DNA from: Paludibacteraceae bacterium | GTDB taxonomy: Bacteria; Bacteroidota; Bacteroidia; Bacteroidales; Paludibacteraceae | Assembly (NCBI GenBank): GCA_017503075.1 | Contig: JAFVTU010000015.1 | Span: 1-36,070, forward strand | Length of the DNA stretch: 36,070 nt | Direction: 5' to 3' | In this document: positions 1 through 36,070 of the stretch, piece by piece | How positions within the stretch are numbered: position 1 is the first letter of the stretch | Layout of the letters: each line of letters opens with the position of its first letter | Translations under genes and position numbers: made by a program | Notes under the pieces: model-generated | The model's input: the letters and a program-made list of their open reading frames with translations, nothing else | Databases searched by the model: none | What the model was told of the DNA's origin: nothing

Positions 1-32
1 ATTTTCTTAATACCTATATAATGATATGGCAG

Positions 33-40
33 TACTTTTG
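33..40 (+). promoter_or_regulatory. Probable -7 element of the Na/Pi transporter promoter
   Basis: TACTTTTG matches the Bacteroidetes -7 consensus TAnnTTTG and lies 43 nt before the start codon. No convincing TTTG -33 element sits 20 nt upstream, so this is weaker than the other promoters in the window. Confidence 0.6.
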
Positions 41-83
41 CACAGGATTTGAAAGAACAATTTTAAACAATACTATATAATTT

Positions 84-1811
84 ATGGGAATTTTACAAAT
101 CTTTACGCTCCTAGGAGCGCTCGGAATGTTCCTCTACGGAATGAACTTAATGTCATCGGGCTTGCAGAAAGCCGCAGGTGATAAACTACGCGGATTCTTG
201 TCTGCCATGACATCTAATCCGTTCAAAGGTGTACTTACAGGACTGGGCATCACCTCCATCATCCAATCTTCTTCTGCCACAACGGTGATGGTGGTGAGCT
301 TTGTCAATGCAGGACTGCTGACCCTCACGCAAGCAATAGGCGTGATCATGGGTGCGAACATCGGTACAACCGTTACCGCATGGTTGGTAGCGTGGCTCGG
401 ATTCAAAGCCGACATCTCAATTCTGGCTATTCCATTGATGCTGTTCGGTTTCTTGTTCTCTAACTCGAAGAAGAACAAACATCAAAACATTGGCGAACTT
501 ATCGTGGGCTTCTCGCTGTTGTTCCTCGGTTTGTCGTTCATGAAAGAGTCAGTGCCCGATTTGAACGAGACACCACAAGTGCTGGAGTTTGTGCGCAACT
601 GGTCAAGTTATGGCTTTGGTTCGGTACTGCTATTCTTAGCGTTTGGTACAATCTTGACATTGGTGCTGCAATCTTCTTCTGCCACTATGGCAATCACACT
701 CATCATGCTGAGCATGGGTTGGATACCTTTCCACATGGCGTGTGCGATGGTGTTGGGTGAGAATATCGGTACAACAATCACCGCGAATATCGCAGCAGCA
801 GTAGGTAATACGCAAGCTAAGCGTGCCGCGATGTCGCATACCATTTTCAACCTCTTTGGTGTGATTTGGACATTGATTCTGTTTAAGCCATTTACAGCGT
901 TGGTGGGTAAGGTCATCGAACTCTTTGGTTTGCCTAACCCAGCAGCAGAGGGTTTTGCGGTAGTGGAAGGCGATATGGGTAGTAGTACGGCAGCGTTGTA
1001 CGGATTGAGTATGCTGCACACGATGTTCAATACCATTAACACCTTGCTTCTCGTATGGTTTATCAAGTACATAGAGAAAGCGGTGGTATGGATTATCAAA
1101 CCAAAGAACCAAGAAGCAGAGCCATTCCGCCTCAAATATATCTCTGCTGGCCCATTGGCTACGCCAGAACTCGCTGCTGCGCAAGCGTTTGATGAGATTG
1201 TACACTTTGCAGAGATCTCTCGCAATGGTTTGGGTTATGCCAAGCAAGCGATTGCAGCCGATGCAAAGCATTTTGATGAGCTGCGCGAGAAACTGGTGAA
1301 GTACGAGGAGATTTCCGACCGTATTGAATATGAGATTGCTGCCTTCCTTAACGGTGTGTCCGCAGGCGACATCAGTGAGGCAACGAGTGTGAAAATCAAG
1401 GCAATGTATAAGATTATCGGTGAGTTGGAGTCGTTGGGCGATTCGGGCGAGGCGATTAGTCGCATGCTTAGCCGCAGGAATGAACACAAGAAGAGTTTTG
1501 ATACTGCGACTATTGAGAAGATTAACTTGATGATAGCAAAAGTGGATAGCGCGTATGAGGTGATGATTGCCAATCTGACTGCTGCGCATGAGGGTACGCT
1601 GACCAGCATTGCAAATGCGTATGATGCTGAGGAACAAATCAATGCGCTGCGCAACGAGCTGCGCGAGGCTGAGATTGAGGCGTTGGATAACAACGACAAG
1701 AACTACCAAACGAGCGTGTATTACATCGACATTATCAACGAGCTTGAGCACATGGGCGACTTCATGATTAACATCTCGCAGAGCTTGGAGAGAGCGTTTG
1801 TGGGGAAATAA
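84..1811 (+). CDS. Na/Pi-cotransporter family protein with C-terminal PhoU-like domain
   Basis: A 575-residue inner-membrane protein expected to take up phosphate with sodium. The first ~350 residues are hydrophobic and contain the two inverted-repeat signatures of the Na/Pi cotransporter II family, QSSSATT at 61-67 and QSSSATM at 196-202, each followed by a Gly-rich helix that includes a GANIGTT or GENIGTT motif. Residues ~375-575 are charged and helical and match a cytoplasmic PhoU-like domain, as in the usual bacterial NptA/YjbB architecture. The length is normal for the fusion. The gene stands alone: its own -7 box is upstream and a strong hairpin terminator follows. Family assignment is firm; the phosphate substrate is inferred from the family. 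Confidence 0.93.
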   Translation: MGILQIFTLLGALGMFLYGMNLMSSGLQKAAGDKLRGFLSAMTSNPFKGVLTGLGITSIIQSSSATTVMVVSFVNAGLLTLTQAIGVIMGANIGTTVTAWLVAWLGFKADISILAIPLMLFGFLFSNSKKNKHQNIGELIVGFSLLFLGLSFMKESVPDLNETPQVLEFVRNWSSYGFGSVLLFLAFGTILTLVLQSSSATMAITLIMLSMGWIPFHMACAMVLGENIGTTITANIAAAVGNTQAKRAAMSHTIFNLFGVIWTLILFKPFTALVGKVIELFGLPNPAAEGFAVVEGDMGSSTAALYGLSMLHTMFNTINTLLLVWFIKYIEKAVVWIIKPKNQEAEPFRLKYISAGPLATPELAAAQAFDEIVHFAEISRNGLGYAKQAIAADAKHFDELREKLVKYEEISDRIEYEIAAFLNGVSAGDISEATSVKIKAMYKIIGELESLGDSGEAISRMLSRRNEHKKSFDTATIEKINLMIAKVDSAYEVMIANLTAAHEGTLTSIANAYDAEEQINALRNELREAEIEALDNNDKNYQTSVYYIDIINELEHMGDFMINISQSLERAFVGK

Positions 1812-1827
1812 TCAACCGCATGATATG

Positions 1828-1866
1828 ATAAAGCCCTCGCTACCAATACCGTAGCGAGGGCTTTAT
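1828..1866. terminator. Bidirectional hairpin terminator between convergent genes
   Basis: A perfect 16-bp stem (1828-1843 with 1851-1866) closes a 7-nt loop. It carries A/T-rich flanks on both sides, with AAA on the left arm and CTTTATATTT on the right. It sits between the ends of the Na/Pi transporter (+) and DUF456 (-) genes and can terminate both transcripts. Confidence 0.9.
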
Positions 1867-1883
1867 ATTTAGTTATAGGATGA

Positions 1884-2405
1884 TTAAATCAGTTCCTTCA
1901 CAAAGTAGGTAATCATCATGCCGCAGCAAATACATTTGAGTATAGTGCCTGTAAGCAGACCGATAAAAGAACCTATACCAGCACGGAGAGCACGGTTGAG
2001 ATTATTGTTCTTATTGGGGTTTGTATTGTCTATTGCCGTTTGTGGATGGCGGTTAAAGTAGATTAATTCGCCAACTACTGCGCCCACGAAAGGACCAATC
2101 ACTATACCCCAAGGCCCCATAAAAAATCCTAACAACAAACCGATCGTACTACCCCACACACCATACTTAGAGCCACCAAACTTCTTTGTACCCCATGCAG
2201 GAATAAAATAGTCAAGCAACTGAATAACCACCACAATCACTGCCCAGATGGTCAAGAACTGCCATGAAAACTGCACGCGGTCAGTAAAATGCAGCAATAG
2301 CAATCCTACATACGACAATGGTACGCCAGGCAATACGGGGGCTACGCAACCGATAAGACCCAACAATAAGCATATCGCGCCTAAAACAATAAGAAAAATA
2401 TCCAT
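1884..2405 (-). CDS. DUF456 family small membrane protein
   Basis: A 173-residue membrane protein. It has four hydrophobic segments rich in Gly, including a GVWGSTIGLLLGFF stretch and GPFVGAVVGELI, the pattern of the DUF456 family (function unknown). I start it at the ATG at 2405 (MDIFLIVLG), 4 nt after the stop codon of lemA. A longer in-frame start at 2477 would overlap lemA by 68 nt and would add a non-hydrophobic N-terminus that the family lacks. A polar Asn-rich loop (around NTNPNKNNN) is unusual. It is the last gene of the lemA run and ends at the shared terminator. Confidence 0.85.
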   Translation of the reverse strand: MDIFLIVLGAICLLLGLIGCVAPVLPGVPLSYVGLLLLHFTDRVQFSWQFLTIWAVIVVVIQLLDYFIPAWGTKKFGGSKYGVWGSTIGLLLGFFMGPWGIVIGPFVGAVVGELIYFNRHPQTAIDNTNPNKNNNLNRALRAGIGSFIGLLTGTILKCICCGMMITYFVKELI

Positions 2406-2409
2406 AACA

Positions 2410-3000
2410 TTAGAATTGTACTTTAGGAGCTTGCTCAGCACCTTCTGTTGCCTCAAAATAGGCTCGTTTCTCCGCATTCATCGCATTAGCGATAATGTTG
2501 GTAGGAAAGCGACGAATCATGGTATTGAATTGGCGAGCCACCTCGTTGAAGTTGTTGCGAGCTACGGTAATACGATTTTCTGTACCCTCTAATTGCGATT
2601 GCAATGCCGCGAAGTTTTGGTTAGCTTTCAGGTCTGGGTAGTTCTCCGAAATGGCCATCAGTCTGCCTAACGCTTGGCTAAGTTCGCCTTGAGCCGTTTG
2701 GAAAGCAGCAATCTGCTCCGCAGTTGCATTAGCAGGATCTACTACCACCTGTGTTGCCTTGGCACGAGCTGCAATCACACCTTCCAATGTTTCACTCTCA
2801 TGTGCCGCATAGCCTTTCACGGTTTCAACGAGGTTTGGAATCAAATCCGCACGGCGTTGATATTGGTTTTCCACTTGTGACCAAGCAGTATTCACATTCT
2901 CTTCTGCAGTAATAATGGCATTGTAGCGACCAACGCCCCAAATGATGGCGATTGCCAGTACTCCTAGTACCACAATCCAAATAATAGTTTTCTTATTCAT
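2410..3000 (-). CDS. lemA: LemA family protein
   Basis: A 196-residue protein with one N-terminal membrane anchor (residues ~4-22) and a long helical domain. It carries the LemA features NTAWSQVENQYQRRADLIPN near residue 40 and the C-terminal EGAEQAPKVQF. The family is widespread and its biochemical role is not settled. It lies directly downstream of a TPM-domain gene, a pairing that recurs in bacteria (LemA with YgcG-type proteins), and upstream of DUF456. All three are probably envelope proteins acting together; that last point is inference from linkage. Length is normal. Confidence 0.93.
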   Translation of the reverse strand: MNKKTIIWIVVLGVLAIAIIWGVGRYNAIITAEENVNTAWSQVENQYQRRADLIPNLVETVKGYAAHESETLEGVIAARAKATQVVVDPANATAEQIAAFQTAQGELSQALGRLMAISENYPDLKANQNFAALQSQLEGTENRITVARNNFNEVARQFNTMIRRFPTNIIANAMNAEKRAYFEATEGAEQAPKVQF

Positions 3001-3030
3001 ACTTATTAATTTATTATTCTTAATTCACAA
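3001..3030. repeat. A/T-rich word array between the TPM gene and lemA
   Basis: The 30-nt spacer is made of imperfect repeats of TTAATT-type words (attaattt, attcttaattc, acaatta). The same TTAATTC word reappears upstream of ysxC (26485-26510) and of cstA (28114-28155). Confidence 0.5.
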
Positions 3031-3957
3031 TTAAAACTTACCTCCAGCACCTCCGCCAAATGTGCTACCTCCGCCGAAGCCACCGCCAAAACTGCCTCCA
3101 CCAAAGCCGCCACGAGAACCACCACCAGTGATAATGACTGTTGGTACTTCCCTAGGGATGACATACGATTTATCTTCGCGGTGTCCACAATGTTTGCAGC
3201 AGTATGTGCGCACGGCTAATCCTTCCTTCTTCGTGGTTGCACGAGTGATGATTTGTTCGTTAGTCTTGTGCATGCTGCGTTTGCCGCATTTAGGACATTT
3301 CTTGGGTATGGCCACTATCGCGAATGCAAACACAAGCAATGCCAACACTATGCCTCCAGCTAATAATAACTCAAAAAGTTCGTTTTCTCCGGATTCATCG
3401 GCATAATGATAGCGATTTATAGCCGATGTCATTTGGCGCAATTCTTCAGACGCAGCACCATCTGTACACACCTCGTATATACGCAAGGCACCTAGTGCAA
3501 GCGCGTCGGAATAATCTGCATTGCGCAGCGGCTCCATCATTGTTGATTGAATAATCTCGTTGCAAACGGCATCTGTTAGAACGCCCTCAATGCCACCGCC
3601 TGTCATAATGCGGATATCGCGCGACTCAACAGCAAGAAATAGCAACACACCTGTATTCTTTCCTTCTTTGCCAATACCCCAACGCTGGAAAACTTCGTAG
3701 CAGAAGTCAAAAGCATCAGCTTGGCCAATGCTCTCTATGGCAACTACACAAAGTTCCACCAGAGTAGAATCTTCGAGTTGCTGCGCTAGGCGGTTGAGGA
3801 ATACGACCTCCTCGGTAGCTACGATTCCATCGGGATTACAGACATAATTATTAATCTCTTGTGCCTTTGGATTGGGCAAAGACGTTGGCGTATATGCCGC
3901 TGCTTGAGCCGTAAACCCAAGCAAAAAGAATAGGAAAAACAGTTTAATCCGTTTCAT
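3031..3957 (-). CDS. TPM-domain (YgcG-type) secreted or membrane protein with zinc ribbon
   Basis: A 308-residue protein. The start is placed at the ATG at 3957 (MKRIKLFFLFFLLG), which gives a clean signal peptide ending near AQA; an upstream TTG would only add ten residues ahead of it. Residues ~25-165 form a TPM domain (NPDGIVATEEV at the front, then WGIGKEGKNTGVLLFLA and IMTGGGIEGVLTD). A transmembrane helix follows at ~200-222. Next comes a CPKCG...CKHCG zinc ribbon, and the tail is extremely Gly-rich (GGSFGGGFGGGS), all typical of YgcG-like proteins. It precedes lemA by 30 nt. Function is unproven; roles in membrane protein or photosystem repair have been proposed for the family. Confidence 0.88.
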   Translation of the reverse strand: MKRIKLFFLFFLLGFTAQAAAYTPTSLPNPKAQEINNYVCNPDGIVATEEVVFLNRLAQQLEDSTLVELCVVAIESIGQADAFDFCYEVFQRWGIGKEGKNTGVLLFLAVESRDIRIMTGGGIEGVLTDAVCNEIIQSTMMEPLRNADYSDALALGALRIYEVCTDGAASEELRQMTSAINRYHYADESGENELFELLLAGGIVLALLVFAFAIVAIPKKCPKCGKRSMHKTNEQIITRATTKKEGLAVRTYCCKHCGHREDKSYVIPREVPTVIITGGGSRGGFGGGSFGGGFGGGSTFGGGAGGKF

Positions 3958-3962
3958 ACACC

Positions 3963-3985
3963 AAAAGCACGACAAATATCGTGCC
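3963..3985 (-). terminator. Possible weak terminator after ridA
   Basis: Arms GCACGA (3967-3972) and TCGTGC (3979-3984) form a 6-bp stem with a 6-nt loop. On the minus strand the stem is followed by TTTTGG. It sits between ridA and the TPM gene and may attenuate rather than end transcription. Confidence 0.5.
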
Positions 3986-4012
3986 ACTATTTAAAGACTG
4001 ACAAAATGGCGG

Positions 4013-4393
4013 TTAATCCAATACGGCTAACACCTCGATTTCTACCAATCCGCCCTTAGGCAATGCTGCTACTGCCACAGCAGAACGCGCAGGGAATGGG
4101 GCTGAAAATAAGGTAGAATAAACTTCGTTGAGTACGGCAAAATTAGCCATGTCAGTTAGGAATACGGTGGTCTTGACCACATGGCTAGCATCTGTATCAG
4201 CAGCGGCTAGGATGGCTGCCACATTCTTAACTGCTTGCTCGGCTTGCGAACGGAAATCCGCACCTGCGAAATCGCCTGTAGCAGGATCAATACCCAATTG
4301 GCCACTAGCAAAGAGCATGCCATTAGCCACAACGGCTTGGCTATAAGCACCGATAGCTGCAGGTGCTTGAGTTGTAGAGATAATTTGTTTCAT
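4013..4393 (-). CDS. ridA: RidA family reactive-intermediate/imine deaminase
   Basis: A 126-residue protein of standard length for the YjgF/YER057c/UK114 family. It hydrolyses reactive enamine/imine intermediates released by PLP enzymes such as threonine dehydratase. Recognisable segments are PAAIGAYSQAV near the N-terminus, FASGQLGIDPATG, the AEQAVKNVAAIL helix, VVKTTVFLTDMANFAVLNEVY, and the C-terminal PFPARSAVAVAALPKGGLVEIE, which includes the conserved substrate-binding Arg. It is cytoplasmic. It starts 4 nt after the end of the repeat-protein gene and so is probably co-transcribed with it and with the PIG-L gene. A flip side of the pathway is encoded elsewhere in the window by ilvE (a PLP enzyme). 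Confidence 0.95.
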   Translation of the reverse strand: MKQIISTTQAPAAIGAYSQAVVANGMLFASGQLGIDPATGDFAGADFRSQAEQAVKNVAAILAAADTDASHVVKTTVFLTDMANFAVLNEVYSTLFSAPFPARSAVAVAALPKGGLVEIEVLAVLD

Positions 4394-4397
4394 TTCT

Positions 4398-4865
4398 TTA
4401 TAACATTAATACCATGATCAACACGGGTATAGGAATCATACCATCTATCGTACAGAGTATGTCTGATCTATATTGCGAAGTATTTGAATACACATGTTTA
4501 CCTCGAATAGAGTAGAGTATATCGCTGCGGTATGTGGAGGTGCCATCGTAGATGTATTCTCCATCAAACGAGCATAATATGTCGCTTCGGTAGGATGATG
4601 TGCCGGCGTATAGATATCTCCCATCCCAACGGAAAAGAACATCGCTATGGTAGGTAGAAGTACCCTTATAAATATACTCACCATCGTATGAGCAAATAAT
4701 ATCGCTCTGGTAAGGTGATGTTCCAGCGTATAAGTATCTTCCATCCCATGTAAAACGTATGTCGCTACGATAAGATGATGTTCCCTTGTATATATATGTC
4801 TCTGCAACGGCAGAAATAGATATACATGCCAAGAGTAAAAGAAGTCCTTTTTTTATGTTGATCAT
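4398..4865 (-). CDS. Secreted protein of six 20-residue tandem repeats
   Basis: A 155-residue protein. The start is set at the ATG at 4865, which overlaps the stop of the upstream PIG-L gene as ATGA, a coupling arrangement. Residues 1-21 are a signal peptide (SAVA before E22). Residues 24-143 are six 20-residue repeats of consensus (Y)(I/L)Y-x-GTSxYxSDIxxxxDG(K/R). They alternate in two flavours, odd copies 1 and 3 ending WDGR and even copies 2 and 4 ending DGE, so the higher-order period is 40 residues. The tail is IPIPVLIMVLML, a hydrophobic end. The pattern suggests short beta hairpins, perhaps a solenoid or propeller. I do not recognise the family. Function is unknown; its partners are the envelope-type PIG-L deacetylase and RidA. 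Confidence 0.85.
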   Translation of the reverse strand: MINIKKGLLLLLACISISAVAETYIYKGTSSYRSDIRFTWDGRYLYAGTSPYQSDIICSYDGEYIYKGTSTYHSDVLFRWDGRYLYAGTSSYRSDILCSFDGEYIYDGTSTYRSDILYSIRGKHVYSNTSQYRSDILCTIDGMIPIPVLIMVLML

Positions 4866-5584
4866 TCCTCTGTCCATTGTTGTTTTACGAACGCTTCGCC
4901 ATATTTGCCATGACATTCCATGCCGCGCAGAATTTCCATGGCATCATGCCACTCTTGTACTACAGGCATATCTTGGCTCTCGTGGCAGTAATATGCTTTC
5001 ACTTTTTGGTCATGTTGCTTCGTGATGTTCACCCAATGGTTGGGTGCAAAAGTTTGTGTTTGCAACCCCGTCATTACTTCGCCATAGTAGAGATCGAAGT
5101 TATACCCTGTTTGTCGCCATGCATCGTAAACAAGAATGGAACAAATACGATGATCGCGATGCGAGTCTATGGGCCAGTGCGTAATCACCATGTCTGGTTG
5201 TTCTGCCTCGATCAATGCTTTCATTTCTGCATAGCGAGCTTTGTTTATCTCTGTATTGCCGTCAATCTGGGTCATGAATACCGCTCGTACGCCCATTACT
5301 TCGCAAGCTTTCTTAGCTTCTGCGGTGCGAATGCTACTAGATTCTTCGTGCGTTTTGCCAGGAATGCCCGCTTCGCCTGAAGTAAAATACACAGACACCA
5401 CCTCAACGCCCATCTCGCGTAATTTAATCATCGTACCGCCGCACATCGTTTCAGGATCATCAGGATGTGCGCCAATGACCAGCACTTTCTTATAACCTTC
5501 TAGCCAGCGTTCTGCAGCTAGTATTTGAGTGGTGCTTGCTAGGAGTACCACAATAACAAAAAGGGTAAATTTAATCGTTTTCAT
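4862..5584 (-). CDS. Exported PIG-L family deacetylase
   Basis: A 240-residue zinc-dependent deacetylase of the PIG-L/LmbE family, whose members remove N-acetyl groups from GlcNAc-type sugars. A signal peptide spans residues 1-23 (ILA-AERW). The zinc site is visible as AHPDD with the ETMCGGTM segment, and the second motif HWPIDSHRDH supplies the third ligand and a catalytic His. The export signal places it in the periplasm or outer surface, so a glycan or glycolipid substrate is more likely than a cytosolic thiol precursor. It is the first gene of a minus-strand run and has a consensus promoter at 5606-5637. Its stop overlaps the start of the repeat-protein gene by 4 nt. Confidence 0.92.
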   Translation of the reverse strand: MKTIKFTLFVIVVLLASTTQILAAERWLEGYKKVLVIGAHPDDPETMCGGTMIKLREMGVEVVSVYFTSGEAGIPGKTHEESSSIRTAEAKKACEVMGVRAVFMTQIDGNTEINKARYAEMKALIEAEQPDMVITHWPIDSHRDHRICSILVYDAWRQTGYNFDLYYGEVMTGLQTQTFAPNHWVNITKQHDQKVKAYYCHESQDMPVVQEWHDAMEILRGMECHGKYGEAFVKQQWTEE

Positions 5585-5605
5585 GATAGAAATTATTTAG
5601 TGTTG

Positions 5606-5637
5606 CAAAGGTACATAATTTTTTAGATATAAACAAA
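5606..5637 (-). promoter_or_regulatory. Promoter of the PIG-L run
   Basis: On the minus strand, TTTG (5634-5637), 20 nt, then TACCTTTG (5606-5613). It lies 22 nt upstream of the PIG-L start codon and back to back with the dapB promoter. Confidence 0.88.
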
Positions 5638-5662
5638 TTTTTTTCTAAAAAAATGTCTATCA

Positions 5663-5694
5663 TTTGCATAGTTGTATTTTTTTTTGTACTTTTG
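5663..5694 (+). promoter_or_regulatory. Promoter of dapB
   Basis: TTTG (5663-5666), 20 nt including a T-rich run, then TACTTTTG (5687-5694). It is divergent from the PIG-L promoter; the two -33 elements are only 25 nt apart, so the promoters could compete or share a regulator. Confidence 0.88.
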
Positions 5695-5725
5695 CAAATT
5701 ATTTACAAGTAATGATTAAGCAACA

Positions 5726-6427
5726 ATGAAAATAGCTTTGATTGGATATGGCAAGATGGGACACATAATTGAGTCTATCGCTTTGGAGCGGGGACACGAT
5801 ATAGTGTGCATTATTGACCAAAATAATCTCGATGAATTCGAGTCAAATGCTTTTGCTTCGGCAGATGTGGCGATTGAGTTTACAACACCTCAAACTGCTG
5901 AACAAAATATCCTTCGCGCATGGAGTGCGGGCGTGCCTGTGGTATGTGGGACGACTGGGTGGAACGTAGAATCCCTCAAGCAACAACTGCTACACAATTC
6001 TATACAACTGCTACACCACACTACACCATCTTTAATGTGGTCATCCAATTACAGTATAGGAGTCAATATCTTATTTGCCTTAAATACGCAATTAGCCAGG
6101 TTTATGAAGTCTTATTCTGAATATACCCCACACATGACAGAGGTGCACCATATTCATAAACTTGATGCCCCAAGCGGTACCGCAAAAACTTTGCAAGAAG
6201 CTATTGGTGAGGAGCGACTTCCACTGGAGGCGATAGAATCAATTCGTGAAGGAGAAGTGCCTGGTATTCATACCGTCACATGGGATAGCGAGGTAGATTC
6301 TATTACTATTACTCACTCTGCTAAATCTCGCAAGGGCTTTGCCCTAGGGGCCGTGATCGCAGCCGAATGGATGAAAGGCAGGACAGGGTGGCACGAATTT
6401 TCCGAGGTAGTCTTTAGTCATGAATAA
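5726..6427 (+). CDS. dapB: 4-hydroxy-tetrahydrodipicolinate reductase
   Basis: A 233-residue cytoplasmic enzyme that reduces HTPA to tetrahydrodipicolinate with NAD(P)H in the diaminopimelate/lysine pathway. The N-terminal Rossmann motif is GYGKMG at 7-12. The family signature is VHHIHKLDAPSGTAKTL, with the catalytic His and Lys, and VCGTTGW and ASN-like SSNYSIGVNI are also present. The segment between VCGTTGW and SSNYSIGVNI is longer than I expect for the family. It is encoded by a tandem word array (5981-6030) rich in CTACAC words, giving LLHNSIQLLHHTTPS. The stop overlaps the next gene by 8 nt. Confidence 0.95.
   Translation: MKIALIGYGKMGHIIESIALERGHDIVCIIDQNNLDEFESNAFASADVAIEFTTPQTAEQNILRAWSAGVPVVCGTTGWNVESLKQQLLHNSIQLLHHTTPSLMWSSNYSIGVNILFALNTQLARFMKSYSEYTPHMTEVHHIHKLDAPSGTAKTLQEAIGEERLPLEAIESIREGEVPGIHTVTWDSEVDSITITHSAKSRKGFALGAVIAAEWMKGRTGWHEFSEVVFSHE
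5981..6030 (+). repeat. In-frame word array inside dapB
   Basis: Imperfect repeats of ACTGCTACAC, CTATACAACTG, CTACACCAC and CTACACCATC. A related CTACACAAC word forms the array at 12340-12381. It encodes a His/Leu/Gln-rich stretch just before the SSNYSIGVNI segment of DapB. Confidence 0.6.
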
Positions 6428-7094
6428 AACCCAACTCATCATTAATGCCTTGTCCAAACTTATCGTCGGTTTGGGCATGATAGCATTGCTCCTGTTTGTA
6501 CCCGCAGGAACTTGGCATTATTGGCATGCATGGCTGCTACTTGCACTGTTGTTTATTCCTATGATTTGTCTAGGGATAGGCATGTTGTTTTTCTCCCCAC
6601 AGCTGTTATCTAAACGATTGAATAATAAGGAAAAAGAACGGACACAAAAGCATGTTGTTGTCTTCTCGGGATTGATGTTCTTGGGAGGTTTTATCCTATG
6701 TGGTTTAGATCATCGTTTTGCATGGTCGCAAGTCCCTTTTTGGGTGGTTATTACCGCTTCTATGCTATTCCTTATTGGCTATGTCATATATGCCGAAGTG
6801 TTGCGAGAGAATGCATATTTATCACGTACTGTCGAAGTACAAGACAATCAACAACTAATTGATACAGGCCTCTATAGCATTGTGCGTCATCCTATGTACA
6901 CGGCCACTTTACTCATGTTTCTTTCCATGCCGCTTATCTTGGGGTCATGGTGGGCATTGCTTCTGTTTGCTTGTTATCCTTGGCTGATAATCAAACGCAT
7001 ACAAAACGAAGAACAAGTGCTCGTCAGTGGACTAAAGGGCTATGCAGACTACAAAAAGCAAGTTCGTTGGCGATTGATTCCATGGGTTTGGTAA
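6420..7094 (+). CDS. ICMT-like (isoprenylcysteine carboxyl methyltransferase family) membrane protein
   Basis: A 224-residue membrane protein with about six hydrophobic segments. The C-terminal half carries the SAM-dependent membrane methyltransferase signature: LIDTGLYSIVRHPMYTA (around 145-162), then a helix, WALLLF, and a late IQNEEQVL segment with the conserved Glu-Glu. The family includes isoprenylcysteine carboxyl methyltransferases and phospholipid methyltransferases; bacteria lack prenylated CaaX proteins, so the substrate is unknown. It overlaps dapB by 8 nt and is co-transcribed with it, though no functional link to lysine synthesis is evident. Confidence 0.85.
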   Translation: MNKTQLIINALSKLIVGLGMIALLLFVPAGTWHYWHAWLLLALLFIPMICLGIGMLFFSPQLLSKRLNNKEKERTQKHVVVFSGLMFLGGFILCGLDHRFAWSQVPFWVVITASMLFLIGYVIYAEVLRENAYLSRTVEVQDNQQLIDTGLYSIVRHPMYTATLLMFLSMPLILGSWWALLLFACYPWLIIKRIQNEEQVLVSGLKGYADYKKQVRWRLIPWVW

Positions 7095-7113
7095 GCAATA
7101 AAAACTTAATGTG

Positions 7114-7145
7114 CTTGCACATGTGCTTAAAATATAGTACCTTTG
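7114..7145 (+). promoter_or_regulatory. Promoter of lepB
   Basis: CTTG (7114-7117), 20 nt, TACCTTTG (7138-7145). A TTG in frame with lepB lies inside the -7 box at 7143, so translation cannot start there; this decides for a downstream ATG. Confidence 0.88.
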
Positions 7146-7169
7146 CACGATTTTTTGCGAAATACAATA

Positions 7170-8549
7170 ATGTATATGAAAACTTTTCAAGATAGAATCC
7201 AGAAAGTGACCACCAAAGGGTGGATTTCTTGCGGTGTATGGTGCGCCATTTACATCGCCTTTGTCGTTTGGGTAGCATGGGACGATTGGGCAAGTCTCGC
7301 TTGGCTTGTACTTCTGCCTATTATAGCAGATATGTTTACTACCAAGTATATCCCTTGGAATTGGTGGAAGAAGTATAAACCCCTCACCAAAGAGGAAGAG
7401 GCTGCTGGCAAGAAGAATCCAGATGCCAATAGTACACTCTACACTATCTGCTCATGGATTGATGCCATATTGTTTGCATTAGTAGCAGTATATTTCATCA
7501 ATGTGTATATCTTCCAAAACTACCAAATCCCCACTTCTTCGTTGGAGAAAACCCTGCGTGTGGGCGATTTCCTCTGTGTGAACAAAATGAGTTACGGAGC
7601 GCGTGTACCTAACACGCCACTCTCTATGCCGCTGGTGCAGCACACCTTCCCCTGGGGCGGCAAGAGTTACATAGAGCACCCACAATGGGAGTACAAGCGA
7701 CTCCGTGGTTGGGATAAAGTAGAGAAGGGGGATATTGTGGTATTCAATTTCCCTACAGGTGATACAGTTTGCACCAAGATGCAAAATCCTGATTACTACA
7801 CTCTTTGCCACTATTATGGCAAACGCACTGTGGAGAATCGCAAGGATGTCTTTGGCGAGATTGTTGTGCGTCCTGTGGATAGACGCGAAAACTATGTCAA
7901 GCGCTGCGTGGGTACGCCTGGCGATACATTGCAAATCATAGATAATGTGATTTATATCGACGGCGTACAAGAGCCTGTACACCCATATCTGCAATACAAT
8001 TACATCGTCCAAACCGATGGACATGTGTTAGGCAATAGCTATCTCACCAAACTCGGCATTTCCAAAGAAGATCGCGAGAGCAATGGCAATGAGCTCTATC
8101 GTCTGCCATTGACCGCAGCTATGAAAGCGGAACTTGAGAAGAATTCTCATGTGCTGAGTATCACAGTCGAACCCGAAGACCAAGGTGGTGAAGTCTATCC
8201 ATTGGGACACAACACTTGGACACGCGATAACTACGGACCAATTTATATTCCAGCCAAAGGTGATACAGTGATGATTACCGAGGAAAACTTCCACCTTTAC
8301 AAACGCATTGCGGATGCCTATGAGTTTAAATCCATGAAGATTGGCGAACCCTATGTATTCGAAATGGACTACTATTGGATGATGGGTGATAACCGTCACA
8401 AGTCTGCTGATAGCCGCTACTGGGGGTTTGTACCAGAAGATCATATCGTTGGGCGCCCAATGTTCGTATGGCTCAGCATCGAGAAAGATAACCCATGGGG
8501 TAAAGGACATATTCGTTGGAACCGCATCGGTTTGAGTAATTTTGAGTGA
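7170..8549 (+). CDS. lepB: Signal peptidase I
   Basis: A 459-residue membrane serine protease that removes signal peptides from exported proteins. The start is the ATG at 7170 (a second ATG at 7176 is equally possible), since the in-frame TTG at 7143 lies in the promoter. The N-terminus has two or three membrane segments. The nucleophile motif is IPTSSLEKTL, with Ser124 followed by Leu where most homologues have PSGSM. The general base is Lys244 in ENYVKRCVGTPGD, and the last box is MGDNRHKSADSRYWGFV near 405. About 160 residues separate Lys244 from that box, a large insertion seen in Bacteroidetes enzymes. It leads an operon with the WbqC-like gene and ilvE. Confidence 0.95.
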   Translation: MYMKTFQDRIQKVTTKGWISCGVWCAIYIAFVVWVAWDDWASLAWLVLLPIIADMFTTKYIPWNWWKKYKPLTKEEEAAGKKNPDANSTLYTICSWIDAILFALVAVYFINVYIFQNYQIPTSSLEKTLRVGDFLCVNKMSYGARVPNTPLSMPLVQHTFPWGGKSYIEHPQWEYKRLRGWDKVEKGDIVVFNFPTGDTVCTKMQNPDYYTLCHYYGKRTVENRKDVFGEIVVRPVDRRENYVKRCVGTPGDTLQIIDNVIYIDGVQEPVHPYLQYNYIVQTDGHVLGNSYLTKLGISKEDRESNGNELYRLPLTAAMKAELEKNSHVLSITVEPEDQGGEVYPLGHNTWTRDNYGPIYIPAKGDTVMITEENFHLYKRIADAYEFKSMKIGEPYVFEMDYYWMMGDNRHKSADSRYWGFVPEDHIVGRPMFVWLSIEKDNPWGKGHIRWNRIGLSNFE

Positions 8550-8554
8550 TCATC

Positions 8555-8584
8555 AGGATGCTGGATGCCGAACGCCGGATGCTA
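8555..8584 (+). repeat. Word array at the lepB/wbqC junction
   Basis: Three imperfect copies of a GGATGC(T/C) word (GGATGCT, GGATGCCGAACGCC, GGATGCT) fill the gap between the lepB stop and the likely WbqC start. It reads through in frame, creating spurious upstream starts. Confidence 0.6.
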
Positions 8585-8587
8585 AGA

Positions 8588-9121
8588 ATGATTTTGCCAA
8601 CCACATATATGGGTTCCATCGAATGGTACCGCCAGTTTTTGGCGAATCCATCGGCTGTGCAGATTGAGGTGATGGAGAGTTTTCCCAAACAAACCTACCG
8701 TAATCGCTGCACCATTACGACACCCGACGGACCACTAACTTTGAGTGTTCCCGTTAAGCGCGCCGATAGCAAACAACTTACTCGCGATGTAGAGATAAGC
8801 TATCAGCAGCGCTGGCAACACCAACATTGGATTGCGCTCGTGAGTGCCTACAAACGCACGCCGTACTTTGACTACTACGCGGATTTCTTCCGTCCGTTCT
8901 ATGAGAAGGAAACGAAGTTTTTGGTGGATTTGAACGAGGGTTTGCATGAGGTAATAGTTCGCCTGATGGCGAACGATGAGCCAAGAATAAAGAGCCAAGA
9001 ACAAAGACTAATTACCACTGTAGATTGGGCAGGGCAAGATTTAGAGCAAGCATTCGGCAATGGACAAAGCATATTAGACATATTATTTGAATACGGACCA
9101 GAATCTGTAATGAAGATATGA
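8588..9121 (+). CDS. WbqC-like family protein
   Basis: A 177-residue protein of the WbqC-like family. The family is often found near O-antigen and polysaccharide genes, and its biochemical activity is not established. The start is placed at the ATG at 8588 because MILPTTYMGSIEWYRQFL matches the way family members begin. Earlier GTG (8546) and ATG (8558) starts would translate the GGATGC word array. Conserved-looking segments include QTYRNRCTITTPDGPLTLSVPV, HWIALVSAYKRTPYFDYYADFF and QSILDILFEYGPES. A second word array encodes EPRIKSQEQRL. The stop overlaps the ilvE start as ATGA. Confidence 0.85.
   Translation: MILPTTYMGSIEWYRQFLANPSAVQIEVMESFPKQTYRNRCTITTPDGPLTLSVPVKRADSKQLTRDVEISYQQRWQHQHWIALVSAYKRTPYFDYYADFFRPFYEKETKFLVDLNEGLHEVIVRLMANDEPRIKSQEQRLITTVDWAGQDLEQAFGNGQSILDILFEYGPESVMKI
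8979..9008 (+). repeat. In-frame word array inside the WbqC-like gene
   Basis: AGCCAAGAATAAAG is followed by AGCCAAGAACAAAG. The same GAGCC/AAGAACAA vocabulary appears on the opposite strand in the leader at 28697-28725. Confidence 0.55.
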
Positions 9122-10155
9122 ATATAGACTGGAATAAACTGACATTTCACTATACCGAGACGGACTATATCGTTCGTGCGGCATGTAAGAATGGTGTATG
9201 GGAGCGCCCCTATGCCACGCGCGACAAGATGATTCCTATCCATGCCGCAGCCACGGGTCTGCACTATGGTCAAGAGTGCTTCGAAGGGCTAAAGGCCTTT
9301 CGTGGTGTGGACGGTAAGGTGCGTATCTTCCGCATGGAAGAGAACGCCAAACGCATGTACCATTCAGCCGAAGGACTACTGATGACACCCGTGCCCATAG
9401 AACTTTTTTGCGAAGCTATTTTGCTGGCATTGGAGAAGAATATCGCTTTCCTTCCTCCCTACGAGACAGGTGCTACACTCTATTTCCGTCCGTTATTGGT
9501 AGCTACTACACCCGATATTAGCGTTGGACCTGGCAAAGACTGCGAGTTTGTAGTCATCCCTACACCTATCGGTCCTTACTTCCCCAATGGATTCAAAGGT
9601 ATGCCCGCTATAGTCAACCGCACAGTTGATCGTGCAGCATCGCAAGGTACGGGTTGCTGGAAAGTCGGAGGCAACTATGCTGCCTCTTTCCGTGCTAGCG
9701 AAGTAGCGCATGCCATGGGATATGAGTGCATGTTCACCGATGCCAAAACACATAAGTATATTGACGAATGTACAGCATCCAATTTTATTGGAATAAAAGA
9801 GATTAAAAGCGAAAGGTTAGAGGCTAAAGGCTGGGAATATATTACGCCGCGTTCAAACGCTATCTTACCAAGTATCACCAACGACTCGTTGATGACCCTA
9901 GCAAGAGAGATGGGGATTAAGGTCACTCGCCGTCGCATCCGTGTAGATGAATTAGCTGATCTACAAGAGGCGGCTGCTTGCGGTACAGCATGCGTAATTT
10001 CTCCCCTAACTAAAGTCGTTGATCCCGATAATAATATTACTTATATCTTCGGCGACAAACCCGGTCATATCTTAACGAAACTCTATCACGCTTTGCAAGA
10101 CATCCAATACGGAAGAGTAGAAGATAAGCACGGTTGGTGTACAATTATAGAGTAA
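9118..10155 (+). CDS. ilvE: Branched-chain amino acid aminotransferase
   Basis: A 345-residue PLP enzyme (fold type IV) that transfers amino groups between glutamate and the keto acids of Leu, Ile and Val. The Schiff-base Lys is in WKVGGNYAASFRA; other class IV landmarks are HYGQECFEGLKAFRG near the N-terminus, the phosphate-binding EL...SNFIG region (DECTASNFIG), and ACGTACVISPL near the C-terminus. Length is typical. Between GIK and YITPRSNAILPSIT lies EIKSERLEAKGWE, encoded by a tandem AAAGG word array (9801-9835). My recollection is that homologues run directly from GIK into the YVTP segment, so this looks like a loop insertion. It is the last gene before a terminator. Confidence 0.95.
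   Translation: MNIDWNKLTFHYTETDYIVRAACKNGVWERPYATRDKMIPIHAAATGLHYGQECFEGLKAFRGVDGKVRIFRMEENAKRMYHSAEGLLMTPVPIELFCEAILLALEKNIAFLPPYETGATLYFRPLLVATTPDISVGPGKDCEFVVIPTPIGPYFPNGFKGMPAIVNRTVDRAASQGTGCWKVGGNYAASFRASEVAHAMGYECMFTDAKTHKYIDECTASNFIGIKEIKSERLEAKGWEYITPRSNAILPSITNDSLMTLAREMGIKVTRRRIRVDELADLQEAAACGTACVISPLTKVVDPDNNITYIFGDKPGHILTKLYHALQDIQYGRVEDKHGWCTIIE
9801..9835 (+). repeat. In-frame AAAGG-type word array inside ilvE
   Basis: TTAAAAGCGAAAGG, TTAGAGG, CTAAAGG, CTGGG. The same vocabulary is present at 17582-17622, 18874-18902 and 25579-25612. It encodes a charged IKSERLEAKG loop. Confidence 0.65.
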
Positions 10156-10182
10156 TCTGCTGATTTTAAGGGCATGTTAAAT

Positions 10183-10222
10183 TAGGAGCTAGCTATTTTT
10201 TGAGCTGGCTCCTATTATTTTT
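10183..10222 (+). terminator. Rho-independent terminator after ilvE
   Basis: A 12-bp stem (10183-10194 with 10203-10214, one G-U pair) has a T-rich 8-nt loop and is followed by TTATTTTT. It ends the lepB-wbqC-ilvE unit. Confidence 0.88.
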
Positions 10223-10230
10223 GCACTTTA

Positions 10231-10262
10231 TTTGCATATATGCAATTTTTTTTGTACCTTTG
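10231..10262 (+). promoter_or_regulatory. Promoter of the POT transporter operon
   Basis: TTTG (10231-10234), 20 nt, TACCTTTG (10255-10262). The expected transcript has a leader of about 55-60 nt before the ATG at 10326. Confidence 0.9.
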
Positions 10263-10325
10263 CGCGTTATTTTGTGCGTAACTAGAGCAAAAACTAATAT
10301 TAACCATAAAAAAACGAACTTATTT

Positions 10326-11852
10326 ATGTTTGAAAATCAACCTAAAGGTCTGTTTGCATTGGCACTTGCCAACACAGGCGAACGATTTGGCTACTACACC
10401 ATGTTAGCCGTATTTGCACTCTTCCTCCGTGCTAACTTCGGATTGGAAGCTGCTACTGCAGGACAAATCTATTCTACCTTCCTTGCGTTGGTATATTTCT
10501 TGCCACTCGTAGGCGGTATCTTGGCTGATAAGATTGGCTACGGCAAGTGCGTGACCATCGGTATCATGGTAATGTTCCTCGGATACATTCTGCTGGCTAT
10601 TCCATTGGGTGCAGGTGGCACCGCTATGGGCGCGATGATTGCTGCATTGGTACTCATCAGTTTCGGTACTGGTTTGTTCAAGGGTAACTTACAAGTAATG
10701 GTAGGTAATCTCTATGATGATCCTAAATACGCAGACAAGCGCGATGCGGCTTTCTCACTCTTCTACATGGCAATTAATATTGGTGCGATGTTCGCTCCTA
10801 CCGCAGCCGTGAAGATCATGGATTGGGCACAAACTAGTCTTGGCGTGAGCGTGAACGACAGTTATCACTTCGCGTTCATGGTTGCTTGCGCATCATTGAT
10901 ACTCAGTATCGTCATCTACTACGCTTGCCGTCCTTGGTTTAAGCACGTAGAGAACTCTGCTAAGCAAGCAGCTGCTACTGGTGCAAAAGTAGAAGAACTG
11001 ACCCCAGAGCAAACCAAAAAGCGTATCGTGGCTCTCTGCCTCGTGTTCGCTGTGGTAATCTTCTTCTGGATGGCATTCCACCAAAACGGTTTGACCCTTA
11101 CCTACTTCGCTAACGAGTTCGTACAACCACTCTGCACTGGCGTACAAACCATGTGGTTTGACATCATCAACCTTGTGATGATTGTCATCATCGTATATGC
11201 AGGTTTCTCATTGGTACAAAGCAAGACTACTAAAGCAAAAGTATTCTCTGGCGTGGCTATCGCGGCTGCATTGGGCGTATTGGCATACAAGTACCTCCAT
11301 ATCTCTCCAGAAGGAATCACCTTGAGCGCACCTATCTTCCAACAGTTCAACCCATTCTACGTAGTAGCACTCACTCCATTCAGCATGGCACTCTTTGGTG
11401 CACTCGCTAAGAAAGGCAAAGAGCCATCTGCTCCACGCAAGATTGCGCTGGGTATGGTGGTGGCTACTATCGCCTATATCGTGATGGCTGTAGCTTGTGT
11501 TGGTCTGCTCACTCCTAACGCACAAGAGTTGGCTCGCGTAACGGGTGACCCAACCTTCGTGAATGCTAACGTACTCATCTACACCTACTTGATTCTTACC
11601 TTCGCTGAGTTGCTTCTCAGCCCAATGGGTATCTCCTTCGTGACCAAAGTGGCTCCTCCAAAATACAAAGGTATGATGATGGGTGGCTGGTTTGTGGCTA
11701 CCGCCATCGGTAACTACCTCGTTTCTATTGGTGGTAACCTATGGGGCGACATGCCTTTGTGGGGCGTATGGAGCGTATTCGTAGGCGTTTGCGCTGTGGC
11801 TGCCATCTTTATGTTCGCAATGATGAAGAAACTCGAAGACGCAACGAAGTAA
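10326..11852 (+). CDS. POT/PTR family proton-dependent peptide transporter
   Basis: A 508-residue inner-membrane transporter for di- and tripeptides of the proton-dependent oligopeptide family (MFS fold). The start is the ATG at 10326 (MFENQPKGLFALALANTGERFGYYTM); longer in-frame starts would lie upstream of the promoter. The N-terminal ERFGYY corresponds to the ExxERFxYY proton-coupling motif, here with Asn-Thr-Gly before Glu. GGILADKIGYGK is the conserved loop 2-3 motif. The GTGLFKGNLQVMVG and ALFGALAKKGK regions and the late AELLLSPMGISFVTKVAPPKYKG motif are also family features. It leads the long plus-strand run. Confidence 0.93.
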   Translation: MFENQPKGLFALALANTGERFGYYTMLAVFALFLRANFGLEAATAGQIYSTFLALVYFLPLVGGILADKIGYGKCVTIGIMVMFLGYILLAIPLGAGGTAMGAMIAALVLISFGTGLFKGNLQVMVGNLYDDPKYADKRDAAFSLFYMAINIGAMFAPTAAVKIMDWAQTSLGVSVNDSYHFAFMVACASLILSIVIYYACRPWFKHVENSAKQAAATGAKVEELTPEQTKKRIVALCLVFAVVIFFWMAFHQNGLTLTYFANEFVQPLCTGVQTMWFDIINLVMIVIIVYAGFSLVQSKTTKAKVFSGVAIAAALGVLAYKYLHISPEGITLSAPIFQQFNPFYVVALTPFSMALFGALAKKGKEPSAPRKIALGMVVATIAYIVMAVACVGLLTPNAQELARVTGDPTFVNANVLIYTYLILTFAELLLSPMGISFVTKVAPPKYKGMMMGGWFVATAIGNYLVSIGGNLWGDMPLWGVWSVFVGVCAVAAIFMFAMMKKLEDATK

Positions 11853-11853
11853 T

Positions 11854-11897
11854 ACAATATTGAACTATTTTGAACAATATTGAACCATGTTGAACGA
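11854..11897 (+). repeat. Word array spanning the start of the coiled-coil gene
   Basis: Four imperfect copies of an ~11-nt (A/T)ATTTTGAAC-type word: ATATTGAAC, TATTTTGAAC, AATATTGAACC, ATGTTGAACG. The last copy supplies the ATG start codon and the first residues (MLNE) of the next gene. Confidence 0.65.
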
Positions 11898-12621
11898 AAA
11901 TTTAATTCAAGCAATAACCGACTACACGACCGCTCTGGAGCAGAAACTCTCTGCTCTGGAGGCGCGTGTGGCGCAACTCGAAGAAGCCAATGAGGCAATG
12001 AGGCGAGAAGGCGATGAGGCGAAAGCCTTGATAGCAACCTTGCAAGCCGAAGTGGCTGCATTGGCAGCTACAGGTGCTGTAGCTGCGCAAGCCGCAGAAC
12101 CAGAAGTAGAGATCGAACTCATCGTGGAAGAAGAAACCGAAAGTGAAAACGAAGAGGTGACAACTGAAAACGAGCTCGCAGAAGAACCAGTAGAAGAACC
12201 ACAAGAGGAAGTTCAAGCAGAACTAGAAACGCTGGATATTATAGATACTCCAGAGGTAGAAGCACCGGTTGTAGAAGAACCAGTTGTAGCGCCAGCACCT
12301 GCTCCACAACCAGAAGCAACGGCAGAGCCAGTGGCAGAACCTACACAACCACGACACAACGCTACACAACCTCTCCAAACTTCGCTCTTTGGTCCCGCTG
12401 TAGAGGACATCCGTCAAGCGATCTCTTTGGGTGACCGTTTCCTCTTCCAACGCGAACTCTTTGCAGGCAATGGTGAGTTGATGCAAAAGACACTCGACGA
12501 AATCAATGGCCTCGGTTCGCTCAACGAAGCAATGGACTATGTACTTGACAACTTCGATTGGGACAAAGAGTCCACCGCAGTACAACTCTTCGAGAATGTA
12601 CTCAAAAGACGCTTTGCTTAA
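11887..12621 (+). CDS. Coiled-coil protein with acidic linker and conserved C-terminal domain
   Basis: A 244-residue protein I cannot assign to a named family. Residues ~10-60 are heptad-rich and predicted to coil (LEQKLSALEARVAQLEEANEAMRRE). Residues ~70-170 are a very acidic Glu/Val/Pro/Ala linker. Residues ~172-244 form a compact C-terminal domain beginning VEDIRQAISLGDRFLFQRELF and ending WDKESTAVQLFENVLKRRFA, a domain I associate with uncharacterised Bacteroidetes proteins. There is no signal peptide, so it is probably cytoplasmic. Part of the linker (TQPRHNATQPLQ) comes from a CTACACAAC word array. It lies between the POT gene and rsmI. No function is claimed. Confidence 0.8.
   Translation: MLNENLIQAITDYTTALEQKLSALEARVAQLEEANEAMRREGDEAKALIATLQAEVAALAATGAVAAQAAEPEVEIELIVEEETESENEEVTTENELAEEPVEEPQEEVQAELETLDIIDTPEVEAPVVEEPVVAPAPAPQPEATAEPVAEPTQPRHNATQPLQTSLFGPAVEDIRQAISLGDRFLFQRELFAGNGELMQKTLDEINGLGSLNEAMDYVLDNFDWDKESTAVQLFENVLKRRFA
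12340..12381 (+). repeat. In-frame CTACACAAC word array
   Basis: CCTACACAACC, ACGACACAACG, CTACACAACC, TCTCCAAAC. It encodes the end of the Pro-rich linker of the coiled-coil protein and shares its word with the dapB array at 5981-6030. Confidence 0.55.
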
Positions 12622-12648
12622 ACTGAAAATTGAAAACTGAAAACGGAA
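12622..12648 (+). repeat. Word array between the coiled-coil gene and rsmI
   Basis: CTGAAAATTGAAAA, CTGAAAACGGAAA: a (C/T)TGAAAA word of 8-9 nt repeated three times fills the whole 27-nt spacer. Confidence 0.6.
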
Positions 12649-13320
12649 ATGCTCTACGTAGTACCTACACCCGTTGGCAATCTTGAGGACATCACTTTTC
12701 GTGCGCTCCGCGTACTGAAAGAAGTGGACCTCATTCTTGCTGAAGATACCCGCACCTCATCCGTGCTGCTCAAGCACTACGATATCCATACGCCGCTCAA
12801 AAGCCATCATAAGTTCAACGAGCATGAGACAAGCGACGATATGGCCAATCGTATTGCTGCGGGCATGACTGTGGCACTTATTTCCGATGCAGGTACACCC
12901 TGTATCTCCGACCCAGGGTTTATGTTGGTGCGTGCCTGCGTAGAGCGCGGTGTAGAAGTACAATGTCTGCCTGGAGCAACGGCCTTCGTGCCCGCATTAG
13001 TCAATTCGGGATTGCCTAACGACCGCTTTTACTTCGAGGGATTTCTCCCACAGAAGAAAGGTCGCCAAACACGCATGAAGATTCTTGCCGAGCAGACACA
13101 TACGATGATTATCTACGAATCGCCCTTCCGCTTGGTCAAGACACTGGAGCAATTGGCAGAGGTGATGGGCGGCGAACGCCGAGCAAGCGTCAGCCGCGAA
13201 ATTAGCAAACTGCACGAAGATACCCAACGAGGCACACTACTTGAATTGGCAGCGCACTACAAACAAACGCCACCCAAAGGCGAAATTGTACTTGTTGTGG
13301 AAGGCAAAAACGAAAAGTAA
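12649..13320 (+). CDS. rsmI: 16S rRNA (cytidine1402-2'-O)-methyltransferase
   Basis: A 223-residue SAM-dependent enzyme of the tetrapyrrole-methylase fold that 2'-O-methylates C1402 in the decoding centre of 16S rRNA. Signatures are VPTPVGNLEDITFRAL at the start, LILAEDTRTSSVLLKHY, LISDAGTPCISDPGF around 85-99, and CLPGATAFVPALVNSGLPNDRFYFEGFLP. It is shorter than the E. coli protein because it ends after the methylase domain. It starts at the ATG right after a TGAAAA word array and is probably translated as part of the plus-strand operon. Confidence 0.95.
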   Translation: MLYVVPTPVGNLEDITFRALRVLKEVDLILAEDTRTSSVLLKHYDIHTPLKSHHKFNEHETSDDMANRIAAGMTVALISDAGTPCISDPGFMLVRACVERGVEVQCLPGATAFVPALVNSGLPNDRFYFEGFLPQKKGRQTRMKILAEQTHTMIIYESPFRLVKTLEQLAEVMGGERRASVSREISKLHEDTQRGTLLELAAHYKQTPPKGEIVLVVEGKNEK

Positions 13321-13324
13321 TTTA

Positions 13325-13359
13325 TCCTGAAGATATCCCGAAGATACCCCGAAGATAGT
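13325..13359 (+). repeat. Word array between rsmI and the first flippase
   Basis: Three copies of a CC(T/C)GAAGATA word with small spacers: CCTGAAGATAT, CCCGAAGATAC, CCCGAAGATAG. It fills the 44-nt intergenic gap. Confidence 0.65.
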
Positions 13360-13364
13360 GAGAT

Positions 13365-14879
13365 ATGAGCAGTAATCTGCAAATGAAAATATTGGCTAAA
13401 GAAACCGCCATTTATGGCGTCTCATCCATTGTAGGCAAGTTTCTCAACTGGCTGCTCGTTCCGCTATACACATACGTGCTGCAACAGCAGTCAGATTATG
13501 GTATCGTGACCAACCTATATGCATGGACAGCACTATTGCTAGTGATTCTCACCTACGGTATGGAAACGGGTTTCTTCCGCTTTGCCAACAAAACCGAAGA
13601 AAATCCTAAAACGGTTTATAGCACTTCGCTCATCACGCTGTTTACCACTTCACTGCTCTTCGCTGTAGCATGCACCATTTGGCGAACGCCAATAGCCAAC
13701 GCATTGGGATACCCTACGCACAGCGAGTTTATTGCATTATTAGGCATCGTAGTAGCAATGGATGCCTTCGCTAGTATTCCATTTGCATACTTGCGCTATA
13801 AGAAACGCCCTTTGCAATTCGCTGCGCTCAAACTCCTATTCGTATTCCTCAATATCACCCTCAATCTATTCTTCCTCGTACTTTGTCCGAAGATTCAGGA
13901 TTGGGCAATCATCTCCTCATGGTACAATCCCAACTATGGAGTAGGGTATGTCTTCGTGGCAAATATCTTGGCTACGGGCATACAAACACTATGTTTGTTA
14001 CCAGCGATATTTGAGGGCTTTAAAAATGAGCACGGACTCCCGGCTTCCAACTCCCGACGACTCTTCTCAGGTGACCTTCTCAAGCAAATGCTTCGCTACT
14101 CGTTGCCCCTCTTGGTTTTGGGTGTGTGCGGTATCATGAACCAAACGCTCGATCGTATCCTCTTCCCATTCTTCTATGACGGAGCCGATGCGCAAGCGCA
14201 GTTAGGTATCTACGGAGCCTGCTTCAAAGTGGCGATGGTAATGATGATGTTCACCCAAGCATTCCGCTACGCCTACGAACCCTTTGTCTTTGCCAAACAC
14301 AAAGACCGCGAATCCGTAGCTGCCTATGCAGATGCAATGAAGTACTATATCATCTTCTCCTACATGATTCTCTTGGGGATGATTTTCTACCTCGACCTAC
14401 TGAAGTTTATTATCGCTCCTTCCTATTGGGAAGGACTAAAAATCGTACCAGTAGTCCTCTGGACATATATCTTCCAAGGCGTGTATTTCAACCTCAGCTT
14501 CTGGTACAAACTCACCGATAAAACGCAATGGGGCGCCTACTTCTCCATCATCGGCGTGGTGATTACCTTCGCATTGCAAGCTATTTTCGTGCCACGAATT
14601 GGATATATGGCTTCCGCAGCCAGCAGTACTGTATGCTATTTCGTGATTATGCTGCTGTCCTATTTCGTGGGACGCAAACACCTCGAGATACCATACGATT
14701 TGCGCCGAATTGGCATATATACCCTACTTGTAGTGACACTTTTGGCAGGATATTACACTTTGGCACACTTATTGCCAATCAATGAATGGATGAAAATGGG
14801 TATAGGCACTATACTCCTTATTATATATTGTGTCATTTTCTACCGTTTGGATGGAAAGACGCTCATTAAGAAGAAATAA
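13365..14879 (+). CDS. Polysaccharide (Wzx-type) flippase, MATE/MOP superfamily
   Basis: A 504-residue integral membrane protein with about 12-14 hydrophobic helices. It resembles lipopolysaccharide/oligosaccharide flippases that move undecaprenyl-linked glycans to the periplasm. The N-terminus KETAIYGVSSIVGKFLNWLLVPLYT is characteristic of the family, as are LYAWTALLLVILTYGMETGFFRF and the central LRYSLPLLVLGVCGIMNQTLDRI. A hydrophilic loop, EHGLPASNSRRLF, is encoded by an ACTCCC word array. No glycosyltransferase or polymerase gene is nearby, so the substrate cannot be inferred. A second flippase lies 2.5 kb downstream. Confidence 0.88.
   Translation: MSSNLQMKILAKETAIYGVSSIVGKFLNWLLVPLYTYVLQQQSDYGIVTNLYAWTALLLVILTYGMETGFFRFANKTEENPKTVYSTSLITLFTTSLLFAVACTIWRTPIANALGYPTHSEFIALLGIVVAMDAFASIPFAYLRYKKRPLQFAALKLLFVFLNITLNLFFLVLCPKIQDWAIISSWYNPNYGVGYVFVANILATGIQTLCLLPAIFEGFKNEHGLPASNSRRLFSGDLLKQMLRYSLPLLVLGVCGIMNQTLDRILFPFFYDGADAQAQLGIYGACFKVAMVMMMFTQAFRYAYEPFVFAKHKDRESVAAYADAMKYYIIFSYMILLGMIFYLDLLKFIIAPSYWEGLKIVPVVLWTYIFQGVYFNLSFWYKLTDKTQWGAYFSIIGVVITFALQAIFVPRIGYMASAASSTVCYFVIMLLSYFVGRKHLEIPYDLRRIGIYTLLVVTLLAGYYTLAHLLPINEWMKMGIGTILLIIYCVIFYRLDGKTLIKKK
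14035..14062 (+). repeat. In-frame word array inside the first flippase
   Basis: GACTCCCGGCTTCC, AACTCCCGACGACT: a (G/A)ACTCCCG word repeated twice, with a GGCTTCC variant between. It encodes GLPASNSRR in a cytoplasmic-type loop. Confidence 0.5.
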
Positions 14880-14881
14880 CT

Positions 14882-15499
14882 ATGTTTTCAGGAATAGTAG
14901 AAACAATGGCTCAAATCGTGAAGATTGAGCAAGAACAAGGTAATAAGCACTTCACGCTTCGCAACCCATATGGTGATCCGCTCAAGATTGACCAGTCTAT
15001 CGCGCACAACGGCGTATGCTTGACTGTAGTAAAGATGGAGGGTGACCTCTATACTGTCACGGCGATGCAAGAGACACTCAACCGCACCAACCTCGGCGAA
15101 GCAAAAGAGGGCGATTGGGTAAATCTCGAACGCTCCATGCAACTCGGCGAACGTCTGGACGGACATATCGTGCAGGGACATGTGGACCAGACAGCACGCT
15201 GCATCGAGGTCAAAGAAACTGATGGAAGTTGGTACTACCGTTTTGAGTATGAGAGTACCCGCGAGATGGATATGCGTGGCTACTTTTGCGTGGACAAAGG
15301 GTCGGTTAGTATCAATGGTGTCAGTCTTACCGTTTGCGAACCCGATGTGGTGAATGGCAAAGGCTATGTCAGTGTATGTATCATCCCTTACACCCACGAC
15401 AACACCAATTTCAAGTATATCGAAGTGGGGACACAAGTAAACCTAGAGTTCGATATTATCGGCAAATATATCACACGAATGAATCAATTAACAAAATAA
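14882..15499 (+). CDS. ribE: Riboflavin synthase, alpha subunit
   Basis: A 205-residue enzyme that dismutates two 6,7-dimethyl-8-ribityllumazine molecules into riboflavin and a pyrimidinedione. The start MFSGIVETMAQI is the invariant MFTGIVE signature. Two lumazine-binding barrels are visible, roughly 1-95 with NGVCLTVVKM and 96-190 with INGVSLTVCE, plus the linker motif ERLDGHIVQGHVD with conserved Gly-His. The length is standard. It starts 2 nt after the flippase stop and ends 5 nt before the FKBP gene, so it is embedded in an operon with no other riboflavin gene. I see no FMN riboswitch upstream. Confidence 0.96.
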   Translation: MFSGIVETMAQIVKIEQEQGNKHFTLRNPYGDPLKIDQSIAHNGVCLTVVKMEGDLYTVTAMQETLNRTNLGEAKEGDWVNLERSMQLGERLDGHIVQGHVDQTARCIEVKETDGSWYYRFEYESTREMDMRGYFCVDKGSVSINGVSLTVCEPDVVNGKGYVSVCIIPYTHDNTNFKYIEVGTQVNLEFDIIGKYITRMNQLTK

Positions 15500-15504
15500 A
15501 CGAA

Positions 15505-16089
15505 ATGGACAAAATTAGTTATGCTATTGGCCTTAGTATGGGTCAAAACTTAATGGGAAGTGGTGTTACTTCCCTCGAATATGCTGATTTGGCAGCAGGA
15601 ATCAAAGATGTTCTTGAGAAGAACCAACCACAAATCTCTTATCAAGAGGCACAACAAGTGTTGGGTAAGTTCTTCAGCGAACTCGAAGCTAAAATCGCAG
15701 GCGAAGCTAAAGCAGCAGGTGAGGCGTTCCTCGCTGAAAACGCAAAACGCGAAGGCGTAAAAGTAACCGAGAGCGGTTTGCAATACGAAGTATTGGAAGC
15801 AACTATCGGACAAAAACCTAAAGCTACCGACAAAGTGCGCGTACACTACGAGGGTACACTCATTGACGGCACCGTATTCGATAGCAGCTACAAGCGCGGT
15901 GAGAGCATCACTTTTGGGCTCAACCAAGTCATCAAAGGTTGGACAGAGGGTCTTCAACTTATGTCTATTGGTAGTAAATACAAACTCTACTTGCCATACC
16001 AATTGGCATACGGCGAGCGCGGCGCAGGTGCAAACATTCCCCCATACGCAGCATTAATCTTCACCGTAGAGTTGCTCGGAATTGAATAA
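15505..16089 (+). CDS. FKBP-type peptidyl-prolyl isomerase (cytosolic)
   Basis: A 194-residue FKBP. The start is the ATG at 15505 (MDKISYAIGLSMGQNLM); a longer in-frame start would overlap ribE heavily. Residues ~1-85 are the FKBP N-terminal dimerisation domain with a long helix. Residues ~95-194 are the FKBP catalytic barrel: KVRVHYEGTLIDGTVFDSSYKRGE, ITFGLNQVIKGWTEGLQLM, and AYGERGAGANIPPYAALIFTVELLGIE. It lacks a signal peptide. It catalyses prolyl cis/trans isomerisation and likely acts as a chaperone. It lies 24 nt upstream of a lipoprotein paralogue with a very similar barrel. Confidence 0.94.
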   Translation: MDKISYAIGLSMGQNLMGSGVTSLEYADLAAGIKDVLEKNQPQISYQEAQQVLGKFFSELEAKIAGEAKAAGEAFLAENAKREGVKVTESGLQYEVLEATIGQKPKATDKVRVHYEGTLIDGTVFDSSYKRGESITFGLNQVIKGWTEGLQLMSIGSKYKLYLPYQLAYGERGAGANIPPYAALIFTVELLGIE

Positions 16090-16113
16090 TAACATATAAA
16101 ATATAGTATTAAA

Positions 16114-17367
16114 ATGAAAAAATTATCTATTCTACTCATTGCTGCAGTTGCAATGATTTCATGTGGCAACACTTATCAAGTTAAAACCGTTGCCCTCATT
16201 AACCAAAACGACAGTATGAACTATGCACTTGGCGTGCTTAATGGCTCACAACTTAAAATGTATCAACTTCGTAACGATTCTTCAATGGAAACAGTTACTG
16301 AGTTTATTGATGCGCTCCAACGTGGTTATGATGGCAAAGTAGAAGAGTTGAGCGAAGCAGCTAGTGTTGGCCGTAATATCGGTCAGGCTATTAAAATGTC
16401 AGAAGAAACAGGCCTTGCTGATAATCCATTATGGACACTCAACGAAAAACTATTCTTCCAAGGTCTCGTGAATGGCTTATACCATGATACACTTGTTATG
16501 AAAGTGGATGATGCACGTAATTATTTCCAAGAACAATACCAAGCCTCAGCAATGTCGAATGATAGTGTAAAGGCAGGTAAGACTATCAAAGGAAAATGTC
16601 CAAGTACAGTGAAAATAGTAACTTTAGCGACACAAAATGATAGTGTTAATTATGCGTTTGGATATCTCAATGGTAATGAGGTGTCAATGTATGTCTTTGC
16701 TTTGGATAGCACAGGTGAAATGAAAAAAGAATTTATTGCCAACATCAACAAAGGTCTTAAGAGTAATGTGAAGAATCCACAACTAGTGAATATGGGTGAG
16801 CAAATCGGTAAGAGTATCAAGGAACAAGAACCTCATGGACTGATTGGTGAGTCAAGCCTAGCTACTGATTTCGAACTTATCAAGCAAGGTTTTATTAATG
16901 GCTTGCTCGGTGATACTGTAATGACTGGTGATGTAGCTGGTGAGTATATCCAAAATACAATGAATACCATCAAGTATGGTGACACCAAAACCCAAGGTGA
17001 ACAATTCCTTGTAGAGAACGGCTTGAAAGAGGGAGTGATTACTACTGCTAGCGGTCTTCAATATGAAGTAATAAAGATGGGTAAGGGAAAAAAGCCTGTT
17101 GCTACAGATAAAGTTAAAGTACACTATCACGGTACACTGATTGATGGTACTGTATTTGACAGTAGCGTTGAGCGCGGTGAAGCTATCACTTTCGGTCTGA
17201 CCCAAGTAATTGCTGGTTGGACAGAGGCATTGCAGCTGATGCCTGTTGGCAGCAAGTTTAAACTATATATCCCACAACAATTGGGCTATGGTGGGCAACA
17301 AGCAGGATCAATCCCTCCATACTCTACACTCATCTTCGAAGTAGAGTTGCTCGGCATCGAGAAATAA
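16114..17367 (+). CDS. FKBP-type isomerase lipoprotein with duplicated N-terminal domain
   Basis: A 417-residue lipoprotein FKBP. The signal peptide ends in a lipobox, AMISC, with the lipidated Cys at residue 17, placing it at the periplasmic face. Two copies of a helical FKBP_N-like unit follow. The first opens KTVALINQNDSMNYALGVLNG, and the second opens with the closely similar VTLATQNDSVNYAFGYLNGN; each has a later FQGLVNGL or IKQGFINGLL helix. The C-terminal FKBP barrel (~305-417) has VHYHGTLIDGTVFDSSVERGE and GWTEALQLMPVGSKFKLYIP. Most relatives have one N-terminal unit, so this is an internal duplication. It probably folds outer-membrane or secreted proteins. It is adjacent to its cytosolic paralogue. 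Confidence 0.92.
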   Translation: MKKLSILLIAAVAMISCGNTYQVKTVALINQNDSMNYALGVLNGSQLKMYQLRNDSSMETVTEFIDALQRGYDGKVEELSEAASVGRNIGQAIKMSEETGLADNPLWTLNEKLFFQGLVNGLYHDTLVMKVDDARNYFQEQYQASAMSNDSVKAGKTIKGKCPSTVKIVTLATQNDSVNYAFGYLNGNEVSMYVFALDSTGEMKKEFIANINKGLKSNVKNPQLVNMGEQIGKSIKEQEPHGLIGESSLATDFELIKQGFINGLLGDTVMTGDVAGEYIQNTMNTIKYGDTKTQGEQFLVENGLKEGVITTASGLQYEVIKMGKGKKPVATDKVKVHYHGTLIDGTVFDSSVERGEAITFGLTQVIAGWTEALQLMPVGSKFKLYIPQQLGYGGQQAGSIPPYSTLIFEVELLGIEK

Positions 17368-17370
17368 ATC

Positions 17371-18894
17371 ATGGGCATCATCGCCAAACAAAGTATACAA
17401 GGTACCATCGTCACCTATCTTGGGGTGGCGGTGGGCTTTGTTACTACGTTCTTCGTGCTTACCCGATTCCTCACAGCTGAGGAGATTGGGTTAGCACGTG
17501 TATTGGTGGATGCTGCCACACTCTTTATCGGACTAGCTCAACTCGGCACTTCGTCTTCTATCATCCGCTTCTATCCGCATTTTAAGGTGAAAGGTGAGGG
17601 GGGAAAGGTGAAAGGTGAGAACTCCGATCATGGTTTCTTTTTCTGGACACTGATTGTTCCACTCGTAGGTTTTGCTCTATTTGCTGCTATTTACTGTGCA
17701 TGTCACGAACCGCTAAGTCAATGGTTTGGCGAGAAGTCACCGCTCTTTGTAGAGTACTACTATATGGTACTACCCATGGCATTCTTTATGCTTTATCAAA
17801 CCATATTCGAAACTAATGCCAATGTACGTATGCATATTGTAGTGCCTCGTGCAGTGCGCGAACTCATCACTCGTATTGGGCTACTCATCGTCTATTTGCT
17901 CTACGCTTTCCGCGTAGTGGATATCAATGGTTTTGTAGTGGCATTGTGCAGTGTATATGCTGTTGCGATGTTATGCAATTTAGGTTATCTCTTCTCGCTA
18001 GGTGAAATATCCTTGCGTCCTGATTGGAATTTCCTCAGCAATAATCGTCAATTAATACGCCAGTACTTGCTATATACTGGCTTTTTGCTCGTTTCTGCAG
18101 TGGCGTCAGTCTTAGCTCCGACGCTCTCTTCTTTCTTTATCACAGCTGAAATGGGTCTTTCGTATACAGGCATTTTTGCTATTGCCACCTATATAGCAGT
18201 GATGGTCAGTATTCCTTATCGTTCTATGACTGCTATCGCTTCGCCACAATTAGCAACCGCGATTAAGGAGAATAACCAACAGGAAACTGCTCATCTCATA
18301 CAGCAAGTCAGTAGCACCCTACTGCTTATTGGTGGATTGATCCTCTGTATCATTTGGCTCAATATTGATCTTATCTTCCATATTTTACCCAATGGCGAAA
18401 CATACGTAGCAGCCCGCCAAGTGGTTTTGATGTTAGGTACAAGCCAACTCATAATTGCTGTTTGTTCGTTTAGTTCTTCTGCACTCAACTATTCGCGTTT
18501 CTATGCCTTCTCCTTGTTATTTTCATTTATCCTAACCACCTTATCCATCTTGCTCAATAATCTCCTCATTCCTCATTTCGGTATGAATGGAGCAGCAGTA
18601 AGCAACCTTATTGCTTATGCAATATACTTCCTATTTATTATTCTGACAGTCCGTTTCGCGCTACATGCGCCTACTTTCACGCGCCAGCATCTAAAGATTC
18701 TATTGCTGATTCTGGTGATACTTAATTTGAATTTCCTATGGCAGGAGTACATGCCTATCAATAATATATGGTTTAGCAGTATCATTCGTACTATAGTCCT
18801 TATCGGAGGAGGTTGTGGCGTAGCATGGTACAAGAACCTTTCGCCCGAAATCAACCAACAGGTGCGAAAGTTTTGGTTAAAGGTTAAAGGTTAA
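17371..18894 (+). CDS. Polysaccharide flippase, second copy (MATE/MOP superfamily)
   Basis: A 507-residue multi-helix membrane protein. The family N-terminus is IAKQSIQGTIVTYLGVAVGFVTTFFVLTRFL, followed by GLAQLGTSSSIIRFYPHF. It shares overall architecture with the 13365 flippase but not close sequence. Directly after RFYPHF is KVKGEGGKVKGENSDHG, encoded by an AAGGTGA word array; relatives have a short polar loop here. The extreme C-terminus FWLKVKG is encoded by a second array of GTTAAAG words that also contains the stop codon. Its substrate is unknown and no glycosyltransferases are adjacent. Confidence 0.88.
   Translation: MGIIAKQSIQGTIVTYLGVAVGFVTTFFVLTRFLTAEEIGLARVLVDAATLFIGLAQLGTSSSIIRFYPHFKVKGEGGKVKGENSDHGFFFWTLIVPLVGFALFAAIYCACHEPLSQWFGEKSPLFVEYYYMVLPMAFFMLYQTIFETNANVRMHIVVPRAVRELITRIGLLIVYLLYAFRVVDINGFVVALCSVYAVAMLCNLGYLFSLGEISLRPDWNFLSNNRQLIRQYLLYTGFLLVSAVASVLAPTLSSFFITAEMGLSYTGIFAIATYIAVMVSIPYRSMTAIASPQLATAIKENNQQETAHLIQQVSSTLLLIGGLILCIIWLNIDLIFHILPNGETYVAARQVVLMLGTSQLIIAVCSFSSSALNYSRFYAFSLLFSFILTTLSILLNNLLIPHFGMNGAAVSNLIAYAIYFLFIILTVRFALHAPTFTRQHLKILLLILVILNLNFLWQEYMPINNIWFSSIIRTIVLIGGGCGVAWYKNLSPEINQQVRKFWLKVKG
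17582..17622 (+). repeat. In-frame AAAGG-type word array inside the second flippase
   Basis: AAGGTGAAAGGTGAGG, GGGGAAAGGTGAAAGGTGAG: two near copies of AAAGGTGAAAGGTGAG encode KVKGEGGKVKGE. Confidence 0.7.
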
Positions 18895-18902
18895 AGGCAA
18901 GG
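18874..18902 (+). repeat. GTTAAAG word array at the flippase/truA junction
   Basis: Three tandem copies of the 7-nt unit GTTAAAG (GGTTAAAGGTTAAAGGTTAAAGG in 18875-18897, then CAAGG) encode the last residues and stop of the flippase. Confidence 0.7.
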
Positions 18903-18905
18903 ATT

Positions 18906-19694
18906 ATGCGCTATTTTATTCGCTTTGCATACGATGGCACCGCTTTTCATGGCTCGCAACGCCAGCCTAACGGCATTACTGTTCAAGAGACGATGGAGCA
19001 GGCGTTTGCTATGATTTTCCGCGAGGAGATACCGCTTACTTTCGCTGGTCGTACCGATGCGGGTGTCCATGCCCGTGAGATGTATGCGCATTTCGATTTA
19101 CCTAGCCAATATCCAATAGGCGAAACGCCGTCCAATAGCCCAATAGGGCGTCCTATACCTCCTAATTTGGTCTTCCGTCTTAATGGTATTCTGCCCGATT
19201 CTATCGCGATTTATGATATTTACCCTGTGAAAGATGATGCGCATGCACGCTTTGATGCAGTGCGTCGTACCTATGAGTATCATATTGTAGATTACAAAGA
19301 TCCTTTCCTCTGCCAACAAGCAACACGCGTACGCCTAGGATTGGATTTTGATGCCATGAACGAGGCAGCTCAATTGTTGATTGGCAAACAGGACTTTGCT
19401 TCATTCTGTCGCACAAATACGGATGTGAAAACTACTACTTGCGATCTCACGCATGCCGAATGGCGAGAATTGGGTAATGGACATGCCGTCTTCACCATTT
19501 CGGCAGATCGTTTCCTACGCAATATGGTGCGTGCGGTAGTGGGGACACTATTTGAAGTTGGTCGTGGCAAAATGACCAAAGAGCAGTTTGCTGAGGTTAT
19601 TGCTCAGCACAATCGATGTGCCGCAGGCGATTCCGCACCTGCTGAAGGATTATATCTGACTAAGGTTGAATATCCCAAAGAATTATTTTTGTAG
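18906..19694 (+). CDS. truA: tRNA pseudouridine(38-40) synthase
   Basis: A 262-residue enzyme that isomerises uridine to pseudouridine at positions 38-40 in the anticodon arm of tRNAs. The catalytic Asp51 is in FAGRTDAGVHA, and the RNA-binding FAYDGTAFHGSQRQPN is at the N-terminus. The second-half motifs FASFCRTN and FLRNMVRAVVGTLFEVGRGK are complete. After AHFDLP comes SQYPIGETPSNSPIGRPIPPN before LVFRLNGILPDSIAI. Homologues have only a few residues there; the extra segment is encoded by a CCAATAG word array (19105-19160). The active site is intact, so the enzyme is probably functional. Confidence 0.95.
   Translation: MRYFIRFAYDGTAFHGSQRQPNGITVQETMEQAFAMIFREEIPLTFAGRTDAGVHAREMYAHFDLPSQYPIGETPSNSPIGRPIPPNLVFRLNGILPDSIAIYDIYPVKDDAHARFDAVRRTYEYHIVDYKDPFLCQQATRVRLGLDFDAMNEAAQLLIGKQDFASFCRTNTDVKTTTCDLTHAEWRELGNGHAVFTISADRFLRNMVRAVVGTLFEVGRGKMTKEQFAEVIAQHNRCAAGDSAPAEGLYLTKVEYPKELFL
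19105..19160 (+). repeat. In-frame CCAATAG word array inside truA
   Basis: CCAATATCCAATAGGCG, then AAACGCCGTCCAATAG, then CCCAATAGGGCG, then TCCTATACC. A CCAATAG core is repeated three times, with GGCG/CGCC half-sites that could pair. It encodes a Pro/Ser-rich loop after AHFDLP. Confidence 0.7.
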
Positions 19695-19712
19695 AAATAA
19701 ATTTATATACCT

Positions 19713-22700
19713 ATGAAAAGATCTTTCTCTATTTTAATGGTTGGACTAATATGTTGTGCCAATCCTATTATTGCCGATGTTACTTTCCGCGTGAATGTGC
19801 CTGCAGGTACTACCCATTGTTATGTAGTAGGTGCACTTCCCGAACTTAGTAGTTGGGCTGCCGGGGCTGGCGTTGCCATGACAAAAGTGGAAGGAATGGA
19901 CCAGTTTACCGTCACGGTAGCAGGTATTACTACTGCTGATATTAGTGCATCCGATGGATATAAATACGTCTGCGGACCCGATTGGAAATACGTAGAGGTC
20001 ACTGCTTCTGATGGTGAGGTAGCCAACCGCAAGACCGTTGGTAATCCCGATGTTGTAGCACGCTGGCGAAACACCTATACTGCCGTTGGAATCGTAGAGA
20101 AGTGGACATTTGCAGGCAAGGATTATCCTGTACAAATCCTCTTGCCTACCAACTATGACAATACCAAGCAATACCCAGTAACCTATATGTTCGGTCGCCA
20201 CCAACGCTATCGCGATGCGGGTTCCGATACTGAAATGGGTGACCGTATTCTCTATTCTGACTCATGGGGAGTGGCAGAATCTGTGACAGAACTAGAAAAA
20301 GAAGGTGTTGAGGTAGGAATTATTGCCGTCATCTATGCCCAACTACCCGAATTTACTCCATGGACAAACGAGGAGTATATGGGTACAGGCAGAGCAGATG
20401 CTTTCCTCAAGGGATTTGTAGAAGAGTTCAAACCTGCTTTCGAACAGAAATATGCGATTTCATCGGACAAAGCAGCATGCACTATCATGGGAGCAGATGT
20501 GGCAGGTTTATTTGCATTCTATGCTACTATGAAGTTCCCAGATAAGTTTGGTGAGTGTGTGATGTACTCGCCTGCTTTTTGGTACAATCGTCAAGAAATG
20601 CGCGGTTTCATCGAGAACGAGAGACTTACGCCAACCGACACACGTTTTGTTTTCGTACAGACATCTTCTGATACCCAATGGATAACCGATGAGATTGATT
20701 ACTACACTCAGTGGTTGTCTAGTCACGGATATTATCCTAGTCATTTGGAATTTACGGGTGAGCACGATGATCGCACATGGGGAGAAGCATTCAAAGCAGT
20801 CGTAGGTGAACTCCCAGTTGTTGCAGGAATGGGGCAATATGCATCGAATAAGGTGGTAGCAGATTATACTGCCAATACATGGTACTTTATGAAGGGCGAA
20901 GGTACTACTTCGCTCACCTGCGATGGCACACCTACACAAAAGGGCAACTTCTACAAAGATGGAAAGACTGCCACTCCCGCACAACTATTGATTAAGGAGA
21001 TCCCTGTGGATAAAAAGAAATATAGCTACTACTGGAATCTCAATAGCGGTAGCAACTGCGATGGCGATTTGCTGATGGCATCGCCAAAAGATATTGGTTT
21101 CAAAGACTCTCGAAAAACTACCTCTTGGCAGCGTGTAGCAGTGTTTGCAGATGGCAGTTACGAGCAATCAGCTGCTTCTGCGGAGCATTTCAAAGTCAAT
21201 GGCACCACCATGACCATTGGCAGTAACTACGAATTGACAGCCACCATCTCCCTCACTGATGACAAGACTGTTTCTGTGCACTATGGTAGTGTGAACTCGG
21301 GTAGCGACATGGGCGAATTGGTCAGCACAAGCGTATCAGCCAACTGCCTCAAAGCCAATGTCCGTTACTCCTATCTGACCAACCAACTCACGGTAGAGGA
21401 GACTGCATGGGGCAGTTCGGATATTGACTTGGAATACTTCAAGGTGGAGCCTGCTGTCGTACACCCAGGCACTCCTGTAAAAATGTCGGTGAAGATTACC
21501 AATAAAAATGGCTACAATGTCAATTTCCGCATGAATCATAACAACCAATCTTCTTCTGCTATCACCCTCAGCAAAGGCAACAATGGCGAGGAGTATTACA
21601 CGATTTCATCGCCAGAAAGTGGTATTTATGGTTTCTATTTGGACATCGAACTCAACGGGATAACCACCAAAGCGCACCGTGCGGTATATGTCAAGGTAGT
21701 GGAGGGACAAACTATTACTCCTGCTATATCCAACAACCCATACGCAGATATTGATTGGACTACTATCAACCAATTCAAGGGCAATTTCCATACACATACT
21801 ACCCAATCCAACGATGCTAGCGACGGTTTTACTACTGCCTACGTAGTGGACAAATACCATGCGGCGGGTTATAAGATTCTGTCCCTTACTGACCACGATT
21901 ACAATCCATATCCATGGGAGTTGTTCCCACAATATATGAGTACCGTGCCTGCACGCGATCCTGCTGCATTGGGTATGTTAGCTGTACCAGGCAACGAGCT
22001 CAGTAAGGATAATACCAACAGTTGGAGCGAACGTACAGGCGGACAATTCAACCACCACAATGATTTCTTCACAGGTCGCCAAGGACAGGAGTTTGCTTCC
22101 TTACAGGAGTCGTACGCGTACACCTACGCCCTCGGTGGCATGCAAATTATCAATCACCCAGGACAGTATTGGAGCATTGACAATACCTATAGCGAGACGC
22201 AAAAAGATGGTCCTGGTTGGCATGCAACCAATTTCGAAACCTTCCCATCATTGATTGGATTGGAAGTTTATAATCAAGGCAACCGTCGTCCTAACGACCG
22301 TATCCTATGGGATCAAATATTGCAACGCACTATGCCTCATCGTCCTGTATATGGCTATTCCTGCGATGATGCACACAATAACGACCAACTCTTCCGCAAC
22401 TACAATTTCATGCTTATGGAGGATCTAACTACCGATGAATTGAAAGATGCCATGCGAAAGGGTGAGAGTTATTTCTGCTACGAGCCAGCAGGTACAGGCG
22501 AAGCCAAAGCCCCTCGCATCTCATCTATCAAAGTAGATGAAACGGCACAAACTATTACCATCGAAGCCAATGGACTGGTACATTGGATTTATGCCACGGA
22601 CAAGACTTCCAGCGCAGCATCTTCTGCGCGCAGCACTGTGGTGGGCATAGGTAATACCTTCTGCTATGCAGGTTATCAAGGTTCGTATGTACGCGCATTC

Positions 22701-23015
22701 ATCACCAATGTGTTTGGCGAAACATGTACTCAACCTATCAGTTTTGCAGATGAGAAGACGGTAGATGTAGATAATATATCTGTGGAGAATCGTTTAGCAT
22801 TACTGCTATATCCTAATCCAGCTAATGCATATTTGAATGTGTTTATGAATGCTTACGAGCAAGAGGATATGATTAATATCTATGATGTTAATGGCAAACT
22901 ACTGATTACTACATCGGTAGGTGGAGCAGTGACAAATGTGCCAGTAGAATCTTTATCTACAGGCATGTACATCGTGCGCGTTGGAGAGCGCATTGGTAAA
23001 TTCTTTAAGGAATAG
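19713..23015 (+). CDS. Large T9SS cargo: starch-binding-like, esterase-like and PHP domains
   Basis: An 1100-residue secreted protein. Residues 1-21 are a signal peptide (IIA-DVTF). Residues ~22-105 resemble a CBM20-type starch-binding module (VTFRVNVPAGTTHCYVVGALPELSSW). Residues ~125-385 resemble the esterase D-type alpha/beta hydrolase fold, but the nucleophile elbow is GADVAG, with Asp in place of the expected Ser in GLSMGG. Residues ~685-930 form a PHP metallo-phosphoesterase-like domain: NFHTHT, SLTDHD, VPGNELS, NHPGQYW and CDDAH supply plausible metal ligands. Residues ~1028-1100 are a type A T9SS sorting domain (LLLYPNPANAYLNVF ... GMYIVRVGERIGKFFKE). It is probably exported to the surface. 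Substrate unknown. Confidence 0.85.
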   Translation: MKRSFSILMVGLICCANPIIADVTFRVNVPAGTTHCYVVGALPELSSWAAGAGVAMTKVEGMDQFTVTVAGITTADISASDGYKYVCGPDWKYVEVTASDGEVANRKTVGNPDVVARWRNTYTAVGIVEKWTFAGKDYPVQILLPTNYDNTKQYPVTYMFGRHQRYRDAGSDTEMGDRILYSDSWGVAESVTELEKEGVEVGIIAVIYAQLPEFTPWTNEEYMGTGRADAFLKGFVEEFKPAFEQKYAISSDKAACTIMGADVAGLFAFYATMKFPDKFGECVMYSPAFWYNRQEMRGFIENERLTPTDTRFVFVQTSSDTQWITDEIDYYTQWLSSHGYYPSHLEFTGEHDDRTWGEAFKAVVGELPVVAGMGQYASNKVVADYTANTWYFMKGEGTTSLTCDGTPTQKGNFYKDGKTATPAQLLIKEIPVDKKKYSYYWNLNSGSNCDGDLLMASPKDIGFKDSRKTTSWQRVAVFADGSYEQSAASAEHFKVNGTTMTIGSNYELTATISLTDDKTVSVHYGSVNSGSDMGELVSTSVSANCLKANVRYSYLTNQLTVEETAWGSSDIDLEYFKVEPAVVHPGTPVKMSVKITNKNGYNVNFRMNHNNQSSSAITLSKGNNGEEYYTISSPESGIYGFYLDIELNGITTKAHRAVYVKVVEGQTITPAISNNPYADIDWTTINQFKGNFHTHTTQSNDASDGFTTAYVVDKYHAAGYKILSLTDHDYNPYPWELFPQYMSTVPARDPAALGMLAVPGNELSKDNTNSWSERTGGQFNHHNDFFTGRQGQEFASLQESYAYTYALGGMQIINHPGQYWSIDNTYSETQKDGPGWHATNFETFPSLIGLEVYNQGNRRPNDRILWDQILQRTMPHRPVYGYSCDDAHNNDQLFRNYNFMLMEDLTTDELKDAMRKGESYFCYEPAGTGEAKAPRISSIKVDETAQTITIEANGLVHWIYATDKTSSAASSARSTVVGIGNTFCYAGYQGSYVRAFITNVFGETCTQPISFADEKTVDVDNISVENRLALLLYPNPANAYLNVFMNAYEQEDMINIYDVNGKLLITTSVGGAVTNVPVESLSTGMYIVRVGERIGKFFKE

Positions 23016-23029
23016 TTTAGAGGCGAGTA

Positions 23030-23686
23030 TTATTGCTTCAAGAACATTAATAGTTCTGTCATTGAATTGAAGACTTGGTCCGCTTGGGCTAAGTCTTCGC
23101 GTGTAAGAATACCCGTATTCACCGCATAAACGGTTAGTCCTGCTGCTTTGCCAGCGCGAATACCCAATGGTGCATTTTCGATGACAAAACATTTCTCTTT
23201 TGGGAGTCCAGAACGCTCCCAAGCTTTTAGATATGGCTCAGGGTCGGGTTTGCCATGTGTGACATCAAAAGCAGTAATCATTCTATCGCGCTGGAAGATA
23301 TTGGGAAATACGGCATGCAGGCTATCAATCAATGTGCGCTGTCCACTACCCGTCACGACCCAAATTTGATGCCCACATGACTGTACATATTGCAGTACAT
23401 CTGCTACGTTAGGGATAGGATATGCCTCGCCCAATTGATGAAAGTATGCAGACTTCTCCGCATAGATTTGCTCGATTTCATCAGGCCTAGCATCGCGATT
23501 GCGAGCTTTCCACATGGCCTCACGGATAACAGATTCACCTGTGCGACCTTCATTGATATAGCAATCGCGTGCCGTGAAAGATAAGCCATGTTTTTTCATA
23601 ACTTCTTCCCATGCGATAGCATGATGGGGCATTGAATCGAACAACACCCCATCCATGTCAAAGAAATATGCTTGTTGGTTTGCCAT
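23030..23686 (-). CDS. HAD superfamily phosphatase, beta-phosphoglucomutase-like
   Basis: A 218-residue HAD hydrolase, subclass I with helical cap. Catalytic motif I is FFDMDGVLFDS (nucleophile Asp10, acid/base Asp12), motif II is VVTGSGQ, the motif III Lys is in THGKPDPEPY, and motif IV is VIENAPLGIRAG. The family removes or transfers phosphate on small sugars such as glucose-1-phosphate or 2-deoxyglucose-6-phosphate; the substrate is unknown. The start codon overlaps the stop of the DUF4301 gene by one base (TAATG), implying coupled translation. It is convergent with the T9SS gene, with only 14 nt between stops and no visible terminator. Confidence 0.9.
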   Translation of the reverse strand: MANQQAYFFDMDGVLFDSMPHHAIAWEEVMKKHGLSFTARDCYINEGRTGESVIREAMWKARNRDARPDEIEQIYAEKSAYFHQLGEAYPIPNVADVLQYVQSCGHQIWVVTGSGQRTLIDSLHAVFPNIFQRDRMITAFDVTHGKPDPEPYLKAWERSGLPKEKCFVIENAPLGIRAGKAAGLTVYAVNTGILTREDLAQADQVFNSMTELLMFLKQ

Positions 23687-25023
23687 TATTGATGCTCAGC
23701 GCGAAGCAAATCATTTACTGTTTTTACCGGATTGAAGGTGGATACGGGCACCTCTACGAAAATCGTGTTCCAGCGGCTCATAGCTCCATTCCATAGACCG
23801 GGTAACTCTAATGCTAACAAATCTTTACCATCTTTTGATTTGTGCGATATAAAGCCCGTCTTTTCATCTACAAAGTCAGGTAGATTATATGGTTTGCCCT
23901 CGACATCGCGGGTAGCGCACACGAGATCTACAGGGTTGAAGTGGGTAGCTTGTTGCATAAGTGCAGGGTCAGAGATTTGGCTAGATTCTAATATCTGGCA
24001 AGAGATGCTACCATCAGCTTCACGTACAAGGAATGGTCCACCACCAGGCTCACCTGTATTTTTTACCACACCACATACGCGCAATGGACGTGCCAAACGC
24101 GCACGCTCCTCAGCACTGAGGTTAGGATCTTGCAATTTCTCAAATACTTTCTTTTGCTCTGTAACCAATACACCTGCAAGCAGTTGCTTGTAGCGAACGG
24201 TATCGCCTTTGAGACGGTCTGGCACTACATTGTCAATATTCTTGATGAATATGATGTCTGCCGATTGCTCGTTGAGGTTTTCAATCAACGCACCATGTCC
24301 ACCTGGTCGGAAGAGCAGTTTGCCATCTGCGGTACGGAATGGTGTGCCATCGGGATTAGCAGCCAGTGTATCGGTAGAAGGCTTTTGTTCGGAGTAGGAT
24401 ACGTGGAACTTAACACCTAATTTTGCTTCGTATGCAGATAGGTTTTCTGCAATATGTGCTTGGAACAGAGGCAGATGCTCGTGGCTAACTGTGAAATGAA
24501 TATTTACTTCTCCCTTAGAAGCTGCGTACATCGCCCCTTCTACAAGATGCTCTAGTGCTGGAGTACGAGGACCATCTTCGTAAGAATGGAAGAGTAGCAA
24601 GCCCTTAGGTAGGTTGCCATAGTTCATATCTTTGAGCAAATGCGAGACTGCGGCTTGTTCGTCTAGATTAGCAAGTTGAGGACCAAAGGCAAAATGGTCT
24701 TTTTCCGTCAAGAATTTCTCGATGAAATCGGTCTTTTTGCCATCTTCTAAGTACTCAAACAAGTATTTAAACATGCGGCTTGCCGCTCCACTAGCTGGTA
24801 CGAACTTTAGGACGGTATGTCCCTCATCAAGATAATCTTGCCACGCCTTTACGTAGGCATCGATTTCTTCTTCAGATGGGTTAAGAACTCCGTTTCCAAC
24901 CGAAGCGGCTGAAACGATGTCTAATTCTGGGAAACCAGTAGCAAATGACTGGAGTTGTTTTTCGGCTTTCTCTATAGAAATACCGCGTGCCTCAAGTTGG
25001 GCTAAGTCAGATTGTGTAAACAT
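23686..25023 (-). CDS. DUF4301 family protein, nucleotidyltransferase-like
   Basis: A 445-residue cytoplasmic protein matching DUF4301, a family largely confined to Bacteroidetes. It resembles UDP-sugar pyrophosphorylases in fold-level motifs: FVPASGAASRMFKYLF as a possible nucleotide-binding loop, LFRPGGHGALIENLN, and IIFIKNIDNVVPD. No activity has been shown to my knowledge, so sugar-nucleotide chemistry is inference. It is followed by a HAD phosphatase in a one-base stop/start overlap, consistent with a two-step sugar-phosphate job. A consensus promoter lies 22 nt upstream of its start. Confidence 0.9.
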   Translation of the reverse strand: MFTQSDLAQLEARGISIEKAEKQLQSFATGFPELDIVSAASVGNGVLNPSEEEIDAYVKAWQDYLDEGHTVLKFVPASGAASRMFKYLFEYLEDGKKTDFIEKFLTEKDHFAFGPQLANLDEQAAVSHLLKDMNYGNLPKGLLLFHSYEDGPRTPALEHLVEGAMYAASKGEVNIHFTVSHEHLPLFQAHIAENLSAYEAKLGVKFHVSYSEQKPSTDTLAANPDGTPFRTADGKLLFRPGGHGALIENLNEQSADIIFIKNIDNVVPDRLKGDTVRYKQLLAGVLVTEQKKVFEKLQDPNLSAEERARLARPLRVCGVVKNTGEPGGGPFLVREADGSISCQILESSQISDPALMQQATHFNPVDLVCATRDVEGKPYNLPDFVDEKTGFISHKSKDGKDLLALELPGLWNGAMSRWNTIFVEVPVSTFNPVKTVNDLLRAEHQ

Positions 25024-25045
25024 GGTATTGGGTGTTTTCTGTGTG

Positions 25046-25077
25046 CAAAGGTACTACATTTTTTTTGTTTATGCAAG
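25046..25077 (-). promoter_or_regulatory. Promoter of the DUF4301-HAD operon
   Basis: On the minus strand, CTTG (25074-25077), 20 nt, TACCTTTG (25046-25053). Confidence 0.88.
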
Positions 25078-25100
25078 AAACGTGCGAATTTTGTTATATA

Positions 25101-25733
25101 TCAGTCGCATAATGAGAAAAGATCTGCTCGTGGATTGACAAGCATTACTGGTACTGCACTATGTCGGATGACATATTGCTCTGGAGGACCAAAGAGCCAG
25201 TCATCTAATCCATACTCGCGGCTGGCGGTGAGGAGAATAAGCCCCCCTCTCATAGCCTCAGCAGGGTTCCCGGAAATGCTGGTGGCGTTTTGGGGTGCTC
25301 TATCGCCTAATAGCCTAATCACCTGATCGCCTACAATCTCTTTATGGATATGGAAACTATCGCCTTTGGCTACACGCTCCTCGTAGGTGATGGTTTCGCC
25401 TGTGCGTTCTGCAATGGTTTGGATATGCGTGATGATACGTTGGGTGTTCCGTTTGGCTTTGCTGCCGTAGTCGTTCGCGCGTAACAATATAAGGTGTGCC
25501 CCCGTCTTGCGAGCCAAGTAGGTACAAATCTCTGCTTTGTACACTTCCTCTTCGAGCATGGTCACAGGTACCAAAATTGAGGTTAAAGGTGAAAGGCTAG
25601 AGGTTAGAGGCGTGGTTATAACATACGGTCTTCGCTCTTCACGGCAAGCATCCAGCACACGCTGCACGTCGCGACGTGTTCCGTCGCAATGCTCTACACG
25701 AATATCTTCCGTATTTAGTATATCAAAATTCAA
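25101..25733 (-). CDS. Universal stress protein-like protein (degenerate N-terminal half)
   Basis: A 210-residue protein. From ILVPVTMLEEEVYKAEICTYLARK onward it reads as a UspA-type domain and ends GGLILLTASREYGLDDWLFGPPEQYVIRHSAVPVMLVNPR, the usual G-x9-G-S/T-like nucleotide-binding tail. The first ~50 residues look like the end of another domain, joined by PLTSSLSPLTS, which is encoded by an AAAGG word array on the opposite strand. A second array encodes VIRLLGDRAPQ. No ATG exists before residue 59; the best start is TTG at 25733, inside repeated TTTTGAAT words. Either a TTG start is used or the N-terminus has been remodelled. Confidence 0.7.
   Translation of the reverse strand: MNFDILNTEDIRVEHCDGTRRDVQRVLDACREERRPYVITTPLTSSLSPLTSILVPVTMLEEEVYKAEICTYLARKTGAHLILLRANDYGSKAKRNTQRIITHIQTIAERTGETITYEERVAKGDSFHIHKEIVGDQVIRLLGDRAPQNATSISGNPAEAMRGGLILLTASREYGLDDWLFGPPEQYVIRHSAVPVMLVNPRADLFSLCD
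25310..25342 (-). repeat. In-frame CCTAAT word array inside the UspA-like gene
   Basis: ATCGCCTAATAGCCTAATC, ACCTGATCGCCTA: a GCCTAAT word repeated with flanking ATCGCCTA. It encodes GDQVIRLLGDR. Confidence 0.5.
25579..25612 (-). repeat. In-frame AAAGG-type word array inside the UspA-like gene
   Basis: On the plus strand GAGGTTAAAGGTGAAAGG, then CTAGAGG, TTAGAGG, CG. It has the same vocabulary as ilvE and the second flippase, but in the opposite orientation to the gene, so it encodes PLTSSLSPLTS. Confidence 0.7.
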
Positions 25734-25743
25734 AACTTTTAAT

Positions 25744-25794
25744 TTAATTTTTTGTTTTGCTCACCAATGCGGCTTGCTGCATTCTTTTGAGCAT
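25744..25794 (-). CDS. Mini-ORF in leader element, copy 1
   Basis: ATG-initiated 16-codon frame reading MLKRMQQAALVSKTKN, ending 11 nt before the TTG start of the UspA-like gene. A near-identical frame exists in copy 2. It may be a leader peptide or a by-product of a conserved hairpin. It is too short for certainty. Confidence 0.4.
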   Translation of the reverse strand: MLKRMQQAALVSKTKN

Positions 25795-25856
25795 AAACAA
25801 ATACTTCTTGAATTGACAGTAATTGACGTCCCAATTGACGTTAATTGTCTTAAAAT
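25750..25856 (-). repeat. 107-bp leader element, copy 1 (upstream of UspA-like gene)
   Basis: It aligns without gaps to 26514-26620 (constant offset 764). I count 15 mismatches in 107 positions. On the minus strand it has an upstream tract of AATTGAC/GTCAATT words, then TATTTGTTT, then an imperfect hairpin (outer arms TGCTCA/TGAGCA, inner arms AATGC/GCATT) that overlaps the mini-ORF. Confidence 0.8.
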
Positions 25857-25861
25857 AATTC

Positions 25862-26482
25862 TTAATTCGAACGGTTGGTAATGTCGCGGTTAATGCCTTC
25901 GATATATGCAATCAGCTCGGATTCACCGATACTTTTCTCGGCGGAAGTGACAAAGATTGGTGGCAACTCAGCCCATGTCTCCAGCAACTTCTGTTTATAA
26001 TTGTCCACATTGATAGCCAACTTGCTTTTGCTGAGTTTATCGGCTTTGGTAAAGACAATAGCAAAAGGAATCTCGTTCTCGCCCAGCCACTCCATAAACT
26101 CGAGGTCTATCTGCTGTGGTTCGTGGCGGCAGTCCACCAACACAAACAAACTAACCAATGCTTGACGCAAAAGGCAATAGCGCTCAATCATCGTCTTGAG
26201 TTTAGCGCGTTGTTTCTTGCCTGCTTGTGCAAAACCATAGCCAGGCAAATCCACCAAGTGCCAATGCGTATCGCTGCCTGCGTTGATAAGGAAGTGGTTG
26301 ATAAGCAGAGTCTTACCTGGCTTTTGACTAGTCTTTGCCAACTTAGGATTATGCGTGAGCATATTGATTAGCGAAGACTTACCTACATTGCTTCGACCAA
26401 TGAAAGCATATTCAGGAATAGTCGTCTGAGGACATTGCATCACATCAGGACTGGAGATTACAAAAGAAGCGGATTGTATCAT
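25862..26482 (-). CDS. ysxC: Ribosome biogenesis GTPase (YihA/YsxC/EngB)
   Basis: A 206-residue TRAFAC-class GTPase needed for assembly of the large ribosomal subunit. G1 is GRSNVGKSS at 29-37, the G2 region is [12 protein letters not shown]3 is DLPGYGFA, and G4 is TKADKL. Length is standard. The ATG at 26482 lies 19 nt after the stop of the mini-ORF in leader copy 2, and the gene is flanked on both sides by the 107-bp repeat. Its 3' end abuts the AATTGAC word tract of copy 1. The leader suggests post-transcriptional control, but this is inference. Confidence 0.95.
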
Positions 26483-26484
26483 AG

Positions 26485-26513
26485 TTCTTAATTCAAAATT
26501 CTTAATTCAAAAC
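26485..26513 (-). repeat. TTAATTCAAAA word array before ysxC
   Basis: On the plus strand TTCTTAATTCAAAA is repeated twice in tandem (26485-26498 and 26499-26512) between the ysxC start and the leader element. Confidence 0.65.
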
Positions 26514-26558
26514 TTTTGTTTTGCTCACCAATGCAGTATACTGCATTCTTTTGAGCAC
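26502..26558 (-). CDS. Mini-ORF in leader element, copy 2
   Basis: GTG-initiated 18-codon frame reading [18 protein letters not shown], with an internal ATG at codon 5. It ends 19 nt before the ysxC ATG. Relative to copy 1 the residues differ only at two central positions and the extreme C-terminus. Confidence 0.4.
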
Positions 26559-26620
26559 AAACAAATATTCCATAAATTGACACTAATTGTCGTCTTAATT
26601 GACATCAATTGTCTTAAAAT
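26514..26620 (-). repeat. 107-bp leader element, copy 2 (upstream of ysxC)
   Basis: On the minus strand, AATTGTC/GTCAATT words, TATTTGTTT, then outer arms TGCTCA/TGAGCA and a perfect inner stem AATGCAG/CTGCATT closing a TATA loop. The upstream part of the element also encodes the last residues (KTIDVN) and stop of cstA. Confidence 0.8.
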
Positions 26621-28112
26621 TAGTTTTCCTTGTCCAATAGGCAAACCCTCCAAGCAATGCCACCGTGGTGACACCTGCCACCAAGTATGCCACCCAACTC
26701 AGCCCAATCTTTGCGAAGTGGAAGCCTTCTGGCGCAATAAAGATATAACTGACACTTACCATCGTCATAAACAGCGCAGGAATCAATGCGATGAGATAAG
26801 CATATGGGTACCGTTTGTTGGTCTGCGAGTTCTTGTAGAGGAATATCGTTCCCGCCCACAGGGTAAAGACAGCCAATGTCTGGTTGGTCCATGCGAAGTA
26901 ACGCCATACGATATTGAAGTCCACGAACACCATACCAAATACGCACGCGAGCAATGGAATAGCAATCATCAGTCGGTTGCGGATGGGCTGTTGGCTGAGG
27001 TGTAGGAAATCCGACACAATCAGTCGAGCCGAACGCAATGCTGTATCGCCCGAGGTGATGGGGGCTGCTATCACTCCAATAATCGCCAACACTCCGCCTA
27101 CTGCGCCAAGCCACGAACGAGATACCTTGTCCACTACCAAAGCAGCGATATTCTCGCCTGGATGCGCTGCGGCGAAGGCCTGCAGCCCGTCTATTCCGTA
27201 CAAACCTGCCTCTGGGTCAGCGAACATCGTACCTGCTGCGGCTGCCCAGATAAGCGCCAAGATACCTTCTGCCACCATGGCTCCGTAGAATATCCAACGC
27301 CCTTGTCGTTCGTTGGTCACGCAGCGTGCCATCAACGGCGACTGTGTACCATGGAAACCAGAGATAGCTCCGCATGCAATACTCACGAACATCATCGGGA
27401 AGAGTGGCAAACCATTCGTCTGACGGTTGTGCAAACCGTCGGTTAATTCGGGCATTTCTGTTGCATGCCAACCCAACATCACCACCATAATACCCAGACC
27501 CATAAACAGCAGCACGCCGCCGAAGATAGGGTAGAAACGACCAATCAGTTTGTCGATAGGAAGAACAGTGGCGAGGATATAATACGCAAAGATAATCAGC
27601 ACCCATACAATTGGGATAATGTGCCCTTGGAAAGTCGTTGTGCCCAACGCTGCGAGCCCTTGGAGTAGGGTAGCAGGTCCCGAAAGGAAAGTGGTAGTCA
27701 GCAATACGAGCAACACAATAGAGAGCAGGCGCATAAAGAGTTTCACGCCTTTGCCCAGTTCATCGCCGATAATGTCGGGGAGGGATACGCCATCCTTGCG
27801 CAAGGATATCATACCGCTCAGGTAGTCGTGCACGGCACCGCCAAAGATGGTTCCAAACACAATCCACAGGAAAGCCGAAGGACCATAGAATATACCCATA
27901 ATCGCTCCGAAGATAGGACCCAGTCCTGCGATATTGAGGAACTGAATCAGGAAGATTCGCCACGGTTTCATCGGAACAAAATCCACACCATCTGCCTTGG
28001 TGACGGCAGGCGTCTGTGCTTTTTCGTTAATACCAAACACACGCTCCACGAATGTTCCGTAGAGAACGAATCCAACCACAAGGGCTATAAGTGAGATGAT
28101 AAATGTGATCAT
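26595..28112 (-). CDS. cstA: Carbon starvation protein CstA family transporter
   Basis: A 505-residue membrane protein with about 13-15 hydrophobic segments. The family imports peptides and, in E. coli, pyruvate, under carbon limitation. Diagnostic stretches are FVPMKPWRIFLIQFLNIAGLGPIFGAIMG near the N-terminus, GGAVHDYLSGMISLRKDG, CGAISGFHGTQSPLMARCV, and ITSGDTALRSARLIVSDFL. It is shorter than the E. coli protein (about 700 residues), as is common in Bacteroidetes. Its final residues are encoded inside the leader repeat upstream of ysxC, so the repeat has either inserted at or absorbed the gene end. A promoter was not identified; the upstream gap holds three word arrays. Confidence 0.92.
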   Translation of the reverse strand: MITFIISLIALVVGFVLYGTFVERVFGINEKAQTPAVTKADGVDFVPMKPWRIFLIQFLNIAGLGPIFGAIMGIFYGPSAFLWIVFGTIFGGAVHDYLSGMISLRKDGVSLPDIIGDELGKGVKLFMRLLSIVLLVLLTTTFLSGPATLLQGLAALGTTTFQGHIIPIVWVLIIFAYYILATVLPIDKLIGRFYPIFGGVLLFMGLGIMVVMLGWHATEMPELTDGLHNRQTNGLPLFPMMFVSIACGAISGFHGTQSPLMARCVTNERQGRWIFYGAMVAEGILALIWAAAAGTMFADPEAGLYGIDGLQAFAAAHPGENIAALVVDKVSRSWLGAVGGVLAIIGVIAAPITSGDTALRSARLIVSDFLHLSQQPIRNRLMIAIPLLACVFGMVFVDFNIVWRYFAWTNQTLAVFTLWAGTIFLYKNSQTNKRYPYAYLIALIPALFMTMVSVSYIFIAPEGFHFAKIGLSWVAYLVAGVTTVALLGGFAYWTRKTNFKTIDVN

Positions 28113-28250
28113 AATTTTTAATTCATAACTCTTAATTCATAATTCATAATTCTCAGTTACTTCCCCTTTACTTCCCCCTTACTTGCCACCTATCCGCATA
28201 GGAACTTCATAGGAACTTCATAGGGACTTCATAGGAACTTCGCCGTATGT
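28113..28250. repeat. Three consecutive word arrays upstream of cstA
   Basis: First, CTTAATTCATAA-type words (28114-28155). Second, TTACTTCCCC repeated (about 28155-28185). Third, a 15-16-nt unit (AGGAACTTCAT with an AGGGACTTCAT variant) in four copies (28198-28242). No consensus promoter or gene is visible in 28113-28294. Confidence 0.75.
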
Positions 28251-28294
28251 TCACCCTAAGATTACCGAGAGAATCAAGGCACATTGCTCAATGT

Positions 28295-28654
28295 TTATTT
28301 CTGCTTACTTAATTCGTGACGAATATAATCCCACAATCTTTCGGGTACTGCTGGCTTGCCATTCGCTTGTGGCATGCGTTGATGTTTGCTGGCTTCTCGT
28401 TTGGCAGCAAGATGTTTAGCCGTCCATTCTGCTTTTAGTACTGGATCACGCATGATAGCCGATGCCTCTTTGCATAAGGATGAAAACGCCTTCACAGCAG
28501 GGCGTTCTGCCATATCTTCTTTCTGTTTTTTGGTGTATTGTGGTTTCCTGCAATAAGCAGCATACCCTGTCCGACCTGGGATAGGGCGCAACCAATGTTC
28601 CTTATCAATACTCCCACCAATACTTTCTAAAAACGATGCTACATGTACAATCAT
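28295..28654 (-). CDS. Uncharacterised 119-residue basic protein
   Basis: I do not recognise a named family, though similar small proteins occur in other Bacteroidales. It is basic and has no signal peptide or membrane segment. Visible features are DKEHWLRPIPGRTGYAAYCRKPQYTKKQ at the front, a helical middle (RPAVKAFSSLCKEASAIMRDPVLKAEWTAKHLAAKREAS), and a conserved-looking end, PERLWDYIRHELSK. The gene has its own full-consensus promoter and a ~75-nt leader containing a word array, and stands alone between cstA and the divergent lipoprotein gene. No function is proposed. Confidence 0.75.
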   Translation of the reverse strand: MIVHVASFLESIGGSIDKEHWLRPIPGRTGYAAYCRKPQYTKKQKEDMAERPAVKAFSSLCKEASAIMRDPVLKAEWTAKHLAAKREASKHQRMPQANGKPAVPERLWDYIRHELSKQK

Positions 28655-28696
28655 AGTTAATTAATTTTAAGTAAGTTACAAATTTTAATCTATCTT

Positions 28697-28725
28697 GATT
28701 CTCGGCTCCTTGTTCTTGGTTCCAA
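28697..28725 (-). repeat. Word array in the leader of the 119-residue gene
   Basis: Plus-strand reading GATTCTCGGCTCC, TTGTTCTTGGTTCC. On the transcribed strand these are GGAACCAAGAACAA and GGAGCCGAGAATC, the same words as the array at 8979-9008. Confidence 0.5.
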
Positions 28726-28732
28726 TATGCTG

Positions 28733-28764
28733 CAAAGGTACAAAAATTTTCTCATATTTCCAAA
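28733..28764 (-). promoter_or_regulatory. Promoter of the 119-residue gene
   Basis: On the minus strand, TTTG (28761-28764), 20 nt, TACCTTTG (28733-28740). It is a complete match to the consensus. Confidence 0.9.
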
Positions 28765-28789
28765 TTTTCCAACATCTTTCTTTATTATT

Positions 28790-28806
28790 CCCGAATCACA
28801 TTCGGG
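28790..28806. other. Small inverted repeat between divergent promoters
   Basis: CCCGAAT (28790-28796) and ATTCGGG (28800-28806) form a 7-bp stem with a 3-nt loop, midway between the promoters of the 119-residue gene and the lipoprotein. It could be an operator or an incidental hairpin. Confidence 0.4.
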
Positions 28807-28844
28807 TACTCTATGACTTTAAAACAGCAAAAAAACATTTTTTT

Positions 28845-28876
28845 CTTGCTCAATCCAAAATAATTCACTACCTTTG
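28845..28876 (+). promoter_or_regulatory. Promoter of the DGR-type lipoprotein
   Basis: CTTG (28845-28848), 20 nt, TACCTTTG (28869-28876), 44 nt before the ATG. Confidence 0.9.
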
Positions 28877-28920
28877 CAACGTAATTAAACAACAAATCTA
28901 ACAAATAAAATTAAGTTATT

Positions 28921-30087
28921 ATGAAAAAAATATTTTATTTAGTCATTTGCATAATGGCGTTGTTATTCGCTGCTTGCGAGCCCAATGCTCCAGCAACCTC
29001 GAGTAAGGTAGAAACAGGTGCAGCGTCTGATATTACTACGGAGTCCGTAGTGTTGCATGGTGTTGTGAATGTGGATATCTCTCAGTATGAGGATGTAGAA
29101 TTTGGTATGATGGTGTCTGAGGATAAGGCAGAATTGAATGCTCGCGATGGTGAGATGTATAGAGCGAAAGTGCTGATAGGCAAGGACTTTGAGTTGACAA
29201 TAGATGAGCTTTCTCCAGAGACCAAGTACTATTATTGTGCATGGGTGTTCTTAAATAATACGCAGTATGAGTTTGGTGCGATCAAAGAATTTACAACGTT
29301 GGAGGATCCAAAGATTGATGGTATTGGTACGTTCTCTGTTTCTGACAGCAAACAAGTGACTTTCTCAAAGGGTAATTTGCAATATACCCAATCCACCAAC
29401 ACATGGTCTTTTGCGAGTACTCAGTGGGAAGTGATTGGTACGGATAATGTCACAGGTGGTAGCGTATCTTCCGATCTAACTTATGGCGATAGCAAAGAAG
29501 GTACTGCTTTGGCAGATAAGGTAGATTTGTTCGGTTGGAGTACAAGTGCAACTAATTTTGGTGTAAGTACTTCTGATAATAATAATGATTATTCAGGAAG
29601 TTTCGTTGATTGGGGTAAGAATAAGATAGGTAACGATGCTCCTAACACATGGCGTACATTGACTTATGATGAGTGGAAATATCTGTTAAATACTCGTCCA
29701 AACGCAAGTTCTCTCAAGGGTGTAGCTCAGGTGAATGGTGTAAATGGTTTGATCTTGTTGCCAGATAGTTGGACATGCCCATCAGGTGTAACTTTTAAGT
29801 CTGGTTTCCACAATAATTATTGTGTTGAGTATTATGCAGCTTATCAAACCTTTACTGCTGAGCAATGGTCTAAGTTAGAATCCGCTGGTGCAGTCTTCCT
29901 GCCTGCTGCGGGCGACCGCTACGGCTCCAATGTGTACGTTGTGCAGAGCTACGGCAACTATTGGTCTGCCACAGAGGACAATAGCCTCTACGCGGACTAC
30001 CTCTACTTCCACTTGGGCGCGGCGGACATGGACGACTACAATCGCGACTGCGGTCGATCAGTCCGTCTCGTTAAGGATTTGCAATAA
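28921..30087 (+). CDS. Surface lipoprotein with C-type-lectin/FGE-like C-terminal domain (candidate DGR target)
   Basis: A 388-residue lipoprotein. The signal peptide ends LLFAAC, so Cys19 is lipidated. Residues ~26-127 form an Fn3-like beta sandwich (ITTESVVLHGVV ... LSPETKYYYCAWVF). Residues ~133-388 match the fibrobacter-paralogue/formylglycine-enzyme-like fold used by DGR variable proteins (FSVSDSKQVTFSKGNLQY, WRTLTYDEWKYLLNTR, FTAEQWSKLESAGAVFLPAAG). The last 60 residues (GNYWSATED ... GRSVRLV) correspond to the variable region. That part is distinctly more GC-rich than the AT-rich body of the gene and full of NNC codons. Probably a surface ligand-binding protein. No reverse transcriptase is in the window. 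Confidence 0.82.
   Translation: MKKIFYLVICIMALLFAACEPNAPATSSKVETGAASDITTESVVLHGVVNVDISQYEDVEFGMMVSEDKAELNARDGEMYRAKVLIGKDFELTIDELSPETKYYYCAWVFLNNTQYEFGAIKEFTTLEDPKIDGIGTFSVSDSKQVTFSKGNLQYTQSTNTWSFASTQWEVIGTDNVTGGSVSSDLTYGDSKEGTALADKVDLFGWSTSATNFGVSTSDNNNDYSGSFVDWGKNKIGNDAPNTWRTLTYDEWKYLLNTRPNASSLKGVAQVNGVNGLILLPDSWTCPSGVTFKSGFHNNYCVEYYAAYQTFTAEQWSKLESAGAVFLPAAGDRYGSNVYVVQSYGNYWSATEDNSLYADYLYFHLGAADMDDYNRDCGRSVRLVKDLQ
29885..30075 (+). other. Candidate DGR variable region (VR)
   Basis: It encodes the C-terminal GAVFLPAAGDRYGSN ... YWSATED ... GRSVRLV segment. Codons at expected ligand-contact positions are NAC/NTC-type (GAC, TAC, CTC, TTC, CAC, TGC), the outcome expected if AAC codons in a template repeat had their adenines randomised. 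Flanking framework codons are ordinary. No matching template repeat is in the window. Confidence 0.55.
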
Positions 30088-30093
30088 GAACAT

Positions 30094-30131
30094 CCCGATT
30101 TTGTTCGAAGCGAAGCCACGACAAAATCGGG
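30094..30131. other. Hairpin just after the candidate VR
   Basis: Arms CCCGATTTTGT (30094-30104) and ACAAAATCGGG (30121-30131) give 11 bp with a 16-nt loop, 7 nt after the stop codon. No T-tract follows, so it is not a typical terminator. Confidence 0.7.
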
Positions 30132-30150
30132 TGTGATACAACTGTATTTT

Positions 30151-30179
30151 CTGTTGCTCTCCTCGATGGGGAGCAACAG
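30151..30179. other. Second hairpin after the candidate VR
   Basis: Arms 30151-30162 and 30168-30179 (CTGTTGCTCTCC with GGGGAGCAACAG) give 12 bp with one G-U pair and a 5-nt loop. There is no T-tract on either strand. DGR targets often have a hairpin or cruciform shortly after the VR. Confidence 0.7.
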
Positions 30180-30248
30180 AAATTCGTATAAAGAGGTCTC
30201 TACGCTGCGGATAAATTAATCTGAGTCGGAAACTAGTCAGATGTAAAT

Positions 30249-30280
30249 AAAAAAAAGATTGGCTACTTAGTAACCAATCT
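30249..30280 (-). terminator. Terminator of tRNA-Val
   Basis: On the minus strand, AGATTGG pairs with CCAATCT (30256-30280 overall, with a further T-A extension) and is followed by a run of eight T. It lies 4 nt after the tRNA 3' end. Confidence 0.88.
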
Positions 30281-30284
30281 CTTG

Positions 30285-30359
30285 TGGGCGTTGACGGATT
30301 CGAACCGCCGACCCTCTGCTTGTAAGGCAGATGCTCTAAACCAGCTGAGCTAAACGCCC
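30285..30359 (-). tRNA. tRNA-Val (anticodon UAC)
   Basis: A 75-nt cloverleaf on the minus strand. Acceptor GGGCGTT pairs with AACGCCC, D arm GCTC/GAGC, anticodon stem TCTGC/GCAGA with loop CTTACAA (anticodon TAC), and T arm GGCGG-TTCGAAT-CCGTC with one G-U pair. The discriminator is A; CCA is not encoded. It has its own consensus promoter and terminator. Confidence 0.97.
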
Positions 30360-30664
30360 TCAATTTTATTTGAGTTACTTCCTTTCCGAAAGCGAGTGCA
30401 AAGGTACAACAAAAAATGGACATGACCAAATATTTTTGCAAAAAAATGCATTTTTTTTGAAAAAAAGTGTATTTTGGGGCAAAAATGAGGGCATGGGCTG
30501 CATTTTGCGACCGTAACTTCGGGGGAATGTTGAAAAAATTCGTTCGAGCATAGCGAGGTAAGAATTTCCAACAGGCGGCGTCCGAAGGTACAATAGTGTC
30601 GCTAAATGCGAGGGTGTAGCCCGCATATGACCAAATATTTTTTGAAAAAATACGTTCTTTTGTG
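30360..30664. repeat. Gene-free 305-bp interval with a duplicated ATTTGGTCAT module
   Basis: It holds the tRNA promoter and no credible gene. On the minus strand a module AAAAATATTTGGTCAT occurs twice, at about 30421-30440 (providing the tRNA -33 element) and about 30625-30645. The stretch between contains a stem, ATGCG...CGCAT (about 30605-30625), and a degenerate TACCTTCG box near 30584-30591. Minus-strand open frames across it look spurious because they run through the promoter and A-runs. Confidence 0.6.
30399..30430 (-). promoter_or_regulatory. Promoter of tRNA-Val
   Basis: On the minus strand, TTTG (30427-30430), 20 nt, TACCTTTG (30399-30406), 40 nt upstream of the mature tRNA 5' end. 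Confidence 0.9.
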
Positions 30665-31336
30665 TTATTTTCTCAATTTTTGCATTCTCCAACCCCAAAA
30701 ACGGGTATTTTGGGTCTTCAAAACGAGAAAATAGTACAAAAGTAGGGTAGATAAAATAGCAATCAATATTCCTGCAAAAATATCTAATGCAAAGTGTTGG
30801 GATAGATAAATTCGGGTATATGCCCCAAAAGAAGCACAGAGAAAACAGAGCAAAGATAAAATCGTTTTGCCTTTGACGTTTTCTGCACACAAAATAATAC
30901 TCAAACTAAAAAACAGCACAAAGAAAGTGGTTGTATGTCCCGAAGGGAAGGACAGCCAAAGATTCATCTTCACCCCTTCTACCAGTGGCAGCGTGACATC
31001 TGGCATATTCTCCGCAAACCAAGTGAGTGGGCGAGGGGCATTGACAAGATGCTTGATAGGTTGTACGATGAGGGTAGAAAGCAACAAATTACTTGCTAAG
31101 AAGGTCGCCCAGCCCGCACGGTAAAATAGTAATAGTACAACAATCAGATAAGGCAACCAATCCACCAAATCAGAGAAGATAGGTACTATCGTATCAAGAA
31201 ATGGCGTATGCGGTTGGCATAGCAATAAATGTAATTCTCCCTTAGGAATAATAGCCAGCAATAATGTAATACAGAGGGCTAAAATCAAAGTAGGGATAAG
31301 GAATGGCAATATATTTGTGTAGGTTTTATTTGTCAT
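30665..31336 (-). CDS. PAP2 family membrane phosphatase
   Basis: A 223-residue integral membrane phosphatase of the PAP2/acid phosphatase family, which acts on phosphatidic acid, undecaprenyl diphosphate or lipid A phosphates. The three catalytic motifs are present: KHLVNAPRPL (KxxxxxxRP-type), FPSGHTT (PSGH), and YTRIYLSQHFALDIFAG (SRxxxxxHxxxD-type, with Thr for Ser). About six membrane helices. Its start overlaps the stop of the endonuclease gene by 11 nt, so the two are translated from one transcript. Near pssA, a role in lipid head-group metabolism is plausible but inferred. Confidence 0.92.
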   Translation of the reverse strand: MTNKTYTNILPFLIPTLILALCITLLLAIIPKGELHLLLCQPHTPFLDTIVPIFSDLVDWLPYLIVVLLLFYRAGWATFLASNLLLSTLIVQPIKHLVNAPRPLTWFAENMPDVTLPLVEGVKMNLWLSFPSGHTTTFFVLFFSLSIILCAENVKGKTILSLLCFLCASFGAYTRIYLSQHFALDIFAGILIAILSTLLLYYFLVLKTQNTRFWGWRMQKLRK

Positions 31337-33077
31337 ACACTTGTCCTAGAGCGTTGTACTTCTTATTTCCTAATAAGATGATTAACTGCCCGTTATGAAG
31401 GAGTTTTTGGGCTTTTTGATCTGGAGTAATGATGTTGGGTAATGCAGTAGTAGTTTGTTGCGTAACTGCGATAGTATTGGAAGTTCGTAATCCTTCTGGT
31501 GTAACGCGATAATAGATAGTAGTACCCAATGGTTGATTATGCTGGATACTATAGGATGTAGTTGATAATGTGAAAGGCGAACCATCAATATGCACTTCAT
31601 TGCATTGATAATCACCCGTGTAGAGATATGCTTGTTGGAATGAAATACGGTGGAAACCCTTAGACTTGGTGCCAATCTCCTTTTGTATGAGAGAAACGGT
31701 GGTTGTTCCTTCGGGAATAGCGAATGTGTAATATTCTTCGTCAAAACTGAGTGGTTGGGTATAGAGCACTTCATCGTTGTTGCCACGCACAAGTAGGTCG
31801 GCTGTTTGATCACCTTTGTACACACAACATTTGACGGTCAAAAATGTATTAGTAGGCGCCGTGCCAAAATTGTTGAATCGTATCACACGCTTCTTCTCTT
31901 GCGTGGACGAACATACTGCATAACTGCCGTCCATGAGTGTGTAAGGCGCGTCTGAACCATCTTCTAATTGCCAATGGATTTGCTTATGCCCTTTGATGAT
32001 GTCGTTCTTGAATCCGGGCATAGCAACGAGTGTATCATTATGTCCAGACTCTTGAATAGTGAATACATCTAATTGATACGAATCACGCGCTTGGTCTTTC
32101 CAATGGGCAATGAACGAAGTATCTGTGATTTCTGTCGCGAGGTAAGCCATAGGATTGATAGTGTCAACAGGAATTTCATAATTCTCTGATGTGGTGAGAG
32201 TTAAATCTGCCAGATTGACAATTGTTCCTTTCTTATTACCCCAGATATGTTCGACTAATTCGGGATATTCGATGAATGGGTTGCGGTTGTGTTGGATAGT
32301 TGATATGGCATCTAGTCGATTGATTTCTTTTTCGCTAACAGGGTCAATGCGATGCCATTGCAACAATACCTCAATTAGGTATGGTGTGAACGTTAGGTAG
32401 GAAGTGTTGGTGACATATTTGGAGTATGACGCATCCCACTTCATATCATGGTAGGCAGTAGCTACATAGAAATAAGCACGGGCAAAATCGCCTTTGTATT
32501 CATCAATGATTGAAAAAGCATAGTCTTTCCACTGAGTATCCTTGCCCATAAAGAAAGTACCATTGTTGACTTTATTCGAGTCACTGAGTATGCCAGGAGG
32601 GTAGTTGGATTTGTTATTATTTGCAACACGATCTGCAGGATTGAGCAGATACAGATCCTTATAAGCTTCATTTTCCGTGCCGCCCCACCATGATTTAGGC
32701 AGGCTATGCTCAATATCCATACCAGCTGCGCTACCTCCTTTGATGGGGAAATATCGTTTGGTTGTGGAATACATGTCCCAAATACTGCCATCTGATTGTT
32801 GGTCACAACTTTGAAATCCATGCCATGTACCATAGGCCTTCAAATCGCCTTTAATCCAGATGGTATCACCATTTTTGATATTATTGGTGGTGTGGTAGGT
32901 GGTAGAACCATAGACATAGCGTTCGCCACCCTTGATGATTTGATGCAGGGTGGCTTTGAGTACAGAATCTTGTTTACCTTGAATAGCATCGTAGTAGCCA
33001 TTGGGCAACTGCTCTGCATGTGCAAGAACAACGCAGATACAAGCAATAAAGCATATGTATGGTCTAGGTAAGCTCAT
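31326..33077 (-). CDS. Secreted endonuclease I with C-terminal sorting tail
   Basis: A 583-residue secreted nuclease. The signal peptide ends near AHA-EQLPNGYY. Residues ~22-290 form an endonuclease I domain, with the His-Me finger core GMDIEHSLPKSWWGG, then LYLLNPADRVANNNKSNYP supplying metal and phosphate ligands, and RNPFIEYPELVEHIWGN at the end. Residues ~300-520 are beta-rich accessory regions. The C-terminus, KLLHNGQLIILLGNKKYNALGQ, is a T9SS type A-like tail shared with the protein at 35099. The start at 33077 overlaps the pssA stop by 4 nt. It probably degrades extracellular DNA for nutrients. Confidence 0.9.
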   Translation of the reverse strand: MSLPRPYICFIACICVVLAHAEQLPNGYYDAIQGKQDSVLKATLHQIIKGGERYVYGSTTYHTTNNIKNGDTIWIKGDLKAYGTWHGFQSCDQQSDGSIWDMYSTTKRYFPIKGGSAAGMDIEHSLPKSWWGGTENEAYKDLYLLNPADRVANNNKSNYPPGILSDSNKVNNGTFFMGKDTQWKDYAFSIIDEYKGDFARAYFYVATAYHDMKWDASYSKYVTNTSYLTFTPYLIEVLLQWHRIDPVSEKEINRLDAISTIQHNRNPFIEYPELVEHIWGNKKGTIVNLADLTLTTSENYEIPVDTINPMAYLATEITDTSFIAHWKDQARDSYQLDVFTIQESGHNDTLVAMPGFKNDIIKGHKQIHWQLEDGSDAPYTLMDGSYAVCSSTQEKKRVIRFNNFGTAPTNTFLTVKCCVYKGDQTADLLVRGNNDEVLYTQPLSFDEEYYTFAIPEGTTTVSLIQKEIGTKSKGFHRISFQQAYLYTGDYQCNEVHIDGSPFTLSTTSYSIQHNQPLGTTIYYRVTPEGLRTSNTIAVTQQTTTALPNIITPDQKAQKLLHNGQLIILLGNKKYNALGQVYDK

Positions 33078-33784
33078 CTGCGGGTTAGAAGTGTGATAAA
33101 ATTATATAGTATGTACCACAAGATACATGCTGCGCCTGCAAAAACTGCCAACTCTAAATGTTGCAATACGTATGCTCGTATTACACTGAAAGCAATGATA
33201 ATGATGCAACCAATAAGGAATATATATACTTGCCAATTATCGTGCCACGTGAGATTCTTGAATTTCATTCCGAAGAAAGGAATCTCGCTAACGAGCAGGT
33301 AACAACTTACCAAACTAAGTACCAATAGCGTCCAAGGTAACCATGGAGTAGCAGTGAATGCATACGGCATACAGGTGATTGATGCCCAGAATATGGCATT
33401 TGGTGGTGTTGCCAAACCGATGAATGAGGTAGTTTGGCGTGTGTCAACATTAAACTTAGCCAATCGTAATGCTGAGAATGCCGCCATGAGCAGAGCAATC
33501 AGACTCCACCAACCAATGATGGGCTTGAGGTAGCACATCAGCATCATTGCTGGTGCCAAACCGAAGGTAATAACGTCGGCCAACGAATCAAGCTCTACAC
33601 CAATTGGAGATGGGGCTTTGAGCAATCGAGCAGAAGCACCATCACAAAAGTCAAAAAGAGCCCCTGCAAGAATAAGTGCAAAGGCGATAAGGAACGCATT
33701 TTGCGTTGCCATAAATACCGCCACTGACCCGCACAAAAGATTTGCACAGGTCAGTGAGTTAGGTATGATACGTTTAATTTGCAT
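33074..33784 (-). CDS. pssA: CDP-diacylglycerol-serine O-phosphatidyltransferase
   Basis: A 236-residue inner-membrane enzyme that makes phosphatidylserine from CDP-diacylglycerol and serine, the first step to phosphatidylethanolamine. The CDP-alcohol phosphatidyltransferase signature DGxxAR...G...D...D is intact as CDGASARLLKAPSPIGVELDSLAD near residues 48-71. About seven to eight hydrophobic helices and an N-terminal IPNSLTCANLLCG, typical of PssA, support the call. It lies between the AmpG-like transporter and the endonuclease gene, with 8-nt and -4-nt junctions, so all are likely in one operon. Confidence 0.94.
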   Translation of the reverse strand: MQIKRIIPNSLTCANLLCGSVAVFMATQNAFLIAFALILAGALFDFCDGASARLLKAPSPIGVELDSLADVITFGLAPAMMLMCYLKPIIGWWSLIALLMAAFSALRLAKFNVDTRQTTSFIGLATPPNAIFWASITCMPYAFTATPWLPWTLLVLSLVSCYLLVSEIPFFGMKFKNLTWHDNWQVYIFLIGCIIIIAFSVIRAYVLQHLELAVFAGAACILWYILYNFITLLTRR

Positions 33785-33792
33785 TATATAAA

Positions 33793-35121
33793 TTATTTTT
33801 TACCGTAGTTAGCATCTACAATGCGGCGGGCTAAGAAGGTGACGAAGAATGTAGCCACGCTGCATGCAATTACCATCCAGAAGAAGTGTTGATAGCCAAT
33901 AGCTTCTTGGATATAACCAGCTACCAAACCAGGGAGAATCATACTGAGTGCCATGAAACTGGTGCAGATAGCATAGTGTGAAGTTTTGAACTCGCCTTCG
34001 GAGAAGAACATCATATACATCATATAGGCAGTGAAACCAAATCCATAGCCGAATTGTTCAATAGCAATTGCGATAGCGATATATACCATATTAGTAGGCA
34101 AGAACATGCTGAGGTAAACGAAACTCAAGCATGGTAGGGTCATTGCGATTGCCATCCACCAGAATGCCTTCTTCAAACCTACTTTAGAGATATAATAACC
34201 ACCCAAGATGCCACCTAATAGCAAGAAAATCACGCCGATAGCGCCATATACGACGCCCAACTCTTGCATGGTCATACCCAAACCGCCAGTATTGCGAGCA
34301 CCGAGCAAGAATGGATAAATCATCTTCATGAGGAAGCCCTCTGGCAAGCGATAGAGGAGCATGAATGCGATAGCCACCCAAAGAGCAGGTTTGGTGAAAT
34401 AGGTAGCAAAGGCCTTACCAAAACCCGTAACAATGTCTTTGGCTGTAGTGTCAGCATTAGGTTTATCGGTATCTGGACGTGGCGTGAAGAACACGTGCCA
34501 TACTGCCATTAATGCAAAGATAACGGCTGTGATAACCATTGTTACTTTCCATGCCATAGGCATATTGGCTTCGCCTTGTTTGATAGTCCAATCGTAGATG
34601 ATACCAGGGATAGCGATGAGCGCTGAGTTGCAGAATACATTGCTAAGACGGTAGAATACACTACGCCAGCCAATCATCTCGGCTTGTACGCCTGAAGTGA
34701 GAGCCAACATATAGAAACCGTCAGCTGCAATGTCGTGAGTTGCACTTGCAAATGCCATAATGATAAAGGCGATCAATACGCCTGTGAAGAGTTTCACTTC
34801 CGTACCCATAGCAGCGATAGTAGCAGGGTCTGGTTGAGGAATAGAGAAGATAGTCAGTACAGCCAATCCCAACATGAGGAATTGCATAGTGAGGAACCAC
34901 CAACGTTTGGTTTTGATCAAATCCACGAATGGAGCCCACAAGAACTTCAATGCCCAAGGGAAATAAAGCAATGTAGTGAAGAATGACATCTCGCCGTTAG
35001 GTACACCCATCTGGTTGAACATAACCATTGAGATGTTGTTGACTAAGAAGTATGGAATACCTTCTAAGAAGTATAGAGTAGGTACCCAAAGCCAAGGATT
35101 AATACTTTTCAGTGATTTCAT
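33793..35121 (-). CDS. MFS transporter, AmpG-like
   Basis: A 442-residue, roughly 12-helix MFS protein. The N-terminus NPWLWVPTLYFLEGIPYFLVNNISMVMFNQMG and PWALKFLWAPFVDLIKTKRWW match AmpG-like permeases, which import anhydro-muropeptides for cell-wall recycling; THDIAADGFYMLAL is another family stretch. The substrate is inferred. I keep the start at the ATG at 35121, which overlaps the upstream gene by 23 nt, because the next Met is at residue 33, inside the first helix. It leads into pssA with only 8 nt between. Confidence 0.88.
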   Translation of the reverse strand: MKSLKSINPWLWVPTLYFLEGIPYFLVNNISMVMFNQMGVPNGEMSFFTTLLYFPWALKFLWAPFVDLIKTKRWWFLTMQFLMLGLAVLTIFSIPQPDPATIAAMGTEVKLFTGVLIAFIIMAFASATHDIAADGFYMLALTSGVQAEMIGWRSVFYRLSNVFCNSALIAIPGIIYDWTIKQGEANMPMAWKVTMVITAVIFALMAVWHVFFTPRPDTDKPNADTTAKDIVTGFGKAFATYFTKPALWVAIAFMLLYRLPEGFLMKMIYPFLLGARNTGGLGMTMQELGVVYGAIGVIFLLLGGILGGYYISKVGLKKAFWWMAIAMTLPCLSFVYLSMFLPTNMVYIAIAIAIEQFGYGFGFTAYMMYMMFFSEGEFKTSHYAICTSFMALSMILPGLVAGYIQEAIGYQHFFWMVIACSVATFFVTFLARRIVDANYGKK

Positions 35122-36070
35122 GACCTAAAATGTTGTAAATTTTATTGTTATTAATGATTATTAGTTGTCCGTTGTGGAGAAGTTTGTACACATTGTTGTG
35201 TTGTTTGCTATGATTAGGGATTGATTCTAGTCCAGTTTCGAAATCATTGCCATAGTGCAAATAAATTCCTTCAAATGGAATATTATATTCTTTTTTTTCT
35301 GCATTCTTGTCAAGGGAGAAGGATATGATTTTTAATTTGATGGGGTAAATGGCAATGTCATTCTTGACTTCAAACAAACTGTCAAGATCAATCTTGATGC
35401 TCAATGGTTGATCCGGTGTGATGTCTATACATGCATAATTGGCATTTGATCCATTATTTGCAGCAAATCCAAAATCGATGCGATTGATGAGATTGCCTTG
35501 CGGTGTCATATTCATTTCTAACTTTTTAGGGGTAGAGTAGAGAAGTGTATCTGCATTGAATGAAAGTTGTGCAACGCGTCCACCTGTGTAGTTGATGTAT
35601 AAACAAGCGTTACCTTCGGCATTCGTTTTCATTTCAGTTCTCCAACTAGTACTTGAGGCTTTTATATCCCATCGGTCGTCTAAATCAACCATGTTTTCCC
35701 ATAGGAGAACATTGCTATCTACCATTTCCACGTGTACTCCCAAAGCCATCTTTGTTGTTCCGAGTTGTCCATAAACGGTGGTAGTTCCATTTTTAAGACC
35801 ATGTAACATTCCATCTTCATCAACATAACAGATGGTATTATCTTCTACGCTCCAATCTATTGAGGAAGGAAGGATTGTAAATTGTTTAGCATCTACGACT
35901 CCATTAACCTCAATATAGTATGGAGTTTTATTAGAGATAAGTACATTACTAAGGCGTAAAGAAGGATTTGCTTCATCCACCAATACTATATCTATTGGTA
36001 ATGAAGCATTGCCATACGAAGCTGTGAGTAGACCACTACCAAGGCATACAAAGTGTCCATCTTCTGTAAT
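35099..36070 (-). CDS. Secreted protein with Ig-like (Big_2) domain and T9SS tail, N-terminus beyond the window
   Basis: At least 323 residues; the frame stays open to the window edge, so the start lies upstream. A bacterial Ig-like group 2 domain is visible in ILPSSIDWSVEDNTICYVDEDGMLHGLKNGTTTVYG. The following ~170 residues are a beta-rich region (LLWENMVDLDDRWDIKASSTSWRTEM ... FAANNGSNANYACIDI) of unknown function. The C-terminus KLLHNGQLIIINNNKIYNILGHEI is a T9SS type A-like sorting tail nearly matching that of the endonuclease at 31326. Probably cell-surface or secreted. The catalytic domain, if any, is off the window. Confidence 0.85.
   Translation of the reverse strand: MTEDGHFVCLGSGLLTASYGNASLPIDIVLVDEANPSLRLSNVLISNKTPYYIEVNGVVDAKQFTILPSSIDWSVEDNTICYVDEDGMLHGLKNGTTTVYGQLGTTKMALGVHVEMVDSNVLLWENMVDLDDRWDIKASSTSWRTEMKTNAEGNACLYINYTGGRVAQLSFNADTLLYSTPKKLEMNMTPQGNLINRIDFGFAANNGSNANYACIDITPDQPLSIKIDLDSLFEVKNDIAIYPIKLKIISFSLDKNAEKKEYNIPFEGIYLHYGNDFETGLESIPNHSKQHNNVYKLLHNGQLIIINNNKIYNILGHEITEKY

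Follow-up and report, generated by a model that had tools for sequence, protein, structure and literature searches.

The window analysed here is a stretch of 36,070 nucleotides from the genome of a Paludibacteraceae bacterium (G000) and contains, among other genes, ilvE, a second flippase gene, truA and a UspA-like gene. Three of the encoded proteins are matched by Pfam families (IlvE, PF01063; flippase, PF01943; UspA, PF00582), and their genes carry arrays of AAAGG-type heptads. Four such arrays had been described in an earlier note made from the sequence alone, and all four are present at the positions given in Table 1. Tandem Repeats Finder (TRF) called 7-mer arrays in the window at 17584-17618, 18875-18897 and 25579-25610, with no call in ilvE, where only two heptads are clean. 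The description of the arrays as in-frame inserts in unrelated genes holds for the internal arrays of IlvE, the flippase and UspA, whereas the array at 18874 forms a C-terminal tail. Likewise, the internal arrays keep the frame and bring in no premature stop, but the tail array ends the flippase with its own TAA (18892-18894), and truA follows directly. The flippase of the related genome G213 has the same tail. The stop-free state of the arrays probably reflects survivorship, since each of the sense heptads GGTTAAA, GGTGAAA and GGTTAGA contains TAA, TGA or TAG in one frame out of three, so that a longer sense array is open only when its units are suitably mixed. Sense arrays in genes encode V/A-K-G-E-R-L/R-E/K, the stop codons limiting the sense choices.

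Table 1. Repeat arrays, hairpin units and the longer palindrome in the 36,070-nt window.
Position	Strand	Feature	Remarks
5987..6028	+	CTGCTACACAAC-type words in gene 5726-6427	
8971..9007	+	GAGCCAAGAACAAA (7+7) words in gene 8546-9121	
9801..9835	+	AAAGG array in ilvE (9118-10155)	sense, residues about 228-240
11854..11897	+	10-mer array, spacer and start of gene 11887	
11985..12025	+	8-mer words ATGAGGCG/AGAAGGCG inside gene 11887-12621	
12619..12651	+	AAACTGA-type heptads that make up an intergenic spacer	
13319..13360	+	11-mer array in spacer	38 bp recurring at L051:7814-7851 (97%)
17582..17622	+	AAAGG array in second flippase gene (17371-18894)	sense, residues about 73-84
18874..18902	+	AAAGG array; C-terminal tail and stop of the flippase, plus most of the gap up to truA	
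19117..19133	+	hairpin unit TAG-stem-loop-GTCC in truA (18906-19694)	
19136..19153	+	second hairpin unit in truA	
25246..25301	-	longer palindrome-derived element in UspA-like gene, RAPQNATSISGNPAEAMRG	in frame
25579..25612	+	AAAGG array in UspA-like gene (25101-25733, minus strand)	antisense
28107..28243	.	AATTCAT heptads, then 11-mer arrays, between ORFs	

Counted against a background, as the earlier note had proposed, the words exceed chance. The pattern AAAGGTTAAAGGTTAAAGG, with at most three mismatches, has 54 + 55 matches genome-wide compared with 2 + 0 for the reversed pattern; exact GGYKARAGGYKARAGGYKARAGG has 36 + 27 compared with 0 + 0, which makes 63 exact three-unit arrays of GG[TC][TG]A[AG]A compared with 0. 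Moreover, 33 period-7 arrays were found in 395 kb of G000 sequence, against none in a dinucleotide resample, a density biased upward because the 395-kb sample is centred on AAAGG hits. The AAAGG arrays are therefore confirmed and are more extensive than first noted, with further arrays in RimO, AroC, MnmE, MurC, Ddl, CinA, AroQ and LigA. When 53 arrays from the hit-centred sample were placed relative to ORFs defined without a gene caller, 22 overlapped ORFs of at least 150 aa (inside or at the end), 10 lay at ORF starts and 21 elsewhere. Across genomes of the genus, counts of the AAAGG pattern range from 0 to 163.

The four arrays had been assigned to one vocabulary. AAAGG words do occur in all of them, but AAAGG is only one of many vocabularies: it belongs to a set of about nine heptad families, found beside 8-, 10- and 11-mers and hairpin units. 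Arrays of periods 7, 10 and 11 together number 94 in the same biased 395 kb, which by extrapolation would give a few hundred per genome. The period-10 arrays share a single vocabulary in 15 of 20 cases (largest random cluster at most 2), while those of period 11 have little in common (largest cluster 3 of 23; random at most 2). For period 7 the largest cluster holds 36 of 51 arrays (random mean 10.6, maximum 22), although this cluster merges several families and is inflated by sampling. Some segments recur between loci. The 8-mer words at 11985 are found again, 35 bp at 97%, inside aroC (L053:10854-10888), and the arrays in aroC, mnmE and a 2-oxoacid oxidoreductase gene have 32-33 bp at 97% in common. 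The 10-mer array at 11854 looks as if grown from local ATGAACAATC.

Comparison with relatives revealed that the same places hold different sequences. The arrays of ilvE, the flippase and UspA had been suggested to lie at short loops or linkers of homologues, to be checked by alignment; in IlvE and the flippase the segments are lineage-specific, in frame and at places that vary in relatives. UspA was compared with G118 only, where the place is filled by a different insert, and no empty UspA site was seen. The IlvE array is absent in G126, G260, G217 and G272, which have NFIGIKGNEYLT or NFIGVKGNEYLT there, and the loop is empty in all eight loci read outside the genus. Among 48 species of the genus, the IlvE loop falls into 12 classes, set by hand and counting 'empty' and 'short', that need at least 25 changes. 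In AroC, the place of AAAGG-family arrays also varies among relatives, with 12 classes in 30 species and at least 14 changes (the least possible being 11); G000 and G318 differ there by 21 bp in length. At the internal flippase array, G126 has PYFHEQDN and G247 has PYFKERDSE, while G213 has the related segment KAKDERLEVTG. The place of the words at 8971 holds AATTCAA words in G203 and G118 and GGCAATG-type words in G306 and G316; that at 5987 is similar in G203 and has other sequence in G262, G306 and G118. One and the same spacer may hold entirely different words in relatives, or no words at all, and the spacer of the 11854 array is short in G213, G318 and G118 (TAATCTATG).

Repeat DNA of different kinds occupies the same core-enzyme places in sister species. 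In this ruminant-gut group, spacers and core-enzyme loops seem to have gained, lost or exchanged short repeat words again and again with the frame kept, so that related species have different words at one protein spot. The earlier interpretation, repeat DNA spreading into genes where the fold tolerates it, thus stands in part, but at the IlvE and UspA places relatives hold different words, or palindromes, instead. AARGG was present in all seven bare sites read (four IlvE, three AroC; the divergent G323 loop left out), and a seed role for it is a mere lead, since Lys-Gly codons alone yield AARGG.

A second component of the repeat population is formed by hairpin units with the layout TAG-stem-loop-GTCC, mostly 16-21 bp long. 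The truA insert is absent in G213, G197, G126 and G247, and G118 has other words at this place. In 468 kb, 66 units were found, compared with 2-17 for nine permuted right flanks and 1-10 for seven other left flanks. Their stems are variable (GCCC, GGCG, GCTCGC, GCGGC, GGCAC and others). When the pattern placed the G of TAG beyond the stem, it had no match, and one of the controls for that setting, GTA-hairpin-GTCC, had 19. The longer palindrome, about 50-56 bp, has relatives in IlvE of G262 and AroC of G306 and is absent from UspA of G118. It is read in two frames, as RAPQNATSISGNPAE in UspA and RAPHNAASVIGDPAE in IlvE, and gives EHPKTPRAFSGTPLRR in AroC of G306. A single conserved frame, as in Rickettsia palindromic elements (RPEs), was suggested by the UspA and G262 IlvE copies and contradicted by AroC of G306. 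RNA folding gave z values of 0.57 (UspA copy) and -1.66 (G262 copy), so that no strong claim about folding is made.

REP sequences are small hairpins with a tetranucleotide foot that occur in many copies. The hairpin units resemble the REP/RAYT system in being small, many-copy and equipped with a constant, tetranucleotide-like foot, but they differ in their variable stems and in that the RAYT-like gene does not track them. By analogy with REPs, a dedicated mobile element, for example an HUH/RAYT-like transposase acting on hairpins, could copy modules of words and hairpins. This we consider rather unlikely. In its favour are the excess of constant-flank units, the TAG at their foot, which resembles the GTAG of REPs, and an identical 45-bp composite of words and hairpin found both in ligA and ahead of an ORF start elsewhere; G000 also encodes a protein of 369 aa that matches Y1_Tnp weakly and has the motif MPDHVHIL. 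However, this protein has no match at E 0.001 in G213, G256, G322 and G318 (94, 84, 81 and 62% complete, three thus below 90%), where the exact hairpin unit occurs 9, 21, 7 and 14 times, and none in G138 either (98% complete, 90 AAAGG hits). Conversely, G126, G197 and G247 have a relative of the protein but no exact hairpin unit. Stem sequence is not conserved, and neither constant array ends nor target-site duplications were seen in an unsystematic look at the sites compared. Over a wider sample, Y1_Tnp was matched in 3 of 20 genomes and relatives of the 369-aa protein were found in 12 of 18, again without tracking the hairpins.

Further evidence comes from the order of the units. In 94 interior heptads, positions 1, 2, 5 and 7 are nearly fixed (G90, G90, A91, A89) and positions 3, 4 and 6 are split (T72/C16, T59/G33, A47/G44), although the selection, seeded with GGYKARAGG and kept at 4/7 matches to GGTTAAA, favours fixed positions. 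Within G000 (32 arrays, 133 canonical units), adjacent units have an identity of 0.208 compared with 0.201 ± 0.037 when permuted. All unit pairs within an array reach 0.254 compared with 0.201 ± 0.025 (a value that 0.031 of permutations attain), and units two places apart are more alike than permuted ones (lag-2 identity 0.319 compared with 0.202; 0.012), hinting at some local 14-bp duplication. Across 14 genomes and 93 arrays, between-array identity is 0.333 within a genome and 0.187 between genomes; the dialect difference is thus 0.146, whereas none of 5000 label permutations exceeded 0.072. Two genomes, G199 and G278, have arrays whose units are uniform at each locus and unlike those of other loci (0.69 compared with 0.22, and 0.72 compared with 0.44, when permuted).

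Under local slippage, chance or inherited words would expand in place and only loop and spacer copies would survive. Heptamers are reported to be the commonest class of long simple repeats in most genomes that are rich in such repeats (PMC4679880), and the near-identical neighbours predicted for slippage-made heptamers are found in G199 and G278. The 21-bp difference in AroC, the slight within-array excess in G000 and the likeness of the 11854 array to local sequence also agree with slippage. Nevertheless, near-identical neighbours are not found in G000, and simple slippage is argued against by the variation at three positions, by neighbours no more alike than random and by the genome dialect. 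The period-10 vocabulary common to 15 of 20 arrays, the composite copies at unrelated loci and the different vocabularies at one site in related species speak against it as well, making slippage as the main source unlikely. Finally, selection for the words as binding sites or RNA signals, with genic copies as by-products, is very improbable: heptad positions 1, 2, 5 and 7 are near-fixed, for 10 of the 53 sampled arrays the first ATG of an ORF of at least 150 aa follows closely, and TAACTGA repeats are reported mostly just upstream of starts in one genome (MacGregor, 2015), but a given spacer or loop holds entirely different words in relatives, or lacks them, and counts run from none to 163 in the genus.

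Other enzymatic routes were rejected. Loss of mismatch repair, judged by MutS_V only, is countered by a match in 51 of 51 genomes (a single weaker one in G313). Reverse transcriptase or telomerase-like synthesis is countered by RVT_1, which has no match in G000 and matches in 12 of 51 genomes of the genus sample. For end joining by Ku, matches were found in 0 of 18 genomes, and so not in G000, with a control search positive in only 1 of 14 known genomes.

The reading we prefer, though tentatively, is that a population of words spans the genus, is repeatedly seeded, shuffled, expanded and lost through template switching and selection, and has the AAAGG arrays as one of its dialects. The arrays, their degeneracy, the dialects, the in-frame insertion and the turnover are observed; template switching and a selective filter are inferred. 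A nascent strand that ends or stalls during replication or repair could re-pair, via a shared short core (AnAGG for the AAAGG family), with another of dozens of arrays of the same family, copy a few units and then switch back. Switching among dispersed arrays would therefore mix units between loci, and the re-pairing positions would stay fixed as the three others float. Slippage would add or remove units, such as the 21 bp in AroC, and hairpin units may come from snap-back copying. Selection would spare spacers, gene ends and those loops in which the gain in length is divisible by three and stop-free, and would remove most others. In favour of this reading are the genome-wide excess, the differing words at one site in IlvE and AroC, the near-fixed heptad positions, adjacent units no more alike than permuted ones, the dialect, the composite and 97% copies between loci, the period-10 vocabulary and the RVT_1, Ku and MutS_V results. 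Against it stand the within-array and lag-2 excess in G000, the seeded choice of heptads, the homogeneous arrays of G199 and G278, the scant vocabulary common to period-11 arrays, the inflated period-7 cluster and the local likeness of the 11854 array. No transfer from a donor to a recipient array was observed, and template switching by itself does not account for the TAG and GTCC flanks being constant in the hairpins.

The arrays had been likened to RPEs, and in outcome the comparison is fair, with in-frame, lineage-specific inserts at tolerated places. RPEs are described as about 150 bp long, palindromic by name and encoding a conserved peptide, and they too are repeat DNA in frame in many unrelated genes at fold-compatible positions (PMC10969869). 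The units here differ in being 7-bp tandem, non-palindromic words, beside small hairpins and a palindrome far short of 150 bp; the arrays are RPE-like in outcome but not a member of that group. Another comparison is with heptameric repeats, for which reports name TAACTGA in Beggiatoaceae, cyanobacteria and some Bacteroidetes (with two sets in Paludibacter propionicigenes), GGGAATC in Xanthomonas, where arrays also have heterogeneous units, and GGGGA(C/T)T in Nostoc. With these the arrays have in common seven-base, over-represented tandem words, many loci per genome and a patchy distribution. However, those repeats are described mainly from intergenic regions, whereas many of the present ones lie within core genes with the frame kept, several vocabularies and periods occur side by side and sister species hold other words at the same site. 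The STRR sequences of heterocystous cyanobacteria are also tandem heptamers and were compared by unit length alone. Heptanucleotides of Calothrix are mentioned in another report (PMC4692102).

For the genus, loop indels may be of little phylogenetic use and may push matches beneath family cut-offs; AroA and the 2-oxoacid oxidoreductase beta subunit score under theirs. With 48 species compared in IlvE and 30 in AroC, the loops form a natural series for studying the entry of new loop sequence into proteins, and the mutational mechanism becomes testable through the near-fixed positions and the mixed word order. A further-reaching and more doubtful possibility is a self-renewing vocabulary, in which dispersed arrays swap words and hairpins by ectopic template switching, the dialect evolves in concert and the loops of core enzymes are rewritten between species. 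If true, it would possibly be a standing source of in-frame loop variation.

The four AAAGG-word arrays that the earlier note reported were all found where it placed them on reading the sequence of the window (see the table). The words form a degenerate heptad family, GGYKARA, which stands above background: three heptads followed by GG give 63 exact matches in the source genome (2.06 Mb in 30 contigs, 99.55% complete with 5.49% contamination), and the backward pattern gives none. The pattern was found in 80 of 300 genomes of the family and in 5 of 33 genera, with 0 to 163 matches per genome among the genus genomes drawn. The backward control does match some other genomes (37 times in G061, up to 40 in G272 and 11 in G220); therefore a further heptad vocabulary is probable there. 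The 14 named relatives, with IlvE identities of 78-92%, are all metagenome-assembled genomes; 12 are titled Paludibacteraceae bacterium and name a ruminant colon, cecum or rectum; two are titled Bacteroidales bacterium. Identical array stretches at a constant offset were seen on contigs C21 and C25 of the source genome; C25 (9.8 kb) may duplicate C21 or represent it in a variant strain, which would agree with the contamination.

Coordinates of the features discussed (G000, source genome; C, its contigs, the window being C5:1-36070; L, individual loci)
Feature	Location	Remark
AAAGG array, ilvE	window 9801-9835	
AAAGG array, second flippase	window 17582-17622	
AAAGG array, second flippase, C-terminal	window 18874-18902	
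AAAGG array, UspA-like gene	window 25579-25612	
Genes with content varying among relatives	window 5726-6427; 8546-9121	
KPLTKEEEAAGKKNPDANS segment	window 7377-7433	in frame in gene 7143-8549
Imperfect 120-bp tandem duplication	window 4570-4796	1.9 copies, 74% matches; in the region of ORF 4398-4916
TTGTACCTTTGC-type stretches	window 10222-10272; 28846-28878; 30386-30469	either strand
Identical array stretches	L064 (C21) about 2740-2852; L070 (C25) about 4753-4865	
TGGAGTAGAATGGAGTAGAGG array	L154:929-1102	near G000:C19:43,500
CCCTCCCTAAAGGGAAGGGAG-like palindromes, IlvE	L038, L041, L044, L045, L049, L073	
CCCTCCCTAAAGGGAAGGGAG-like palindromes, AroC	L162, L180, L188	
HUH/RAYT-like protein, 369 aa	L196:754-1863 (minus); G000:C5:66627-67733	MPDHVHIL, weak Y1_Tnp match

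Array location was sampled in 38 stretches of the source genome centred on matches together with the window (468,330 bases), which hold 53 distinct arrays of at least two units with at most one mismatch. Sorted by hand from ORFs without a gene caller, 22 of these reach into an ORF of 150 aa or more, either inside it or at the C-terminal end (19 in sense, 3 in antisense), 10 directly precede the first ATG where an ORF of that size starts, and 21 neither overlap nor start one. Family searches took in the proteins holding 15 of the 22 overlapping arrays. All 10 array-bearing proteins searched outside the window gave NCBIfam matches (RimO, AroC, MnmE, Ddl, MurC, AroQ, LigA, AroA, CinA with two arrays, and the beta subunit of a 2-oxoacid oxidoreductase), and three array-carrying window proteins were matched in Pfam; AroA and the oxidoreductase subunit fall below the curated cut-offs of the NCBIfam models given, and in AroA the array matches weakly, with two units. 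Sense arrays translate as V/A-K-G-E-R-L/R-E/K, the peptide being VKVKGERLEVKG in AroC and RRKVKGERLEVKGE in MnmE.

The earlier note held that the words enter unrelated genes in frame, at loops or linkers. Alignment of all four enzymes searched with solved structures gave gaps at the array in AroC (5z9a, 1r52) and MnmE (3gee). In AroQ (6smf, 6hs8) a gap of 13 residues immediately precedes the array, and IlvE shows one of 8 residues against 3uyy; the best IlvE structure match, 7lv7, carries a loop about as long at the array place. The C-terminal flippase array (18874-18902) is not such an insertion: its own TAA ends the flippase and it reaches the truA start, so that it is tail and spacer.

IlvE, matched in 120 of 131 genus genomes, was compared at this site in 48 species, comprising the 30 best matches plus a further 18 partly chosen for unusual lengths, which biases the share of filled sites upward. 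By classes assigned by hand, the bare loop NFIG[IV]KGNEYLT is present in 4 of the 48; the others hold AAAGG words (4 species), AAAGTCG words (10), CCC/GGG palindromes in various forms (10), CGAAGCGATCTA (3), GTCGCCGG (3), five further kinds in one species apiece, or short other sequence (9, including G323, whose divergent loop has the length of the bare one). The 12-residue loop was found in all eight outside-genus loci compared (of 19), and the inserted segment is lineage-specific. On one IlvE tree the 12 classes imply 25 changes or more, a minimum that cannot separate gain from loss; the tree was built without the loop by a quick search, with 16 of its 53 inner branches unsupported. The ilvE array is common in position and length to the source genome, G203 and G322, and the flippase tail to the source genome and G213; these are inherited content.

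At AroC residue 48 the 30 best matches fall into 12 classes, including 'none' and 'short', for which the minimum is 14 changes against a lowest possible count of 11, and the source genome and G318 differ by exactly 21 bp, or three heptads. Content at a given place also differs among relatives in truA, in the two tabulated genes and in UspA (compared with G118 only), as it does in spacers of the window. Ahead of gene 11887, G213, G318 and G118 have the spacer TAATCTATG, the source genome has 10-mer words and G203 has inverted 10-mer arrays. Another in-frame segment, KPLTKEEEAAGKKNPDANS, has small changes in G318, G213, G203 and G262, is altered in G118 and G316 and is missing in G306, G126 and G247; inspection of this segment revealed no repeat word.

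In 395 kb of the source genome, arrays of period 7 (33), 10 (13), 11 (22) and 14 (22) stand out, with 0-5 arrays at each other period from 4 to 15 and none in resampled DNA. Grouped by eye, the vocabularies comprise about nine heptad families, 8-mers, 9-mers, 10-mers and 11-mers; one takes in 15 of 20 period-10 arrays, and the largest period-11 group holds 3 of 23. TGGAGTAGAATGGAGTAGAGG words form a very long array of about 170 bp. Hairpin units, TAG-stem-loop-GTCC, punctuate the word arrays with many differing stems (stem mostly 4-6, loop mostly 3-4). There are 66 of them, a few of which look like chance; nine permuted right flanks gave 2-17 and seven other left flanks 1-10. Because perfect pairing was built into the search, the evidence lies in the constant flanks and not in the pairing. 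Of the hairpin forms TAGCCCNNNGGGCGTCC is the most frequent: 13 of 131 genus genomes carry it, the source genome with 29 copies. Its copies are concentrated in genomes close to the source genome on the IlvE tree, and its reversed pattern has one match over all of these genomes, in G316. A longer palindrome of the CCCCAAAACGCC...GCGTTTTCGGGG type is found in UspA of the source genome, IlvE of G262 and AroC of G306, read in two frames across these hosts. CCCTCCCTAAAGGGAAGGGAG-like palindromes, in the IlvE loop of several species and the AroC loop of others, are a separate palindromic family. The window also holds a tandem duplication and TTGTACCTTTGC-type stretches, which recur at many loci and which we take to be, probably, Bacteroidetes-type promoters.

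Reverse transcriptase had no match in the source genome and Ku none in the 18 genomes searched; MutS_V was matched in 51 of 51. A RAYT-like protein, of a transposase type tied to REP sequences, was rejected as the hairpin agent: it is present in the source genome but its presence does not track the hairpins. This 369-aa HUH/RAYT-like protein has matches in 12 of 18 genomes searched, and its gene directly adjoins an ORF that, from its sequence, looks like a restriction-specificity subunit.

In-frame repeat invasion is described for Rickettsia in a review (PMC10969869), and abundant heptamers for other bacteria in two papers (PMC4679880, PMC4692102); the present arrays are like the former in entering genes in frame and like the latter in being abundant seven-base words. 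Each is known; the literature searched (mostly outside subscription journals, preprints excluded) gave no report that combined heptamer words, Bacteroidales and core-gene insertion.

Among 94 interior heptads of the source genome most of the variation falls at positions 3, 4 and 6; these heptads had been seeded and selected for similarity to GGTTAAA, a procedure that favours the fixed positions. Neutral decay would predict change at all positions. Slippage unit by unit would predict alike neighbours, but adjacent heptads in these arrays are no more alike than random units. All unit pairs within them are slightly more alike (0.254 versus 0.201 ± 0.025), and lag-2 pairs reach 0.319 versus 0.202. 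Arrays are homogeneous in G199 and G278; G250, G256 and G211 show a within-array similarity of units below expectation, perhaps because identical neighbours were lost or because stops are avoided in genes. A dialect is common to the arrays of one genome (between-array identity 0.333 within a genome versus 0.187 between genomes), and composite stretches of 30-45 bp are repeated at unrelated loci. Because of the variation mainly at three positions, the neighbours no more alike than random, the genome dialect and these composites, we favour template switching among dispersed arrays, which would mix units between loci, with slippage acting beside it and selection filtering the copies that would result.
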